64,000 bases of DNA from Glaciimonas sp. PAMC28666. Its GTDB lineage: Bacteria > Pseudomonadota > Gammaproteobacteria > Burkholderiales > Burkholderiaceae_D. Below the pieces are notes generated by a model. It searched no databases, had not been told where the DNA came from, and worked only from the letters and a program-made list of their open reading frames with translations. Location of the stretch: assembly GCF_016917355.1 (NCBI RefSeq), contig NZ_CP070304.1, positions 4,836,001-4,900,000 of the forward strand, written 5' to 3'. The translations under genes were made by a program, and so were the position numbers. Positions 1-64,000 of the stretch are shown here, in pieces; the first letter of the stretch is position 1; each line of letters starts with the position of its first letter.

Positions 1-1178
1 TCACTGAAGACGCGCATACAGCACTCAAACTACATCGTAAGGGTTACGAAACTGCCTATCTGAGAATTCCACAAGCAGCTGGTCTGGCAACCGAAAACTT
101 GTCTAGCCACGTGGCACAACGTACCCGTTGGGCAAGTGGAATGGCACAAATTTTTCGGCTGGATAACCCTCTATTCGGCAAGGGACTGCATTTAGGTCAA
201 CGCCTGTGTTATCTGAATGCGATGATGCATTTCTTTTATGCCATTCCGCGAATCATCTTTCTAATAGCTCCTCTCGCCTATCTCATGTTTGGTGCGCATC
301 CGATTGCCGCCTCCGCGATTCAAATTGGACTGTTTGTCATTCCCCATTTGATGCATTCCAACATCACCAATACCAGTATTCAGGGTAAGTTCCGTCATCC
401 ATTCTGGAACGAAGTCTATGAATCGGTATTAGCCTGGTCAATTTTACGACCAACCCTTTACGCGATTATTAATCCGAAGATCAGAAAGTTCAACGTGACG
501 AACAAAGGGGGCACCATCATGTCCGCCTATTTCGACTGGATGAACTCCTTTCCCTTCATCGTTTTATTCCTCTTAAATCTGGTCGGCTTCATATTAGGCG
601 TGCTGCGCCTGACGGTTTGGAACGATGGCGAAACCTTGACGGTTATTCTAAACATGTTGTGGACCACTCACAATTTGCTCATTCTGGGCGCAGCAATGGC
701 GGTAGCTAGTGAAACGCGCCAAATTCGGACTAATCCTCGCGTTGAGATGAAAATAACTGCCACGCTACATCTCCCTGGCGGCCGCACCATGTGCTGCGAA
801 ACAGAGAATTTTTCTGAAGGAGGTTTCAGTGTCGTTCTTCCCGCACCGTTAAACATTGAGCAAAGCCAGCTACTACAAGTGTCGCTCTATCGGGGCAGTG
901 AAGAATTTGTTTTTCCGGTCAAAGTGATGTACGTCGGAACACAGCAGTTAGGTTTAAAGCTTGAGGGGCTCACTACGCAACAGCAAAAAGAATTAGTGCA
1001 ATGCACATTCGCACGCGGTGATCTTTGGCTACAACGTTTGAGCAAGGTAACCACCGATACGCCAATGCGTGCCCTCGGGAAGATATTTTGGCTTGGTGCA
1101 GGCGGCATTTTCGGATTTATGCGCGCCGCTTCAAAACGCGTACTTCGGACTCCCCAAATTTCATATACGAAAAAGTGA
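1..1178 (+). CDS. bcsA: Cellulose synthase catalytic subunit, 3' part only
   Basis: Only the last 391 codons are present; the reading frame is open from base 3 and the gene starts outside the window. BcsA is the inner-membrane processive glycosyltransferase that polymerises UDP-glucose into beta-1,4-glucan. The TED motif is at the very start and the QRTRW motif at about codons 39-43; both belong to the family-2 glycosyltransferase active site and channel. Several hydrophobic segments follow. A C-terminal PilZ domain (about bases 700-1020) shows an RxxxR site (RTNPR) and an NxSxxG site (NFSEGG), the two c-di-GMP-binding motifs. Cellulose synthesis here is therefore expected to be c-di-GMP dependent. 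It is followed after 8 bp by bcsB on the same strand. Confidence 0.95.
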   Translation, partial: TEDAHTALKLHRKGYETAYLRIPQAAGLATENLSSHVAQRTRWASGMAQIFRLDNPLFGKGLHLGQRLCYLNAMMHFFYAIPRIIFLIAPLAYLMFGAHPIAASAIQIGLFVIPHLMHSNITNTSIQGKFRHPFWNEVYESVLAWSILRPTLYAIINPKIRKFNVTNKGGTIMSAYFDWMNSFPFIVLFLLNLVGFILGVLRLTVWNDGETLTVILNMLWTTHNLLILGAAMAVASETRQIRTNPRVEMKITATLHLPGGRTMCCETENFSEGGFSVVLPAPLNIEQSQLLQVSLYRGSEEFVFPVKVMYVGTQQLGLKLEGLTTQQQKELVQCTFARGDLWLQRLSKVTTDTPMRALGKIFWLGAGGIFGFMRAASKRVLRTPQISYTKK

Positions 1179-1186
1179 TTAATCGA

Positions 1187-3466
1187 ATGTACAAAGCTAA
1201 GCCCTTATCCACGCTATCATCGGTTGCGTTTTTTCTGGTCTCTTCGACGGCGATACTGCTCGCCAGTAGCGCGCACGACGTGATGGCTAAACCGAACAAA
1301 ATTACCAAAAATACCAAGACTGTTACGCCAGCACCCCTTTCTAAATCACGCACTTACACGCTAACGCTGAAGCAGCTTGGCGTAGGTGTTCCGCTCACTT
1401 TGCACGGGGTGGAATCGTTTTCAAAGATTCCCTTTAATATTCGCGCGGATGAAGTCGTGGTAAGCGCCAAGCTAAAACTTGTGTATAGCTACTCTCCTGC
1501 TTTGATACCGGAAACTTCCCATATCGCCGTATTAGTGAATGGTGAAGTGGCCCGAACGATAGAACTTCCGAAAATACAGAGCACCGGAATGCTGATGCGC
1601 GAAATCGCGCTTGATCCCAGCACTATTACCGCATTCAACACCTTAAATCTCAAGTTTATTGGCCACTACACCGACACGTGTGAAGATCCGATGCATTCCA
1701 GTTTATGGGCGACGATCAGCAATCAAAGCACGCTAGAAATCAAGGTTGCGCCAATCGCCCTAGATAACGATTTAGCATTGCTGCCCGCCCCATTCTTTGA
1801 TCGTCGGGATAGCGATCGTCTGACGCTACCATTCGTCTTTGGTGCTCATCCTTCTTTGTCAACACTAGAGGCTGCAGGGACAGTCGCTTCCTGGTTTGGT
1901 AAGCTTGCCACCTATCGTGGTGCGCGCTTCGATGCGCAACTTAATCAATTACCTTCAAGCGGTAACGCGGTGCTATTTGCTACTACAAAGGAAATACCGG
2001 CAGGTATCACGTTGCCGGAAATTTCGGGCCCAACCCTGGTTATTGTGAATCACCCGAATGACTCCAGCAGCAAAATCTTATTGGTATTAGGCCGCACTGG
2101 TGATGAGTTAAAACAAGCAGCCCAAGCCTTGACACTGGACAACCGGGCAATGAATGGGGTTGCTTCAATGGTCCGCGAGTTGCCCGTTGCCGGAACGCGG
2201 GTGCCGTATGACGCACCAAACTGGATTTCAACTGAACATCCTGTCCCGTTGGGTGACCTTGCTACCCCCGAAGATCTAACGACATCCGGTTATTACGCTG
2301 ACCCGGTACGTGTCAACCTGCGCCTGCCACCGGACCTGTTTGTATGGGGCTCAAAAGGTGTTCCATTAAATCTGAAATATCGCTTTACGCCACGTCCGAC
2401 TCCTGACAAATCAACGCTCGACGTCGACTTCAATGAACAATTCATCGAATCCATTAAGTTGCCTGCTGTAGCACACCAAGGCGCTCTGTCTTGGTTCGAT
2501 CGTATATTGCCTGCTACAAACTCGCAGAATGCCAAGCAAATTTTAATCCCGCCGTACGACTTGTCCCATAACGGTCAGCTTCAATTTAAATATCGCTACG
2601 AATATTTGAAGGAGAAGAGTTGTACCGACACCATCATTCAAAACGTCAACGGGACGATTGATGCGGATTCCAATATAGACATTACCTCGTTACCGCACTT
2701 CATTGAAATGCCGAACCTGGCCGTTTTTGTCAACAATGGTTTTCCGTTCACTCGCATGGCTGATCTGTCCAATACTGTGGTCGTATTACCCGCCACAGTC
2801 CTGCCAGCCCAGGTGAGCGCATATCTGGGACTAATGGGTCGCATGGGTGAGTCCACAGGCTATCCCGCGACAGGTGTCAAGCTTGCGTTGTCTTCAGATG
2901 TACAATCCTTTCCAGACAAGGACTTTCTGGTAATCGGTTCAGAGCGGGATCAACCACTATTTACCCAATGGCGCCCATCCTTACCATTTTTAACTGACGG
3001 ACAAGATCAACAATTCATGTTTTCGAGCCTGGTTCAAGGGGCGCGTGACTGGTGGGACAACCTGATGGGCGAGCCGCCCAGAACACAAGATCGGCTGACG
3101 CTACGACAGGCTGCATCCGGTCCGTTGCTGATGGGTTTCGAATCGCCGTTGCATGCAGGTCGCAGCGTGGTCGCGTTACAAGTGCGCCAGGATGCGGAAT
3201 ATGCAGAGGCCGTTGAGGCGCTGTTAGATCCGGAAAACTTCGGCAAAGTACATGGCAGCGCTGTTTCTCTACATGGTAAGCAGATCATCACGGTCGATGA
3301 TGCGCAGTCTTACGAAGTAGGCAGGCTGCCGTTGACGATGCATATACGCTGGTGGCTGTCCTCACGTCCATGGATATTGGCGTTATTCGCAGTAATCTGT
3401 GCGTGCTTGTCGGGGATGATTGCCTTTCTGGTGTTGCGCAAACGTGCAACCGATCGACTTAGTTAG
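1187..3466 (+). CDS. bcsB: Cellulose synthase regulatory/periplasmic subunit BcsB
   Basis: 759 residues. BcsB is the periplasmic partner of BcsA, anchored in the inner membrane, and guides the glucan across the periplasm. The chosen ATG gives a clean signal peptide (hydrophobic core about residues 12-30, ending near VMA-KP). A longer frame reaches upstream to 1025, but it would overlap bcsA by about 150 bp and bury the signal. A C-terminal transmembrane helix (WILALFAVICACLSG...) ends the protein, as in the family. The CEDPMHSSLWATI region matches the conserved carbohydrate-binding part. The bcsZ start lies 4 bp downstream, so the two are translationally close. Confidence 0.93.
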   Translation: MYKAKPLSTLSSVAFFLVSSTAILLASSAHDVMAKPNKITKNTKTVTPAPLSKSRTYTLTLKQLGVGVPLTLHGVESFSKIPFNIRADEVVVSAKLKLVYSYSPALIPETSHIAVLVNGEVARTIELPKIQSTGMLMREIALDPSTITAFNTLNLKFIGHYTDTCEDPMHSSLWATISNQSTLEIKVAPIALDNDLALLPAPFFDRRDSDRLTLPFVFGAHPSLSTLEAAGTVASWFGKLATYRGARFDAQLNQLPSSGNAVLFATTKEIPAGITLPEISGPTLVIVNHPNDSSSKILLVLGRTGDELKQAAQALTLDNRAMNGVASMVRELPVAGTRVPYDAPNWISTEHPVPLGDLATPEDLTTSGYYADPVRVNLRLPPDLFVWGSKGVPLNLKYRFTPRPTPDKSTLDVDFNEQFIESIKLPAVAHQGALSWFDRILPATNSQNAKQILIPPYDLSHNGQLQFKYRYEYLKEKSCTDTIIQNVNGTIDADSNIDITSLPHFIEMPNLAVFVNNGFPFTRMADLSNTVVVLPATVLPAQVSAYLGLMGRMGESTGYPATGVKLALSSDVQSFPDKDFLVIGSERDQPLFTQWRPSLPFLTDGQDQQFMFSSLVQGARDWWDNLMGEPPRTQDRLTLRQAASGPLLMGFESPLHAGRSVVALQVRQDAEYAEAVEALLDPENFGKVHGSAVSLHGKQIITVDDAQSYEVGRLPLTMHIRWWLSSRPWILALFAVICACLSGMIAFLVLRKRATDRLS

Positions 3467-3470
3467 CCCT

Positions 3471-4622
3471 ATGCGAAGCTTGATACTCACCGTGGCGTTG
3501 CTGCTGAGCCTGATTCCTTCAGTGTGGGCCAACTGCAAAGTCGTTCAATGGCCCCTATGGCAATCCTTTGCGGAACGCCATTTGCAGGCGGATGGACACA
3601 TCATCGATTTTCAGTCGCCGCTGCGGCACAGTACGTCCGAAGGTCAGGCTTATGGCATGTTTTTCGCATTGGTGACAAATGATCGTCCTGCCTTTGACCG
3701 GATATTAGGCTGGACTGAACGCGTATTAGCTGATGGTAATTTAAGCACGACGTTGCCTGCATGGGAGTGGAATGCAGCCAGCGGCGTGTTAGATCCGAAT
3801 TCGGCATCCGACGCTGACCTCTGGATTGCCTACGATTTAATCGAGGCTGGTCGCTTGTGGCACGACTTCAAATTAACCCATCGCGGCTTGGCGATGCTGG
3901 CGAACATCAGCGCCAGAGAAGTCCTCATGGTAGACAATCTAGGTCCGGTTTTATTGTCTGGTCCGACCGGTTTTGTCGACGGTAAAGGCCGTTTGCGACT
4001 CAATCCAAGTTACAGCCCGTTACCCCTCTTACGGCGTTTTGCAGATGTGGATGCAGCGGGTCCATGGAGCGGATTAGCCCAAAGTAGCACTCGGATGATC
4101 GCCGAAAGTACTCCTCGCGGCATGGCAGCAGACTGGGTCGGTTGGTTACCGAATGTCGGTTTTGTTGCCGACGGCACCAGCCAGGCAATCGGCAGCTACG
4201 ATGCCATTCGGGTTTACTTGTGGCTCGGCATGAGTGGCGCAACGGACCCGTTAGCGCTCCAACAGGCGGCGCACCTTCGCGGTCCGCAAACCTGGCTGAG
4301 CAATCACGTACAGCTGCCGGAAAAAATTGATACCGTGAACGGTAATGCCAGCGGTAACGCACCGGTCGGCTTTGATGCAGCTATTTTGCCCTACCTGAAG
4401 ACCCGTGGAGATCCGACCAACTACAACGCAATGCGCACGCGCGTGAACCGTCAATTGGCCGTGTTTGCGCGCAGCAAATCGCCTGAATTTAATTATTACG
4501 ACTCTGTACTATCACTGTTCGGCTATGGCTGGAGCGAAGGTTTATTTCGCTTCTCCGCAGCTGGGGAGTTGCAAACTAATTGGGAAAAAGCATGTCCATT
4601 CGCCGCAAAACGCTCACATTAA
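3471..4622 (+). CDS. bcsZ: Periplasmic endo-1,4-beta-glucanase (GH8)
   Basis: 383 residues. BcsZ is the cellulase that accompanies Bcs operons and trims or edits nascent glucan in the periplasm. The start at 3471 gives a typical signal peptide (MRSLILTVALLLSLIPSVWA); an upstream in-frame start at 3420 would lie inside bcsB. The family-8 general acid is Glu57 in SEGQAYGM, and the likely catalytic base is Asp244 in SYDAIRVYLW. The WNAAS...DADLWIAYDL region also matches the family. Its end overlaps the start of bcsC by 31 bp, so translation is probably coupled. The A-B-Z-C gene order is that of E. coli-type operons. Confidence 0.95.
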   Translation: MRSLILTVALLLSLIPSVWANCKVVQWPLWQSFAERHLQADGHIIDFQSPLRHSTSEGQAYGMFFALVTNDRPAFDRILGWTERVLADGNLSTTLPAWEWNAASGVLDPNSASDADLWIAYDLIEAGRLWHDFKLTHRGLAMLANISAREVLMVDNLGPVLLSGPTGFVDGKGRLRLNPSYSPLPLLRRFADVDAAGPWSGLAQSSTRMIAESTPRGMAADWVGWLPNVGFVADGTSQAIGSYDAIRVYLWLGMSGATDPLALQQAAHLRGPQTWLSNHVQLPEKIDTVNGNASGNAPVGFDAAILPYLKTRGDPTNYNAMRTRVNRQLAVFARSKSPEFNYYDSVLSLFGYGWSEGLFRFSAAGELQTNWEKACPFAAKRSH

Positions 4623-7600
4623 GCATACTGTTTATTTTAGTCCAGCAAGCATGGGCTGCTGATACTCAGGTCGTGTCTACTTTGGTTGATCAGGGACGCT
4701 ATTGGCAAAACCATAGTCGTAGTGATCTAGCTGTCGAGTCGTGGCAAAAGCTACTGCGGCTCGATCCCAGCCAGCCCGATGCCTTATACGGCATGGGAAT
4801 CAGCGAACTCGACAAAAACAATGGCGAGGGCGCACGCACATGGCTCGCCAAGCTCAAAGAGTTACAGCCCAGACACCCGCTTAAAGCACGCCTTGAAGAG
4901 GCAATTGCAACTCGGACCGGTGGACAGCCGATTGAGTTCACTCGAAAGCCAACGCAAATCAGTGGCAAAGAGGAACCTGGCAGACGTTACCGCGACCAAC
5001 CTGCCGAGAAAACCGTTCAGTTAGACAGGCCTCCTACAAGGGAAAATGGTCCGAGCGCGCCCACGCCGGCGATTGGGCTCAATATTCAGCAAGGATTTAA
5101 TTCAATCAATAGTGGCGAACTTGAGCTTGCGACTGCGAAATTTGAGGCAGTACTAAAAGTTCGGCCGACCGATACCAACGCGCTCGGTGGGTTAGGCTTG
5201 ATACGCCTGCGTCAAAATCGCTTTGGTGAGGCACAACAACTGCTCGAACGCGCTAGCAAACAAGGTCATGCCGAACAATGGCGTGGCGCGCTCAAAAGCG
5301 CATCTTATTGGGGGCTGTTACAAAAGGCCAACACAGCACGTCAAGCCAGTGATATACCGTTAGCGCAAAAGCTGCTTGAGCAGGCAATGAAGGTCGATCC
5401 GCAAGAAGTGACGGCACAAATTGCGCTGGCCGAGGTCCGCGGCGAACTCAAGCAGTATGATTCGGCGGAAAAATTATTGCGTGATGTTCTTACCCGTCAA
5501 CCCAAACAAACTGCGGCCATAGCGGCTTACGCTGATTTATTAGCAAAGCAGGATAAATTCGAGCAAGCGCAACTAGTGCTTAACCAATTGACCCCTCAGC
5601 AGCGTGATCAGTTGGGCGGTCTGGGTCGAATTCAGGTTGAAAGTATGCGCAAGCATGCGAGCAGCTTGCAGGCGGCTGGCGACTTGAACGGTGCGCGTAA
5701 TACATTAGAAGACGCGATGTCTTACGACCCGTCGAATGTATGGGTACGACTTGATCTCGGTCGGCTATATATAATGACTGGCCAAACCAATGAAGCGCGC
5801 AGTATTGTTGACGGCTTGCTGCTGGCTGGCCCGGATCAATCGGATGCGATGTATGCCGCGGCGTTACTAACCGCAGAAAACCAGGATTGGAATAGAAGCC
5901 AGCAAATTCTTGAACGCATCCCAACGGCTGCGCGCAACAAAGATATCGCAGCCTTGATGAAGCGGGTGTCATTGCATAATCAGATCGACCAGATTATGGA
6001 ATTGGCCCGTCAGGGACAACGTGATCAGGCCAATGCGCAACTGCGCCAACTGGAGCAAACCAGCGACCATACTGACGAAACCATGGGGGCGCTGGCCTCT
6101 GCCTATGCGGAAACAGGGGATGCCGGACGCGCCATGGCAATTATGCGTCCAATGGTCGCCCGGCGAAGAAACGATACGAGCCTGATGTTGCAATATGCGT
6201 CGGTACTTCTGAATACCCGCCAAGATGCGGAATTCAGCACTGTCATGCGTCAACTACGCGAAAAAAATCTGTCTTCCCAAGACGCAAAGAATTACAGTGA
6301 GCTTAATGTCGCCTTTGTGTTGCGGAGGGTCGACGTCGAACGCGAGAACAACAATCTGGCAACCGCTTATGATTTGTTAGCGCCGCTCATGATGCAGCGT
6401 CCAGACGATCCGCGTTTATTATCGTCAATGGCACGTCTTTACGCCGCTTCCGGCGAACATAAACAAGCGTTGGTCTGGTACGACCGTGCCTTGGATCGAA
6501 AACCCAAAGATTTGGAACTGCTGTTAAGCGCGCTGAGTGCGGCAGTTGATGCAAAGGCCTTTAACGAAGCGCAAACTTTAGTTGAGCGCGCCGCCGGTGT
6601 CGACGGCAACAGTGTCCGCGTTCTGACAGCATGGGCGCGCCTGTATCGTGCCGAGGGAAAGAATAGCAAAGCGGAAGAATATTACCGTGCCGCACTGGTC
6701 GCTGAAAACCGCGGTCGCCCTTCCCGCTTAGGTAATCTGGGTAACGCCAGCGGTGCTGGAATCGCGCAGCAGCCTCAGTCGGACAACAATCCGTTCCGTC
6801 GCAACGCCAGTGAGCTCGTCCCCCTGCGCAGTACCGACAGAACGACTCAGGCGGAACAGCCTGCTAACTTTGCATTTGCCTCTTATACTCAGCCTGACGT
6901 TGCGCCGCTTCAACCCCGGCCAAGGGCTTTGCCGGCAACTCAGGCATCAGGTTTCATAAAGACAGCCTATGTACTACCTGAGAGCAACAATAACGATACG
7001 CTCCCCTTACAGCAAGATTTCTACGGAGAAAATCGTAATGCATTACCTTACGTATCACGCGTACTGCCTCCTCCGGAGCTGATTAGTCAGACATCGAACA
7101 CCGGAACGCGTCCGCCTGCGCTAACGGATAACCTCCACCAGGAAGTCGCTGCATTCTCACAACAACGAAGCAGCAACGTCACCGGGCAAATTGGCGCGAT
7201 TGTTCACTCCGGTGAAAATGGTCTGGGAAAACTCACCGAAATTTACTCCACGCTAGAGGCCAATATAAAAGCTGGGGACGGACACATTACCGTCAGTGCT
7301 GCGCCGGTGTCACTCGACGCGGGTACGTTATCGGCAGATTACAATACCGCTAGCCGCTTCGGTAGCGGTCCGGCAGCTGCGCTGGCAAACAGCACTGGTA
7401 CCAGCGGCGTGCGCTCGCAAACGGCGTCGGGCGTGGGGCTTGCGCTTGGCTATACGGGTGATACATGGACCACGGATATCGGCAGTACACCGCTCGGTTT
7501 CCTCTACACGAATGCGGTAGGAGGGTTGCAATTCCGAACCCCGTTATCTGATCAGGTCAAAATGTCCGTTGGCGTGTCACGCCGCGCGGTCACTGAAAGC

Positions 7601-8341
7601 CTTGTTTCATTTGCCGGGACAAGAGACGATCGAACCGGCGTCAGCTGGGGTGGTGTAACCGCAAACAGTTTGCGTGCGGATCTTGGTTGGGACGTACAAG
7701 GCAGTGGCGCGTACATTTATGGGCTAGCGCAGTCGTTGCAAGGACATAATGTTGCATCAAACACCGCCCTTCAGGCGGGTGGTGGCGTTTATATGAACCT
7801 GATTAAAGAAGCCGATACATCGTTAACGACAGGTCTCTCCGCGACGACCATGAGTTATAACAAAAATCTTGGCAATATGACTTATGGTAACGGTGGCTAT
7901 TTCAGTCCTCAAAGTTTTTATGCGCTAGCGTTACCGGTTACTATGAGCGGAACGAATGGACGCCTTGGTTATCAGTTGCACGGTAGCGTAGGCGTACAGA
8001 ACTTTAAAGAAGATAATGCGCCGTATTTCCCGACCAGCGGTGTACTACAGGCAGAAGCCGTTGCAGCAGCCGCCCAAGCCGCTGGCCGGAATAGTAACAA
8101 TTCCGCGCTGGCTACCTTCCTAGGAACCTCTAAAACCGCGCTTACCTACAGCTTTGGTGCTGCGCTCGAATATCTGGTGACCCCGCAGTTAACGGTTGGA
8201 AGCGCCCTTGAAATTAATAACGGACGCGACTATCGCCAATGGAGTAGCAGCATCTATTTACGTTTTGTCCTTGACTCGTTAACGAACGGCAAAGTGTCCG
8301 CACCAGTATTGCCTCGCGCGCCATATTCAGGCAATAACTGA
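4592..8341 (+). CDS. bcsC: Cellulose export outer-membrane protein BcsC (TPR + beta-barrel)
   Basis: 1249 residues. BcsC forms a periplasmic TPR scaffold and an outer-membrane barrel through which cellulose leaves the cell. A signal peptide covers about residues 1-23. TPR-like helix pairs (for example ALGGLGLIRLRQNRFGEAQQ) run to about residue 700. An unusual linker of about 150 residues, rich in Asn, Pro, Arg and Gln, follows. The BCSC C-terminal domain begins near residue 866 (GLGKLTEIYSTLEAN) and continues in barrel-like strands to the end. The start is the ATG at 4592 inside the end of bcsZ; a TTG four codons upstream is also in frame. It is the last gene of the operon. Confidence 0.94.
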   Translation: MSIRRKTLTLSILFILVQQAWAADTQVVSTLVDQGRYWQNHSRSDLAVESWQKLLRLDPSQPDALYGMGISELDKNNGEGARTWLAKLKELQPRHPLKARLEEAIATRTGGQPIEFTRKPTQISGKEEPGRRYRDQPAEKTVQLDRPPTRENGPSAPTPAIGLNIQQGFNSINSGELELATAKFEAVLKVRPTDTNALGGLGLIRLRQNRFGEAQQLLERASKQGHAEQWRGALKSASYWGLLQKANTARQASDIPLAQKLLEQAMKVDPQEVTAQIALAEVRGELKQYDSAEKLLRDVLTRQPKQTAAIAAYADLLAKQDKFEQAQLVLNQLTPQQRDQLGGLGRIQVESMRKHASSLQAAGDLNGARNTLEDAMSYDPSNVWVRLDLGRLYIMTGQTNEARSIVDGLLLAGPDQSDAMYAAALLTAENQDWNRSQQILERIPTAARNKDIAALMKRVSLHNQIDQIMELARQGQRDQANAQLRQLEQTSDHTDETMGALASAYAETGDAGRAMAIMRPMVARRRNDTSLMLQYASVLLNTRQDAEFSTVMRQLREKNLSSQDAKNYSELNVAFVLRRVDVERENNNLATAYDLLAPLMMQRPDDPRLLSSMARLYAASGEHKQALVWYDRALDRKPKDLELLLSALSAAVDAKAFNEAQTLVERAAGVDGNSVRVLTAWARLYRAEGKNSKAEEYYRAALVAENRGRPSRLGNLGNASGAGIAQQPQSDNNPFRRNASELVPLRSTDRTTQAEQPANFAFASYTQPDVAPLQPRPRALPATQASGFIKTAYVLPESNNNDTLPLQQDFYGENRNALPYVSRVLPPPELISQTSNTGTRPPALTDNLHQEVAAFSQQRSSNVTGQIGAIVHSGENGLGKLTEIYSTLEANIKAGDGHITVSAAPVSLDAGTLSADYNTASRFGSGPAAALANSTGTSGVRSQTASGVGLALGYTGDTWTTDIGSTPLGFLYTNAVGGLQFRTPLSDQVKMSVGVSRRAVTESLVSFAGTRDDRTGVSWGGVTANSLRADLGWDVQGSGAYIYGLAQSLQGHNVASNTALQAGGGVYMNLIKEADTSLTTGLSATTMSYNKNLGNMTYGNGGYFSPQSFYALALPVTMSGTNGRLGYQLHGSVGVQNFKEDNAPYFPTSGVLQAEAVAAAAQAAGRNSNNSALATFLGTSKTALTYSFGAALEYLVTPQLTVGSALEINNGRDYRQWSSSIYLRFVLDSLTNGKVSAPVLPRAPYSGNN

Positions 8342-8356
8342 TCAAACGCCTGACCC

Positions 8357-8399
8357 GACCTGGTCGAACTGAGGGGATCTCCCGAAGCCCGACCAGGTC
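8357..8399. terminator. Hairpin downstream of bcsC, possible terminator
   Basis: GACCTGGTCG (8357-8366) pairs perfectly with CGACCAGGTC (8390-8399). The 23-nt loop itself contains a small GGGA/TCCC stem. There is no T-tract after it, so factor-independent termination is uncertain; it may protect the bcs mRNA 3' end. The rest of the 321-bp gap before the next gene shows nothing I recognise. Confidence 0.45.
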
Positions 8400-8662
8400 A
8401 GGTCTGCGTCCAAAGTTAAAACAAATGACCTGTCCGGACGAAATGTTCGATTTCGGATCTCTTCGCTTGATCCTGCTTTTCCCCGCCTTTTACACTGCCT
8501 CCAAAATCGAGCCGTAGAAATTCAGCTACCACACTTAATTTAGCAAGCCTGGGATGTTGACGACCTCACCAAGTCTTACAGCAAAAACAGGCAATGTCTG
8601 ATGCTGGCAGCCGCCCTTCCCCGGTAAAGTTTGATTTATCTAAATCGACTTCAGGAGAAATT

Positions 8663-9247
8663 ATGACTATCCCATCCCGTTCCCAGGTACGCGTTTTGAA
8701 CGCAAAAACATCTCCTAAAATGGTGCAGATGTTCGGTATCGCTGTGTTGGGAATGGCTGCAATGGCGATGACAGCAAATCATGCCCGCGCCGCAGATAGC
8801 CTGGCCCGCGCGGATAAGAGTTTTTTGACCAACGCCGCTGAATCCGGTAATGCTGAAGTCAAGGCCAGTCAATTGGCTCTGCAAAAAAGTAGCGATCCAG
8901 ATGTTAAAACCTTCGCCCAGAAAATGATTGACGACCATACCAAGGTAGGCGATGACCTGAAAGCGCTCGCGACATCGAAAAATGTGACGGTACCGGACGA
9001 TCCTAGCGTCGCCCAAAAAGCCAAAATTCTCGTACTAAGCAAACTGGACGGCCACACCTTTGATAAACAATATGCTGGCATGATTGGCGTCTCGGCGCAC
9101 AAAGACGCAGTCAACCTGTTTAAGAAATCCGCTGCCAACGCCAAGGATGCGGATATTAAACAGTTTTCCGCGACCAACTTGCCAGCGCTCCAGGATCATC
9201 TGCAGATGGCAATGCAACTAAAATCTACCGTTGATGCGAAGAAATAA
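8663..9247 (+). CDS. Exported DUF4142 (ferritin-like fold) protein
   Basis: 194 residues. The ATG at 8663 has a good AGGAG at 8653-8657; a longer frame from 8594 lacks one. A signal peptide (hydrophobic core GIAVLGMAAMAMT, cleavage near ARA-AD, about residue 36) targets it to the periplasm. The mature part is all-helical with motifs typical of DUF4142: DKSFL near its start, AESGNAEVKASQLAL, then FAQKMIDDHTKVGDDL. The family is predicted to be a four-helix ferritin-like bundle. It is often found in stress-related loci of proteobacteria, and its biochemical function is unknown. It is followed by a small basic protein gene after 28 bp. Confidence 0.85.
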   Translation: MTIPSRSQVRVLNAKTSPKMVQMFGIAVLGMAAMAMTANHARAADSLARADKSFLTNAAESGNAEVKASQLALQKSSDPDVKTFAQKMIDDHTKVGDDLKALATSKNVTVPDDPSVAQKAKILVLSKLDGHTFDKQYAGMIGVSAHKDAVNLFKKSAANAKDADIKQFSATNLPALQDHLQMAMQLKSTVDAKK

Positions 9248-9275
9248 CTTACTGCTTTAAAAAGAGGAGGTTGCC

Positions 9276-9464
9276 ATGCCAAGAGGTGACAAATCTTCAT
9301 ACACCGACAAGCAAAAACGCCAGGCCGAGCACATCGAAGATGGCTATGAAAAAAAGGGTATTCCCAAAGACGAAGCGGAACGACGTGCATGGGCAACCGA
9401 GAATAAGGTCAGTGGCGGTGGAAAAAAATCGGGAGCGGGTCGTACTACAGAGACGAAACGATGA
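9276..9464 (+). CDS. Small hydrophilic basic protein (often named 'plasmid stabilization protein')
   Basis: 62 residues with a strong AGAGGAGG ribosome-binding site at 9262-9269. It opens with MPRGDKSSYTDKQKRQAEHI, continues with a helical charged middle (GYEKKGIPKDEAERRAWATE) and ends with a Gly/Lys/Arg-rich tail (SGGGKKSGAGR). This pattern recurs in many small proteobacterial proteins labelled plasmid stabilisation protein without experimental support. There is no membrane segment or signal peptide. Its position after the DUF4142 gene suggests co-transcription and perhaps a general stress role, which is inference. Confidence 0.7.
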   Translation: MPRGDKSSYTDKQKRQAEHIEDGYEKKGIPKDEAERRAWATENKVSGGGKKSGAGRTTETKR

Positions 9465-9490
9465 CGCGCCCTCACTAAGCCGTATTACAG

Positions 9491-9525
9491 ATGCCGTAAT
9501 GACCCAGACCGGTTCATTACGGCAT
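9491..9525. terminator. Perfect 12-bp hairpin after the small basic protein gene
   Basis: ATGCCGTAATGA (9491-9502) and TCATTACGGCAT (9514-9525) are perfect inverted copies separated by 11 nt. It lies 26 bp after a stop codon, as a terminator would, but no T-run follows directly. The rest of 9526-9719 shows no gene. Confidence 0.5.
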
Positions 9526-9719
9526 TGCTGCGAACAGGGATCTTTTAATCAGGCCTCTTTCCTTTAATCTCCGCTCTGCACAATCCCGTTTTCATAATGA
9601 AATTGCCCATCGAGTGCATAGGAACGCCTTTTACCCGTTATTCCTTATCAGCATAACCAAACGGGGAATTTTTTAGCGCATCAGGCAGCGTGCGTGTCCT
9701 GGCATATTCCTATATAGTT

Positions 9720-9752
9720 CTCCGTGTCAATTGTTAAAATTTAGACACGGAG
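9720..9752 (+). promoter_or_regulatory. Inverted repeat covering the ribosome-binding site of the DUF3311-symporter operon
   Basis: CTCCGTGTC (9720-9728) and GACACGGAG (9744-9752) are perfect 9-bp inverted arms with a 15-nt AT-rich spacer. The right arm contains the likely Shine-Dalgarno bases (CGGAG), 8 nt before the ATG at 9761. As RNA it would hide the ribosome-binding site. As DNA it could be an operator, because the spacer contains a -10-like TAAAAT. The sequence cannot separate the two. Confidence 0.55.
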
Positions 9753-9760
9753 ATTAGCGT

Positions 9761-9940
9761 ATGTGGACTCTGCTTTTACTTCCCTTTATCGGCCTGTTAT
9801 GGATTCCGTTCTATAATAGTGAGCTGCCGACGCTGTTCGGCTTTCCTTTCTTTTATTGGTATCAATTGTTGTGGGTCCCTGTGACCGCATTCCTGATTTG
9901 GATTGTTTACCAGCATGGACATGCCAAGGGAGAGGAATAA
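9761..9940 (+). CDS. DUF3311 small membrane protein, symporter partner
   Basis: 59 residues (MWTLLLLPFIGLLWIPFYN...). Two hydrophobic helices flank a short polar loop (NSELPTLFGFPFF), and the charged tail ends in AKGEE. This matches DUF3311, a short two-helix inner-membrane protein almost always encoded directly before an SSS-family symporter. Its stop codon overlaps the symporter start by one base (TAATG), which implies translational coupling. By analogy with other small subunits of solute:sodium symporters it may be an accessory subunit; that role is inferred. Confidence 0.85.
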   Translation: MWTLLLLPFIGLLWIPFYNSELPTLFGFPFFYWYQLLWVPVTAFLIWIVYQHGHAKGEE

Positions 9941-11436
9941 TGGACGGACAAATTCATTGGACCGCGCTAGCTGTCTTCGTTTTCTTTTTTGTTCTCGTCA
10001 CCGTAATGGGCTTTGCCGCATCGCGCTGGCAAACCGGTGGTAAAAAAAAGGAAGCACATCTCGACGAGTGGGGTTTAGGGGGCCGCAATTTCGGCACCTG
10101 GATCACCTGGTTTCTGGTGGGTGGCGATTTCTATACCGCTTACACGGTCATCGCCGTCCCTGCCCTTGTCTATGCTGTTGGTGCCTATGGATTCTTTGCA
10201 CTGCCTTATACCATTCTGGTCTATCCGATCGTCTTTATGATCATGCCGAAGCTTTGGCATGAGGCACAAAAAGCCGGTCATGTCACCGCCGCGGACGTCG
10301 TATATGGCCGCTACCAATCGCGCCCGCTCGAACTGGCCATCGCAGTGACCGGCGTCATGGCCACCATGCCCTACATCGCGCTACAACTGGTCGGGATGGA
10401 AGTCGTCATCAAGGCGCTAGGCCTGACCGGTGAGTTTCCACTGGCGGCGGCGTTCGTCATCCTTGCGTTATATACTTACAAGGCAGGATTGCGCGCCCCG
10501 GCATTGATTGCCTTCGTTAAGGACCTGATGATCTATATCGTGGTGCTGACGGCTGTGATACTGGTGCCCTCCAAACTTGGGGGCTATAGCAATGTGTTCC
10601 ATGCTGCGGGCGTCGCCTTCGCCGCAAAGGGTGGTGCCACGGGCCTGATCTTGCACCCGGCCCAGATGTTGCCCTATGCCAGTCTGGCGATCGGGTCTGC
10701 CTTGGCTGCGTTTATGTATCCGCACACATTGACCGGTATTTTTGCAGCCAAGAGTGCTGATACCATCCGCAAGAATGCTATTTTCCTACCTGCGTACACG
10801 GTGCTCTTAGGCCTGATTGCGTTGTTGGGTTACATGGCCTATGCAGCCAACCTTCCGATTAAAAACAACAACGACGTGGTCCCTGCGTTATTCAATGCCT
10901 TATTTCCGCCGTGGTTCGCTGGCTTTGCCTTCGCGGCGATTGCGATTGGTGCGCTGGTCCCGGCGGCGGTCATGTCAATTGGCGCAGCGAATCTGTTCAC
11001 GCGTAATTTCTGGAAAGCCTACGTACAGCCCGACGTGACGCCCGCTGGTGAGGCCAAGGTCGCCAAGATTGTGTCGTTGCTGGTGAAGGTCGGCGCGTTG
11101 GTATTCATCCTGTTTCTACCGACGAAATTTGCACTCGATCTGCAATTGTTGGGTGGAGTCTGGATTCTGCAAACCTTCCCTGCTGTAGTGTTCGGGCTAT
11201 TCTTCGGATGGTTCCGTGGTCCGGCACTATTGGTCGGATGGGCCGTGGGACTTGTCGGTGGTAGTTGGCTGGCATTTTCCGATGGCATCAAACCCGTCCA
11301 TACCTTTTTGCTTGGCGGCACGAATTTCACGATTTACACTGGTATCGTTGCGTTGGTCCTAAACATTTTGGTCGCATCTATCGTGCAACTTGCGCTCAGT
11401 AAAAAAGACAGTAACAACATACGTCCGGCAACCTAA
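9940..11436 (+). CDS. mctP: Solute:sodium symporter, MctP-like monocarboxylate permease
   Basis: 498 residues from the ATG that overlaps the preceding stop codon. It is a multi-pass inner-membrane protein with about 13 hydrophobic segments and the SSS-family pattern. The opening is LDEWGLGGRNFGTWITWFLVGGDFYTAYT, cited here for its GGRNFG and GGDFYTAYT motifs; PAAVMSIGAANLFTRNFWK lies near the middle of the second half. It resembles MctP of rhizobia, which imports lactate, pyruvate and related monocarboxylates, but the exact substrate cannot be read from sequence. The DUF3311 partner upstream is typical. A strong hairpin follows the stop codon. The nearby alpha-hydroxy-acid dehydrogenase operon fits hydroxy-acid use, though it is not in the same transcript. 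Confidence 0.85.
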   Translation: MDGQIHWTALAVFVFFFVLVTVMGFAASRWQTGGKKKEAHLDEWGLGGRNFGTWITWFLVGGDFYTAYTVIAVPALVYAVGAYGFFALPYTILVYPIVFMIMPKLWHEAQKAGHVTAADVVYGRYQSRPLELAIAVTGVMATMPYIALQLVGMEVVIKALGLTGEFPLAAAFVILALYTYKAGLRAPALIAFVKDLMIYIVVLTAVILVPSKLGGYSNVFHAAGVAFAAKGGATGLILHPAQMLPYASLAIGSALAAFMYPHTLTGIFAAKSADTIRKNAIFLPAYTVLLGLIALLGYMAYAANLPIKNNNDVVPALFNALFPPWFAGFAFAAIAIGALVPAAVMSIGAANLFTRNFWKAYVQPDVTPAGEAKVAKIVSLLVKVGALVFILFLPTKFALDLQLLGGVWILQTFPAVVFGLFFGWFRGPALLVGWAVGLVGGSWLAFSDGIKPVHTFLLGGTNFTIYTGIVALVLNILVASIVQLALSKKDSNNIRPAT

Positions 11437-11451
11437 ACGGCTGATAATATC

Positions 11452-11498
11452 CAGCGAAAGCGAACCTGATGCATCTTTAAGAAGCCTCGCTTTCGCTG
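11452..11498 (+). terminator. Hairpin terminator after the symporter gene
   Basis: CAGCGAAAGCGA (11452-11463) and TCGCTTTCGCTG (11487-11498) are perfect 12-bp inverted arms with a 23-nt loop, 15 bp after the stop codon. No long T-run follows, so the strength is uncertain. Confidence 0.6.
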
Positions 11499-11506
11499 TG
11501 TAACAC

Positions 11507-11539
11507 GGCAGTTACACGTCAGTTATACGGCAGTTACAC
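11507..11539. repeat. Short tandem repeat, 3 x 11 bp
   Basis: GGCAGTTACAC, GTCAGTTATAC and GGCAGTTACAC follow each other without gaps, directly after the terminator hairpin. A fourth, weaker copy (GCTGTGTAACAC) precedes them. It is one of six such intergenic repeats in the window. Confidence 0.75.
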
Positions 11540-11626
11540 GGCGGGATTTTTTAGCTGCCAGGAAAGCTGACCGCCGTCGGCCATAACGCATTGGCCCGGT
11601 TTTCCATAAATTCCACGAAATACACA

Positions 11627-12136
11627 ATGAACAACCCACGATCAATCGACAACGATCCTCTTTCCAACCGCGATCTGGCTTTGTTGCGCCAGGCGATCAC
11701 ATTATCGGAAGAATCCAGGCAAAGCGGCCGTCACCCGTTTGCCGCGTTGGTAGCAGACCAGGACGGTAACATCATCGTCACAGCGGGTAACAACTCGATG
11801 CCGCCGGAAGGCGATCCGACTCAACACGCAGAATTGGTTGTAGCGGCACGCGCCGCGCAGAAACTAAGCCCGGAGCAGTTGGCGAAGAGCACGCTCTATA
11901 CCAGCGCTGAGCCTTGCTGCATGTGCGCAGGGGCGATTTACTGGACCGGCATCGGCCGCGTGGTCTATGCATTGTCCGAGCATACTTTGCTAGGACTGAC
12001 CGGAGATCATCCGGAAAACCCGACTTTCTCGCTGCCATGTCGCGAAGTGTTTGCGCGTGGACAACGCAAGGTAACAGTAGTCGGGCCAATGCTGGAAGAT
12101 GAAGCGGCCAAACCGCATGAAGGATTTTGGAAATAA
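11627..12136 (+). CDS. Nucleoside/guanine deaminase-like zinc enzyme
   Basis: 169 residues from the ATG at 11627; a TTG 12 codons upstream is in frame but less likely. It belongs to the cytidine/deoxycytidylate deaminase fold, with zinc ligands HAE (in PTQHAELV) and PCxxC (in EPCCMCAGAIYW). Length and motifs resemble bacterial guanine deaminases and small nucleoside deaminases that hydrolyse amino groups on purines or pyrimidines. TadA-type tRNA deaminase is an alternative, but the tail (TGDHPENPTFSLPCREVF) is not TadA-like. It is a cytoplasmic protein transcribed towards the convergent nitroreductase gene. Confidence 0.82.
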   Translation: MNNPRSIDNDPLSNRDLALLRQAITLSEESRQSGRHPFAALVADQDGNIIVTAGNNSMPPEGDPTQHAELVVAARAAQKLSPEQLAKSTLYTSAEPCCMCAGAIYWTGIGRVVYALSEHTLLGLTGDHPENPTFSLPCREVFARGQRKVTVVGPMLEDEAAKPHEGFWK

Positions 12137-12241
12137 CTTCAAAAATGGTCAGACAAACTCGTTTTTTTGACGGGAATACCAGAGCGTTTGACATTCCCCT
12201 GTCAAAGCCAGGCGGCATTTGTTCTAAAGGTTATTCAACGG

Positions 12242-12937
12242 CTATTCCAGGAATTTCACGAACTCTGCAACAGGGACACGTTCGGTCACAAGTGAATTTT
12301 CAATCTTGCTCAAATCAGCAAACCCGAGCGACATTCCACATACAAACGTTTCGCTTTCGGGCAATTGCAGAACGTCGCTAATGACGCGATGGAACTGAGT
12401 GAAAGCTGCCTGCGGACAGGTGTCTAGCCCGCGCCCCCGCGCCGCAACCATGATGTTCTCCAGGAACATCCCATAATCGAGCCAGGAACCCTGCTCCATT
12501 GCGCTGTCTATTGTAAAAATAAGTCCAACCGGCGCATCGAAGAACGTGTAGTTACGACCAAGTTGCGTGTGCATCCCAAGCTTGTTATCACGCGTCAGTC
12601 CCAATAGCGCATAGAGATCCCAGCCGACTTTACGGCGTCGGTCAATATAGGGCGACACCCATTTTAGGGGATAGTAGCGATACGCCTGCTTGTGCTGGCT
12701 CGCTTCTTCGGGGTTGTTATGAACCTTTAGTATTTCTGCACAGAGCCGGTCTTTCGGGGCACCAGTAAGCACGTAAACCTTCCATGGCTGGATATTGGTG
12801 CCGGATGGCGCTCTGGCTGCCACCTCGAGAATTTTTTCAATATCCTCCCGCGCTACTGGCGTCGACAGAAAGGCACGTATCGAACGACGGGTGGTGATGG
12901 CCGCATCAACAATTTTTTGTTCTTTCGTTTCTATCAT
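12242..12937 (-). CDS. Nitroreductase-family FMN oxidoreductase
   Basis: 231 residues. It is a flavin-dependent NAD(P)H oxidoreductase of the nitroreductase superfamily; such enzymes reduce nitro groups, quinones or flavins, and the natural substrate is unknown here. The N-terminal RRSIRAFLSTPV and the following RAPSGTNIQPWKVYVL are the classical FMN-phosphate-binding motifs. The C-terminal part has a CPQAAFTQFH segment and an MSLGFAD stretch typical of the 220-230 residue subgroup. It is a single-gene unit, convergent with the deaminase gene. The 260 bp upstream (12938-13197) show no gene. Confidence 0.85.
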   Translation of the reverse strand: MIETKEQKIVDAAITTRRSIRAFLSTPVAREDIEKILEVAARAPSGTNIQPWKVYVLTGAPKDRLCAEILKVHNNPEEASQHKQAYRYYPLKWVSPYIDRRRKVGWDLYALLGLTRDNKLGMHTQLGRNYTFFDAPVGLIFTIDSAMEQGSWLDYGMFLENIMVAARGRGLDTCPQAAFTQFHRVISDVLQLPESETFVCGMSLGFADLSKIENSLVTERVPVAEFVKFLE

Positions 12938-13197
12938 GATCGTGGTCGGGCCGGTTGAACACGGCGTACTGACGGCGGCAGACAGGCTGTCCGCACAGCA
13001 GAACGAAGTGCAGAATGTGCGAAGCGCAGATTCTTAAAATACAGATGGCCGCGGTAGCAAGATTGTCCTTTGCGTTGCAGTCTCATCACCTCCAATTTCC
13101 TATCCACAAGATACACCATACGAAGAAAATCGGTGAAACAACGTTGATATCATCCCGTGCTGCTCGGGCATACCAAAATATTCCGTCGTTCCTTCAT

Positions 13198-14397
13198 CTA
13201 GGCTGCTGCGTACTTTACCGCCTGCTCGGGTCGCTCCAGATATTCCGTAGCGTTAAACAACAATTTTGCATTGATTTCTTCCGTCGAACGCGCTCCGCAC
13301 AGCTGCATTGTCCTGACTAATTCATCTTTTAAAATAGACAATGCACGGCTAGCACCGGCCTCCCCCGCGCACGCTGCGCCGAATAAGGTCGCCCGCCCAA
13401 GCAGCACGCCTTGCGCGCCCGTCGCCAGTGCTTTTACAACATCGCTACCGCGCCGCACCCCCCCATCCAGCAATACCGGGATGCGACCGTGGACTGCCGC
13501 GACCACAGCTGGCAGCGCATCGAACGTCGCCACCGCGCCGTCCAGCTGGCGTCCCCCGTGGTTGGAGACCACCAGAGCATCGCAACCCATATAGGCAAGG
13601 CGGCTTGCGTCCAAAGGGTTAAGCACGCCTTTGACGATCAACTTGCGTGGCCACGCATCACGGATTTTTTTGAGACTATCCCAGTTAAAGGACGCATCAT
13701 AATTACGCCCCACCGACGACGCAATTGCCGTCGAACTGGTGGCCTGAGCCTCGAGCCCTATCAGATTCTCCATCACTGGCATACCATATCTGATGATGTC
13801 CGAAAGCCACGCAGGATGGGTCCCGAAATCAAGCATGTTTTTAAGAGTAAAGCCGAACGGGATTGAAAAATCATTCCGATAATCCCGCTCACGCTTGCCA
13901 CCTACCGGCAGGTCGACAGTGATCATCAGAGCTTCGTAATCGGCGGCAAGCGCCCTGGCGATCAGTTTATCGAGGAACGGCTTGTTACGTAAAATATAGG
14001 CTTGGAACCACAGCCGGCCGGGCGCTGCATCTGCAATTTGTTCAATCGAGGCGGTCGCTGTGCTCGACAATGTATAAGGAATTCCTGCAGCGACAGCCGC
14101 ACGGGCAATAGCAATATCTCCCCCGCGCCAGCCAAAACCGACTGCCCCGGTCGGGGCGATTGCCATTGGCAATGCCGATGGCGCTCCCAGAATAATGGTC
14201 TTGGTATCAATGCGCGACACATCGTTTAAAATTTCAGGCATTAAACGGGCTCTCCGGAACGCTGCCATGTTATCGCACAGCGTTACCTCATCCTCGGCCC
14301 CACCATCGAAAAAGTCGAAGACAGCTCGCGGTAACCGTCGCTGAGCCGCACGCCGTAAATCTTCGATGGAATAAGCTTTGGCTACGTTATAAAACAT
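13198..14397 (-). CDS. FMN-dependent alpha-hydroxy-acid dehydrogenase (lactate/mandelate type)
   Basis: 399 residues. It oxidises an L-2-hydroxy acid to the 2-keto acid using FMN. The active-site signature SNHGGRQLDG (with the catalytic His) is present, as are the N-terminal FDFFDGGAEDE, PMAIAPTGAVGF and the phosphate-binding DGGVRRGSDVVKAL. There is no signal peptide; membrane-bound relatives (LldD, MdlB) have an internal membrane segment, and the region around DFGTHPAWLSDII could be equivalent. It is the last gene of the minus-strand catabolic operon, 90 bp after the Bug-protein gene, with a 5 x 12 bp repeat between them. The substrate is likely a hydroxy acid made by the upstream enzymes (inference). 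Confidence 0.88.
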   Translation of the reverse strand: MFYNVAKAYSIEDLRRAAQRRLPRAVFDFFDGGAEDEVTLCDNMAAFRRARLMPEILNDVSRIDTKTIILGAPSALPMAIAPTGAVGFGWRGGDIAIARAAVAAGIPYTLSSTATASIEQIADAAPGRLWFQAYILRNKPFLDKLIARALAADYEALMITVDLPVGGKRERDYRNDFSIPFGFTLKNMLDFGTHPAWLSDIIRYGMPVMENLIGLEAQATSSTAIASSVGRNYDASFNWDSLKKIRDAWPRKLIVKGVLNPLDASRLAYMGCDALVVSNHGGRQLDGAVATFDALPAVVAAVHGRIPVLLDGGVRRGSDVVKALATGAQGVLLGRATLFGAACAGEAGASRALSILKDELVRTMQLCGARSTEEINAKLLFNATEYLERPEQAVKYAAA

Positions 14398-14427
14398 ACT
14401 TATATCCAGTAAAAATACTATTAGGCG

Positions 14428-14487
14428 GATTGATAAACAGATTGATAGACAGTCTAATAGACCGACTAAAAGACCGATCGATAGACG
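14428..14487. repeat. Degenerate tandem repeat, 5 x 12 bp
   Basis: Five head-to-tail 12-mers, GATTGATAAACA, GATTGATAGACA, GTCTAATAGACC, GACTAAAAGACC and GATCGATAGACG, fill the gap exactly up to the stop codon of the Bug-protein gene (14488). Copies share the pattern G-T-AA-AGAC. They are too short and too degenerate for CRISPR. Confidence 0.8.
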
Positions 14488-15468
14488 TTATTCGGCCTTG
14501 ATGTGAGCCGCTTTGATCAAATCAGCCCATCGTTCATAATCACGCTTCAGATAAATAGTGAATTCCTGGGGTGAGTCGCCAACAATTACAGCACCCAATT
14601 TCTCAAGCTGAGCTTTCACTTCCGGCTTGGCAAGTGCCTTTACCATTGCGTCATTGAGCCGACTGACCACCGCAGGGGGAGTTTTGGCAGGTGCCAGCAG
14701 ACCTACCCACGGTGCTGTTTCCTCAAATCTTGGGAAGCCGACCTCTGACATGGTGGGTGAATCAGGAAACCTTGGCATTCTTGTTGCCGTCCCAACCGCC
14801 AAAATCTTCACCCGTTTTGCGGCGACATTCTCTGCCAGGCCGATGATCGGATAAAACATGAAATCCACCCGCCCAGCCATCACCTCCATCAATGCCGGTG
14901 CATTTCCCCTGAACGCTACGTGGACCATTTTGGTTTTGGCTTGCGCGGCGAGTAGCTCACCCGCAAGATGTCCGGAACCACCATTTCCGGAGGACGCAAA
15001 CGTCACTGCATCTGGATGCGATTGGGCTTTTTTTATCAGATCCTGCATCGACTTGAGCGGTGAATCGTAGGCTGTCACCGCGACCAAAGGCAAGGTTGCT
15101 GCATTCGATACCGGCACGAAGTCAATTTTTGGGTTGTAACCGGCCTGCACGCCAAGCAAAATTGGATTGACGTTGAGTCCCAGCGACGTAAATAAGAGGC
15201 TATACCCATCCGGGGCAGCACCCTTGATTTCCCGGGTGGCGATCATCGAACTTGCACCAGGTTTATTCTCAACATAAATTGATTGGCCCAGTACCGCTGA
15301 CATGTCTTTGGCTAATACCCTGGCAATGATATCTGTTGGCCCCCCTGCCGCAAAACCAACCAGCAGATGGATAGGTCTGTTCGGATAGTCAGAAGCCGCG
15401 AATGCTGGTGACGGTACGCTAGCGCACAACAATCCCGCTGCGATCACACCGTAAAGCGTATTTTTCAT
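14488..15468 (-). CDS. Bug-family periplasmic solute-binding protein (TctC-like)
   Basis: 326 residues from the ATG at 15468, which has AGGAG just upstream; an earlier in-frame start at 15507 has none. The signal peptide covers about residues 1-24 (AGLLCASVPSPAFA). The mature part starts with the Bug signature YPNRPIHLLVGFAAGGPTD and contains NKPGASSMIA and GGSGHLAGELLAAQA. Bug proteins are very numerous in Burkholderiales and bind carboxylates for TTT transporters. No TctA or TctB gene lies nearby, so it probably works with a membrane pair encoded elsewhere or as a sensor. Its place in the operon suggests it binds the operon's substrate. Confidence 0.9.
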   Translation of the reverse strand: MKNTLYGVIAAGLLCASVPSPAFAASDYPNRPIHLLVGFAAGGPTDIIARVLAKDMSAVLGQSIYVENKPGASSMIATREIKGAAPDGYSLLFTSLGLNVNPILLGVQAGYNPKIDFVPVSNAATLPLVAVTAYDSPLKSMQDLIKKAQSHPDAVTFASSGNGGSGHLAGELLAAQAKTKMVHVAFRGNAPALMEVMAGRVDFMFYPIIGLAENVAAKRVKILAVGTATRMPRFPDSPTMSEVGFPRFEETAPWVGLLAPAKTPPAVVSRLNDAMVKALAKPEVKAQLEKLGAVIVGDSPQEFTIYLKRDYERWADLIKAAHIKAE

Positions 15469-15497
15469 CAGAAGTCTCCTACCTGTTATTATGTATT

Positions 15498-15530
15498 TTT
15501 TACGCATCTTTTACGCATCTTTTACGTTAA
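15498..15530. repeat. Short tandem repeat, 3 x 11 bp
   Basis: TTTTACGCATC (15498-15508), TTTTACGCATC (15509-15519) and TTTTACGTTAA (15520-15530) lie in the gap between the FAH-hydrolase and Bug-protein genes. The first two copies are identical. Confidence 0.75.
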
Positions 15531-15543
15531 GGACTGCTGGTCG

Positions 15544-16470
15544 TCAGACGATCCGATGTTCCATCGTTCCTACACCTGTTACCTCGAAACGCAGCTGATC
15601 TCCCGGTTCGAGGTACTGCGGAGGTTGCCGGAACGCGCCAATTCCGGCAGGTGTACCCGTGCTGATAATGTCGCCAGGCTCTAATGTCATGTATTGGGAG
15701 ATATAGGCAATCAGCGTTGCGACCGGAAACAACATGTCTGCGGTATAACCGTGCTGCATGCGGCTACCATTTAGCCAGGTGGATACTTCAAGCGTCTGAG
15801 GATCAGGTATTTCGTCGCGGGTCACGATCCAGGGTCCCATCGGCGCAAAGCCGTCCATGCTTTTAGCGAACGTCGTCTGAGGTGGCGAAGTATCCAGCTG
15901 AAATTCACGCGCACTCAAATCATTCAGGATGGTGTAGCCCGCTACCAGGGAAAGTGCTTTGGCCTCAGGCACGTTTCTGCCATAGCCGCCGATGACAACG
16001 GCCAGTTCGACTTCAAAATCCAGTTTGGTGACGAGTTCCGGTCTGGGAACAGGCGCGCCCGGGGCCGTTACAGAAGAAGACGCCTTAAAAATAATGCGCG
16101 GGTGCTCGAATGGAGCAACGCCGGTTTCTTTAGCGTGGTCCGCATAGTTACGCCCCACTCCAATTATTTTTCCAGGGCGCGGGACTGGTGCGTATAACTG
16201 CACGTCCGCCAGCATATCCCACGTCAGCGCAGGATCTTTCAGCGCCAGCTGCACATGGCGTTGCAACGCCGCAATCGCAAAACTGCCGGATTGCAACCAG
16301 CGCATTATCCCGGATGCTGCAGGCCTGATCCCCGCGGCGGCGGTCTGACGGTGGGTTTCCTCCGATACAGGTAAAGCCGCCAGCCACGCGCTGACATCCA
16401 GAATCCGATCTTCAATCACGACGCCAGTGAGTACCGCGCTATTTTGCTTACGATAGGTAATCAGTTTCAT
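15544..16470 (-). CDS. Fumarylacetoacetate hydrolase (FAH) family protein
   Basis: 308 residues. FAH-family enzymes cleave or decarboxylate diketo acids, or act as hydratases, at a divalent metal site. The core motifs are IIGVGRNYADHAKE, the acidic metal ligands in KLDFEVELAVVIGG (E-V-E), GYTILNDLSAREFQ, and DIISTGTPAGIGA near the C-terminus. The N-terminal approximately 100 residues form the usual small domain. Its start overlaps the dioxygenase stop by 4 bp (ATGA). Such proteins commonly act on ring-cleavage products or pyruvate-containing diketones, so the operon probably degrades an aromatic or keto-acid compound (inference). Confidence 0.88.
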   Translation of the reverse strand: MKLITYRKQNSAVLTGVVIEDRILDVSAWLAALPVSEETHRQTAAAGIRPAASGIMRWLQSGSFAIAALQRHVQLALKDPALTWDMLADVQLYAPVPRPGKIIGVGRNYADHAKETGVAPFEHPRIIFKASSSVTAPGAPVPRPELVTKLDFEVELAVVIGGYGRNVPEAKALSLVAGYTILNDLSAREFQLDTSPPQTTFAKSMDGFAPMGPWIVTRDEIPDPQTLEVSTWLNGSRMQHGYTADMLFPVATLIAYISQYMTLEPGDIISTGTPAGIGAFRQPPQYLEPGDQLRFEVTGVGTMEHRIV

Positions 16471-17348
16471 GCTTTAACATCTCCAAAATAACGGGTGGCA
16501 GCTACCTGACAACGCTTGATGTAACGGTGCTCGTCGCGACGGTAATCGGCAACGGCATTATGTAGCGTTCCCATGTTGTCCCACATCAAGACATCGCCCA
16601 CACTCCAGCGATGTCGATATTGATATTTGAGTTGCAACTGATGTTCAAACAAAAATGCCAGAACGCGGTCGCTTTCTTCCTCTGGCAGTTCATTGATGCG
16701 CATCGAGTAACCGGGGTTAGCGTAAAGAACGTTTTTGCGCGTAATCGGATGCTTCAAAAACACCGGATGCGAGACCGGCGGTTTGGCCTGGCGTTGTGCA
16801 GCGCTCAGCGGTGGCCGCGAACTGCCTTTTTCCAATCGCATCTTATCCCAAAACTTGGCGAAATCGTGTGTGATCGTCATGCCATCGAGTGTGGCCTTCA
16901 AGTGTTCCGGGAGGTCTTCATAGGCCGCGTGCATATTACAAAACTCGGTATTACCAAGCGGTTCGCCATCTCTATGTGGAACCTCAAGGGCATACAATAC
17001 GTTGGTGAATGCGATCATGTTGCTATATGACATATCCGTGTGCCAGTCCTGACCGGCATCGCTCAACCCCAGCGGTTTGCCGTCTGAATCAACTTTATTG
17101 GAGAGAATCATAAGTTGCGGTAAGCCCGGCTCCTGATAAGCATTAGCGACATTGACTTCCAGACGCCCAAAACGCGCCGCGAAATCACACAGCTGTGCAG
17201 AGGTCAGGTTCTGCTCTGGATAGCTAAGAACGCCGTATTGTCCGAGGGCTTGCTCAAGCACTTCAAATTGCGCATCGGACAGCGGCTGGGATAGGTCGAT
17301 ACCTTCAACGCGCGCACCAAGTATTTTTCCGCTTTCGACAAAATTCAT
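16467..17348 (-). CDS. TauD/TfdA-family 2-oxoglutarate-dependent dioxygenase
   Basis: 293 residues. It is a non-haem Fe(II) enzyme that hydroxylates a substrate while converting 2-oxoglutarate to succinate. The iron-binding HxD is in DWHTDMSY, the distal His in TLHNAVADYR, and the 2-oxoglutarate-binding Arg in HRYIKRCQV. The N-terminal GARVEGIDLSQPL matches the family opening. Substrates in this family include taurine, 2,4-D and other aryl-oxy or sulfonated acids; the actual one is unknown. It overlaps neighbours on both sides by 4 bp, so it sits in the centre of a translationally coupled operon. Confidence 0.9.
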   Translation of the reverse strand: MNFVESGKILGARVEGIDLSQPLSDAQFEVLEQALGQYGVLSYPEQNLTSAQLCDFAARFGRLEVNVANAYQEPGLPQLMILSNKVDSDGKPLGLSDAGQDWHTDMSYSNMIAFTNVLYALEVPHRDGEPLGNTEFCNMHAAYEDLPEHLKATLDGMTITHDFAKFWDKMRLEKGSSRPPLSAAQRQAKPPVSHPVFLKHPITRKNVLYANPGYSMRINELPEEESDRVLAFLFEHQLQLKYQYRHRWSVGDVLMWDNMGTLHNAVADYRRDEHRYIKRCQVAATRYFGDVKA

Positions 17349-17815
17349 AACTGTTTCTCCATTTTTGAAGACTGGATTGCCGTCTCGGGAAGGATAAATT
17401 CAAATTCAGGCGTAAGCGTTAGTTCTGCTATATTCCAAACGCCTGCAGTCTGTTGTAACGTGGCCCGCACGACGGATAGGCGCAGCGCCTGGGTAATATT
17501 CACGGCGCCGACATGTAACGTGCCATCGTCAAATCGATAGGCCGTCATATACGCTACAAATTGCACCGCAACTGGCGACGTCGATGTAATAAAACCGTTG
17601 GTGATGACATGCCGAATGCGCTGCGTGGCTGATCTTTGCAGCATCGCTTGCAATATTTGCGCGCGACCAGTGAGGATTTGCCCCTGCCTATGCCATTTTC
17701 CTTCGGGTGCAAAAAGCACAATGAGATCGTCGTTTCTCGACTCGTCCAGATAATAAAATAGTTGATGTATGAGTTGAGTAGACTCCGACAAAGTGTGAAG
17801 CGAATCCATCGTCAT
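17345..17815 (-). CDS. NTF2-like (SnoaL/ring-hydroxylase beta-like) small protein
   Basis: 156 residues from the ATG at 17815, which follows a GGGGA at good spacing; a GTG 15 codons upstream (17860) is in frame. It fits the SnoaL-like NTF2 fold: an N-terminal helix (STQLIHQLFYYLDESRND) followed by LIVLFAPEGKWHRQGQILTGR and beta strands with IRHVITNGFI. Members are small isomerases, dehydratases or subunits of aromatic dioxygenases. It is the first gene of the operon and overlaps the dioxygenase gene by 4 bp. A role on the same substrate as the dioxygenase is inferred. Confidence 0.75.
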   Translation of the reverse strand: MTMDSLHTLSESTQLIHQLFYYLDESRNDDLIVLFAPEGKWHRQGQILTGRAQILQAMLQRSATQRIRHVITNGFITSTSPVAVQFVAYMTAYRFDDGTLHVGAVNITQALRLSVVRATLQQTAGVWNIAELTLTPEFEFILPETAIQSSKMEKQL

Positions 17816-17863
17816 GCGTTGTTTCCCCGTGGTTGGCTGCTTGGATTGTCTTATTCGCACTTA

Positions 17864-17885
17864 TAACGCGTTCGAGAAATCGTTA
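17864..17885. promoter_or_regulatory. Candidate LysR-type operator in the divergent promoter
   Basis: TAACG (17864-17868) and CGTTA (17881-17885) are inverted with a 12-bp spacer, between the divergent lysR gene and the catabolic operon. Position and interrupted dyad fit a LysR site, but 5-bp arms are weak evidence. Confidence 0.3.
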
Positions 17886-17976
17886 AGCGCAACTGATCGA
17901 TGGCAGCGAATATTCTACCCCCTCGTATTTGATCCAGATAGAATCCAATAGGGAACATATTGTTCTCATTTCTGAA

Positions 17977-18006
17977 ACAAAAACAAACACGAATACAAAT
18001 ACAAAG
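17977..18006. repeat. Hexamer tandem repeat, 5 x 6 bp
   Basis: ACAAAA, ACAAAC, ACGAAT, ACAAAT and ACAAAG run head to tail and end 8 bp before the lysR start codon. They lie in the lysR leader, so copy-number change could alter lysR expression. Confidence 0.7.
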
Positions 18007-18014
18007 AGACACAG

Positions 18015-18932
18015 ATGGATCGCTTGAAATGTATTGAGGTATTCAATGAAGTGGCGCGTAGCCGTAGTTTCTCGGCGGCAGCGCTTCGACTGGGCATGGC
18101 CAAAGGTAATGTCAGCAAACATGTCGCATGGCTTGAAGAAATGTTGGGTGCGCAGTTGCTGACGCGTACCACCAAAAGCGTTAATCTGACTGACGCAGGA
18201 CTGTCATTACTGGAACGCGGACAAGATCTGGTCGATCGCTTCGATCTGGTGCAGGAGGCGGTGCGCGGCGCGGTCATGGCTGCGCGAGGAATCATTCGGA
18301 TCGGAACGCCGCCTTCATTCGGCGCCGTCGAATTGATCCCGCTTATCACCGCTTTTTCGACACTACATCCAGATATACAATTCGCGATCCATCTGGACGA
18401 CGGTAAACTTAATCTCATCAGCGAGGGGCTCGACCTTTCAGTGCGCATCGCCCCGTGGTTGAAAGACACGAGTCTGGTCGCCAAAAAGTTAGGCAATGCG
18501 CCACAGGTATTGGTCGCCTCACCTGCGTATCTCGCTACTAAGGGGTATCCGCAGGTGCCACAGGATTTGTTATCGCACGACTGCCTCGTCAACGCCTTGA
18601 AATCACCTACCAATTTTTGGAACTTCGCCGGACCGCACGGCAAGGCCTCGGTACGAGTGAGTGGCAGCATGCGAGCGAACTTCGGGGATGCTTTACGCCA
18701 TGCAGCACTGCTGGGACAGGGAATCTCCATGCATCCTACCTATATGGTGGCGCAAGATATTCTGGAGCGGCGACTCAGTCTGGTACTACCAACGTATAAG
18801 CCGACTGGACTCGATATTTACGCCGTTTACCCTAGCCGAAGAAACTTGCCGGGACGGGTGCGGCTATTTCTGGCATTTTTGCAAGAACGTTTTGAGATAG
18901 CTGCTGCGGAGCAACTACAATGTCAGGAGTAA
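18015..18932 (+). CDS. LysR-family transcriptional regulator
   Basis: 305 residues. The N-terminal winged helix-turn-helix spans about residues 1-60 (FNEVARSRSFSAAALRLGMA, then NVSKHVAWLEEMLGAQLL and TRTTKSVNLTDAG). A periplasmic-binding-protein-like effector domain covers about residues 90-295 (IIRIGTPPSFGAVELIPLI). It is divergent from the five-gene catabolic operon starting at 17815, the classical arrangement for a LysR activator of its neighbour. The effector is probably the substrate or an intermediate of that operon (inference). Confidence 0.92.
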   Translation: MDRLKCIEVFNEVARSRSFSAAALRLGMAKGNVSKHVAWLEEMLGAQLLTRTTKSVNLTDAGLSLLERGQDLVDRFDLVQEAVRGAVMAARGIIRIGTPPSFGAVELIPLITAFSTLHPDIQFAIHLDDGKLNLISEGLDLSVRIAPWLKDTSLVAKKLGNAPQVLVASPAYLATKGYPQVPQDLLSHDCLVNALKSPTNFWNFAGPHGKASVRVSGSMRANFGDALRHAALLGQGISMHPTYMVAQDILERRLSLVLPTYKPTGLDIYAVYPSRRNLPGRVRLFLAFLQERFEIAAAEQLQCQE

Positions 18933-19017
18933 TCTAACAGTGATGACGCTACTGGCAATAATGCTGCATTGTCCGTACCGATCATGGTTTTCTAAATCCG
19001 TATAAGGAAATACAATA

Positions 19018-19701
19018 TTGTCTAACCATCACTCATCCGTATTTAAAGGCCGTTATCGTGCACTGTTGTTCGATATGGACGGCACGCTTCTTAATTCTAT
19101 CGCCGCAGCAGAGCGTATCTGGCGGGCGTGGGCACTCCGGCACGATTTGGATGTCGAGAGCTTTTTACCGACCATTCACGGCGCTCGCGCTATTGACACC
19201 GTGGCCCGATTGGAAATTCCCGGCCTCGATCCGGAAGCAGAAGCCAGCGCCATTACACGCTCTGAAATCGAAGATGTCGAAGGCATTATTGAGATACCTG
19301 GCGCGATAGCGTTTCTACGCTCGTTACCGGCTAACAAATGGGCTATCGTGACTTCAGCGCCCATGGCGTTGGCAGTGCAGCGGATGAAAGCGGCCGGTAT
19401 TCCTGCTCCAGCCGTGATGGTTACGTCCGAGGACGTCACCATCGGCAAGCCACATCCTGATTGCTACTTGCTGGCGGCGCAGAAACTGGGTGTCGAGGTC
19501 GCCGACTGCCTTATATTTGAAGATGCGCAGGTTGGGATACGTGCCGGCGAAGCGGCGGGTGGAAAAGTGATCGTTGTGACGTCCACTCACCTGCATCCAA
19601 TAGAGACAACGCACTCCTCAATCCACAGTTACGAAATGATCGTTGCGCAGGTTGATGACGAAGACTTTATCCTGTTAGAAGAGCGCTTTATCAGCAACTG
19701 A
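19018..19701 (+). CDS. HAD-superfamily sugar-phosphatase-like hydrolase
   Basis: 227 residues with a TTG start at 19018, supported by AAGGA at 19004-19008. The first in-frame ATG lies inside the catalytic DMDGT motif, so the TTG is needed for a working enzyme. HAD motif I is LFDMDGTLLNS, motif II is in IVTSAPMAL, motif III is the Lys of IGKPHPDCY, and motif IV is IFEDAQVGIRAGEAAG. A helical cap lies between motifs I and II, as in the beta-phosphoglucomutase/sugar-phosphatase group (YfbT- or GPP-like). The natural substrate is unknown. It is convergent with the trehalase gene. Confidence 0.85.
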   Translation: MSNHHSSVFKGRYRALLFDMDGTLLNSIAAAERIWRAWALRHDLDVESFLPTIHGARAIDTVARLEIPGLDPEAEASAITRSEIEDVEGIIEIPGAIAFLRSLPANKWAIVTSAPMALAVQRMKAAGIPAPAVMVTSEDVTIGKPHPDCYLLAAQKLGVEVADCLIFEDAQVGIRAGEAAGGKVIVVTSTHLHPIETTHSSIHSYEMIVAQVDDEDFILLEERFISN

Positions 19702-19726
19702 ATCTCCGCTCTTCGTTCGCGCTTCA

Positions 19727-19754
19727 CCCTGGCGCATTCCAAAATACGCCAGGG
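19727..19754. terminator. Bidirectional terminator-like hairpin between HAD and trehalase genes
   Basis: CCCTGGCG (19727-19734) pairs with CGCCAGGG (19747-19754) across a 12-nt loop, between two convergent genes. No clear T-run is seen on either side. Confidence 0.5.
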
Positions 19755-19800
19755 CACGTCATCGCTTCCCGATAAAACGCGATTTCATCTTTAACACCGT

Positions 19801-21465
19801 TCAAGGCTGCTTAAGTTCGGGATACAAGGTCATCAACTGCATCGCTACACCGTTGGTCCAGCCGAAGCCGTCCTGCAAGGCATACTCACCGCCGCCTGCG
19901 TCGATATTACTGTCAATGACATTATATTTCTCCACCAGCTTGCCGCTAACGGCGTAGACCTGTTGCACCTTGCTCATCCAGCGTGTGGCAATATCATGCG
20001 CCATGGCATGCTGGCCATAACGATTGAGACCATCCACTGCAATCCATTGCAGCGGTGCCCAGCCGTTCGGCGCATCCCATTGCTGGCCACTGTCAACCGT
20101 CGTAGTAACAATACCGGATGGCTTCAACAATTTATTTTTGACCCACTGCCCCACGCGTACGGCCTGCACAGGGTTCGCAATACCGACAAACAACGGATAT
20201 AGCGTGGCGGCGCTGGGTCGTGCGGTCGATTGCTGCTTAATCCACTGATAGTCGACATAGTTACCAGCAACTTCATCCCAGAAATACTTTTGCACTGCCA
20301 GCAGACGGCGTTCGGCCCGCTGCGTGAAGTCCTTGCTACAAGCCAGATCCTGTACGCGTTCGCAACCAAGACGGATGGCATTTTCCAATCCATACATTAA
20401 ACTATTGAGGTCGACCGGCAGGATAGCGGTGGTCTCGATAGTGGACAGCGACTTGCCGTCTGCGAACCAGCGGCTGCTGAAATCCCAGCCACTTTCAGCG
20501 CCGGCACGCAGATCGCGATAAACCTGGGCGACCGGGCGTTTGCTCTGCTGCGCCACCTTGACGTCTTCTGCAAAGGACTCGTCGCGCGGCACGGCGCGGT
20601 CGTCAAAGTAGCGATTCAACAGGCTACCATCGGCCAGCGCCACCACACGTCGGTGCGCCGAGCCGGGCTTAAGAGTGCTGGCGCCGTCCATCCAGAATCC
20701 ATACTCACGTCGGAGTTGCGGCAAATAGCGCGCGTAAGCGCCGGCTTTATCTTCAGTGGATAGCAAGCCGACCATCTTGTAATAGAAAGGCGGCTGCGAA
20801 CGGCTCAGATAGTAAGTGCGGTTCCCGTTAGGGATATGACCGTAGCGGTCAATCAGGCTGCCGAAATTATCTACCATGGCACGGATTAATTGCGGTTTGC
20901 CATTTTGCAGCAAGCCCAGCATGGTGAAATAAGAGTCCCAGTAATACACTTCCCGGAAGCGGCCGCCCGGCACCACATAGGGTTGCGGCAGCGGCAATAA
21001 CGGCGATGCCAGGCCGACCTCTGCAGGCTGCTGCGTCAGGTGAGTCCAAAGGCCGGCTATATGCTGTTCCAGCGATTGTGAACGGTCGCTGACATACACA
21101 TCCTTGCGATCTTGCGGCAAATCGAAATGCTGCTGCACAAAGTCGGCCAGTTTAAAACCGGGCCGATTTTTTTCATGTTTGTAGAGCGCCGCGATGACGG
21201 ATGGCTGGCCTTTCGGGATCGCATCAGCGAACGTCTTGCCATCCTTGAACACATGTCCCATCTGCACCGCCGCAAAGAGTGCCGGATACAACTCGGAGGG
21301 GGGAGTCACAGATACTGCGGAAACCCCCATACTGGCCGCTGGCCTGATGGCAATCGTATCGGCCAGCACGGCTTCGGTGAAAGCACCGAATGCCAGGCAC
21401 AATACAGCTGCAATGCCTTTCAGGCGAAAGTGGCGACGCTGTGACAGCGTGGGATAAAACGACAT
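19801..21465 (-). CDS. treA: Periplasmic trehalase (GH37)
   Basis: 554 residues. TreA hydrolyses trehalose to two glucose molecules in the periplasm. The ATG at 21465 has GGAG 7 nt upstream; a longer frame to 21513 is not supported. The signal peptide covers about residues 1-35 (core GIAAVLCLAFGAFTEAV). Both trehalase signatures are present: PGGRFREVYYWDSYF and QWDAPNGWAPLQW. The (D/E)GFGWTNG motif near the end carries a family catalytic region. Its length matches E. coli TreA. It lies 88 bp downstream of the permease-GGDEF-EAL gene on the same strand and may share its transcript. Confidence 0.94.
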   Translation of the reverse strand: MSFYPTLSQRRHFRLKGIAAVLCLAFGAFTEAVLADTIAIRPAASMGVSAVSVTPPSELYPALFAAVQMGHVFKDGKTFADAIPKGQPSVIAALYKHEKNRPGFKLADFVQQHFDLPQDRKDVYVSDRSQSLEQHIAGLWTHLTQQPAEVGLASPLLPLPQPYVVPGGRFREVYYWDSYFTMLGLLQNGKPQLIRAMVDNFGSLIDRYGHIPNGNRTYYLSRSQPPFYYKMVGLLSTEDKAGAYARYLPQLRREYGFWMDGASTLKPGSAHRRVVALADGSLLNRYFDDRAVPRDESFAEDVKVAQQSKRPVAQVYRDLRAGAESGWDFSSRWFADGKSLSTIETTAILPVDLNSLMYGLENAIRLGCERVQDLACSKDFTQRAERRLLAVQKYFWDEVAGNYVDYQWIKQQSTARPSAATLYPLFVGIANPVQAVRVGQWVKNKLLKPSGIVTTTVDSGQQWDAPNGWAPLQWIAVDGLNRYGQHAMAHDIATRWMSKVQQVYAVSGKLVEKYNVIDSNIDAGGGEYALQDGFGWTNGVAMQLMTLYPELKQP

Positions 21466-21553
21466 ATCTGATCTCCAGGGCGTTGTTGTATAAATAAAAT
21501 CCAAAACATACAAACTGCCAAGGTCTGCAGATCGTGAAGCATTTATATATCTT

Positions 21554-24500
21554 TTAATTATGAATCAGATGAAGACAAGGACCAAGCCGGTGAACTTGTC
21601 CGAGGTGCAATTTGGTACCGCTAAGAAGCAACGCGGTCATTTCACCTGCAGGCAACGGACGACTGAAATAATATCCCTGTACCGCATCACAGGCGTTCTC
21701 ATGCAAAAAGTCAAGTTGCTCCGCCGTTTCCACACCTTCAGCGACGGTTCTTAGACCAAGCGCCTTTGCCAGTGCAATGATGGCCAAAGTAATCGAAGCC
21801 GCTTCCGGTTTTGTAGCAAGACCTGCAATGAAAGTTTGATCGATTTTAATGATATCGATCGGAAATCGACTCAGATAACTCAAGCTCGAAAAACCGGTAC
21901 CGAAATCGTCAATGGACAGCTTCAGGCCGAGGGTTTTGAGGCGATCCAGGATTTCAATTGTGGCTTCGGAATCGTTCATCAACATACTTTCGGTCAGCTC
22001 CAGCTCCAGGTAGGCTGCTTTGAGGCCGGAATTATCAAGCGCTTGCTGAACGAGTTGCAGTATGTTTTTTTGCTTAAGCTGCCGCCCCGAAACGTTGACC
22101 GCCACGGTCAGCGGATATCCCGCGTAGTGCCAGGCGCTGGCCTGATCGCACGCCGTTTTCAGTACCCACTCTCCGATCGGAACGATCAGCCCGGTCTCTT
22201 CCGCCACCTGAATGAAGCGTCCTGGCTCAATGAAACCAAGTTTTGGACTACGCCAGCGGATCAGTGCTTCGATGCTTTTGATGTAGCCGCTTTTCAGGTC
22301 TATCTGCGGCTGGTAATGCAGCACGAATTCATTATTTTCCAATGCGTGATGCAGCGCGTCTTCAAGCTTCGCCCTTTCCACGGCCTTGGCACCCATCTCC
22401 AGGGTGTAACACTGAAAACAATTGCGGCCTTGGTCCTTGGCACGATACATCGCGAGATCGGCGTGCTTAAGCATGGTGTCAGCGCCATCAGCATCTTCAG
22501 GATAGACACTGACGCCGATGCTTGCGCTCATGTGCAGTTCGCGCCCTTCGGCCAACACCGGCTCCACAAATGCGTTCAGTATCTTCAAGGCCACGCCAGC
22601 GGCGTCTTCCGGCTCCGTGATATGCGCTAAAAGAATGACGAACTCGTCGCCTGCGAATCGTGCAAGCGTATCTTCGTCGCGCAGGACAGATTTGATCCGC
22701 GAGGCAAACTCCTTGAGCACGCTGTCTCCAAATGCGTGGCCAAAGCTGTCATTGAAGTATTTGAAACGGTCTATATCAAGGAACAATAGGCCGATTCTTG
22801 AACGGGCACGACGCGCCTGCCGCAACGATTGCTCCATGCGGTTGATAAACAGGTTGCGATTCGGTAGCCCCGTCAGAGGATCAAAATTCGCCAGGTATTC
22901 GATCCGCTCAGTGTGTAACCTGCGTTCGGAAATATCGGTTGCAACACCGTTCAACCGCAGTGGGTTGCCAAGTGCATCGCGCACCGAACGCGCGCGATCT
23001 TCAAGCCAGCGCACCTCGCCATCCGGCCGCACGATGCGATATTCCAGCGTTTGCGCCTCTCCGGTGAATACTTGCTCCAGCCAGCGCATTACTTTGGTGC
23101 GATCTTCCGGATGAACGATGCTGCGCCATAAGGTCGGGTCCACATCAAACTCGGCTACTGACCGGCCATAAATGATGTGCGCAGCCGGATTCATGTAAAG
23201 CAGCGCGTACGCGGTGGAGATTGACCATACCACCATCGGGATTGAATCAAGGACTCCGGACAATTTTTCTTCGACTTGCTCCTGCTGGCGTATCCGTTGC
23301 TCCAGTTTTAAGTGGACATTGGTCACTTCGCGCCGCGCCTGACGCAGCCCTTCCCGGGCGCCATCAAGCCCGGTCGCCACATTGGCTACTTCATACTGCA
23401 GCAAATTAAAACTAGCGGCCATATCGCCAACTTCATCCCGCGAGCGAGCGAGCACCGGCGTGACCGATACGCTCGCATGCGCGGCGTCGATATCACCGCG
23501 CCCGAGCGCTCGCATAGCACGCGATAGCTCTGCGAGAGTGCCACTGGCAAGCTGTTTTGCGGCATCGGATATCTCGACCGCTGAATGGGCAATCATGCCG
23601 GGCAGCACCAGCCCAACGCCAATGGTCAGCATGGCCACGGCGACGAAAATATCTGCCAACACTGTCATCATGTCGCCTTGTTTATGCGGAATGTTGGCGA
23701 CCGCAAGAAGATAGCCTGTGCCGTCCAACACCATGACCAGTATCATTGCACCGGTCAGCTTCAAGTGAAGAGTCCGCGCAACGCCCGGCAATCCGGCAAG
23801 GCGTCGATCTGCATACCTGCGCCACATATACAACAATGAGCCGGAATAGGCGAAGGCTAAACCAATCAACACTGTCGGTAATCCGAACTGCTCGAATCCG
23901 AGCAGGGCAGAAACCGCCCACATAATGGCCGCAGCAAGTCCGAGCTTGATAGTGCCTCGGGGAGCGCGGTAAGGGCGTGCCATATTGGGCGCATCACGCC
24001 GCAGCAGCCATACCGCAACGCTGGGCAGCGCAATGCTGATCAGGTAGGTGAAATTGGCGGCTGCAATTAACCAGATCGGATCTCCTATCAGCAAGAACAG
24101 GATCGCCATTGCTGCCGTCAGCAACGTCGCAACCCAAGGCGTATCGGTACGCGAGCGTAACCCCAGAAACCGTGGCAATAATCCGTCTTCCGACAACTGA
24201 GATAGCGTGCGCGAGGCCCCGGCAAGCGGCTGCAAGGTACCAGAAAACATACTCAGCATCATGAACCAGATCGCAATTGCCTTACCGGCACTGCCAAACA
24301 GCGGTGCAAAGGTGGGGCCCAGCTCCAGCGCCAGATCTTTTCCCATCGCATCAGTACCCAGCGTTCCAAGCCAGACCACCGGCAGCAATATGAAAAATAC
24401 ACCTGCTAACAAAGCGCTGGCGAACATGGCACGCGGAAAGGACTTCTTAGGATCGACCATCTCGCCGACATGACAGGCCGCCGCCTCGAACGCGGGTGCA

Positions 24501-25192
24501 GCGAATCCAATCAGATATAGCCCTGCCATGAGACTGGTCAATTCGCCGAACCAGCCTGGAAACGGCGTAGTCAGATGGAAGGTGGTGGCCTGTTGCCAGT
24601 CGACTTCACCAGCCAAGATCGGCCCTAATCCGGAAATAAATGCCAGCAGCGCTGATAGACTGGCGATTGGAATCGCAAGCCGGCTTACCCACTTGATGCC
24701 GCACAGGCTGACGCAGGTAAAAAATGCCACCAGCGACACTGCCATAAGGTTGACCGGGACGTCCGGTAAATACCACGCATGAATTGCCGATGCCGAAAGA
24801 ATGGCGGTTAGCCCACAGGTGGGGATCCATCCCCACCAATAACAGACGCCAGTCAGATTCGCGAGTACCGGGCTGTAAGGCCGGAAAGCCTCAACGCAGC
24901 TCGCGGAAATACCCCCTACCCGGTTCGGAAACATTAATACCAATTCGATCCAACCGGGCGCAGCCGCCCAGGCTAGCAAAAGGCCACCAATGAGCAGGGG
25001 TATGGTGGCGCTCCCTTGTCCGGAAATAGTCTCCTGCCCGATGAAGAGCGCCGATAGCAAGAACAGGCTCTGATTGCTGCCGCCCATCGCCAGGGCGGTG
25101 GCCCCGAGCCAACCGATTGTTCGAGGGTGCGATTGGGGAAGCGGATTAGCCGGATTCTGCATGGAAGGTTCTTTTATTAGGCCTATGTGCAT
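21554..25192 (-). CDS. APC-type permease fused to HAMP-like, PAS, GGDEF and EAL domains
   Basis: 1212 residues from an ATG preceded by GGGGGA; an in-frame ATG at 25246 and one at 25162 are alternatives. Residues about 25-460 are an amino acid-polyamine-cation (APC) permease with a dozen membrane segments (FEAAACHVGEMVDPKKSFPR, ARPYRAP). Two more helices follow (about 480-545). Next come a HAMP-like segment (about 545-605, RDEVGDMAASFNLLQ), a coiled coil, and a PAS/PAC domain (about 645-755). The GGDEF domain (about 765-930) has the motif AGDEF. The EAL domain (about 945-1195) keeps EALIRW, NVSGRQL, ELTESM, DDFGTGFSSLSYL, IKIDQTFI and AEGVET. The phosphodiesterase looks intact and the cyclase has the A-variant of its motif. 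A transporter-sensor controlling c-di-GMP is the likely role (inference). Confidence 0.88.
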   Translation of the reverse strand: MHIGLIKEPSMQNPANPLPQSHPRTIGWLGATALAMGGSNQSLFLLSALFIGQETISGQGSATIPLLIGGLLLAWAAAPGWIELVLMFPNRVGGISASCVEAFRPYSPVLANLTGVCYWWGWIPTCGLTAILSASAIHAWYLPDVPVNLMAVSLVAFFTCVSLCGIKWVSRLAIPIASLSALLAFISGLGPILAGEVDWQQATTFHLTTPFPGWFGELTSLMAGLYLIGFAAPAFEAAACHVGEMVDPKKSFPRAMFASALLAGVFFILLPVVWLGTLGTDAMGKDLALELGPTFAPLFGSAGKAIAIWFMMLSMFSGTLQPLAGASRTLSQLSEDGLLPRFLGLRSRTDTPWVATLLTAAMAILFLLIGDPIWLIAAANFTYLISIALPSVAVWLLRRDAPNMARPYRAPRGTIKLGLAAAIMWAVSALLGFEQFGLPTVLIGLAFAYSGSLLYMWRRYADRRLAGLPGVARTLHLKLTGAMILVMVLDGTGYLLAVANIPHKQGDMMTVLADIFVAVAMLTIGVGLVLPGMIAHSAVEISDAAKQLASGTLAELSRAMRALGRGDIDAAHASVSVTPVLARSRDEVGDMAASFNLLQYEVANVATGLDGAREGLRQARREVTNVHLKLEQRIRQQEQVEEKLSGVLDSIPMVVWSISTAYALLYMNPAAHIIYGRSVAEFDVDPTLWRSIVHPEDRTKVMRWLEQVFTGEAQTLEYRIVRPDGEVRWLEDRARSVRDALGNPLRLNGVATDISERRLHTERIEYLANFDPLTGLPNRNLFINRMEQSLRQARRARSRIGLLFLDIDRFKYFNDSFGHAFGDSVLKEFASRIKSVLRDEDTLARFAGDEFVILLAHITEPEDAAGVALKILNAFVEPVLAEGRELHMSASIGVSVYPEDADGADTMLKHADLAMYRAKDQGRNCFQCYTLEMGAKAVERAKLEDALHHALENNEFVLHYQPQIDLKSGYIKSIEALIRWRSPKLGFIEPGRFIQVAEETGLIVPIGEWVLKTACDQASAWHYAGYPLTVAVNVSGRQLKQKNILQLVQQALDNSGLKAAYLELELTESMLMNDSEATIEILDRLKTLGLKLSIDDFGTGFSSLSYLSRFPIDIIKIDQTFIAGLATKPEAASITLAIIALAKALGLRTVAEGVETAEQLDFLHENACDAVQGYYFSRPLPAGEMTALLLSGTKLHLGQVHRLGPCLHLIHN

Positions 25193-25922
25193 CTTTCCCC
25201 CGGTTTGATTATTGCTAATAGCAATACACATGCACGCAGGTGGCAAAAAAAGCGTCTCGCCAACAGTTAATTACGATACTTGAGCCATGTATCGACTCTG
25301 AAGGATGCGGTGTTTTTGTATCCGAATAGCGTAAACGAGCGCAAAAAACCCGGTGTAGACCCTGGCCAGATGCAGGTAGGATTACGTCTGATCGCCCGTG
25401 CCTCTTTTAATTTTTGCAGGTCAAACAGCGTGCCCAGCTAATATTCCAGACGCCTCGCTGTGCAAAACCACTCGAAAATTTGCGGGATAAATATTTATAC
25501 CGAGTGAGGAAAGATTCAAACAATGTTCTATACGATACACTAACGCCACCTTTATGGCATTTTTTTGAACTGATTGGAGCAAAAGCGTCAAGCTTCGAGG
25601 CTATGTTAATGACGTTAACATATATTACAGCTTAGATCATCGCCAGCCAATCAAGTGGGTGCGCGTCATTCCGGCCTAGCTTAATTGAGCGGACACTCTC
25701 ACGACGGTTGGTATCAGCTTATCCGTAGGCCCCTCGGAATTCATCGCTCACTTCGCAGAAGTCGCGCCCCTAGAATTGCATTCGAAAACCAAACATTAGA
25801 AATGTAGTACAAACTCTGTGGGTCAATACTTCCCGATATCGTAACGTCTTATATTAGGCAGTCCAATATTATCGAAACGCCAACATAATTTTACGTTCCG
25901 ATTAATTTGAAAACCGGTTTTA
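25193..25922. other. Gene-free 730-bp stretch between the permease fusion and the eCIS
   Basis: No convincing gene is seen; the only sizeable frame (25414-25635, +) lacks a ribosome-binding site and any recognisable pattern. An inverted repeat TATGTTAA (25602-25609)/TTAACATA (25615-25622) with a TGACG spacer could be a protein-binding site. No attachment site or IS remnant was seen. Confidence 0.5.
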
Positions 25923-26762
25923 CTACCGCTCCACAATCACGCTTCCTCCCCAAAAATAATTTCCCTGCGGATCCTCGTACCAAATCGGATTACCATTGAC
26001 CGGCTCGCCGTTTTTGACTTTCGCGACGTAGGCCAGACTTGCCCCGGCTGCGGCAATGCGGACGATGGCTGCACGCGTGTTTGGCGCGCCTTTTCTGATA
26101 TGCAAACGGGTTGTGCTCACGACTCTACCGGACTGCGGCGGTAGGTGGGGTCCGGGGTGCGAGGATGCAGTCGGAGTTGTTAGCACTTGACCGCCGCATT
26201 CGGTATATTCGACCACGACATCGCGTAACAATTGTTCGTAGCTTCGGCGGCTTTGCATCAAACCGGTTTGCGGGTCGGTTTTGCGCTGTGGATCCAGTAT
26301 GTGATGGCCGACAATGCTGGTTGATGGCGCGAGCTGGAAACGTTGGCAGGCGTACGCCATAAGCCATACATAGCGCGCATAGGCCTGGTCAGCGTCGATA
26401 GCCGTGCCATAACAATATTCGATGCCAATTGCGGCATCGTTGGCGTGATGTCCAAACATCTTTTGATCGGTTTCAGCTGTGTAGAGTACGTGCCAGGCCT
26501 TTTCCTGGCTTGTTCCCATGACAGGAATACATTCAATGATCTGTTTATCGTCGACAAACAAATGCGCCGAGGCGATTGCGCCGGCGACTGGATTGGGATT
26601 GTTGTGATAATAGGCCACGTTCTGGCTAGCTGTCGTGTTAGGGTTACCGGTATCGTGCGCAACGATAAAGCGAACGCCGGGTATCATCGCGTAACCACGG
26701 CGGCGCGCCGATGGCTGTGGCAAATAACGCGGAATAATGTCGTATTTAAGATTGAATGTCAT
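25923..26762 (-). CDS. N-acetylmuramoyl-L-alanine amidase with SH3 domain, eCIS endolysin
   Basis: 279 residues. The amidase_2/PGRP domain covers about residues 25-170, with zinc ligand regions FIVAHDTGNP and VGHHILDPQRKTDPQ, plus HLFVDDKQIIECIP and AIGIEYCYG. A bacterial SH3-like domain occupies about residues 205-279 (VVSTTRLHIRKGAPNTRAA, YFWGGSVIVER) and probably binds cell wall. No signal peptide is present, so the enzyme needs another protein to reach peptidoglycan. The gene just upstream encodes a holin-like membrane protein, and both lie at the 3' end of the eCIS operon. An AGG precedes the ATG. The likely role is host-cell lysis to release particles; wall penetration of the target is an alternative. 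Confidence 0.85.
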   Translation of the reverse strand: MTFNLKYDIIPRYLPQPSARRRGYAMIPGVRFIVAHDTGNPNTTASQNVAYYHNNPNPVAGAIASAHLFVDDKQIIECIPVMGTSQEKAWHVLYTAETDQKMFGHHANDAAIGIEYCYGTAIDADQAYARYVWLMAYACQRFQLAPSTSIVGHHILDPQRKTDPQTGLMQSRRSYEQLLRDVVVEYTECGGQVLTTPTASSHPGPHLPPQSGRVVSTTRLHIRKGAPNTRAAIVRIAAAGASLAYVAKVKNGEPVNGNPIWYEDPQGNYFWGGSVIVER

Positions 26763-26783
26763 GCTTTTGGACCTTTGTCGGAA

Positions 26784-27182
26784 TCAACCCATTGGGGGAA
26801 TCTGCACTTCATCCTTGGCCTGATTTGCGACTTCACTGCCCGACGGGCCGGTGGTACCCCCAGGAAGAAAGCGTTTGGCCCAAGCTTCGATGAAATCTGT
26901 TCCTGCGTAGCCTGCACTGACAACAGCGGCGATCACGCTGTTGCTCAAGTTGGTTGCAGCTCCCTGCGTGTCGCTGACAACCATTGCCAGCGCGCCTGCG
27001 GCAAAACCAATCAATAAGCTGGTGAGGAGACGGCCTCCGTCAAATAAGTCTGATACTTGCTGGTTATTGACAGCAGCCAAATCGCTGATCTTTTTGATGC
27101 CGCCACAAACGCGCACTGTTTGGCCCAACATCCCGAGTAATCCGCCTGATACGACTTGTAGAATCAGGTCTTGTTTGGTCAT
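26784..27182 (-). CDS. Small holin-like membrane protein of the eCIS operon
   Basis: 132 residues. There are three hydrophobic stretches: about residues 6-26 (LILQVVSGGLLGMLGQTVRV), 52-71 (LLTSLLIGFAAGALAMVV) and 82-100 (VIAAVVSAGYAGTDFIEAW). A charged, Gly/Pro-rich tail follows (FLPGGTTGPSG...). Size, helix number and the GYAGTDFIE motif resemble phage holin-type proteins. It is followed after 21 bp by the leaderless amidase gene, the order of phage lysis cassettes. I infer that it opens the inner membrane for the amidase; a structural membrane anchor for the particle is an alternative. Confidence 0.6.
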   Translation of the reverse strand: MTKQDLILQVVSGGLLGMLGQTVRVCGGIKKISDLAAVNNQQVSDLFDGGRLLTSLLIGFAAGALAMVVSDTQGAATNLSNSVIAAVVSAGYAGTDFIEAWAKRFLPGGTTGPSGSEVANQAKDEVQIPPMG

Positions 27183-27245
27183 GGTGCTCTCCGCGATTTA
27201 GGAATGTTTTGTTGAATGTCATAAGATGGTTCAATTGGCACTATG

Positions 27246-28322
27246 TCACCAATATACGTAAATATTTGCTTGCAGCTCTTGCGGTGAATCTGGCAGCAAA
27301 TCGTCTAAGACCGGATATGCCAGCTCAGCAGGTCTTGCATAGGGCAGACTGCGCTCTGCACCAGGATTTGCTCGCCCGGCGTCAGCCCGAAAAGAAAAGC
27401 TTAGATCGCTGTCCGGAACTTCATATAAGGGCAATCGCTGGCGCGACTTGTACATCATTGCTGGTAAGCCGTTGACCGTAGTTGATGGCTGCACTGAATC
27501 AAAGTTAATAGCCGCTGCTGGTTCTCCGATCTCGCGACGACGGTCACTGGTCAGAATGGTGCCCGCGATAGGTCCATCTTCTAAGGAACGACTAATCAGG
27601 TAGTAGCACCATACACATTCGCGCCTCGCCAACTGAATTTGATACGACTGTCCAAGTTTTGCATTTGGATCGCTAGCAATATGAATCGCGGCAACGCCCC
27701 ACTGGCGTGCAGCGTTAATGTCTGCGCTCAAATAAAAATCCTGCGTTGAGTTGTCCCCGATGTGCAGACGGTAGCGGCCATCGTCCAGCCCGGCCAAATC
27801 GACCGTGGCAGGGAGCGGCCCGTCGGTTTGCCATACAGCGTCAGATTGTCCGTGCAGACTGACGCTTGCGCCTGCTGCCGAGTTGTCTGTGGATGAAACG
27901 TTAAAGCGTGGTGCTCTTAGGGGCAATTTCCCCGTGCCGAACGGTGAGCCTGGCGCGTGTAGCAAGCGCTTATCATTATCGATCAGCGCACTAGCAAGAT
28001 TATCAAAATAATAGATGCCGGGCACATCAAGGCACTGCGTTGGTGAAGCAATGTCGGTGTAGCTGAGCAAAGCCGGATCACTGCAATGAATCGCAAACGT
28101 GAATGGCTGATTTTCGGCATAGCCATCCAGCAATTTTAACGGGTCTTCCGGGTTGCAATACACTTCGGCACCGCCCGGGACGGCCCGGAACAACAAACGA
28201 TAGCGTTGCAACAAGCGCCGACAATCAGGCGTCGGTATAAAGCTCAAAGGCCGACACGTCTGATCGGCAAAATAACTATGCGTGCAACTGATGTCAAACC
28301 AGCGCTGGTAGCCTTTACCCAT
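27246..28322 (-). CDS. eCIS-associated protein of unknown function
   Basis: 358 residues that I cannot assign to a named domain. There is no signal peptide or membrane helix. It opens with GYQRWFDISCTHSYFADQTC, followed by RPLSFIPTPDCRRLL. The middle part (about residues 130-200) reads like beta strands (GLDDGRYRLHIGD), and several Cys residues are scattered (ECVWCYYL). Its start overlaps the DUF4255 gene by 8 bp, so it is translationally coupled to an assembly gene. A structural or accessory role in the particle, or a cargo, is possible. Confidence 0.6.
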   Translation of the reverse strand: MGKGYQRWFDISCTHSYFADQTCRPLSFIPTPDCRRLLQRYRLLFRAVPGGAEVYCNPEDPLKLLDGYAENQPFTFAIHCSDPALLSYTDIASPTQCLDVPGIYYFDNLASALIDNDKRLLHAPGSPFGTGKLPLRAPRFNVSSTDNSAAGASVSLHGQSDAVWQTDGPLPATVDLAGLDDGRYRLHIGDNSTQDFYLSADINAARQWGVAAIHIASDPNAKLGQSYQIQLARRECVWCYYLISRSLEDGPIAGTILTSDRRREIGEPAAAINFDSVQPSTTVNGLPAMMYKSRQRLPLYEVPDSDLSFSFRADAGRANPGAERSLPYARPAELAYPVLDDLLPDSPQELQANIYVYW

Positions 28323-28977
28323 TTCGGCTTGCTATCCGGGTATCGGTCGCACTAACTGCAGGAATTGACGCTGTCATCCAATTTTCCTGTATGGTCAACA
28401 TGCGCACTTTGTATAACGCTGAAGGCTGATATTTGCTACCTAGCAGAGAAAATAAATTATTCATTTCGTGGATGCTCAGGCTGACCAGTTCCAGCTGCAG
28501 CCGGTCAAGTTCACGTGGAAAAGCCGGGCTGCTTTGCGCATCGAAATAAGTACGCGACTGGAAATAGCCTAGCGCCATGCTTAACAACTGCAGCGCCTGG
28601 GTATAATCCGCAAATGAAGCCGTAAGCAACACATACAAATTCAGGTGCAGAGGCGCTTGTTGCAACGCGTATCCTCCATCACTACGCGGCACGACCCCGG
28701 CACCCGCAACCGCCGGTTCACGTTCAATGTTGACCAACGAAAATACGATTCGGTTGTCTATACCGGGAGGCGTCGAGCCATCCGGATTTATCAAGCCAGA
28801 AACGATCGATAGCGCTTCATTGCTGGGATAGCGTGCGCCAAGGAAGTTGTTTAACTCAGCAGCGATAAAGGTCAGCGTTTTTTCTATCATGGAATGTGCA
28901 AAGATAATTTGAGAGCCGTTAGCGTTCTTCAACAACGCAATCGCACGAGTCCACATCGATACAGACGCGGACTCCAT
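28315..28977 (-). CDS. DUF4255 eCIS protein (Afp16/Pvc16-like tail terminator)
   Basis: 220 residues from the ATG at 28977, 4 bp after the preceding stop. An in-frame ATG at 28890 (191 residues) would begin MIEKTLTFIAAELNNFLG, which is how most DUF4255 proteins start, so the shorter form is quite possible; neither start has a clear ribosome-binding site. Conserved features are LSGLINPDG-like (here IVSGLINPDGS), NRIVFSLVNIEREPA and LNLYVLLTASFADYTQALQ. In Afp and PVC this protein caps the tube and sheath end and sets length. It overlaps the next gene by 8 bp. Confidence 0.85.
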   Translation of the reverse strand: MESASVSMWTRAIALLKNANGSQIIFAHSMIEKTLTFIAAELNNFLGARYPSNEALSIVSGLINPDGSTPPGIDNRIVFSLVNIEREPAVAGAGVVPRSDGGYALQQAPLHLNLYVLLTASFADYTQALQLLSMALGYFQSRTYFDAQSSPAFPRELDRLQLELVSLSIHEMNNLFSLLGSKYQPSALYKVRMLTIQENWMTASIPAVSATDTRIASRNG

Positions 28978-28981
28978 AAGA

Positions 28982-29848
28982 TTATTTAGGTACCATTGGA
29001 CCGTTAGACACGCTCCAGGTAATCGGCTTTGACGTATCACCGCAGGTAACGACAAAATCACCTGCCCCAGCGATGACGGCGAGACCATCTTTTGGATTGC
29101 CCGTCATGCCACGAATCGAAAAAATCGGAGCTTGTAGTTTTATCGCAGGCTTCGCCAAATCATATGATAGCAACTGGCCTTCACCAAAAAACACCACGCC
29201 GTTGGTACAGTCTCCGCAAATTTTTTCAATAACGATCTGTATTGTCGGCAGGGATTTCCAATCGCAATTGCAATCGGGCCCGCTACGCGCCATGGAAGTT
29301 GCGACACGCTCAGGCATAGGCGCTTGATTATTGCTACCGCCGTCATTCGAAACAACAGGCGCACTCGCAACGCTGGCCGGGACCGGGATACCAATAATCA
29401 CGACACCAGTCTTATTATCGCCAGCGATTCCGTCCACAGTAAAAGGGGGCTTAGTTTTCCATTTCCATGTTGGATTTTCTTCACTTAGATTAATCTGGGC
29501 CATCTGTGAACCTGCGGGCGTGTAATCCTTAGAGTCATCAAGGCCATAGATAGTGATGCCGTTCACTGGATCACCTACCATGCCCAAAATAGTAAACGGC
29601 GCAGGAGGCGCTGTTTTCCATTTTGCCTGCGGGTTACCCAGGCTAGTAAGATATCGCACATCTTTGTCGGAATAAGCTACCACTCCATTGGCGTTATTCC
29701 CACTGATTCCCTTCGGAGTGGCTGCAGTGGTAGTGGAAGGACGCCAAAAGGCGCCAGGCGTTGTTTCTATATTGGATAAAACGCCAAGCTGATCGAGAAC
29801 GGCAAGACCGCCGCTATTACTACCTGTAATTTGCGTAAAGTTACTCAT
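28982..29848 (-). CDS. Six-repeat propeller-like protein, candidate eCIS cargo or binding protein
   Basis: 288 residues, not assigned to a known family. Six copies of a 12-residue core of the form hxG(D/N/S)xxxGhhhh occur at residues 7-18 (ITGSNSGGLAVL), 48-59, 90-101, 141-152, 210-221 and 248-259 (MTGNPKDGLAVI). Most are separated by 38-51 residues and preceded by a Trp-Lys-Pro segment (KWKTAP, WKWKTKPP, DWKSLP). That is the pattern of short beta-propeller blades. The fourth spacer is longer and Asn/Ser/Pro-rich, with a CNCDW cluster. The gene follows a 166-bp gap after the ATPase gene, the largest gap inside the operon, as expected for an exchangeable cargo or receptor-binding module. No toxin motif is visible. 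Confidence 0.6.
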   Translation of the reverse strand: MSNFTQITGSNSGGLAVLDQLGVLSNIETTPGAFWRPSTTTAATPKGISGNNANGVVAYSDKDVRYLTSLGNPQAKWKTAPPAPFTILGMVGDPVNGITIYGLDDSKDYTPAGSQMAQINLSEENPTWKWKTKPPFTVDGIAGDNKTGVVIIGIPVPASVASAPVVSNDGGSNNQAPMPERVATSMARSGPDCNCDWKSLPTIQIVIEKICGDCTNGVVFFGEGQLLSYDLAKPAIKLQAPIFSIRGMTGNPKDGLAVIAGAGDFVVTCGDTSKPITWSVSNGPMVPK

Positions 29849-30014
29849 GTGTGTATCCCTTTATTATTAATGAAAAAGAACTCTTTTTTTTCCTGGTGCG
29901 TAACCCACACACAGAACGTGATAAAGCCAATCATTCAACGCAGTAGATCGGAGCGTATCGTCCGAGCCAAAAAATTTAACTTGTTATCTATATTGTTTTT
30001 AAAAACCTCCCTGG

Positions 30015-31376
30015 TCACAACACTTTTCCATCCTTACGTAACTCACGCTTGCAGCCATTCCTTATGTCAATCTGGCTGATCTTGCTATCCGAATCAGCAC
30101 GCCGCAGCGCATTCAAAGCGGCATAACGCAGCACGTTGATAATCGCGCCACCGGTTAATTCAAACTCTTCGGCGATGCGCTGCAGGTCGACCGAAGCATC
30201 AAGTCTGTCTGGCTGCGAAAATGCATTGCGCCAAAGTTGCAGACGCTCTTCAAGCCGCGGCATGGGAAAATAAATCATCGACTGGAAACGGCGCGCAAAC
30301 GCGTCATCGATATTGGCTTTCAGGTTGCTTGCTAAAATCACCACTCCTGGAAAGTCTTCAATACGCTGCAATAGATACGCAACCTGCGAATTGGCGTGGC
30401 GGTCATTCGAATTAGAGGTTTGAGTGCGCTTACCAAATAGGGCATCGGCTTCGTCGAAGAACAAAATCCAGTCATGGTTTTCTGCCTGATCAAATACGCT
30501 GCCCAGATTTTTTTCGGTTTCACCTATGAATTTTGACACCACCATTGCAAGATCAACCCGGTACACATCCAGACCGGTGGCTTTTCCGAGCAGTGTTGCG
30601 GTCAACGTTTTTCCGGTACCGGGCGGACCGTAAAACAGACTGCGAAAGCCTGGCTTAAGATGTTTGTCAAGCTGCCAGTCTTGCATCAGCGTCGGCCCGT
30701 GTTCTATCCAGGCTTTGATTTCCTCGACTTCTTCACGGATGGTTTGCGCCAGAATCAAGTCGCCCCAACCAAGTTTGCAGGTCAGGCGCTGAGCAGGAAA
30801 ACTATTCGAAAAGGTGGGCTGGAATACACCGCCGCTAGTGAGTAAATCGAGACGTTCGTGTCCTATTTTTAAGGCTTGACCGAACACACTGAGCGAGCGC
30901 GTTGCATCGGTTTCTTCGCTGAGATCCAGCAGTTTGTGGCGCCGAAAAAAATGTTCTGGCGTAAATAACGATTTCAGCGCCAGACGCTGCACCATATCAC
31001 CGCCTGTCAGGATGAATGCACCGGTTTCGATACTGGGCCAGAAGCCGCTATGGCTGCCAGAAATGATACCGCCAAATTCGGTATAGTTACGCCCGGTTAA
31101 TGCATTTTTGATCAAGAAAGGATCGAACAAATCTGGCTGCAAATGTGGGGCTAAAGCTAAAACCAATATTAGGCGCTCATCGAACGACATAGCATGCGTG
31201 AGCAAGGTATCCGCATAAGCGGAGTCGTCAGGAAGCAGCGCTGGCGGTGCAATCTGGCGCACATGTTGGTAATCGCACGTATCGCCGAAATGCAGACGCA
31301 GGCCAACATCAATCAGTTGCCCGGCCCAAGCCAGTTCCCGAGCTAATGTCGCACCATTTTTTTCCAGTTTCATCAT
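30015..31376 (-). CDS. AAA+ ATPase of the eCIS (Afp15/Pvc15-like)
   Basis: 453 residues from an ATG that overlaps the tape-measure stop codon as ATGA; an upstream in-frame start at 31409 would overlap by 37 bp. The C-terminal AAA+ module has Walker A GPPGTGKTLTA, Walker B ILFFDEADALFGKR, sensor/arginine region FARRFQSMIYFPMP, and a helical lid. The N-terminal half is the divergent domain seen in eCIS ATPases. In Afp and PVC this ATPase is needed for assembly or cargo loading and is a hallmark of eCIS loci; T6SS loci carry ClpV instead. It acts in the cytoplasm. Confidence 0.93.
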   Translation of the reverse strand: MMKLEKNGATLARELAWAGQLIDVGLRLHFGDTCDYQHVRQIAPPALLPDDSAYADTLLTHAMSFDERLILVLALAPHLQPDLFDPFLIKNALTGRNYTEFGGIISGSHSGFWPSIETGAFILTGGDMVQRLALKSLFTPEHFFRRHKLLDLSEETDATRSLSVFGQALKIGHERLDLLTSGGVFQPTFSNSFPAQRLTCKLGWGDLILAQTIREEVEEIKAWIEHGPTLMQDWQLDKHLKPGFRSLFYGPPGTGKTLTATLLGKATGLDVYRVDLAMVVSKFIGETEKNLGSVFDQAENHDWILFFDEADALFGKRTQTSNSNDRHANSQVAYLLQRIEDFPGVVILASNLKANIDDAFARRFQSMIYFPMPRLEERLQLWRNAFSQPDRLDASVDLQRIAEEFELTGGAIINVLRYAALNALRRADSDSKISQIDIRNGCKRELRKDGKVL

Positions 31377-34300
31377 GTCCACTTGACCCATAACACCTGC
31401 GACATCCATGACAGGCGTATCGTCGATAAGCCCCAGGGCAAACTACCGAGCAGCATGTCGAAAGGTTTTTTTTCAACCGATAGGGTCCAATCGTCATCGC
31501 CACGGGTCAGCGTGCCGCTACGCGTCAGAAAGGTCTCCTGGAGCGCTTCTATGGATGAATTCTTGAGTTTGTCCCAATTTTGCGTGACGCTGAACAGCAA
31601 TTGGCGAGACAATTCACGCTCTAAATCGGTAACAGGATCGCAGAACGACAAAGGTGCACAGCTTGGCATGCCACAGAGTATTTTTCCCAGCAGCAAGGCA
31701 TGCTCAGCCGGATCTTCATCTCCATTTACCAGAAACTGCAAGAGCTTGACAGCTCGGCTGCTGCTATGGACGTCACGAAATTGCTGACCTTCTAATAGCC
31801 CAAGCGTACGGAAATAATGATCGAAAAAAGGCCACAGCAAAACCATGCCAGCATTTTCAACATAAAACGCTTGCTTGGTTGGTAGCTCCGCCGATGGCTC
31901 TATTACAACCTGCGCGGCCTTCTCCTCAGGAAGCGCCTTGACCCGACGTAGCCATTGGATATTGACTTCTCGTATCGCGTCAAGCAGTATCAGGCGTTCC
32001 GCGGTCGCGTAGCGTTTGCCGGACAGGCTTACTTTCACCGCATCAAGTAAATCCGGCAACTGCAATTGTTCTGCTACGGATAAGCGCTGTAACGATTTGC
32101 GTAAAAGTGGTTTTAAGTTGAAGATGGTGCTGCGTTGGGCATGAATCTGGCGCAATACTTCGTCAGCGAAAATACTGCTGCTTCGCCCTGCACGCAAGCG
32201 CCCCAGACCATCATGCACAGCCGCCATGCAAAGTGTCACGTTCTTGTAGGCATCGGGAAGCAATAACTGCACGATTTTTTCGAGCAACATCGGCGACACG
32301 GCTTCCAGCAACCGTACACGCTCCAGATCACGCCCGATCAATTTCAACAACAGTTGGCGCAGTCGTCCGGGCGAGCCGGTCAAAGCCGCGTTGAACAGGC
32401 TGGTCAGGGTTACAGTACTCCCGGATGTTGATGGCAACCGGCCATATTGCAAAAAATGGCGCAGGACAGAAACACTATCGATAGTCGCAGACGGCCCCAT
32501 TTGCAGGGGATCTTCATCCGGCTCTATGTGCCCCGCGTAATCCGCCTCCGCTGGAATATTGAGTGGAAGTCTCTCCGCGAGATCTGTCATTTCCGCCGTA
32601 TGCGCCAGCATATCCAATAACGGCATAAAACGCGTCTGACTTTCTGCGCCAGCAATACAGACTTCGTGCAACATTGCAATATAGCGCGCATGCTTAAGAC
32701 CAAGTGTGCGCGCACAGGCTTTACTAAGCTCATCCAGAAAACGCCGCGGCGAAGACGCTTGTAGGTCATTTTCCAGTAACAGCCTCACTATTTCCCCGAC
32801 ATGCAATGGCATGGCCCTCGCCTGTTGCATCTGACTTAAATCGGCATGCCTCGACAAACCGGCGGCGGCTTGTAGCAAGGTGTTGATAAAGCCAGCGTAA
32901 CCCAGTGCTGTTCTGTGTAAAAGCCGTAACAATTGGAACGGTGCGACATTTTGTAGCAAACGCTTTACTATCGCTTCCTTCAGCACCGACTGGCGCATCA
33001 ACGGACGCAGGCGAAGCAACGCAGCCGGTAGGTCATCGAACAGCATGCCTTGTCGAAGTAATTGCGCCAGGCCATTGGGCGTCGTGTGAGCAGCGAATGT
33101 CGATGGCAAGCGCCCGTATTCCAGATAATGCAACGCTACCTCCTGCGCCGTGTACCTGTTTGCCAATGCGGTTTCCGGCCCGGCGCTGCACATCTCTGAC
33201 AGCGATTCCCCCGCCAACGTTTGAAAGATCAAGCCCAAACGATGGCCGGATACTACCTGAGGGGCAGCGCTAATGAGTTCCTTTAACAGAACCTGAAAAC
33301 GCAGTCCGTGGCGTGCCGCCAGCTTTTGTATCAGGTTTTTAATAAACGAACGGGTATTAAAATAAGAACCGCGTTCAACCAACAAATAATTTAAAACGAT
33401 TTCCCATAAGCTGCGGGCATAGCGACGGCTATCTTGCTGTATGACGGCTTGGCTTACATGGCGCTGCCGTATATCGGCCACATAGTCATTAATTTGCACG
33501 CCACCGACTGGCTCGAGCAAACACACCAATTGCTGTAAGGCCGGCTCTGTTAGCGCGTCCAGAAGTCGGGTACGCACTGTAGATCGCGCTCCCAGACGAC
33601 GCACCATCGCGCACAAGTGCTGTGGCTGGCGGCGCATAAGGGCGACGATGATGACCGCAACGTTGGTTCCATATGCGCAGGTTTCGGGCAATACGCCATA
33701 CTCAAAAAAAACTTCCAGAGTATGCAGGTCCTGCGCCGCTGCAACTATGGGATAGGTAGCGTTAGATGCAGGGTCGGAAACGATATAAGCTGTGGACGTA
33801 ACTGTGGCCGTACTTGTGGCTTCCCCTGCTCTCGGCTCCGTTTCCTGACGCAGCGCCGACAATATATCTGGCAATGCATAGCGGCGGGACGCTGGCAGGC
33901 TGAGACCGTCAACGCATTGCATCATTTGTTGAAGCAGTTCAGGGTATGCGATCCGATACCGTTGCGCCATGCGCTGCAAGTTGCTGCCGATAAAAGATTT
34001 GGTGTTGAAGTGCGAACCGCGGTCCAATAACAGGTAGTCCAGAACGAATTTCCACAACACTGATTCGAATGTGTCCATAGGCTCACGGACCAGAGGTTGC
34101 TGCTGATGCAGCATTTTCAGGTCTGAGACAAAATTGATAATGATCGCCGCATCTCCTTTCGCCAGCAGCTGGACCAGCGCCACGAGGACCGGCCGCGACA
34201 AACTATGCGCAAGCTTAGAGCGGCGGCTCTCGTAGGAGCCTAAGGTCTGCAGATACGTGGCCAGTGCTTCTGGTATTGTGACGAGCGCATCGCGTACCAA

Positions 34301-34729
34301 ATTATCTGCATTGCCAGCGGTGCTGTTAGTTGCCAAAAAAACGATCAATTCGCTGAGCGCCGGCTCAGATGTCAACACGAACGACGCAGGCGACGACTCG
34401 GCCGCCGAATTCCCTGCAGGATACGGATTGGAAAATGCTGCTATTTTCCGCAGCGCGACGCTCAGCGTCTCAGTTATCTTGAGCGCCAGATCTTTTTCCA
34501 GCGTCTCTGCGTTAACGATACCGAGCTCAAGGACAAGAGAGTCCAGCACAATATCTGGCATTCCGCCTGGTACCGACCCGAGCGCTGCATCAATCGCATC
34601 TTCGAAGCCTTCGTGACAAAATACGCTGACGCGGTCTTGTACCGGATTGGCTTGCGCTGAGGACCCCAACTCCAGTTCAAATAAAAGTTTGTGGATGCGG
34701 GTAGTTGCCGTCGGCAATTTGGCTCCCAT
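31373..34729 (-). CDS. Contractile injection system tape-measure protein (Afp14/Pvc14-like)
   Basis: 1118 residues. It carries the N-terminal pattern of CIS tape-measure proteins (residues 1-60: HKLLFELELGSSAQAN, then IVLDSLVLELG), which fix the tube length and may hold cargo. Internal duplication is clear: LLLDRGSHFNTKSFI and LLVERGSYFNTRSFI lie about 240 residues apart. The segment FEYGVLP/LEYGRLPSTF/LQYGRLPSTSG occurs three times, each opening a roughly 200-residue helical module. The C-terminus (NAGMVLLWPFFDHYFRTLGL) matches the conserved end domain. It starts 3 bp after the Afp12-like gene and overlaps the ATPase gene by 4 bp. Confidence 0.88.
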   Translation of the reverse strand: MGAKLPTATTRIHKLLFELELGSSAQANPVQDRVSVFCHEGFEDAIDAALGSVPGGMPDIVLDSLVLELGIVNAETLEKDLALKITETLSVALRKIAAFSNPYPAGNSAAESSPASFVLTSEPALSELIVFLATNSTAGNADNLVRDALVTIPEALATYLQTLGSYESRRSKLAHSLSRPVLVALVQLLAKGDAAIIINFVSDLKMLHQQQPLVREPMDTFESVLWKFVLDYLLLDRGSHFNTKSFIGSNLQRMAQRYRIAYPELLQQMMQCVDGLSLPASRRYALPDILSALRQETEPRAGEATSTATVTSTAYIVSDPASNATYPIVAAAQDLHTLEVFFEYGVLPETCAYGTNVAVIIVALMRRQPQHLCAMVRRLGARSTVRTRLLDALTEPALQQLVCLLEPVGGVQINDYVADIRQRHVSQAVIQQDSRRYARSLWEIVLNYLLVERGSYFNTRSFIKNLIQKLAARHGLRFQVLLKELISAAPQVVSGHRLGLIFQTLAGESLSEMCSAGPETALANRYTAQEVALHYLEYGRLPSTFAAHTTPNGLAQLLRQGMLFDDLPAALLRLRPLMRQSVLKEAIVKRLLQNVAPFQLLRLLHRTALGYAGFINTLLQAAAGLSRHADLSQMQQARAMPLHVGEIVRLLLENDLQASSPRRFLDELSKACARTLGLKHARYIAMLHEVCIAGAESQTRFMPLLDMLAHTAEMTDLAERLPLNIPAEADYAGHIEPDEDPLQMGPSATIDSVSVLRHFLQYGRLPSTSGSTVTLTSLFNAALTGSPGRLRQLLLKLIGRDLERVRLLEAVSPMLLEKIVQLLLPDAYKNVTLCMAAVHDGLGRLRAGRSSSIFADEVLRQIHAQRSTIFNLKPLLRKSLQRLSVAEQLQLPDLLDAVKVSLSGKRYATAERLILLDAIREVNIQWLRRVKALPEEKAAQVVIEPSAELPTKQAFYVENAGMVLLWPFFDHYFRTLGLLEGQQFRDVHSSSRAVKLLQFLVNGDEDPAEHALLLGKILCGMPSCAPLSFCDPVTDLERELSRQLLFSVTQNWDKLKNSSIEALQETFLTRSGTLTRGDDDWTLSVEKKPFDMLLGSLPWGLSTIRLSWMSQVLWVKWT

Positions 34730-34732
34730 ATG

Positions 34733-37700
34733 CTAGGCCGAGGTCGGTAAACGTTGGATAAACAAACACAAACGCCGCGCCGCTTCATTCAAGGCTGCGG
34801 CTTGGTCAGCTCGGTTAGACCGGTTGGACAAATCCAAGTTGTTTTTCTGATGGGTTGCGTTCGCAGATGGAGCATGGCATGCATATTTGCATTGCATCCA
34901 ATCGCCATGCAAGCGCTTGAATTTAGCCATCATAACCGTACTCAACCAATAACACTGGGCCGCCAGATGCGCTGGACAGTTTTCTCTGACGCTGCGTTCG
35001 GCAAAGTCTCTGAACCCGTGGTTTTGAAAGCGAATTGGCCACTCCGGGAAAAATAGGCTAAGCCGCATCGAATAAAAAGGAGCGGATGGCAGTCTGGGTA
35101 ACTGCTTTAATTTTGCGACGTGCCGCGCTAACCGCGCACCATGGCGCCGCGCTTCCGACTCGGACGGGTGTTCCTGTTTGTCGCAAGCAATCAAGACTCC
35201 GCTACTGGCGTACAGCACCGCTCGATGACAATCACTTTGTGTAGTTTGTACGGATAGCTTACCAAGGTTACTTAACCACTCCAGCACTTTCTCAGGGTCG
35301 GCTTTGAATTCTTTTTCAAGCGCAGGCGTAAATTCCCATTCCAATTCTTCCCAGTCAATCTCGACGTGAACGTCGATAAGATGTTTCTGTTGATGCTGCT
35401 CGGTTGTCGGCTGGGGGCGTAACAACACATGTTCTAACAAAATCAACTCTTCATCGACGTAGACATTTTGGGGATCATTAAAAAAAGTCCCCAGATGTTG
35501 CGTGATATCTTTCAGTGCAGCATGCGCTTGCTCACGATTGATGGCGCGATACACTACTTGTGGCTGGTGAACGGCTTGCTTCTCTTCTTGGTGGTTTGCG
35601 ACTTGGGGCCAGTTAAACAACAATATAGCCCGCCCGTCGTCTAGCGTCTTAATGTTGTATCGACGAGGGTCAATGCCGTGTTTCAGAAGACTTTGAAATG
35701 TATTCTGATTATCATAAGAATAGACAAATTGGCCTGCCTGCGTCTGGTTCAGCTTACTGTTATAACTGTAGTGAGTGTGCTGACGATAGCTAAACTTGTT
35801 CGAAACCGGGCCCCGGTGAGTCGGATGTACTTCTTGTCCGTTGCCCAGCAGACCTAACAAACAAAACAAACGGTTTTCCAGACCAGAACGCGTGGCAGTG
35901 CTGATCTGATGATGCGCGGTGTAATCGTAAGCGCTGCTACGCCGGCTACTGAGTTTGTCATAATGACGTAGAAACGTTAGCTTCCAATGCATCACATCTG
36001 AATAGAAATCAGACTTCTCGCCAAAGGACCGTGGATCCGCGCTTGACAATGCGACATCGTCAAAAGCTTCACCAACGCGCGCCAGCAAATGATCGAGAAA
36101 GCGGTTTCTGCGATGTACCATATCGTCAAGCTCATCTACCAGGCGGGCGAGACCGACACGATACGCTTGCAGCCCAGACTGTAAGTCGTCCTCGACGGCG
36201 GGAGATACCAAGGGTACCGATGCTGCTGGCAGTAACTGTATGTGCTGCGCTTGCGCGGTAAGGTCGCAGCACAGGTCGCCGATTTTTTCAACCAGCATAT
36301 CTCTGTGAGTTACAGCTAATGCATGCGAGCCAAAGCGTTCAACGCCGGACAGAATAGTCTGCGTCTCGTTTTTGCACAACATGACGTGAAAACGACGGTT
36401 TTTGTGATTAATAATGCGAAAATTATGGGCATTCACGCCATATTCGAGCAAATCCACAACGCAAGATTTTTGTTGAGCAACTGTCAGTTTTTCTGCGCTT
36501 AATACTCTGCGGCCCTTAAGGTCGTTGAAATGCACAGCCATTACACCGCGGGTTTTGATGGTCAGTAATGGTCTTATATCTTGTCCTGCGATGTTTTCCA
36601 GCAGGTGCGCGAGCCGCGCAATCCTGCGCTGTGCCGCCTCGCGCGTGGCGAAACGTTCTCCACCGAACGCAATTGCAGCGCCATGCTCGTCATTCAGGAC
36701 GATATGCCAGCGCTCCGCGTGTACTGCCACGCTGTGATAATGGCGAGAGTGCGCGCCGTGCGTCATCAACTTCGAACGCAATTTATCCGCCTCTTCTTGC
36801 GTACCCGCTTCTCTGCTCACAAGCAGGATCATCGACAGAGGGTGCACGCCCTTAAGATAGACCACGTAATGATCCTGGTCCTTTGGCGGAATGCTCTCTG
36901 CGGCCGCCTTGCGCGTATTGAACACAGCGAGCTTGAGTAGATCAGGCGGCGCGTTCCTGTCTTTCCGCTGGGCATCGGAGCCATCGACCAATGCCTGCGA
37001 AAAATACGAATTAGGAATATCATCGTCCAGAGAAAACAGTTTTCCTGCGTGGGCAATCTGGGCGCAATAATCGGTCAGTATCTGCTCAAAAAACAGTAAA
37101 TAAGTTTTTAGTTGCCGCGCTTGTATCAGTTGTTTTTTGCGCTTCTCTGGCGCGCTGTCACGATAGCGCACGCCTTTGTCGCCAATGCCATAGGTGACTG
37201 GAAAGTGATGCTGAATAGAATAATACCGACCGAGATCCCGGAACGTACCCGCCGGCGGCTGCAGATAGAGATCCTCGGCGCTCGCTTTTTCCGACATTTT
37301 TTCGGCATACTTCCTGTTTGCCATCAGCGTCTGCATATGTCGGAACACGCGTTCGGAGTCGACCAGACATGCGATGCTTTTGCGCCTGATGACGATAGGG
37401 TAAGTGAGCGCGGGCAGCGGAGCGTGGCCGCCTGAATACGATTTTCTTGCCTCGGATGGAGGATTGAGTGATGTAAAAATAGACGGTGCCAGGCGTGGAA
37501 CGGTACCAGCCTCAATCGGCACGTCTCCCGTCAGGTATTTATTTTTATCCACGGTAATGCAGAGGCCACCAACAGCGATCACACCAGCAATACTCGTAAT
37601 GATACGGGCCACGTCCTCGACCCTAAATTTTATTGGAAGCGGACATAGTTGCGTATCATCGATAATCCCAAGTTCCAGTTTTGGACCGCAAAATATAGCA

Positions 37701-38410
37701 TCGTAGGATGCGCCTATGGCGGCATCGGGCGAAGATGTCACATGCGGATACGGTATCAACTGGTTTTGTATCGCATCCATGATATTGCCCAACACGGCGG
37801 TAGGATTTGCCGCCTCATCAATTTCTACGAGGGCCTCGACCCACACAGGTAGTGGCTCAAGTACATGTACCGTCAGAAAATCTTCTCCAAGGTTGCGATG
37901 CCGATTGAGCAATGATTGCACCGCTTGCTCTAGCGCTAATATTGCCGATGACTCGGCTTTTTGGTCAGCGACTTCTTCGCCAAAGGTTTCTATCTGGACC
38001 GCGTAAAGGCCTTGTATCCCACTCTTGGTATCCCGCTTCAACCAAACATTTTTCAGATTCTTGCACTGATCGTAAAGAAGTTTGCGGTAGTCGTTGATAG
38101 TCAGCGGCGCACTGGTCAATATTTTTTCGCCGCCGAACAACGCGTCGCGTGATTGATAAGGGGTTGCACCGGGTCGCTGAGGTGCTGGTGCCAGCAGATC
38201 CGGCATGGGGGTCTGGATGCGCAAACCAAGATCGGTCATTGCGTAACAGAGTTGCTCCAGAATGGTAACGCCGGGATCATGTTCGTTGTAATCGGTCCAG
38301 ATATCGCCGCCTAATTGCTGGCTATTGCGTATGCCTTGTTTTAGCAGCGCGCCAAAATCCACGCTGGTCAATAGAGGCGCTGTCCGTGAAATAAATGCCG
38401 GTTTTTTCAT
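34733..38410 (-). CDS. Large eCIS baseplate protein (Afp12/Pvc12-like)
   Basis: 1225 residues. The N-terminal motif DIWTDYNEHDPGVTILEQLC followed by YAMTDLGLRIQ is characteristic of Afp12-type baseplate wedge proteins. Further parts include AVQIETFGEEV near residue 135 and a C-terminal helical, His-rich region (GARLARHVAKLKQLP) that is less conserved. It is expected to form the baseplate periphery with the Afp11-like protein and to anchor fibres. Its gene lies between the fibre-like and tape-measure genes, the usual place. Confidence 0.87.
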   Translation of the reverse strand: MKKPAFISRTAPLLTSVDFGALLKQGIRNSQQLGGDIWTDYNEHDPGVTILEQLCYAMTDLGLRIQTPMPDLLAPAPQRPGATPYQSRDALFGGEKILTSAPLTINDYRKLLYDQCKNLKNVWLKRDTKSGIQGLYAVQIETFGEEVADQKAESSAILALEQAVQSLLNRHRNLGEDFLTVHVLEPLPVWVEALVEIDEAANPTAVLGNIMDAIQNQLIPYPHVTSSPDAAIGASYDAIFCGPKLELGIIDDTQLCPLPIKFRVEDVARIITSIAGVIAVGGLCITVDKNKYLTGDVPIEAGTVPRLAPSIFTSLNPPSEARKSYSGGHAPLPALTYPIVIRRKSIACLVDSERVFRHMQTLMANRKYAEKMSEKASAEDLYLQPPAGTFRDLGRYYSIQHHFPVTYGIGDKGVRYRDSAPEKRKKQLIQARQLKTYLLFFEQILTDYCAQIAHAGKLFSLDDDIPNSYFSQALVDGSDAQRKDRNAPPDLLKLAVFNTRKAAAESIPPKDQDHYVVYLKGVHPLSMILLVSREAGTQEEADKLRSKLMTHGAHSRHYHSVAVHAERWHIVLNDEHGAAIAFGGERFATREAAQRRIARLAHLLENIAGQDIRPLLTIKTRGVMAVHFNDLKGRRVLSAEKLTVAQQKSCVVDLLEYGVNAHNFRIINHKNRRFHVMLCKNETQTILSGVERFGSHALAVTHRDMLVEKIGDLCCDLTAQAQHIQLLPAASVPLVSPAVEDDLQSGLQAYRVGLARLVDELDDMVHRRNRFLDHLLARVGEAFDDVALSSADPRSFGEKSDFYSDVMHWKLTFLRHYDKLSSRRSSAYDYTAHHQISTATRSGLENRLFCLLGLLGNGQEVHPTHRGPVSNKFSYRQHTHYSYNSKLNQTQAGQFVYSYDNQNTFQSLLKHGIDPRRYNIKTLDDGRAILLFNWPQVANHQEEKQAVHQPQVVYRAINREQAHAALKDITQHLGTFFNDPQNVYVDEELILLEHVLLRPQPTTEQHQQKHLIDVHVEIDWEELEWEFTPALEKEFKADPEKVLEWLSNLGKLSVQTTQSDCHRAVLYASSGVLIACDKQEHPSESEARRHGARLARHVAKLKQLPRLPSAPFYSMRLSLFFPEWPIRFQNHGFRDFAERSVRENCPAHLAAQCYWLSTVMMAKFKRLHGDWMQCKYACHAPSANATHQKNNLDLSNRSNRADQAAALNEAARRLCLFIQRLPTSA

Positions 38411-38452
38411 GCGATCAGGCCGAACATTAAACTAAAAATTCGCATCGATTGT

Positions 38453-39073
38453 TTACCAGACTCGGGTGATGTTGAACTGAATCGCCACCGGCTTACCCTC
38501 AGAGTCAAGGCCAAAGTCGATTCCAGTACCGATGCACAGATCATATTTAGCCGCGCTCTTCTTCCAGCGCAGCTTTATTTTGTGGCGAATATCCCAGCTG
38601 CGGCAACTACAGGTCTGACTAATATCGTCCGCATTTCCGTTAAAGCTGAGTAGCACAATCGCGTGGGTTACGGCATGGCGATGTTTAGAGGTGACAACGC
38701 CTGAGGCACTTGCGACAATCTCAAAACCATAACAATCGTACAGGCCGGTCATGATCGGATGACTGCGTCCATCGGCGGGCACACTGCCCACCGCGAGATT
38801 CATCGCTGACTGGATTTGTTTTTGCGAATCCGAACCTTGATACTGGTCGACGTGCGCGGAAGCGCCGCACCAACCAGGAGCCAGGTTCACCAGGTTCGAG
38901 GTTTGCGGTAACTCCGGCACAGGAGGTGAAATTACTGCTGGAAACGACAGATCATCTGCTTTGAATATCGCGTCAATCAATGCGGAAAAATTACTTTCAT
39001 TGGGCATACTGCCATTTTTGAACTGCGCTTTCAGCTCATCTTTAGGGCTGAGATTTTTGATAATGCTAGTCAT
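38453..39073 (-). CDS. Small tail-fibre-like or baseplate-attached protein of the eCIS
   Basis: 206 residues. The N-terminus (LSPKDELKAQFKNGSMPNES, then NFSALIDAIFKADD) matches a motif common at the start of phage and eCIS fibre or fibre-associated proteins, where it serves as an attachment segment. A Pro-rich linker (about 44-60) leads to a beta-rich C-terminal domain with GLYDCYGFEIVASASG, HAIVLLSFNGN and an RSWDIRHKIKLRW stretch. The start overlaps the Afp11-like stop by 4 bp. No long Afp13-type fibre gene is present, so this may be the only receptor-contacting protein, together with the propeller-like one (inference). Confidence 0.6.
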   Translation of the reverse strand: MTSIIKNLSPKDELKAQFKNGSMPNESNFSALIDAIFKADDLSFPAVISPPVPELPQTSNLVNLAPGWCGASAHVDQYQGSDSQKQIQSAMNLAVGSVPADGRSHPIMTGLYDCYGFEIVASASGVVTSKHRHAVTHAIVLLSFNGNADDISQTCSCRSWDIRHKIKLRWKKSAAKYDLCIGTGIDFGLDSEGKPVAIQFNITRVW

Positions 39074-42000
39074 AATTTGTCCTCAGTAGATGCATACATG
39101 CGATTAAAAGCCACGACATAGGTGGGGCTTGCGGTCGGCGCAACGACCAGGGCAAGCGGCATTGCACCACCGACACCGAGAATAAAATTCTCACCCAATG
39201 TCATTTTTCCAACCCCAGTTTGAGGCTGCGGGTCCAAGTCGCTCCCGGATTTAATCTGATGCAATGCTACTGGCATAAAAACCGACAACGGTGTCAATGC
39301 CAGCGCGCTATCGGACTCAGCGATCCAGACGAATTTATTACCCTGCTCTGTGATATTTTCTTGCGCCATCCATACTTTGCTGATGCGTTCGATATAAGTC
39401 AGAGTCCGGATAAAGCGGGCCAGATCGTGACCATGAACCTGGCCGCAACCGATATTTAACGGCACCAACGGGTTCTGCAGCCAAGGCGCAAGATAGTCGG
39501 AAATATCGGCGTTAAGCTGCTTGATGCATGCACCGTCGGATTGATCCGCCTTAAACACGACATTCACGTACACCTTTAGTGGCTCATAGACCGGATTACA
39601 GATGTGAATCTCGCCGACAAACTCAGAAATGTAAGGTTGCAAGCTATCTGCAATATCCGTCAAAGTATGCAAGGTGAAGGGCGCTGGCTCGATAACAAGT
39701 GCTTCAAGGTTGTCAACGGGTGTGGCGCTGGACGCCACAGCAATCACCACAGTTCCCGTCGCTATCCGTAACCCTTCCGGAAATCCGGCACTGTTATTAG
39801 CGGTTATGCACTTGGCCTGGAGCACAGCAGGAAATGCGTCCAGCACAAGCTGTTCATAATCGCTAGGCTGACTCGCCCGCTGCTTATGCTTCAGGCGTTC
39901 GCTAATTCGGCTACGGAATACCGATGGGGATTCAGCCGCCCTACCGTTGTCACTGGCATACGGCTGTAAGACTTTTTTGATCGCAGGGGTTTTCTTAAGT
40001 AGTGCCTTGATGCTGGCTGGCATAAGGGACAGAGTAGTGGCATCTTGCGCGGCCAAACAGCGGGTAGCAGTGACAGCGTTAGGCACGATGTCAACGCAAA
40101 GTGTATCCAGCGCTTCTTTGGCGGCCCGCACTTCTATCCAGAACTGACCGCTCGGCATCACGCTGTTGTTGTCATTCAAGTCTGCGGGCAATGCAAATCT
40201 GACTACGCCTGAACGTGTGAAGTCTTGCGTGCCTGACTGTACCGCATATGCTGGAAAATCATGCCAGCGGTCGCTACTCAAGTAGCGCCAGCGAATCGCT
40301 GCCATTGGTTTTGGGACCGACTCGTCGGTAGCATTCCCCGCATCGTCGCGCTTCCATACATGTTTAGTGGCACTAGGTTCGCGTATTTGAAAATGAAGGC
40401 TGAGCGTCTGCGGAGGGGTCAGATTTTTCAGGCCAATGTACAGGCGTCCTTCGCAACCGTCGTCTGCCAGCAAAAAGGTTGGCGCATCCTTCTGTATTGG
40501 GCAACTGCCAAATGGATAAAGGTAATGTAGTTTAGGAAACTCTTCACCCCTTTCGCTTTCCGCGATCACAATGGAATCGCTGGCACCATACTCGCAACTG
40601 ATGTACTTTACTTGGGGGGCAATTGGCGGATTGGGCAGTGGAACAGGCGTTCCCGTTGATTTCTTCAACGTTGCACTAGCGTTAAGCAGCACCTGGCTGC
40701 GGAACGCGGCCGGAAACACTGCACTGCCAAAGCCGTCCTGGGGAGACGCCAACGCTAGCCGGAGCGTACCAGGTGCCGGACAAGGAACGCGCGGGGAAGC
40801 TGTAGCATCCACCAAAGGCGTATTGTTGAAAGTGATAGCGGCTGTACTGACCTGATTGGGGTAAAGCGGCTGAAGTGTCTGATCCATCCACCGGCGTCCG
40901 TTGTAGACGCTTGGTTGAATTTGAAATGTATCGGCTAATATAATCGCCGGCGCGTAATACGCATAATAGCTGTCAAAGCTGGCAGCAGCCAGCGGCAAAT
41001 TAAGCCAGATTAGGGAAATTTTTACATCCCTGAGATTGTCTTTGCCTAACTCGGCATGCGCAATATCGAAATGCGCACCACACGCGCCCAGTGCGCCAAA
41101 CGGAAAAAACGGCTTATCCACGGCAATCTGACCCAAATCTCCGCTCAACGTCAGGTTCCGTAAGTCAGAGACCACGACGTTGAGATCAACCTGTTTGAGC
41201 TGAATGTTAGAAAAACTGGAATATTGATACACACTGGCGTCAGAGTTCAATACCAGTCGCACGCAAGGCCATGGGCCAGGCGGTGCGCCAGCCAAGGCTT
41301 GGTTGCACACCATCGCAGGTTGATCTGGACCTAAGCTAAAACAAACATCGATAACGATGTCGTCCTGCGCTTCAGATTGCTCTTGGGAATATTCAAACGC
41401 AACCCGCATCCATTCTTTGGCGGTGCTGACGAAGAGCTTGAAACCTTCGCCGAACAGCGTGTTTATATTTGCAGTCTGCTGCTCCCTCTGTCGGGAAAGC
41501 TCAGTACGAATGGCGCTTGAATTGGCAGCATCGATAATAAACTTGATTGTGACCTTCCGTTCGCCTTCGCTGAGCAACAACACAGGTGATGTGATCATCA
41601 ATCCGAGCTCGGCATCTTGCGTAAACGGGGCGGAAGGCGACTGAGAGGAGGCGGAAAACATCGGCCAACCCAGCGCTGGATTTTTCAAAGGAGCGTCAAT
41701 GCCGTCCTCCGTGTTGGCCGCCAGAGTCACCAGTGCACGCCGCACCCAGGCTGGTGCCGCGTTATCTCGCTCCAAGGTAAGACGATACAAGGAGCACCGC
41801 TTAGCCGGTTGGACAACGATATCGGCATCGGTCGCGTACAGAATATCTTCGCCAACCAGATTTTTACCGCCCATTAGCAAACTCTTGGCCGGCAATAGCC
41901 ACGATGTAAAGCCGGGGGCGAGTTCGAACATCACGGTGACACTATCAGCTTGACCTCGACGTTCGCTCAGTTGAAGCACGCTGCGGTAGTAATAGTCAAG

Positions 42001-42789
42001 ATGACGTTCGGTAAAATTATTTAGATCGTTTTGCAAAAACTGCATTAATTGCAAGAGTGCAATCAACAAAGTAGTGTGTGGCGGATGGTCTGATTTATTG
42101 CTGAGACTAAGCTGCAGTTCCTCCTGCGCTACCCCTTGTAATTGCGTCAGTGCAGCATCCACAGCGTTGAGTTGCTTCACCAGCGTATCGTCGATGGTGA
42201 AGCTGCCCTCCCCCGCTGCTGTCGCTGGGGTTAGACGCCACGGTGCCTGCGCATACCATTTCACCGCTGCACCGGTGGCGTCCCTGGCGCGACTATCCCA
42301 TAGCGCAGCCCATTTTTTATTGTTAAGTATAAAATCCAGAACGTTCGCTAAGGCAGGTTGAATCAATGCTTCTAGCGTCGATGCCAGATTGTTGGACATC
42401 GCGTCATTGTCGGCCAGCTGTGTACGCAGATACCAGTCGTCAATACAGCACAACCGTGTATAGATGGCGTCTATCAAATCGCGTTCAGCCGTCTCATCCC
42501 ATACCAGCTGACGTGCCAGGCGATTGGTGTCGAAAAGTGCTTGATCAACTTTGTAATTACACACTTCTGCCAACAAAAAACTGATATCGGCATTAAAAAA
42601 GACACTCCAATCGCCTTGCGGCTGCGCGCCACCGGTTTCATCCGGTCCATAAAAATTCAATAATTTGGAAAACTTTTGTGCAAATGTCAGGAAATGCGCT
42701 ATCGATCGCTCGTCCACTAATACTGACGACGGATCTAGTGCGGGGGTGAAGCGCGCACTTTGAGTGGTACCCCAATCCGGGCGGCGCAT
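39070..42789 (-). CDS. Baseplate J-like eCIS protein (Afp11/Pvc11-like)
   Basis: 1239 residues. The C-terminal half contains a baseplate J/gp6-like region: ESPSVFRSRISERLKHKQRA, then DYEQLVLDAFPAVLQAKC, LQPYISEFVGEIHI and VYVNVVFKADQ, and AWL-type end motif (APWLQNP...HGHDLARFIRTL). The N-terminal half (FNADISFLLAEVCNYKVDQA, LLIALLQLMQFLQNDLNNFT) is the Afp11-specific extension. It forms the inner baseplate wedge that triggers sheath contraction. It overlaps the gp25 stop by one base (TGATG) and the next gene by 4 bp. Confidence 0.9.
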   Translation of the reverse strand: MRRPDWGTTQSARFTPALDPSSVLVDERSIAHFLTFAQKFSKLLNFYGPDETGGAQPQGDWSVFFNADISFLLAEVCNYKVDQALFDTNRLARQLVWDETAERDLIDAIYTRLCCIDDWYLRTQLADNDAMSNNLASTLEALIQPALANVLDFILNNKKWAALWDSRARDATGAAVKWYAQAPWRLTPATAAGEGSFTIDDTLVKQLNAVDAALTQLQGVAQEELQLSLSNKSDHPPHTTLLIALLQLMQFLQNDLNNFTERHLDYYYRSVLQLSERRGQADSVTVMFELAPGFTSWLLPAKSLLMGGKNLVGEDILYATDADIVVQPAKRCSLYRLTLERDNAAPAWVRRALVTLAANTEDGIDAPLKNPALGWPMFSASSQSPSAPFTQDAELGLMITSPVLLLSEGERKVTIKFIIDAANSSAIRTELSRQREQQTANINTLFGEGFKLFVSTAKEWMRVAFEYSQEQSEAQDDIVIDVCFSLGPDQPAMVCNQALAGAPPGPWPCVRLVLNSDASVYQYSSFSNIQLKQVDLNVVVSDLRNLTLSGDLGQIAVDKPFFPFGALGACGAHFDIAHAELGKDNLRDVKISLIWLNLPLAAASFDSYYAYYAPAIILADTFQIQPSVYNGRRWMDQTLQPLYPNQVSTAAITFNNTPLVDATASPRVPCPAPGTLRLALASPQDGFGSAVFPAAFRSQVLLNASATLKKSTGTPVPLPNPPIAPQVKYISCEYGASDSIVIAESERGEEFPKLHYLYPFGSCPIQKDAPTFLLADDGCEGRLYIGLKNLTPPQTLSLHFQIREPSATKHVWKRDDAGNATDESVPKPMAAIRWRYLSSDRWHDFPAYAVQSGTQDFTRSGVVRFALPADLNDNNSVMPSGQFWIEVRAAKEALDTLCVDIVPNAVTATRCLAAQDATTLSLMPASIKALLKKTPAIKKVLQPYASDNGRAAESPSVFRSRISERLKHKQRASQPSDYEQLVLDAFPAVLQAKCITANNSAGFPEGLRIATGTVVIAVASSATPVDNLEALVIEPAPFTLHTLTDIADSLQPYISEFVGEIHICNPVYEPLKVYVNVVFKADQSDGACIKQLNADISDYLAPWLQNPLVPLNIGCGQVHGHDLARFIRTLTYIERISKVWMAQENITEQGNKFVWIAESDSALALTPLSVFMPVALHQIKSGSDLDPQPQTGVGKMTLGENFILGVGGAMPLALVVAPTASPTYVVAFNRMYASTEDKL

Positions 42790-43229
42790 CAGGGCGAGCC
42801 GATCTGGCGCACGTTACTGCCTTCGAGCAGGTAAAACGGATAGACCATGTTGCTACGGGTATTGGTTTGCGGAATAGAGTAGCTCAACGATATGTTGAGC
42901 TGCCCCGAATTGCTCTCATCCTCCTCAACCACAATATCGATGACAAGAATGCGCGGTTCGAAGAATAAGATGGCGCGCTTCAGCAAGTCTTCGATGCGGC
43001 TAAACAATTCGACCCCGATGGTCTCGAATACTTCGTGCTCCAGGGTACATCCGTAGGCGGGTAGCATGGTGCGCTCGCACAACGTCGTTGAAAACAGAAT
43101 GTGCAGGCTTTCGATAATATCTTGCTCACCCTGCACCATTCGCACGCTTCCCTGATTGTGATCAAATTCGGGTGGAAAGCCCCAACCTCGCCCCAGAAAA
43201 CTACCGTCGGAAGCCGCCACTTTATCCAC
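42789..43229 (-). CDS. gp25/GPW-like baseplate protein (Afp9/Pvc9-like)
   Basis: 146 residues. The gp25 fold is shown by GWGFPPEFD, QGEQDIIESLHILFSTTLCE and the conserved R-T-M-L-P-x-x-G (RTMLPAYGCTLE). LLKRAILFFEPRILVIDIVV and a final beta region (NISLSYSIPQTNTRSN) follow. gp25 ties the sheath to the baseplate wedge in phages, T6SS (TssE) and eCIS. Its start overlaps the PAAR gene by 8 bp. Confidence 0.92.
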   Translation of the reverse strand: MDKVAASDGSFLGRGWGFPPEFDHNQGSVRMVQGEQDIIESLHILFSTTLCERTMLPAYGCTLEHEVFETIGVELFSRIEDLLKRAILFFEPRILVIDIVVEEDESNSGQLNISLSYSIPQTNTRSNMVYPFYLLEGSNVRQIGSP

Positions 43230-43521
43230 CTATCATGACGGTCGGAAAACCCAGCACAATGCTGCCGCCATGCGCAGTGGTATCGCCCATTCGTGCGGCT
43301 GGCTTGCCGCCTATCATGACCGTACTCGAACCCATAGCGATGCTATCGGGTGGACCGACGCAGACCAGCATATCGCCGACCACAGCGGCGGGTAGCTTTC
43401 CTATCATAACGGTTGGAACGCTCGGGCCAATCACCGGGCCGCCAACGTGCGGAATCGGTGGTAGTCCCGGTGTCAGCATCGGACAAACGTGCATGTCGGT
43501 AATTCTTGCAGCTGGAGGCAT
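43222..43521 (-). CDS. PAAR-domain spike tip protein (Afp10-like)
   Basis: 99 residues. It has the repetitive PAAR pattern: PAARITDMHVCPM at the start and three copies of TVMIG(G/K) (TVMIGKLPAAVVGDM, TVMIGGKPAARMGDTTAHGG and the final PTVMIGG). PAAR proteins form the sharp metal-binding cone on the spike trimer. No C-terminal toxin extension is present, so this one is a pure tip. It lies between the spike and gp25 genes, as in most eCIS. Confidence 0.92.
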   Translation of the reverse strand: MPPAARITDMHVCPMLTPGLPPIPHVGGPVIGPSVPTVMIGKLPAAVVGDMLVCVGPPDSIAMGSSTVMIGGKPAARMGDTTAHGGSIVLGFPTVMIGG

Positions 43522-43536
43522 GTCGTGGTCTCTATT

Positions 43537-45324
43537 TTAATTAATCATGACCATTGCGCCACGCACCGTGACCTGACCCGATGAGGTTATTTCCGCGCTA
43601 GCCTGACCCTGGCCGGATAAGGCCATCGTCGCTTTGGTTTTAACGTTCATACCCTGCATGTCGAGATCGGCACCGGCCTTGACGGAGATCCCGGTACCTG
43701 ACTGAATATTCACGGCGCCGCTGGCTTTGATACTGATATCACCTGGGCTGTCGAGGGTCACGCCGTCGGAGGTAAAGCTGAGTTTGTTTTTATTTGAATC
43801 GACGATAGTCAGCGTTGTGTCGTCATCATTGAGCGTAATGATATGACCGCCCGGGGTCTCGATGCGCAGGATTTTTTTAACATCGTCCATGCTGATCTTG
43901 AGTTGGCTATTGGTGACAATCGCCTTATTGGTGTTGGGTGCGTCACCCGGATACGGCGGCGTATGCTGGCTGCTGTACAGACTGCCCAGTACGATTGGAT
44001 AGCTGGGATCGTCATTCAGAAAGCCAAGGATGACCTCATCACCCATTTCTGGCACGAAGAAAATACCACCGTTTTTGGTTGCGTACCCGCTTGCCAGCCG
44101 CGCCCAAATACCGTCGCCGTCCACCCCGATCATCGGAACATCGACCAAAATTCGATTTTGACCGTCAGGGTCTTGATCGATTTGCTTGACTTTTGCAATC
44201 TGCAAACCGCGCACGCCTGAAGATAGACCCGCCGCAGGAGGCGGGGCAATATCGTCAACCTGGTCGATGAACCAGGCGTTATCCATGCCAAAACCAACTT
44301 CAGTGCTCCAGTCGCCGCCTTCAATTGTCTGTGTGACGCTAGCGACAAAGGCAGAGCCGTTAAAGCGCGCCCCCAATCCAGCCAATTGCACCATCTGACC
44401 CGGACGTGGTGTGGCGTTACCGCAAAACGTAACGGTGCCGCGCAATCGCGCCAGACGTGATTTAAGCAACTGGGCGTTAGCCCAGACCGCCAATTGTTCG
44501 GCCGTCAATGGAACACAACTTTGCAAGGCGTATGCGGGCAAATCCAGTACGCCGGACAACGTTTTCCCGCTCAAATTCCCTTGCGCGTTGACCGTCGGCT
44601 CGGTCGACGTTCCCTCGGCTAGCGCCTGTTGCGTAAAGTCCCAGGCACTACATTTCACCGACGTTAATTGGGTACACGCATCGATTTCAGCATCAATTTC
44701 AGCCAGCGCATTGCCGTAGCCGATCAGCAATTCGGCTTCGCCGTCCAATTCAGGCGGCCCTACTTTGACTTTTCCATCTTCGACAATCACGATGTGACCA
44801 TTGATTTCAGCGCGGCTTACCAAAAAATCCCAGTCGGTCGCGTAGTAACGCACAACAGCGTCGTGCTGATCGGTAGTGGAACTCACATCGGCACTCAGGC
44901 CGGCATCAGCGATTAAGGTCTGGAATATAGCGCTATCGCTCTTGCCCAGATAGGCGCTCTTGCGGCCCTGGGTCAATTTGAGTGCTTTGTCGTAGCAAGA
45001 AATAACCAGCGAAGACTTGCCGCCACTTCTGATCTTGATAGCGTGTTTAACAACGATGCCTTTAAAAATGCTGGCATCGGTTCCGTGATAGCCCGCCATA
45101 ATCTCGATCTCGGTACCGGGCGCGAAGCTCGCAGTTTCACTAATGGCGAAAGTTTCGTCGGACGAGCTACCATCAAGCAAGGTAATTTTTGCGCTGGGAA
45201 TACGATTGATCTGCTTCTGCACCCGTACCTGAGACACATCATAAATATCCGGCATCCGGTCGCCGTTAATCAAAATTGTAAAGCTGACCAGGTCGCCCTG
45301 ATCGTTTAATGGCGATATTGGCAT
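43537..45324 (-). CDS. VgrG-like central spike protein (Afp8/Pvc8-like)
   Basis: 595 residues. The N-terminal two-thirds is the gp27/phage late-control-D part (VSFTILINGDRMPDIYDVSQ; RYYATDWDFLVSRAEINGHI). The OB-fold gp5-like domain follows at about residues 375-460 (QDPDGQNRILVDVPMIGVDG, GIFFVPEMGDEVILGFLNDD, PIVLGSLYS). The C-terminal beta-helix is made of short repeats (TSDGVTLDSPGDISIKASG, VNIQSGTGISVKAGADLD). Three copies form the spike that carries the PAAR tip. It overlaps the LysM gene by one base (TGATG). Confidence 0.92.
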   Translation of the reverse strand: MPISPLNDQGDLVSFTILINGDRMPDIYDVSQVRVQKQINRIPSAKITLLDGSSSDETFAISETASFAPGTEIEIMAGYHGTDASIFKGIVVKHAIKIRSGGKSSLVISCYDKALKLTQGRKSAYLGKSDSAIFQTLIADAGLSADVSSTTDQHDAVVRYYATDWDFLVSRAEINGHIVIVEDGKVKVGPPELDGEAELLIGYGNALAEIDAEIDACTQLTSVKCSAWDFTQQALAEGTSTEPTVNAQGNLSGKTLSGVLDLPAYALQSCVPLTAEQLAVWANAQLLKSRLARLRGTVTFCGNATPRPGQMVQLAGLGARFNGSAFVASVTQTIEGGDWSTEVGFGMDNAWFIDQVDDIAPPPAAGLSSGVRGLQIAKVKQIDQDPDGQNRILVDVPMIGVDGDGIWARLASGYATKNGGIFFVPEMGDEVILGFLNDDPSYPIVLGSLYSSQHTPPYPGDAPNTNKAIVTNSQLKISMDDVKKILRIETPGGHIITLNDDDTTLTIVDSNKNKLSFTSDGVTLDSPGDISIKASGAVNIQSGTGISVKAGADLDMQGMNVKTKATMALSGQGQASAEITSSGQVTVRGAMVMIN

Positions 45325-46031
45325 CAGGCGGTTCCGAGAGGTGGAAAGACGATAGTGGACCCAACTTCAAGAACGCGGAAATGCGTCATTTTGTTGAATT
45401 GCGCAACCTTAAGGTAATAATCTGGTGATCCATAGATGTTCTCGCACATAAGGGGCAAGGTGTCGCCCGCGGTAACGGTACGTGTATGCGTCAAATCCGG
45501 GGAACTTGAACGTTCCATTTTGACGATAAAATCCGGCGATAAAAATTCTTGAAATTTGACTGTTATTTTGACCCGTAACGGTTGCCCGTTAGGTTTGAAT
45601 AGCGTGTAATCGATATTCATACTTGTGAGCCGACACCGGAAGTTCATGCGCCCCCATACAAGTTTTAGATAATTGGGGCTATGAATCTCTCCGTTATAGG
45701 TATAAATAAGAGTTTTGAATTGTTTGATGGCCAGTGTCAGATCGAACGGCTTTGGCTCGATATCTGGCTTGGTCGGTATCGCGCCGGTAGCATCCATATA
45801 GAAATTAAAGGATATCGTTTCTGGCGAAAGATCCGAAAATCGTGTGGTCTGCCCCGGCTTTTCGCTCGCTTTCAGAGGCAAATAACTGGCCGTGTGGTCG
45901 TGCGTATAGCTCTCTGGATTAATTTGCAGCTCATACGGATTAGTAAGCTTTTGCCCCTCTATCGCAATCAATTTCAGATACGCACTGTCCTTATAGGCGT
46001 AAATTTTTAACTTATTGCGGGAATCAAGCAT
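45324..46031 (-). CDS. LysM-containing tube/baseplate adaptor (Afp7/Pvc7-like)
   Basis: 235 residues. The N-terminal part (LKIYAYKDSAYLKLIAIEGQ, then NPYELQINPESYTHDHTASY) is the CIS tube-initiator pattern. A C-terminal LysM-like domain spans about residues 185-235 (TVTAGDTLPLMCENIYGSP, YYLKVAQFNKM, VGSTIVFPPLG). In Afp and PVC this protein joins the spike hub to the first tube ring. It starts 6 bp after the DUF5908 gene. Confidence 0.9.
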   Translation of the reverse strand: MLDSRNKLKIYAYKDSAYLKLIAIEGQKLTNPYELQINPESYTHDHTASYLPLKASEKPGQTTRFSDLSPETISFNFYMDATGAIPTKPDIEPKPFDLTLAIKQFKTLIYTYNGEIHSPNYLKLVWGRMNFRCRLTSMNIDYTLFKPNGQPLRVKITVKFQEFLSPDFIVKMERSSSPDLTHTRTVTAGDTLPLMCENIYGSPDYYLKVAQFNKMTHFRVLEVGSTIVFPPLGTA

Positions 46032-46037
46032 ATAAAT

Positions 46038-46196
46038 TCATCTCTGAGCGGTGCGATCAAGGAGCTCCTGCGTTTTTTCAACGCACTGCTCTACTATATC
46101 CCTGCGTAGTTGCGCCAATAACAAATCAAGCTGAAGCCCCGCATTGCCATCAGGGACACTCACCCGTATAACTAACTCTCTGATTTCAATTGTCAT
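46038..46196 (-). CDS. DUF5908-like small eCIS protein
   Basis: 52 residues, read directly from the minus strand between the second tube gene and the LysM gene. It starts MTIEIRELVIRVSVPDGNAG and ends in a charged helix (LRRDIVEQCVEKTQELLDRT). The opening I-E-I-(R/K)-E-L-V-I-(R/K) pattern and the gene position match the short DUF5908 proteins found at this place in many eCIS operons; their role is unknown. It starts 37 bp after the tube gene stop and ends 6 bp before the LysM gene. Confidence 0.8.
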   Translation of the reverse strand: MTIEIRELVIRVSVPDGNAGLQLDLLLAQLRRDIVEQCVEKTQELLDRTAQR

Positions 46197-46233
46197 GGCT
46201 TTGTCGGTTCGTATTTATTTCCGGCGCGCACAC

Positions 46234-46791
46234 CTACACCTTCACTCTGGTGAAATATGAATACGCCAATTCCAGCGTCTCCACAGCGATCGCATTGGTA
46301 TCAGCAGCCAACGGTGAAAGACTCCATTTAACTGGCCATGCATTCGTGAATGACCAACTCATCAGAGGATTCTCGCTATGATCGCGCAATATGACCGTGA
46401 CTTCTTTTGGCTTGAGGGCGTTCGCCAAATCGCTTTGCAACGCACCGATACACCAATCGGCCAAAGGGGAGTTAATGGTAAGCAAACCCCGTTTTAAGAT
46501 TAAGTTGTTGTACTTGACACGACCTGGCACGCGATGTGTAAAACGGTTTTCTCCACCTTCAACTATTTCAATCACATTCCGGGTAACATCCAGACCGGTT
46601 ACCTCTGAAAAGCTCCCCTCGAACGCTCCACTCACGTTCGTCAGTGTTACGGCGAAATGGAAGCTGACTGGCGGATAAAAGACTGTCGGTTTAGCTGGGG
46701 TTCGCGGAATGGCCGTTGAAGACTGGGGATTCATAGCTGCCTGCAACTGATTAGCTAAGTCGATCCCTTTATCTATGTTAGCCATTGGCAA
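46234..46791 (-). CDS. Second tube protein (gp19-like, Afp5-type)
   Basis: 185 residues; the ATG two codons later (46785) is an equally good start. The gp19/Hcp-like tube fold is shown by YPPVSFHFAVTLTNVSGAFE, GSFSEVTGLDVTRNVIEIVE, GGENRFTHRVPGR, NLILKRGL and the terminal AVETLELAYSYF. A 45-residue polar N-terminal extension is absent from the first tube protein, and such extended copies usually form the special ring next to the baseplate. It overlaps the first tube gene by up to 14 bp. Confidence 0.9.
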   Translation of the reverse strand: MPMANIDKGIDLANQLQAAMNPQSSTAIPRTPAKPTVFYPPVSFHFAVTLTNVSGAFEGSFSEVTGLDVTRNVIEIVEGGENRFTHRVPGRVKYNNLILKRGLLTINSPLADWCIGALQSDLANALKPKEVTVILRDHSENPLMSWSFTNAWPVKWSLSPLAADTNAIAVETLELAYSYFTRVKV

Positions 46792-47227
46792 TAGTCATTC
46801 CCTCATGCGCCAGTTCAATGGTTTCGACGGCGACTTCATTGCCGTCCGCCTTTAAATCGGTACCAGTGATCTTGGTCGGCCATGCGTTTTCCAAGGTCCA
46901 GACCATGGTAGGCGCACCTGCTTGATCTAACAAAGAAATCACCACGTTGACGCGCTTGATAGTGTTGAGAGAGTTTTGTTTGAACCAAACCCAAAACGCG
47001 TTATCTTTCGCAAACACGCCTTTTTTCAAAGTAACGTTACCGGATTTTTGAATGCCCGGCATTTTTATAGTCGAAAAAGCTTTGGAATCTCCTGCCCGAT
47101 ATTCGATGATCTGAGCTTCTACTTCTAGCCCGGTTACTTCCTGAAATGAGGTTTTCGTGCCATCTATCGTTACCGAAAAAGAAAACTTGGGTAAAGGCCA
47201 TACCGTATTTTGTGCTTCGCCTGCCAT
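46778..47227 (-). CDS. Main inner-tube protein (gp19-like, Afp1-type)
   Basis: 149 residues. It carries PLPKFSFSVTIDGTKTSFQE, VTGLEVEAQIIEYRAGDSKA, MPGIQKSGNVTLKKGVFA and the terminal AVETIELAHEG, the pattern of Hcp/gp19-like tube subunits in eCIS. It is expected to form the stacked hexameric tube that carries cargo. It starts 23 bp after the sheath gene. Confidence 0.93.
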   Translation of the reverse strand: MAGEAQNTVWPLPKFSFSVTIDGTKTSFQEVTGLEVEAQIIEYRAGDSKAFSTIKMPGIQKSGNVTLKKGVFAKDNAFWVWFKQNSLNTIKRVNVVISLLDQAGAPTMVWTLENAWPTKITGTDLKADGNEVAVETIELAHEGMTIANG

Positions 47228-47250
47228 ATTCTGTTCTCCGCGCTATAAAA

Positions 47251-48792
47251 TTAGGATTTTGCCATTTGCTGCTGGAACGTGATCACGATAAATTCCGCAG
47301 GATGGACCAGCGCAACCTTGACCATAATTCGCATATATCCGTCCAAAATATCATTCGCATCCATGGTGCTACCGAGCCCGACATCCACGCTGAAGGCGTC
47401 TTCCGGCTTAGCACCTTGCAAGGCGCCGGCCTTCCATTGACTAGTCAAAAAATTGATGATCATGCTTTTGACGGTGACCCAGGTTTGCGCATTGTTAGCG
47501 GCAAACATATAGGTCTCGGCTGCTATTTTGATCGACTGTTCCAGCATAATCATGGTGCGCCGCACGTTGATATAGCGCCAATCCTGACTGTTACCGTCGA
47601 GCGTTCGCGCACCCCAGATCAACAGACCTCGCCCGGGGAAGGCACGGATAGCATTGATCGCTTTTCCATCCAGCGGAACGTTAAGATCTTCCTGATCATC
47701 ATGGGTAATGTCGAGTACGGGTGATACTGCGCCATAAATTGTGACATTGGCGGGTGCTTTAAAAACACCGTAACCATTATCGGTTCGCGTGTACACCCCG
47801 GCAATCGCTCCGCTCGGAGGCAGTACGTTCAATTTCATCAGAATCTCCGCCATCAAAAGCTGATACGTCGGCGAAACCATATTCAATTGCTGATGATTCG
47901 TCTTTAAATCTTTCGCGGCCTGAGTCGAATCAGTCACTGGCGTTAGAATTTTTGCCAATAAATCCGTTACTTTCTTCAGTTTGGCAGGTTCCCCAAAAAG
48001 TGTTATCGCTTCGGCGTTCAGCACATCAATTAAAGCCGGAAGCGTGTCACTCGTCAATGCACTGTAGTCAACTTCGCTGGCGTCAACAATGCTGGTATTG
48101 AGCCAAGGATAATATGCAACGCAATAGTTAAGAGTGTCTCCATCTCCGGCTATCCGATCACGAAAACCATCAGTCCCGGAGATGACATCGCTAGTTGCGT
48201 CATACGTACGGGCCTGATCACCATGATATACGTCAAAAATGGCGATGCGACTTTGCATTTTTACGCAATGAAGCAACACTTGACCAGACACGTATTGCCA
48301 GTCGTCGAGAGATAATAGAACTGCATCCGGCATAACGACCATCGTCGGCTCTGCTTGTTTTAGAAGGTTGCTCAACGGCGCGAGGCAAAGCGTGTCGTGG
48401 CTAAGGCCTTTTACACCACCGATGGCTGCCAGATCGCCAAACAATCCGACCGAAACGATCCAGCAGGCACCCCCGCCATTTGCGAAAAATATGCATAAAC
48501 TATTATAAAAATAGGATTGCGTTGTCGCATCGACTTCCACTGCGAACGCTGTAGCTGGCGGCACTGCTTTAACGAAACTGAATTTTGTTGTCGGAGGACC
48601 GCCAAACAAGACGGTATATTGCGCTAACGATGTTATCCGCGTAGGAATGCCTTGTAGCGATTGAATACCTCTCAGTGCTTTTTCTGTACAACCAATAAAA
48701 GCAGGCACGGCGGTGGCAACCTCCACTACCGAGTTTGGAAATGCATTTTCTTCAACCACATACACGCCGGGCGTTTTATATTGCGCTGCCAT
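47251..48792 (-). CDS. Contractile tail sheath protein (Afp2-4-like)
   Basis: 513 residues. The N-terminus (YKTPGVYVVEENAFPNSVVE, then VATAVPAFIGCTEKA) and the C-terminus (RIMVKVALVHPAEFIVITFQ) are hallmark sheath strands that interlock neighbouring subunits. The C-terminal sheath domain includes LLIWGARTLDG and INVRRTMIMLEQSI. It is the first gene of the eCIS operon, with GAGAG upstream of the ATG. Only one sheath gene is present, whereas Afp and PVC have three, so a single protein must form the whole sheath. Confidence 0.95.
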   Translation of the reverse strand: MAAQYKTPGVYVVEENAFPNSVVEVATAVPAFIGCTEKALRGIQSLQGIPTRITSLAQYTVLFGGPPTTKFSFVKAVPPATAFAVEVDATTQSYFYNSLCIFFANGGGACWIVSVGLFGDLAAIGGVKGLSHDTLCLAPLSNLLKQAEPTMVVMPDAVLLSLDDWQYVSGQVLLHCVKMQSRIAIFDVYHGDQARTYDATSDVISGTDGFRDRIAGDGDTLNYCVAYYPWLNTSIVDASEVDYSALTSDTLPALIDVLNAEAITLFGEPAKLKKVTDLLAKILTPVTDSTQAAKDLKTNHQQLNMVSPTYQLLMAEILMKLNVLPPSGAIAGVYTRTDNGYGVFKAPANVTIYGAVSPVLDITHDDQEDLNVPLDGKAINAIRAFPGRGLLIWGARTLDGNSQDWRYINVRRTMIMLEQSIKIAAETYMFAANNAQTWVTVKSMIINFLTSQWKAGALQGAKPEDAFSVDVGLGSTMDANDILDGYMRIMVKVALVHPAEFIVITFQQQMAKS

Positions 48793-49657
48793 AGACCATC
48801 TCTCATTTTAGGTAATAAACATATAGCGATAACTTCCGCCAGATGCTAAATGTGCTGCCACTCCGCTGACGAACTTAATTTTAATTGCTTTATTTTGTGC
48901 GGGAATTCAGTTGGCGCGACCGGAATTGCACTTCCAGGCCAACTTAATCTGCTAAAAATTTATATTAAATATTGCTTAGTTCATATGATGCTTTGAAATT
49001 TCATTCTTATTCCGATGAGTCCTGACATTTACTATTTAGTATTTGAATAATTTCCGCTCCCATCGCTTAGATCGCAACAAATTGAACGACAACGGAGGAT
49101 TAATTTCGGGCGCTGGATGTTGATTTACGCGACCTTTAGCCGCGCGCGCATGGAGTCTTTTTTTAGTGTTGAGCGCTTGCCGTCAAAAGGGAACCTAAAC
49201 AATTCGTAAATGCGATCCAGCCAGACGGTCTAAGCTCAGGCGACCCACCGAGCTGTTCACTCGATAGTCAAAGTTGTTTTAGATTGGAATGCGAGTCGGC
49301 GGGATTGTCGTCCACCCTGTCGACTCGAAATCAAAATCAATACGGCGGGATTAGCGGTCATTTTCGAAGCTGATTCATCGTACTGGCGCAGAGTATTCAC
49401 CTCTCGCACAATCATAGAAAGACACTATGTGCAGCTTTTGAGTCGAGAAATACACAATCTCAATCGCATCGAAAACGCTTAGGGCCAAAGTCCGTAAGGA
49501 GACGCACAAAAGAAAACCCTAAAGTGCAGCCACTAATCAGAGTCTACTGGCTTACTTTAAGGTTCTTTTTTTACTTTTCCTTCATTACTGCGACGGAGTT
49601 TCTGCTCGTTGAAGGGAAGGAGAATTACAGAATCAAGAGATTAAAAACTTCGTTAAA
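48793..49657. other. 865-bp gene-free region upstream of the eCIS operon
   Basis: No supported gene on either strand; a frame at 49524-49769 (+) is antisense to the pilin gene at its end and shows no family pattern. The region is AT-rich near 48950-49060. An inverted repeat AGTTGGC (48909-48915)/GCCAACT (48938-48944) lies about 120 bp before the sheath start and could be an operator. The eCIS promoter must lie here, but I cannot place it. Confidence 0.5.
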
Positions 49658-50041
49658 TCAAACACCCAGAATGTTCACCGGTACAGTCGGCAACGGCGTT
49701 GTAGCAGATGGGCCAGTTAATACACAAACGTTATTACCAGCGACCATAAGATCGGTGTTGACCGAATAGCCTGATGGTAATGGACTTTGGATGACAGCAG
49801 TTGCGGCATCCGAACAACTAATACCAATAGTGGCAGTGGTTCCTGTTGCGCCTGCAATCGACCCGGCGTAATTCAAGGCGCTGCCAGACTCAATGGCACC
49901 TTTAAAACCCAACAGCGCCGATGATTGAGCTTCTGCTCTCAAATCGACGAATTTAGGTAAAGCGACAGCTGCCAGAATTCCAAGTATGACAATGACCACT
50001 ACCAATTCGATTAAGGTAAATCCCGATTGTTGCTTTTTCAT
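49658..50041 (-). CDS. Type IV prepilin-like protein (MSHA-like)
   Basis: 127 residues. A short leader MKKQQSG precedes the prepilin peptidase site (G-F, with Glu at +5: [20 protein letters not shown]). The following [20 protein letters not shown] and [12 protein letters not shown] closely resemble the start of MshA-type major pilins. Two Cys (GISCSDA and NNVCVLTG) could form the C-terminal disulphide loop. It is a complete but small pilin. No assembly ATPase, platform or secretin gene is nearby, so it must use machinery encoded elsewhere. Confidence 0.85.
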
Positions 50042-50541
50042 TAAATATCTCCGATGCTAAATAATACAAAATATCGATGCTGAACACGTATCGACTGGCA
50101 ATTTGACTTGATACGGCCTGTACTACCTTTACGGAAATAATTGCTCACAGTGCAAACAAAAAGTTGGCGAAGAAAATCAAAACTCACCGTCGATTTTTTT
50201 TCTTAAAGTACATTTGGATAATACAGCGGAAGAAGATGGTCCCTTGTCAGCGTGCAATAAATAGTTCACGTTTTCAGCAAAATATTTAAAATTTAACAAC
50301 TAACTGTGGTTAAATCCGCGACTAAAATGGTCTGTATCAGTGCGATCAGGTTGTGGGAAATTGATTTACCCGGCCGGGGTCTCGCAACAGAAACGTGGGA
50401 CCGTTGAACTGTTGAACCGTTGAACCGTTGAACTATTGGAGGGTGGCAGGAAATGTTTGCCGCATCGCCTTCAAACACCAACCGAGCATAGATTCCAGCT
50501 CGGTGGATGAATTTAGCTGACAAATGTTATTTCTTCGGGCA
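50042..50541. other. 500-bp gene-free stretch
   Basis: It is AT-rich upstream of the prepilin gene. A frame at 50293-50523 (-) lacks any family pattern and runs through the 8-bp repeat, so I do not call it. Besides the repeat at 50401-50440 I see nothing. Confidence 0.5.
50401..50440. repeat. Octamer tandem repeat, 5 x 8 bp
   Basis: CCGTTGAA, CTGTTGAA, CCGTTGAA, CCGTTGAA and CTATTGGA follow without gaps, about 100 bp downstream of the RibD-C gene stop. Confidence 0.8.
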
Positions 50542-51228
50542 TCACGGCTTCTTGTACCGCAGCCACACCCCGCCACCATCCTGAACCTCTGCCGACGCCA
50601 ATGTTAGATAGATTGGCGTAGTCCATGCATCTTTTGCGATCTCAAATGATGCTGGATGCTCTCCGCGCCCGTCGATCAACGGCAAGATGAGAACACTGAC
50701 CTCATCGACAAGCCCGGCGTTTACGAATGATCCGCTCACGGCTGGTCCGCCTTCGACGATGAGACGCTTGGTGCCGAGTTCGTCCGCAAGTGTTGCAACA
50801 ACCTGGGCCAGATCAATTTCTGTCTTGCCACAAAAAATATAAGACACGTTAATGGATTGCAAATAGGCCAGATAGTCATCCGACACCACTTCCGTCACAA
50901 CCGCGACGACGTGCGAACCGAGCGCCTGGTTGCTCTTCCAGGCCACTTTTCCGTGAGGATCAATTGAAATCGCATAGCAGTCCGCATTACGTTCGGCAAA
51001 ATAATGAATGCGTGGGACAGGCGCTGTGGCCAAGCCTCTCTGATAATCGTCGCCGTGCGCAATTTCTTGCATGGTGACTCTACCGCAGATCCATGCATCG
51101 AACGCAAATTGCTGGGCGAGCTTCTCATATAGAGTGCCGGCATCTTTTTTAAAGGGGCGAGCCCAACCGTCTGTGAGCGCGTGTCCGTCTATGGAGGACA
51201 TCATATGGCAGATGACATATGGCTTCAT
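50542..51228 (-). CDS. RibD C-terminal / dihydrofolate-reductase-like oxidoreductase
   Basis: 228 residues from the ATG at 51228 with AGGGA 9 nt upstream; a start at 51255 has no such site. The RibD-C fold (NADPH-dependent pyrimidine reductase or DHFR-like) is seen in VICHMMSSIDGHALTDGW, FDAWICGRVTMQEIAHG, YIFCGKTEIDLAQVVATLAD, RLIVEGGPAVSGSFVNAGLV and VSVLILPLIDGRG. It lacks the deaminase half of RibD, so it is a stand-alone reductase of unknown substrate. It is a single gene, 111 bp downstream of cynS on the same strand. Confidence 0.85.
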   Translation of the reverse strand: MKPYVICHMMSSIDGHALTDGWARPFKKDAGTLYEKLAQQFAFDAWICGRVTMQEIAHGDDYQRGLATAPVPRIHYFAERNADCYAISIDPHGKVAWKSNQALGSHVVAVVTEVVSDDYLAYLQSINVSYIFCGKTEIDLAQVVATLADELGTKRLIVEGGPAVSGSFVNAGLVDEVSVLILPLIDGRGEHPASFEIAKDAWTTPIYLTLASAEVQDGGGVWLRYKKP

Positions 51229-51338
51229 GGCAAATTCCCTACTATATTTGAGCATTGATGAAATTGATTATATCGATCCGTCTATCGGGCTTTGGTGCCA
51301 AATTGCGTTAGAATCACCTCTGCCAAAGACACCAAACC

Positions 51339-51809
51339 TTAAAACGGTTTATTGGGCAAGAATTTCCCATCCAGCGTGATCAGCGCCCGCGAACCACCTT
51401 CCGGGTCGTCCACCTTTTTTATATCCAGCTTAAAATTAATCGCACTGATGATGCCGTCTCCAAACTGTTCGTGTACTAATGCTTTTAAGGTGGAGCCGTA
51501 AATCTGAACCATTTCATAGAAACGGTAGATTGTTGGGTCGGTGGGAATACCGCCAGCTATACTTCCGCGCAGAGGAATTGATTGCAGTTCCGCGACATCT
51601 TGTGCATCAAGGCCCAGGCGCTGACAAACGATTTCGGCGACATTCTTCGGCAATGCGTGTTGGCCCAATAAGGCTGCCGTCACGTACACAACGCTTAATC
51701 CACTACCGACGGATATTTGCTCCCACGAGAGATCCTTTAGCGCTTTTGCTACGATAACGCGTGAAGTCAGTGCAAGACGGGAATCTTGACATACGCTGGA
51801 TTGTTGCAT
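51339..51809 (-). CDS. cynS: Cyanate hydratase (cyanase)
   Basis: 156 residues. It catalyses bicarbonate-dependent decomposition of cyanate to CO2 and ammonia. The N-terminal helical domain ([20 protein letters not shown]) and the catalytic C-terminal domain are complete. Active-site Arg and Glu are in [11 protein letters not shown], and the Ser in [14 protein letters not shown]. An AGGAAG lies before the ATG. Length equals E. coli CynS. No cynT, cynX or cynR neighbour is seen, so it is an isolated cyanase, probably for detoxification or nitrogen supply. Confidence 0.95.
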
Positions 51810-51916
51810 GAGGTCTTCCTTTTTCGAAGAGAGAATGGTTGTAGTATTTATACGCTTTGCTGTGCTTGAACGCTCGTTGATTCCTCGCCGTCGCTTTAAG
51901 AAGTCACGCCTGAAAT

Positions 51917-52513
51917 TTAATGCGTCGGGCAGCTTTCGGAGAGCGCATTCAGTCCTTGCTTATCAAGGGTAAATGTCACCCGTTTCGCGCCCGCGTCACC
52001 CGTGAGGTGAATCACATAGATATTATCAAAATCGTCATCTTGCCAGACCGGAACCTTTGCAGCTTCATTCTTATCAATGCTTGCTACCAGCTTCCTTGCT
52101 GTCTTCTCAGCCAAATGGTGCTCCCACGCTAAGAACACCACTGCATTTTTATAGGTTGGTGACAAAAGCGCTGCTTGCAACGCCGCAATGTCCTTGGAAC
52201 CAAACTCTATATCGACTGGCAAACCCAGACGGATAGCGGTCGGTTCAATCGTTGCTAGTGGCCGAATATAGGCGTAGTTTGTATCGTTATCTTTCTTTAA
52301 CACTGCAGGATTTGGGGCGAAAATTGCATCAGCTTTTCCAAATTTGTTGATCAAGACCTCTGGTAATGCGAGTGAACGATTCAAGCCCTGGCAATTCAGC
52401 TGCCCCAAACCATGCTTCGGTTTTTCACCGTGACGAATAATAACGATCGTTTCGTCCGCGAACGCACTAGCGCTGAAGAGTAAAAAAACGAGTACTGCGG
52501 TAATTTGTTTCAT
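51917..52513 (-). CDS. Exported histidine-phosphatase-family protein
   Basis: 198 residues. It has a signal peptide ([21 protein letters not shown]). The mature part opens with the catalytic RHG motif ([11 protein letters not shown]). A second conserved region, [19 protein letters not shown], has His in the place of the distal catalytic His, though the pattern is not classical. Members hydrolyse phosphate esters via a phospho-His. The substrate is unknown, and it acts in the periplasm. The ribosome-binding site is weak. Confidence 0.75.
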
Positions 52514-52619
52514 GTTTTTTCACAAATATTAGGTAAGTAGCCGATTGTGCCGCATTTTTGCCGCCGCTGTGCTTTCAACGCTTTTACCGTCAATCTGGCG
52601 CCGCGAAGTGTAGACTGCA

Positions 52620-53000
52620 TTACGATTTTAGGATGCGCTCAGGCAATGTGGACCACCAGATACACGCTAGCAGCGCTATCTGCAACACCAGTCTGAACGC
52701 TAGCAAATCTTCTGAAATACTGGGGAAAAGCTGTGGATTGCGCCACATATATATATTGGCCGGTGTCACAAGAACGGTCAATATGAAAAGACCTAGCCCG
52801 GCCGCTCTCCTCCAACCCGCAAACAACAACCCTAATGCGCCTACCAGCTCAAAAAATCCGCTAATGTAGACGGCAGGCATGCGAAGCGGTAACGAAGGCG
52901 GAATAATTTGAAGGAAAAAATCACGTGCGATAAAATGTGCTGTGCCGCCGACCAGGAACCATGTGAATACGATGGCTATTCCGACTTTTTTGTAGGTCAT
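52620..53000 (-). CDS. DoxX-family four-helix membrane protein
   Basis: 126 residues from the ATG at 53000; a longer frame reaches 53063. Four membrane helices are visible: VGIAIVFTWFLVGGTAHFI, MPAVYISGFFELVGALGLLF, GLGLFILTVLVTPANIYM and FRLVLQIALLACIWWS. Motifs GTAHFIA.DFF and SGFFELVGALGLL match DoxX/DoxX-like proteins; some are linked to quinone or redox stress in the inner membrane. No partner gene is evident. Confidence 0.78.
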   Translation of the reverse strand: MTYKKVGIAIVFTWFLVGGTAHFIARDFFLQIIPPSLPLRMPAVYISGFFELVGALGLLFAGWRRAAGLGLFILTVLVTPANIYMWRNPQLFPSISEDLLAFRLVLQIALLACIWWSTLPERILKS

Positions 53001-53108
53001 ATTGTCCGTCTTTACATCCAGTTGAAGTAGTTCGGCCCCGCCTTTTGGTAACTCTGTGCGCACGCCCTATTTCTTACCTACGTTGATGACGGTAAATTGG
53101 ATGTTTTT

Positions 53109-53477
53109 TTATTTGTATTCGTCATACTTCCTGGCATCTCCTCGCACATGCTCTACCGGATACCTAATCGCATTCAGCAGCATTTTTTCTTGCGCCGCTT
53201 CGATCAAATCGACTTCCATCTTATCGGCAAGCATAATAAGGTACAGGAACACATCCGCGATCTCATGACGGATTTCAGTCCTTTTTTCCGGGTTCAGCTC
53301 GTCATCACTTCCATTTTTGAGCCATTGAAATGGTTCCAGCAGCTCCGCTGCTTCCACACACAGTGCGGCGGCGAGGTTCTTTGGCGTGTGAAATTGCTCC
53401 CAATCGCGTTCTACAGAAAATGTCCTTACCGCACTGCGCAATTCGGTCAATGTATTTACTGCCTGTAGATTGGTCAT
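53109..53477 (-). CDS. MazG-like nucleotide pyrophosphohydrolase
   Basis: 122 residues with AGGAAAG before the ATG. The all-alpha NTP pyrophosphatase motif is intact: metal-binding ExxE in CVEAAELLEPFQW and ExxD in RHEIADVFLYLIMLAD, plus a terminal NAIRYPVEHVRGDARKYDEY. It resembles small dCTPase/RS21-C6-like house-cleaning enzymes that remove non-canonical dNTPs. It is divergent from the DUF2252 gene, with a structured 320-bp region between them. Confidence 0.88.
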   Translation of the reverse strand: MTNLQAVNTLTELRSAVRTFSVERDWEQFHTPKNLAAALCVEAAELLEPFQWLKNGSDDELNPEKRTEIRHEIADVFLYLIMLADKMEVDLIEAAQEKMLLNAIRYPVEHVRGDARKYDEYK

Positions 53478-53559
53478 AATGGCTTTCCTTCGTAGAATGG
53501 ATACGCTCGATTCTACTAGAGCAAAGAATGATGCCGAGTCTGGTTTTCGTAAATTTCGT

Positions 53560-53701
53560 TTTGGGATTGTGGAATTGGCCCACGCCCCGGCTTCGGTCTG
53601 GGCGAATGCGAATCTCGCCGTAAGATCAAAACTTGCCTACTTCACGGTAGCTATGGACGTTTGGGCAATTCCACACGCATAATCCCAAATAGGTTTTTGG
53701 G
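53560..53701. other. Long imperfect inverted repeat (MITE-like or structured RNA)
   Basis: TTTGGGATT then GTGGAATTGGCCCA (53560-53582) is mirrored by GGGCAATTCCAC (53663-53674) and AATCCCAAA (53681-53689), with a 6-nt bulge. An inner CGCCCC...GGGCG stem lies near 53584-53603. The CCCAAA of the right arm can also pair with TTTGGG at 53696-53701, giving two alternative folds. No ORF is supported in 53478-53799. Confidence 0.55.
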
Positions 53702-53799
53702 GCTTCAGCGGATATAGTTGAAAAATGTTCTTCCCGGGCAGGCGCTCAAGTAATTAACGACGATGAATCGATCTTGATTTTTAGACTGGAGTCCGATTG

Positions 53800-54972
53800 A
53801 TGATAATTCCTGCTCCACATGCACGTCAGGCGATATTGACGGCACGTCGCAACAAAAAAATGGCACGTTCACCGCATGCGTACGTCCGAGGAAATACGGC
53901 GCAATATTACGAGTGGCTGCACAGCTTACGCGGTCACACACTGCCACACGGTCCTCCGATCTGGATTTGCGGTGATTGCCACCTCGGCAATCTGGGTCCG
54001 TTGGCAGCGTCCGATGGCCACGTCGATGTGCAAATACGCGATTTTGACCAAACAATTATCGGCAATCCTGCGCACGATCTGGTGCGACTTGGGCTGTCAC
54101 TGGCGGCTGTTGCACGCGGCTCGCGTTTGCCAGGAATTGTGACCGCGCAGATGCTTGAATACCTGGTGGCCGGTTACGAACAGGCTCTCGAAGCTGGAGA
54201 GGAGCGAGTATCGGTAAAAAGGCCTGAGGTCGTCAAGGTAGTATTGCGGAGCGCGGTCAAGCGTTCCTGGAAAGAACTTGCACGTGAACGTATTGTCGAC
54301 ACCCGGCCTGATATTCCATTAGGAAAGAGCTTTTGGCCCCTCTCAACATTGGAGAAAAAAAGTATCTCGGCCATGTTTAAAGCCAAGGAAACAATCAAGC
54401 TGGTCACCACCTTAAAGTCGCGTGATGACGACGCAAAGATTGAGGTAATAGACGCCGCCTACTGGGTAAAGGGCTGCAGTTCACTGGGCAGGTTGCGCTA
54501 TGCGGTGCTGGTTTGCGTGGGCGGAACTGATTATTGCCTGATCGACATTAAAGAAGCCGTTATAGCGGCGGCTCCTCGTTATCCGAACGTCAGTATGCCG
54601 CGCGATAACGCACGGCGTGTGCTGGAAGGTGCGCGGCACATGTCACCAGCATTAGGAGAGCGGATGATTGCGCAACGTTTCTTGAATCGTGGCGTGTTTA
54701 TAAGAGAACTGTTGCCGCAAGATCTTAAGCTGGAGATCGATGAACTTCAAGCCGATCAGGCCACCCACATGGCCCGCTATCTGGGATACGCCGTCGGTTA
54801 TGCGCACTCGCGGCAAATGGACGAAGCTGCACGCAAAAGCTGGCTAAGCGAACTCAAATGCAACCGTATCAAGAGCCTGGCGACACCGGCGTGGTTATGG
54901 AACAGCGTTGTGAAGCTTATCGCCAGCCATGAGGCTGGCTATTTGGAGCATTGCCGTAAGTATGCGTTGTAA
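53800..54972 (+). CDS. DUF2252 family protein (kinase-like fold)
   Basis: 390 residues from the ATG at 53800, with GGAG 8 nt upstream; the preceding in-frame TTG (53797) is an alternative. DUF2252 proteins have a protein-kinase-like catalytic loop: here ICGDCHLGNLGPL (D-H-N) and the metal-binding IRDFDQTIIGNPAHDLVRL. Further conserved parts are FMRGSPHAY-like MARSPHAYVRGN near the N-terminus, VKGCSSLGRLRYAVLV, and GYAVGYAHSRQ near the end. The substrate is unknown; a phosphotransferase function is suggested by fold only. It is a stand-alone gene. Confidence 0.83.
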   Translation: MIIPAPHARQAILTARRNKKMARSPHAYVRGNTAQYYEWLHSLRGHTLPHGPPIWICGDCHLGNLGPLAASDGHVDVQIRDFDQTIIGNPAHDLVRLGLSLAAVARGSRLPGIVTAQMLEYLVAGYEQALEAGEERVSVKRPEVVKVVLRSAVKRSWKELARERIVDTRPDIPLGKSFWPLSTLEKKSISAMFKAKETIKLVTTLKSRDDDAKIEVIDAAYWVKGCSSLGRLRYAVLVCVGGTDYCLIDIKEAVIAAAPRYPNVSMPRDNARRVLEGARHMSPALGERMIAQRFLNRGVFIRELLPQDLKLEIDELQADQATHMARYLGYAVGYAHSRQMDEAARKSWLSELKCNRIKSLATPAWLWNSVVKLIASHEAGYLEHCRKYAL

Positions 54973-55114
54973 TCTGTCAGGCACAACCGAAAAAGGAAGA
55001 ATCAAGCGGCAAACACTTGAAATTCACTTTTAATTTATGATGAATAAAAATACAGCCTCAACTTACACCGCTAAAAGCATTAGTCGGAACATCGCCTTAA
55101 TTCGATCAGAAAAA

Positions 55115-55810
55115 ATGACACAAATAAAAATACTAGCATTTGATATATTCGGCACCGTTGTCGACTGGCACACCAGCATTGCACAAGAAATAGATGCGTT
55201 ACAACTTGGGGTCGACGGCGATGCGTTCGCCCTGGCCTGGCGCGAGGGGTACAAACCCGCGATGCAAAGAGTTATGTCGGGCGAGTTGGGATGGACGCTG
55301 ATTGATGATCTGCATCGCATCATATTGGATGATATTCTCAAACGCTTCGGCATCGACGGAATGAGCGAAACAGAGAAAATTTATCTCAATAAAATTTGGC
55401 ATCGGTTAAATGCGTGGCCGGATTCGGTTGAGGGATTGACCCGACTGAAATCGAAATACACTGTTTGCACGCTCTCCAATGGCAATATCGGCTTACTAAC
55501 CAATATGGCGAAGCGCGCTGGCTTGCCGTGGGATTGCGTATTGTCCGCTGAAGTGTTTAAAAAGTACAAGCCTGATCCGGCGACCTACCTTGGTGTAGCA
55601 AAGATATTTGATGCGGCGCCCGATGAGGTCATGCTGGTCGCAGCCCATCAGGATGACTTGGACGCTGCCCGCAGCTGCGGTTTAAAAACCGCTTACATTG
55701 AGCGCCCGTATGAGTTTGGCGCTGCGCATATAAAAGACGTTTCTTCGCACCCGGAAAATTCGTTTCATGCAACGAATCTGGTGGCATTGGCTGAAATCCT
55801 CGGCTGTTAG
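55115..55810 (+). CDS. Haloacid dehalogenase, type II
   Basis: 231 residues. The ATG at 55115 puts the nucleophile Asp10 (ILAFDIFGTVVDW) at the usual distance from the N-terminus; an upstream in-frame ATG pair at 55037-55040 adds 26 residues of no family character. Other HAD motifs are TLSNGNIGLLTNM, the Lys of VFKKYKPDPATYLG, and VAAHQDDLDAARSCGLKTAY. This fits L-2-haloacid dehalogenases, which hydrolyse 2-halo acids to D-2-hydroxy acids. Convergent with the HugZ-like gene. Confidence 0.87.
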   Translation: MTQIKILAFDIFGTVVDWHTSIAQEIDALQLGVDGDAFALAWREGYKPAMQRVMSGELGWTLIDDLHRIILDDILKRFGIDGMSETEKIYLNKIWHRLNAWPDSVEGLTRLKSKYTVCTLSNGNIGLLTNMAKRAGLPWDCVLSAEVFKKYKPDPATYLGVAKIFDAAPDEVMLVAAHQDDLDAARSCGLKTAYIERPYEFGAAHIKDVSSHPENSFHATNLVALAEILGC

Positions 55811-55853
55811 GCCACGCCGTCCTGAGTATTTCGTTACCCTAACTGAATACTTC

Positions 55854-55882
55854 GCGTTAGCCTTTTTAAAATAAGCTAACGC
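55854..55882. terminator. Terminator-like hairpin between convergent genes
   Basis: GCGTTAGC (55854-55861) pairs with GCTAACGC (55875-55882) around an A/T-rich loop, 44 bp after the dehalogenase stop and before the HugZ-like stop. Its position suits a bidirectional terminator. Confidence 0.5.
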
Positions 55883-55976
55883 TTAAAGTTTAATGTTACC
55901 GGCAGAAAAGTAGCCCGAACACCCGAGGAAGTCCTTACAATATTCGCTGTGCTCGCCAGGAATAATATTGAAGCGG

Positions 55977-56630
55977 CTAGTCGACGGCGGCAACAAAACG
56001 TCGGACGACCTCGCTAATTTGCGCCAAGGCCACCGGTGCGTCGGGAAACCGTTGCCGCGTCCGCTTACCATTTTTTTCGACATCAAAACCATAGCAATCA
56101 ATCCCGAACATCCGTATCGGATTTGGATAGATATTCGCAATGCCATGAATGAGCATTTTTTCGTCGGCCAGTGGTAATACCTCCACACCCGCCCACTCCT
56201 CAATTCCGATCCAGCCCATTTGCCCGAAGCCGCCGATATAACGTAATTTTTGCGGTGTCAATTGATAGAAAGAAAAACCTCCAAGCGCCAGATACTCCTT
56301 TGCGTCAGGATGATAGCGGAGATAACGCGCAACAAGGTCAGCAGAAGGCGCAATTGGGACGACATCGCCAACAATTGAAATTCGTTCAGCCGTTAATACA
56401 TTCTGACTCTCGGCGCTGTGGACCAAAAGGCTGGCGCGGGAATCCGCCAGAACGTTCTTCGTATGCTCAGCCAGATCACTGAGCAGAAACACGGGGCAAT
56501 GTTGCTCATTCAGCGTAAATGGCAAGATGGTCGCAAAAGGATAGCCAAGCATTTGTGCCGAAAGTGTCGCCAAACTGCCCCAGGCTGCTTCGTGCATTAA
56601 CTGAATAGCGGACGCTAAAGTTATTTTCAT
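55977..56630 (-). CDS. HugZ-like pyridoxamine-5'-phosphate-oxidase-family protein
   Basis: 217 residues from the ATG at 56630; a TTG seven codons upstream is in frame. The split-barrel flavin/haem-binding fold is seen in AAWGSLATLSAQMLGYPFAT, CPVFLLSDLAEHTKNVLADS and ASLLVHSAESQNVLTAERIS. The C-terminal part (GFGQMGWIGIEEWAG; IDCYGFDVE) corresponds to the DUF2470-like domain of HugZ proteins, which bind haem and may degrade it. The haem role is family knowledge and was not tested here. No haem-uptake genes are adjacent. Confidence 0.8.
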   Translation of the reverse strand: MKITLASAIQLMHEAAWGSLATLSAQMLGYPFATILPFTLNEQHCPVFLLSDLAEHTKNVLADSRASLLVHSAESQNVLTAERISIVGDVVPIAPSADLVARYLRYHPDAKEYLALGGFSFYQLTPQKLRYIGGFGQMGWIGIEEWAGVEVLPLADEKMLIHGIANIYPNPIRMFGIDCYGFDVEKNGKRTRQRFPDAPVALAQISEVVRRFVAAVD

Positions 56631-56898
56631 AGGCGTTTTAATTCGTTTCAATTGAAAGTTATCAGTTAAATTCCGCCTTGGAAACTGTTACGCAGTAGCA
56701 AATAACGACAGAATCAGCCAACAAAAAATCGCGTCAGGATTTATTATATGCGTTGGACGCTCATATCGGCTGCCCAAAATTATCTCTTAATATCTCGCGT
56801 GGGGTGATAGTAAAGACTTGCCATCTCATTGTAAAATCACTGGAATGTCGGTTTATCCATTGTTCATTTCAACCGTGGTAACTTTTGAAGCGTCAAGC

Positions 56899-58152
56899 AT
56901 GCATGGAAAAAATAATTTCTTGAAAAGTTCGTCGTCCTGTTTCAGGTTGCGGGCATTTTTATTGGTATTGGGGATGACGCTCGTCAGCGCACAATATAGC
57001 GCGGCAGAAACGACCATTAGCAAAGGAAAATCTGCCCTGACGAATATAGTGGAAACAGCGCCGAGCCAGCGTCAGGATGGTTGCTCGTCGCGGGCCAGCG
57101 CTGCCTGTTTCTTTAAAGTCACGCTTCAGGACGGCCATCAAAATGGCGGCACATTGGGCTATTATGCATCCCATCCTATCGACCACGGCAACACCAACTA
57201 TCCCAAAATAAATTCCGCTTTAATTGTCATTCACGGCCATTCGCACGATGCAGCAAAAACGTTTGATTCTGCCATCGCTGCAGCCTCTGCGGATGAGCTT
57301 GCTACCACATTGGTGATTGCTCCCTTGTTCCAGGCCGGCGATGCGAACGCCAAAAAATGTCGGTCTGCAGAGTCACCATCCGCAACATCAAGTGATTTTG
57401 TGTGGACCTGCACAAGTTGGATGGAAGGCGGCCCCTCCCAAAATGATCCAGACATGACATCATTTAAAGCGATCGATCAGTTGATTGAAACAATTATCCA
57501 GCACTATCCCGCAGTGCGGACCATCACGATTGCGGGGTTCTCCGCTGGCGCACAGACAGTGCAGCATTACATCGGCTTTTCGACGCTCCAACCCAAATCG
57601 TATTCCGTTCGTTATGTCGTAGCAGATCCAGGAACCTGGCTTTATTTCGATGCCGAGCGGCCGCAACCCATGATCAAAGGCCAACCAGTGACTTGGTCAG
57701 AGTGCGATGCTGACGGCCAAAGTGATTTTGGAAAATGCACGGTGAAGGTTATTATTCCGTCGCAAACAGCAAGCGACTGCCCTGCTTATAACGCCTGGAA
57801 ATATGGCACCGACAATCTCCCCTCGACCCTGCCCACGAACGCGACGGCAGGCGCGGCGCGGCTAGCCTACCAAGCCGCTGATGTCACCTACCTTGAAGCG
57901 GCTCTCGATAGCAGCAACCATAAAAATGCGGCATATAAAGTATTGGATAAATCGTGCGGTGCGGCGCTGCAGGGACCGTTTCGGCTGCATCGCGGTTTGG
58001 CTTACGCCCTTTACGAACAAGAAAAACTGCAATCACCACATCACAGGATGATGAAAATCGTCCCTGATTGCGGACACGATGTTGCTTGCGTATTCCCATC
58101 TGATATTGGCCGAAAAGCCCTTTTCCCAACGACCAGTTTAAAAACACATTAA
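56899..58152 (+). CDS. Exported alpha/beta-hydrolase
   Basis: 417 residues if started at 56899, which gives a normal signal peptide (core LRAFLLVLGMTLVSAQYSAAE); ATG 56845 and TTG 56818 are in-frame alternatives. The alpha/beta-hydrolase pattern is clear: an oxyanion region ALIVIHGHSHDAA, the nucleophile Ser in ITIAGFSAGAQTVQ (GxSxG), and a late catalytic His candidate in PDCGHDVACVF. Cys residues (CSSRASAACF, SECDADGQSDFGKC, SDCPAYNAW) may form disulphides in the periplasm or outside. I cannot tell the substrate. The Lrp-family gene starts 9 bp downstream, so the two are probably one transcript. Confidence 0.78.
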   Translation: MHGKNNFLKSSSSCFRLRAFLLVLGMTLVSAQYSAAETTISKGKSALTNIVETAPSQRQDGCSSRASAACFFKVTLQDGHQNGGTLGYYASHPIDHGNTNYPKINSALIVIHGHSHDAAKTFDSAIAAASADELATTLVIAPLFQAGDANAKKCRSAESPSATSSDFVWTCTSWMEGGPSQNDPDMTSFKAIDQLIETIIQHYPAVRTITIAGFSAGAQTVQHYIGFSTLQPKSYSVRYVVADPGTWLYFDAERPQPMIKGQPVTWSECDADGQSDFGKCTVKVIIPSQTASDCPAYNAWKYGTDNLPSTLPTNATAGAARLAYQAADVTYLEAALDSSNHKNAAYKVLDKSCGAALQGPFRLHRGLAYALYEQEKLQSPHHRMMKIVPDCGHDVACVFPSDIGRKALFPTTSLKTH

Positions 58153-58161
58153 GCACGCCAT

Positions 58162-58629
58162 ATGGACAAAATAGACAAACAGATTCTGGCAATCCTGCAA
58201 GAGGATGCGACAATTTCAGTCGCTGAGATAGCTGAAAAAGTGAGCTTGTCGTCGACACCTTGCTGGCGTCGGATTCAAAAACTGGAAGAGGAAGGCTACC
58301 TGTTACGCCGTGTCGCGCTATTAGATGCTACCAAGCTCAATGTTGGTGTGACCGTATTTGTGTCCATCAAAACAAATCAACACAACGCGACCTGGTTTGC
58401 GCAGTTCAGCACCACCGTGAAGCTCATACCGGAAGTCGTCGAGTTTTATCGAATGAGCGGCAATGTCGACTATCTGCTGCGCATAGTAGTACCCAACATC
58501 GCCGCATACGACAAGGTCTACCAGAAGCTGACGCAGACAAACGCACTGTTCGACGTCAATGCCAGCTTCGCGATGGAGCAAATTAAACACACCACCTCTT
58601 TACCGCTAGGGTATATCGACTCTGAGTAA
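58162..58629 (+). CDS. Lrp/AsnC-family transcriptional regulator
   Basis: 155 residues. The N-terminal helix-turn-helix (MDKIDKQILAILQEDATISV, then AEIAEKVSLSSTPCWRRIQK) and the C-terminal RAM ligand-binding domain (about 65-150: VTVFVSIKTNQHNATWFAQF, MSGNVDYLLRIVVPNIAAYD) are complete. Members sense amino acids. It is convergent with metC (11-bp gap) and follows the secreted hydrolase. Regulation of metC by this protein is plausible but not shown. Confidence 0.92.
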   Translation: MDKIDKQILAILQEDATISVAEIAEKVSLSSTPCWRRIQKLEEEGYLLRRVALLDATKLNVGVTVFVSIKTNQHNATWFAQFSTTVKLIPEVVEFYRMSGNVDYLLRIVVPNIAAYDKVYQKLTQTNALFDVNASFAMEQIKHTTSLPLGYIDSE

Positions 58630-58640
58630 CGCAAACAATC

Positions 58641-59978
58641 TTAAAGTGCGCGCTCCATACATTTAAACGCGCGGTCCATGTCCCGTTTGAGATCATCTAT
58701 ATTTTCCAGACCGACGTGAATACGGACCAGGGGATTCTGGTAAGTCTTGCGTGACGCGACCCGCGTTGGTGGCTTGTCAATCGGTAACGCCAGACTTTCA
58801 TACCCGCCCCACGACAGGCCAATACCAAATAACTGAAGACTTTCAAAGAAACTGGCAAACGCCGGGCGGCCTATCGGCTTCAGTTCAATGGTGAACAATC
58901 CGCTGGCCCCCAAAAAATCGCGCTTCCAAAGCTGATGGCCGGGGTCGGATGGCAACGCAGGATGTAAAACACGCTCCACCAACGGTTGCGTCACCAAATG
59001 CTCAGCTAACTGCATACCACTATCCCAATGCTGGCGTAAACGTACGGCCATACTGCGCATCCCGCGCAGCGCCAGATAGATATCATCCGGTCCCGCAGTT
59101 TGGCCGAAGTCGTGTGCGCCCTGCTTCAAAATCGGCCATGCGCGCTGATTTGCGCTGGCCACACCTAACAACGCATCCGAATGCCCGACGATATATTTGG
59201 TAGCGGCATGGATTGACACATCGACACCGTGTTCGAAAGGCTTGAAATATAACGGCGTGGCCCAGGTATTATCCATTAACACGTAAGCCCCGACCTTGTG
59301 CGCCTCTTCGGCGATTGCCGGAATATCTTGTACTTCAAAGGTCCATGATCCCGGCGATTCAACAAAGACGACGCGCGTATTCGATCGGATCAACTGGCGG
59401 ATTTCACCACCGATCAACGGATCGAAAAACTCCACTTCCACACCCATGCGGCGCAACACGCGCTCCGCAAATGTGCGGGTCGGACCGTACGCGCTATCTG
59501 TAATCAATACATGATCGCCGACCTGAACAAAAGCCATGATGCTATGGGTGCATGCCGACAATCCCGATGGAAACACTAATGCGTGATCGCCGCCCTCGAG
59601 CGTGGTGATGGCTTGTTCGAACGAACGCGTGGTCGGGGTGCCAAAACGGCCGTACTTTGCCATCGGATTATCCGTTTGACGACCCGCTTCCCAATCATCG
59701 AGGTTATCCGCCATAATGGTTGAGCCACGAAATACGGGGGTATTCACCATCCCACCGTAAAGCGACGGATCACGACCGGCATGGATCAATTGCGTATCAA
59801 CATGTCGCATAACTCTTTGATCCAGATCAATCTGGTAAGTTTGTTCTGCCTGATGGCTCAGGTCCTGCGGAACTGGCAGATCAAGCGCGAACTCAGATGG
59901 CAAAGCGGATGGTGATGAAGTACCGCTGGAAGCATCTGCTTTAAATAAAGAAGTGTCTGATGGGAGAGCTGAAGACAT
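58641..59978 (-). CDS. metC: Cystathionine beta-lyase (PLP enzyme), N-terminally extended
   Basis: 445 residues. MetC cleaves cystathionine to homocysteine, pyruvate and ammonia. The PLP-binding Lys is in SIHAATKYIVGHSDALLG; DTQLIHAGRDPS marks the normal family start. YGRFGTPTTRSFEQAI, FPSGLSACTHSIMAF and ENIDDLKRDMDRAF also fit MetC. About 56 Ser/Pro/Ala-rich residues precede the family domain. An internal ATG at 59810 would give 389 residues, the usual length, so the true start is open; the first ATG has CGGA upstream. Its promoter region holds a strong palindrome at 60018-60038. Confidence 0.9.
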   Translation of the reverse strand: MSSALPSDTSLFKADASSGTSSPSALPSEFALDLPVPQDLSHQAEQTYQIDLDQRVMRHVDTQLIHAGRDPSLYGGMVNTPVFRGSTIMADNLDDWEAGRQTDNPMAKYGRFGTPTTRSFEQAITTLEGGDHALVFPSGLSACTHSIMAFVQVGDHVLITDSAYGPTRTFAERVLRRMGVEVEFFDPLIGGEIRQLIRSNTRVVFVESPGSWTFEVQDIPAIAEEAHKVGAYVLMDNTWATPLYFKPFEHGVDVSIHAATKYIVGHSDALLGVASANQRAWPILKQGAHDFGQTAGPDDIYLALRGMRSMAVRLRQHWDSGMQLAEHLVTQPLVERVLHPALPSDPGHQLWKRDFLGASGLFTIELKPIGRPAFASFFESLQLFGIGLSWGGYESLALPIDKPPTRVASRKTYQNPLVRIHVGLENIDDLKRDMDRAFKCMERAL

Positions 59979-60433
59979 ATTTTTCCGTCGTTGACCTGTC
60001 TGGCGAGATTGCCAGTCTTAAGTGTAGTTTACACTTAATGAAAAATCGTTCCTAAATTAGACATGCGAGAACGCTTTATTAGAAAAATATTCTAATATTT
60101 ATATGCTTATAAATAATTTATTCCATAACATTCAATTTAATGATATTTCCACTACATACCAAGCGATAAAACCGTGTCGAATCGATAAATTGAACGCCAT
60201 TAATATCTAAGACGTCTTAGTTACCAACGAATCATATATTTGACAACACGATAGGGTCAGGGCACTCTAGGCGCAGATTTGCAGCCAAAGGTGGATTATG
60301 CTGATCGAGTCCGATATATTTGTCGCTACAGATCACGCCCATAGTTTGCCGCCGATTTCGCAACTACATTGCGTCTACGGCTACTTTTCACCTCATTTAG
60401 CTTTGCCCGATTGAATCATTGGAGATTGAAGTC
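59979..60433. other. Divergent metC-ilvD intergenic region
   Basis: 455 bp with no supported gene, very AT-rich at 60050-60240. It must contain the promoters of metC (minus) and ilvD (plus). A TTGACA at 60240-60245 could be an ilvD -35, but no good -10 follows. Confidence 0.5.
60018..60038. promoter_or_regulatory. Palindromic operator candidate upstream of metC
   Basis: TTAAGTGTA (60018-60026) and TACACTTAA (60030-60038) are perfect inverted 9-mers around GTT, 40 bp before the metC start. A smaller dyad CTGGC/GCCAG (60000-60015) lies nearer the gene. The length and symmetry fit a dimeric repressor site; the regulator is not identified. Confidence 0.6.
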
Positions 60434-62311
60434 ATGCCAGAATATCGCTCACGCACCACCACCCACGGTCGTAACATGGCCGGCGCCCGCGCTCTTTGGC
60501 GCGCAACCGGGATGAAAGATGGCGATTTCGACAAGCCTATCGTCGCCGTCGTCAACTCTTTCACTCAGTTTGTTCCAGGCCACGTACATCTGAAAGACCT
60601 GGGGCAAATGGTTGCGCGTGAAATCGAGGCGGCGGGTGGCGTTGCGAAGGAGTTCAACACCATTGCAGTCGATGACGGCATTGCGATGGGTCACGGCGGC
60701 ATGCTGTATTCGTTACCATCACGCGAACTAATTGCTGATTCCGTCGAATACATGGTCAACGCCCACTGCGCCGACGCAATGGTCTGTATTTCGAACTGCG
60801 ATAAGATCACGCCGGGCATGTTGATGGCAGCTATGCGCCTGAACATCCCGGTTGTCTTCGTCTCTGGTGGTCCGATGGAAGCCGGTAAAATCGTGGAAGC
60901 GGTGTTGCCGGGAAAAGCCCCTGGCACCCAACGAATCATTAAGATCGATCTGGTCGATGCGATGATCAAGGCCGGTGACTCCTCCGTCAGCGATGCAGAT
61001 ATCGCAGAAATTGAACGCGCAGCTTGTCCGACATGCGGCTCCTGTTCCGGCATGTTCACAGCCAATTCCATGAATTGCCTGACTGAAGCGCTTGGCCTGG
61101 CTTTGCCGGGTAACGGCACGATCCTGGCAACCCATGCAGATCGCAAGGAATTATTCCTGCGCGCCGGACGACTGATCGTGGAACTTGCGAAACGTCATTA
61201 CGAGCAAGACGATTACTCTGTGCTGCCACGTTCAATCGCTAACAAGGCGGCATTTGAAAACGCCATGACACTCGATGTGTCAATGGGGGGATCAACTAAC
61301 ACAGTACTGCATTTGCTGGCAGCGGCGCAAGAAGCTGAAGTCGAGTTCAAGATGGCAGACATCGACCGCATCTCACGCCAAGTTCCATGCTTGTGCAAAG
61401 TAGCACCGGCCACCGACAAATATCATATCGAAGATGTCCATCGTGCCGGCGGTATTATCAGTATCCTGGGTGAATTGGCCCGTGCCGGTTTGCTGGACAC
61501 CACACTCCCAACGATTCATAGTAAAGATCTGGCCGAAGCGATTGCCAACAACGACATTACGCAGACACAAGATCCGGCTGTCCACAAGCTGTTCAGCGCA
61601 GCACCCGGCGGTGTCGCAACACAGACTGCTTTCTCGCAGGAGAAACGTTTTGACAGCCTGGATATGGATCGCAGCACTGGTTGCATCCGCGATAAAGCAC
61701 ATGCCTATTCGCAAGATGGCGGCCTTGCGGTGCTGTACGGCAATCTGGCGATCAACGGTTGTATTGTAAAAACCGCTGGCGTCGATGAAAGCATCCTGAA
61801 ATTTACAGGTAAGGCACGCGTATTCGAAAGTCAGGACGCTGCCGTGGAAGCGATTTTGGGCGACGTTGTGCAAGCTGGCGACACCATCATCATTCGTTAC
61901 GAAGGACCGAAAGGCGGTCCTGGCATGCAGGAAATGCTGTACCCGACTTCCTATATCAAGTCCAAAGGTCTGGGTAAATCATGCGCCCTCTTCACCGACG
62001 GTCGTTTCTCCGGTGGTTCATCCGGCCTGGTGATTGGTCACGCTTCTCCAGAAGCGGCAGAAGGCGGCGCAATTGGTCTGGTCGAAGATGGTGACACGAT
62101 CGAAATTGATATCCCTAATCGCCGTATTCACCTGGCGATCAGTGATGCACTGCTAGCGGAGCGCCGCGTTGCCATGGATGCTAAAGGTAAAGACGCATGG
62201 AAGCCGATTGGTCGCCAGCGTTACGTCTCCCAGGCGTTGCAGGCATATGCTGCGATGGCCACATCGGCAGATCGCGGTGCGGTACGAGATATCAGCCAAT
62301 TGAAACGCTAA
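60434..62311 (+). CDS. ilvD: Dihydroxy-acid dehydratase
   Basis: 625 residues from the ATG at 60434 with GGAG at 60421-60424. IlvD dehydrates 2,3-dihydroxy-isovalerate and -methylvalerate in valine and isoleucine synthesis, using an iron-sulfur cluster. Cluster cysteines are in [14 protein letters not shown] and [18 protein letters not shown]; the third region is [18 protein letters not shown]. The C-terminal [20 protein letters not shown] also matches. The length is that of the E. coli-type enzyme. It is a single gene with a strong terminator. Confidence 0.97.
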
Positions 62312-62343
62312 GCCACGAAGCCACTACGCCACTAGGCCACGCA
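62312..62343. repeat. Octamer tandem repeat, 4 x 8 bp
   Basis: GCCACGAA, GCCACTAC, GCCACTAG and GCCACGCA begin directly after the ilvD stop codon. Confidence 0.75.
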
Positions 62344-62390
62344 AACAACTGAGGCTGGTCTAAGGTTTTAACACCCGTAATATGTTGAAG

Positions 62391-62415
62391 AACGCGCCTT
62401 TCGGCGCGTTTTTTT
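62391..62415 (+). terminator. Rho-independent terminator of ilvD
   Basis: AACGCGCC (62391-62398), loop TTTC, GGCGCGTT (62403-62410), then a run of T to 62415. This is the clearest intrinsic terminator in the window. Confidence 0.9.
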
Positions 62416-62578
62416 ATGTCCAAACACAAGCGCTGAAAGCATCAGAGCTATAAGAGAAATTTGTATTCTTACAATGAAAACGATTTATTGCTGTATGGTG
62501 TTATTCTTGGAATACGAATTAATTTTCTATATTTCGAAAATTAATATTAGGTTCAACCACCCTAAAAGCAGGCTCACG

Positions 62579-63535
62579 ATGAATCGTTGCAAACGCGTAT
62601 TGGTTTTTTTACTGTGCATGGGATTGGGCGCCTCAGCGCAAGCATTTCCTGATCATCCTGTGCACATCGTCGTTGGTTTTGCGCCGGGTGGAGCTGATAT
62701 TTCCGCCCGTTTGGTAGCACAAAAGCTTTCCGTACTCTGGGAGCAGCCCGTCATTATTGATAACCGTGCAGGCGCAGCCGGCAACATTGGAGCCGCCTTG
62801 GTCGCTAAAGCCGCGCCTGACGGTTACACGATTCTGCTGCTGGTAAACTCGTACACCATCAACACCACGGTTTACCGCAATTTGACGTGGGATTTGCTGC
62901 GCGATTTTGCACCGATCGGCAGCTACGCAAGCACGCCGATGGTGGTCTTGGTTAACGATCAGTTACCAGCTAAAACCTTCGCCGAGTTTGTGGCCTATGC
63001 AAAAGCGAATCCCGGCAAGATCAATTATGGATCGGCCGGCTCCGGCACCACGACGCATTTGGCGGGCGAAATGTTTGACATGCGCTCCGGCATCCAGATG
63101 ACACACGTACCGTACAAAGGCTCCGGACCTTCTGTAGTTGCCTTATTGTCAAATGAAGTTCAACTGTCGTTCGGCTCCATGGCAGCGTTCGACGGCTTAA
63201 TCAAGCAAGGTCGGGTCCGTCCACTGGCGGTGACCACCGCGACCAGATTTCCCGGTCTTCCCGACGTGCCAACCGTGGCAGAAAATGGGATGCCGGGCTT
63301 CGATGTCAACGTCTGGTACGGCCTTCTCGCGCCTGCAAAGACTCCTCCAGCGATCATAAAGAAGCTTAGCGACGATCTGGCTAAGGTGATGGCAGACCCC
63401 GACCTGGCACTAAAACTTCGAGCGACCGGCCTTGAGCCGACCTACCTGGATAGTCAAAAAACGGCCGAACTGTTGAAGCAAGATGTAGCCCGCTGGCGCG
63501 AAGTGATTAACAAACTCAAGTTTTCTATCGATTAG
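62579..63535 (+). CDS. Bug-family periplasmic solute-binding protein (TctC-like)
   Basis: 318 residues. The ATG at 62579 gives a normal signal peptide (RVLVFLLCMGLGASAQA-FP); a longer frame from 62474 would add 35 residues with a second hydrophobic stretch and is less likely. Bug motifs: FPDHPVHIVVGFAPGGADIS, NRAGAAGNIGAALVAK, YGSAGSGTTTHLAGEMF and PDVPTVAENGMPGFDV. It binds a carboxylate or similar ligand in the periplasm. No TctA/B partner is adjacent. It differs from the protein at 14488-15468, so it is not a recent duplicate. Confidence 0.9.
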   Translation: MNRCKRVLVFLLCMGLGASAQAFPDHPVHIVVGFAPGGADISARLVAQKLSVLWEQPVIIDNRAGAAGNIGAALVAKAAPDGYTILLLVNSYTINTTVYRNLTWDLLRDFAPIGSYASTPMVVLVNDQLPAKTFAEFVAYAKANPGKINYGSAGSGTTTHLAGEMFDMRSGIQMTHVPYKGSGPSVVALLSNEVQLSFGSMAAFDGLIKQGRVRPLAVTTATRFPGLPDVPTVAENGMPGFDVNVWYGLLAPAKTPPAIIKKLSDDLAKVMADPDLALKLRATGLEPTYLDSQKTAELLKQDVARWREVINKLKFSID

Positions 63536-63784
63536 CGCCATCCAGCGCATCCTTCAAGCAAGGTCGTCCGGAATCAATCATCGCACGCGTCAGCATGCAT
63601 GTTGCTATAACGAAAGCTTATAAACCTAAATTACCGCATTGCGTACTTCAACTGGCGCCCCCAGTTACCGTTATTGTTTGATGATGTGTGCGGGTTAATT
63701 ACTGATTGGAGATTGGCAGCTGACCGCCCTCAGCGTAGACTTACGCCCTCTGTCCGTTTCAGGACGTCCGTCTCTTACATTGCC

Positions 63785-64000
63785 ATGACCTCTTTGCCGC
63801 AACCCAGCAACTCCACAGTCGCCATTATAGGCGGCGGTCCGGCCGGCTTGATGGCGGCAGAAATATTGTCCGCCAACGGCATCCAGGTTGACCTGTACGA
63901 CGCGATGCCGTCGGTTGGACGTAAATTTCTGCTAGCCGGCAAAGGTGGTATGAATATCACGCACTCGGAGCCCTATGCCGATTTTTTGTCCCGATACGAT
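63785..64000 (+). CDS. HI0933-type NAD(P)/FAD-dependent oxidoreductase, 5' part
   Basis: The first 72 codons are present and run off the window end. The dinucleotide-binding GxGxxG variant is VAIIGGGPAGLMAAEIL, then VDLYDAMPSVGRKFLLAGKG and GMNITHSE. The R-K-F-L-x-A-G-K-G-G-x-N pattern is typical of the HI0933/TIGR03862 flavoprotein family, whose function is unknown. No Shine-Dalgarno is obvious before the ATG. Confidence 0.85.
   Translation, partial: MTSLPQPSNSTVAIIGGGPAGLMAAEILSANGIQVDLYDAMPSVGRKFLLAGKGGMNITHSEPYADFLSRYD

What the first reader, a model, noticed from the sequence alone, without database searches (positions are those of the whole stretch)
25923..48792. Complete extracellular contractile injection system with one sheath gene and its own lysis genes
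Sixteen minus-strand genes, most overlapping or spaced by under 45 bp, encode sheath, two tubes, DUF5908, LysM adaptor, VgrG-like spike, PAAR, gp25, Afp11- and Afp12-like baseplate proteins, tape measure, AAA+ ATPase and DUF4255 cap. The ATPase, DUF4255 and tape measure separate it from T6SS. There is one sheath gene instead of the three in Afp/PVC. About 0.7-0.9 kb of gene-free DNA flanks each side, with no phage replication, head or integrase genes.
Basis: partly seen in the sequence, partly recalled or inferred. Interest (0 to 1): 0.75.

Follow-up and report, generated by a model that had tools for sequence, protein, structure and literature searches.

The report
Injection machine, likely cargo on prophage
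This bacterium carries the complete gene set for a phage-tail-like protein syringe with probable cell-bursting genes of its own; the machine is of a known kind, but the genome's only recognisable candidate cargo protein sits 2.1 million bases away inside a resident virus of the bacterium.

Summary
Window 25923-48792 (minus strand) encodes a complete contractile injection machine of the extracellular (eCIS) type: 18 genes, not 16. Sheath, spike and baseplate are nearest 'SalCis' (PDB), Anabaena tCIS and AlgoCIS (subtype Ib), well apart from T6SS. One sheath gene is normal for AlgoCIS. Lysis genes in eCIS clusters are already in print (MACs, Afp). New here: (1) a small clade in the host's family has cap and cap adaptor 3' of the ATPase (6 of 6 clusters), against 5' of the sheath in 4 of 4 outgroup clusters where both were seen; the holin-amidase pair was found only in the window and its sister. 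(2) The window holds no recognisable cargo. The genome's only eCIS_core/DUF4157 protein, with three NSPR leader repeats, lies in the variable slot of an apparently complete P2-like prophage between trpG and trpE. A sister prophage and phages of three congeners have no match to it in that slot. Of 40 sampled cargo loci elsewhere, none lies beside such a phage. Phage-delivered cargo is the novel, untested reading.

The parts
47251..48792 (-). contractile sheath, 513 aa, single copy in the cluster
   Evidence: PF17482 3.9e-14; PDB 9r9h_T 452 bits, AlgoCIS and tCIS sheaths next
46778..47227 (-). inner tube 1 (gp19 family)
   Evidence: PF06841 4.7e-47
46234..46791 (-). inner tube 2 (gp19 family); start TTG as listed, a later ATG is possible
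   Evidence: PF06841 4.5e-39
46038..46196 (-). DUF5908, 52 aa
   Evidence: PF19265 4.3e-11
45324..46031 (-). CIS tube / LysM-type adaptor
43537..45324 (-). VgrG-like spike
   Evidence: PF04717 2e-19; PDB tCIS All3320 1.6e-161
43222..43521 (-). PAAR tip
   Evidence: PF05488 3.5e-25
42789..43229 (-). gp25-like baseplate wedge
   Evidence: PF04965 1.2e-19
39070..42789 (-). Afp11/Alg11-like baseplate protein, 1239 aa (All3317 has 1231)
   Evidence: PF04865 4.1e-9; PDB All3317 1.9e-76, AlgoCIS 2.9e-74
38453..39073 (-). tail-fibre-like (Cis13-like) protein, 206 aa
   Evidence: weak match of N-terminus to All3316, E 0.76; matches in 26 of 125 related loci (tblastn E <= 1e-4), between the two baseplate genes where both were seen
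34733..38410 (-). Afp12/Alg12-like baseplate protein, 1225 aa
   Evidence: PDB Alg12 1.1e-68, All3315 1.1e-53, SalCis12 4.2e-40, Pvc12 1.2e-16
31373..34729 (-). tape measure protein
   Evidence: PF19268 1.7e-106; no PDB match by sequence
30015..31409 (-). AAA+ ATPase (Afp15/Pvc15-like)
28982..29848 (-). 288-aa protein with five G[DN]xx[NDTK][GT] motifs, propeller-like by inference only; found only in this clade
   Evidence: no Pfam, NCBIfam or PHROG match; homologues in the same place in 4 relatives, 67-91 bits; motifs
   Evidence: PF14065 2.5e-29; homologues of 189-228 aa
27246..28322 (-). probable cap adaptor (Alg16B-like)
   Evidence: weak PDB match to tCIS All3326, E 0.071; six-sequence profile finds a gene next to the cap in other clusters, E 2.7e-20 to 2.7e-13 in five and 0.0042 in one
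26784..27182 (-). holin-like membrane protein
   Evidence: PF05106 0.0079, below cut-off; PHROG holin 7.5e-4; hydrophobic segment 52-70; kept in G040
25923..26762 (-). Amidase_2 endolysin
   Evidence: PF01510 4.4e-19; PHROG endolysin 1.4e-34; 58% identity in G040

Best explanation
The locus makes a contractile injection particle of the AlgoCIS/tCIS (subtype Ib) kind. Two tube proteins and one sheath protein polymerise on a gp25/Afp11/Afp12 baseplate carrying a VgrG-PAAR spike. The tape measure sets length, and the Pvc16-like cap with a cap adaptor closes the far end. The ATPase is taken to load cargo marked by an N-terminal leader. The holin-like protein and the amidase lyse the producer and release particles. 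The 206-aa fibre-like protein sits on the baseplate and probably sets target contact. The window carries no recognisable cargo; the one leader plus eCIS_core protein of the genome, in the variable slot of a P2-like prophage at 2.73 Mb, is the best candidate payload. Shown here: gene content, order, homology, clade, prophage position. Inferred: assembly, loading in trans, release by lysis, target.
For: Pfam and PDB matches for the machine parts. Sister cluster in another genus with the lysis pair in the same place. Six-member clade with support 100 in the quick ATPase tree. Only one PF13699 protein in the genome, with leader repeats NSPRM, NSPRV, NSPRM, inside a prophage bounded by trpG and trpE. 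In 392 genomes of the family, own included, 48 of 52 with the spike also have eCIS_core, against 38 of 340 without. For the ATPase, a PVC study's abstract says Pvc15 facilitates loading of leader-bearing payloads (PMC11495950, start of abstract in the listing).
Against: No expression, particle or loading data. The holin match is below the family cut-off; no spanin was looked for. No Afp13-type fibre was recognised. The 38 of 340 genomes with eCIS_core but no spike match show that the domain also occurs without this machine; it is also reported in T6SS effectors (PMC11297309, passage). The family genomes are related, so the 48 of 52 association is not independent evidence. A congener without the machine has a similar leader plus core protein. 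The amidase could instead be a particle part.
Confidence: 0.78

Rival explanations
1. The machine stays inside the producer and acts by killing or altering the producing cell, like the cytoplasmic CIS of Streptomyces or the membrane-anchored tCIS of Anabaena; the holin and amidase are then part of a death programme rather than a release programme.
For: Spike and Afp11-like protein are closest to Anabaena tCIS. The fibre-like gene matches All3316, weakly. No Afp13-type fibre and no local cargo were recognised.
Against: The Cis13-like gene is also found in Bacteroidota clusters. A holin plus endolysin is what MACs are said to use for release (PMC8910223, passage). A cargo-like protein exists in the genome.
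Confidence: 0.15
2. The cluster is a decaying remnant that no longer makes particles.
For: The four congeners searched lack the spike. A relative, G203, shows a real remnant of sheath, spike and PAAR only.
Against: All 18 frames are open, with tight spacing, and the core parts are present, whereas the remnant has lost most.
Confidence: 0.05
3. The prophage-borne eCIS_core protein has nothing to do with this machine: it is a phage gene or a passenger, and the eCIS has an unrecognised cargo (for example the 288-aa repeat protein).
For: Cargo without DUF4157 is common (36% of known eCIS toxins carry it; PMC11297309, passage). A congener without the machine, G003, has a similar leader plus eCIS_core protein. 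The slot in related phages holds unrelated genes.
Against: Leader and domain are those of eCIS cargo. It is the only such protein found in the genome. The 288-aa protein is conserved in place in 4 clade members that also have eCIS_core proteins near the cluster, so it looks like a machine-linked gene.
Confidence: 0.35
4. It is a type VI secretion system or an intact contractile prophage.
For: VgrG/PAAR/gp25 parts are shared.
Against: eCIS-type tape measure, cap, DUF5908 and ATPase. No head, terminase, replication or integrase match in the cluster or in the 12 flanking ORFs scanned. Spike 542 bits to tCIS against 45 to a plainly named T6SS VgrG. The genome's two P2-like prophages have a different, 403-aa sheath.
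Confidence: 0.02

Closest known systems
AlgoCIS (Algoriphagus machipongonensis, subtype Ib)
   Same: single sheath, spike, Alg11/Alg12 baseplate, cap plus likely cap adaptor (PMC8894135, passages)
   Different: here cap and adaptor lie 3' of the ATPase; own holin-like and amidase genes; cargo not in the window, whereas the AlgoCIS cluster encodes Cgo1 and Cgo2 (passage)
tCIS of Anabaena (All3315-All3326)
   Same: best spike and Afp11-like match; weak match of the fibre-like gene and of the probable cap adaptor
   Different: tCIS is anchored in thylakoids by baseplate and fibre extensions (PMC8894136, passages); no thylakoids are expected in this host (inference); lysis pair present here
SalCis (PDB 9r9h, 9rce)
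   Same: closest solved sheath, 452 bits; Afp11-, Afp12-like and spike matches
   Different: no paper found, so organism and biology were not compared
Afp / PVC (subtype Ia)
   Same: cap after the ATPase (Afp gene order recalled) and a lysis cassette linked to Afp (PMC12961389, passage)
   Different: three sheath genes, an Afp13/Pvc13 fibre, toxins at the 3' end (partly recalled); sheath and spike clearly more distant
MACs (Pseudoalteromonas luteoviolacea)
   Same: eCIS with endolysin/holin in the cluster (PMC8910223, passage)
   Different: MAC sequences were not compared here; arrays and long fibres not assessed

Membership tests
eCIS (extracellular contractile injection system) | sheath, tube, spike/PAAR, gp25 and Afp11/12 baseplate in one cluster | tested here: met
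eCIS (extracellular contractile injection system) | AAA+ ATPase, CIS tape measure and Pvc16-type cap | tested here: met
eCIS (extracellular contractile injection system) | target-binding tail fibre | tested here: inconclusive
   206-aa Cis13-like protein, E 0.76 to All3316, positional homologues; no Afp13-type fibre seen; structure prediction failed
eCIS (extracellular contractile injection system) | DUF4157-type cargo near the cluster (usual, not universal) | tested here: not met
   none in the window; one protein 2.1 Mb away
eCIS (extracellular contractile injection system) | free particles released from the cell | not testable with these tools
   needs microscopy of lysates or supernatants
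subtype Ib (AlgoCIS) | sheath and spike closer to AlgoCIS than to Afp/PVC | tested here: met
subtype Ib (AlgoCIS) | cap adaptor (Alg16B) | tested here: met
   weak by single sequence and only to All3326 (E 0.071); clear homologues by profile next to the cap in other clusters; identity with Alg16B itself is inferred
subtype Ib (AlgoCIS) | spike cage from an Alg11 extension | tested here: inconclusive
   long Afp11-like protein (1239 aa) aligning to All3317 and the AlgoCIS protein; no structure
T6SS | membrane complex and ClpV unfoldase genes with the sheath | tested here: not met
   none among the 18 genes or the 12 flanking ORFs scanned; the genome elsewhere was not searched for them
intact contractile prophage or tailocin | head, terminase, replication or integrase genes, or phage-type sheath | tested here: not met
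P2-like prophage carrying the cargo (prophage A) | portal, terminase, capsid, tail, gpA replication and integrase genes in one element | tested here: met
   Pfam: GPD, sheath, GPA, integrase, M15 peptidase (the repressor-like HTH is just below cut-off); portal, terminase and capsid genes were read by eye from recalled P2 order; no clear attachment repeat

The most novel reading that the evidence does not exclude
A temperate P2-like phage acts as the carrier of an eCIS payload: the machine is fixed in the chromosome, while its cargo is a moron in the variable slot of the phage. Lysogeny could then arm, re-arm or swap the payload of a resident injection machine (lysogenic conversion of an eCIS), and prophage induction could couple cargo supply to cell lysis.
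Probability: 0.35. Interest if true: 0.75.

Novelty: new variant of a known kind. Interest (0 to 1): 0.45.

Why it matters
How eCIS cargo spreads between strains is poorly known (my reading); one study reports 88% of known eCIS toxins within ten genes of the operon (PMC11297309, passage). Here a machine without local cargo, with its own probable lysis pair, has its only recognisable payload on a temperate phage. If the pairing is real, payload exchange by lysogeny becomes directly testable in one strain, by curing the prophage and looking inside the particles.

Tried and rejected
Single sheath as a special feature: rejected, AlgoCIS has one (PMC8894135, passages). Lysis genes as a novelty: rejected.

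The 288-aa gene as a chance insert or cargo: at first it looked inserted, because the sister G040 lacks it. A wider sample showed homologues in the same place in 4 relatives, so it is a clade gene.

A clade-specific cargo leader: tried and dropped. Regex counts gave 2 of 47 eCIS_core ORFs and 1 of 905 other ORFs with at least two motifs, or 3 of 47 with a second pattern. Reading the leaders shows a looser shared pattern across the family, so no match between leader and machine clade is claimed.

An IMG/VR contig with a cargo relative (L241, the only relative among 70 pattern matches) looked like phage carriage, but its genes (GPD, OB spike, baseplate-wedge-like, Tail_P2_I) read like another contractile injection system, so it is not counted.

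Structure prediction of the 288-aa and 206-aa proteins without an alignment failed (mean pLDDT 30.4 and 31.1), so no fold search was made. Promoter and terminator scans gave no more than shuffles. The C-terminal part of the cargo has no Pfam match and no useful PDB match. Flank comparison in congeners was inconclusive: the flanking genes are rearranged. A search of ten named genomes for the amidase was empty, without a positive control. The host's name could not be reached; its order is probably Burkholderiales, because G073, labelled same order, groups with Nitrosomonas in the quick ATPase tree. The careful tree did not finish.
Full report
OBSERVATION. The window is G000:C1:4836001-4900000 of a 5.23-Mb single-contig genome. 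The minus-strand frames exist as described. Pfam identifies sheath, two tubes, CIS_tube, spike OB domain, PAAR, gp25, Baseplate_J, CIS_TMP, AAA, Pvc16_N, DUF5908 and Amidase_2. I count 18 genes. Two large baseplate genes are Afp11/Alg11-like (39070-42789) and Afp12/Alg12-like (34733-38410). The 12 flanking ORFs scanned hold no phage gene: a permease-GGDEF-EAL protein and a trehalase, and ten others including pilin-like, RibD-like and cyanate lyase genes (two of the ten have no match). The other ORFs of the window, including all of 1-17860, were not scanned.

WHAT THE MACHINE IS. By single-sequence comparison with the PDB the sheath is closest to 9r9h_T (452 bits; entry 9rce of the same set names SalCis12), then AlgoCIS (325) and Anabaena tCIS (308), with Pvc3 (186) and Afp3 (170) lower and pyocin or T4-like sheaths at 27 bits or less. 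The spike gives All3320 of tCIS 542 bits, the SalCis chain 470, AlgoCIS 462, Pvc8 141, one chain of mixed name (9gtr_q) 72 and the best chain named plainly as T6SS VgrG 45. Baseplate proteins behave alike. Against phages, 87 records match the sheath, none over 80% of its length. The AlgoCIS paper calls that system subtype Ib, with one sheath protein, cap, cap adaptor and spike cage (PMC8894135, passages), so I place the machine with it. The 358-aa protein matches tCIS All3326 weakly (E 0.071). A profile of six relatives finds the same gene next to the cap in other clusters (L032, L029, L094, L040, L037: E 2.7e-20 to 2.7e-13; L095 E 0.0042). I read it as the cap adaptor. The 206-aa protein matches the first 43 residues of All3316 weakly (E 0.76) and has matches in 26 of 125 related loci. 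The tCIS paper describes a tail-fibre-like Cis13 (passages); that All3316 is Cis13 is my inference.

COMPARATIVE ANATOMY. CIS_TMP occurs in 9 of 99 relatives searched besides the own genome (8 above cut-off), and in none of the 4 congeners. The spike finds 52 of 392 genomes of the family at E <= 1e-30, the own genome included and none of the 4 congeners; two of the 52 (G225, G318) are weak or partial. The seven others with 55-68% spike identity are G040, G203, G391, G210, G258, G400 and G269. G203 is a remnant (sheath, spike, PAAR only) and G391 a short contig. In the remaining six members including the window, cap and cap adaptor lie 3' of the ATPase (the G040 cluster is split over two contigs within the tape measure gene). 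In 4 of 4 other relatives of the family or order where both genes were seen (G087, G059, G019, G007) they lie just 5' of the sheath. In the quick ATPase tree of 92 rows the six form one group with support 100, the window next to G040 with 94; one of the six, G210, was flagged for unusual composition, and the careful search was not finished. The 288-aa repeat protein is present in the same place in G210, G258, G400 and G269 (25-28% identity, 67-91 bits) but was not found in G040. The 206-aa gene is present in G040 (46% identity) and was not detected in those four (one-sequence profile, E <= 0.01). The holin-amidase pair was found only in the window and G040: by tblastn in 1 of 125 loci, which include the 80 named ATPase neighbourhoods with up to 10 kb on each side, and by two-sequence profiles in no locus but G040's, G210, G258, G400 and G269 included. 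Other kinds of lysis gene were not looked for, and such profiles may miss distant relatives. A search of ten named genomes for the amidase gave nothing (0 of 10, no positive control).

LYSIS GENES ARE NOT NEW. [quoted passage not shown] Another describes a lysis cassette upstream of Afp (PMC12961389, passage). The holin call here is weak alone; conservation beside the amidase in a second genus (48% and 58%) makes it credible.

THE CARGO. No frame of 100 codons or more in the window carries two leader motifs or the DUF4157 HExxH motif (an earlier scan gave only one 99-codon frame on the opposite strand inside a baseplate gene). In the whole genome PF13699 (eCIS_core, DUF4157) rings once, at C1:2733494-2733691 in a 641-aa ORF, and that protein has no second relative in the genome. 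It bears NSPRM, NSPRV, NSPRM repeats and then HEAWHVVQQ, the layout of eCIS cargo. The papers seen tie DUF4157 to eCIS cargo and place 88% of known toxins within ten genes of the operon (PMC11297309, passages; PMC8213781, passages). In the family, 48 of 52 spike-positive genomes also have eCIS_core, against 38 of 340 spike-negative ones (Fisher p 5e-33, without correction for relatedness; two of the four exceptions are the weak or partial spike matches, the other two the remnant G203 and the incomplete G391).

THE PROPHAGE. The ORF lies inside prophage A, between trpG (2705648-2706211, by eye) and trpE (2746062 on, Pfam). The element has, by eye, portal-, terminase- and capsid-like genes; by Pfam an M15 peptidase, sheath 2724428-2725639, gpD 2730671-2731894, gpA 2740187-2742019, integrase 2744667-2745887 and, just below cut-off, a repressor-like HTH gene. 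The cargo is 2732216-2734141 on the minus strand, between gpD and the HTH gene. No clear attachment repeat was found: no shared word of 14 bases in the wider stretch, at most 9 bases near the ends. A second prophage B (about 4.588-4.622 Mb) matches A in seven blocks of 67.9-98.7% identity. The cargo lies in 3.4 kb of A (2731609-2735028) with no match in B, between two matched blocks, where B has 1.4 kb. Related phages of G003, G001 and G002 have other ORFs after gpD, none matching the cargo; what those are was read by eye only. This is the behaviour of a variable moron slot. As a control, 39 eCIS_core loci of other genomes of the family, on other contigs than the genome's spike, far from it, or in genomes without a spike, plus the congener's locus (40 in all, up to about 9 kb each side, some cut by contig ends), were compared with 17 proteins of prophage A: 0 of 40 match any. 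I picked the 39 from the listed rows with 39.7-49.2 bits; that list was itself capped and not all its rows were used. Other phage types near those loci were not looked for. The cargo matches no record of 50,697 phages and 8 plasmid records. So carriage by this kind of phage looks rare. DUF4157 together with prophage gives 12 papers and eCIS, effector, prophage with P2-like two. I searched three papers for the word prophage (at most 12 passages shown each) and saw no report of a phage-borne cargo; the others were seen as listings or for other terms, so absence from print is not shown.

MECHANISM AND LIMITS. Shown: gene content, order, relationships, clade, the lone cargo-like gene and its place. 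Inferred: particle assembly, cargo loading in trans through the ATPase, lysis by holin and amidase, target. The machine may instead act inside the producer like the Streptomyces CIS or tCIS (rival, 0.15). The prophage protein may be unrelated to the machine (0.35); a congener without the machine has a similar protein, which shows that such proteins persist or move without it.

VERDICT. A complete machine of a known kind, in a new small variant with a different gene order and its own probable lysis pair. The observation worth following is the candidate payload on a temperate phage.

Noticed in passing
G000:C1:2732216-2734141 (L199), outside the window: The only eCIS_core (DUF4157) protein found in the genome, with three NSPR leader repeats, in the variable slot of a P2-like prophage inserted between trpG and trpE.
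   Followed up: yes
G000:C1:4588000-4622000 (L201, L205, L206), outside the window: A second P2-like prophage whose structural genes match the first at up to 98.7% DNA identity but whose slot after gpD holds other ORFs, one with a P-loop that reads like a zeta-type kinase (by eye).
   Followed up: partly
L187/L188 (G203:C31:57158-60958): A remnant of the same eCIS clade: only sheath, spike and PAAR side by side, the rest not found nearby.
   Followed up: no
L239/L240 (G003:C1:1550572-1552557): A congener without the machine keeps a leader plus eCIS_core protein (75% identity in the core domain) beside a transposase-like ORF (by eye), with no match to prophage A within about 9 kb.
   Followed up: partly
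L241 (IMGVR_UViG_3300025233_000029): A contig filed as viral carries baseplate genes and an eCIS_core protein; it is probably another contractile injection system rather than a phage.
   Followed up: partly
L290 (G003:C1:3139804-3140192) and G000:C1:2734459-2734538: Repeats of the 3' end of gpD lie on the far side of the moron slot (88% and 73% identity), which could let slot contents be exchanged by recombination.
   Followed up: no
window 21554-25246: One long ORF joins an amino-acid permease with HAMP, PAS, GGDEF and EAL domains, which looks like an unusual fusion.
   Followed up: no
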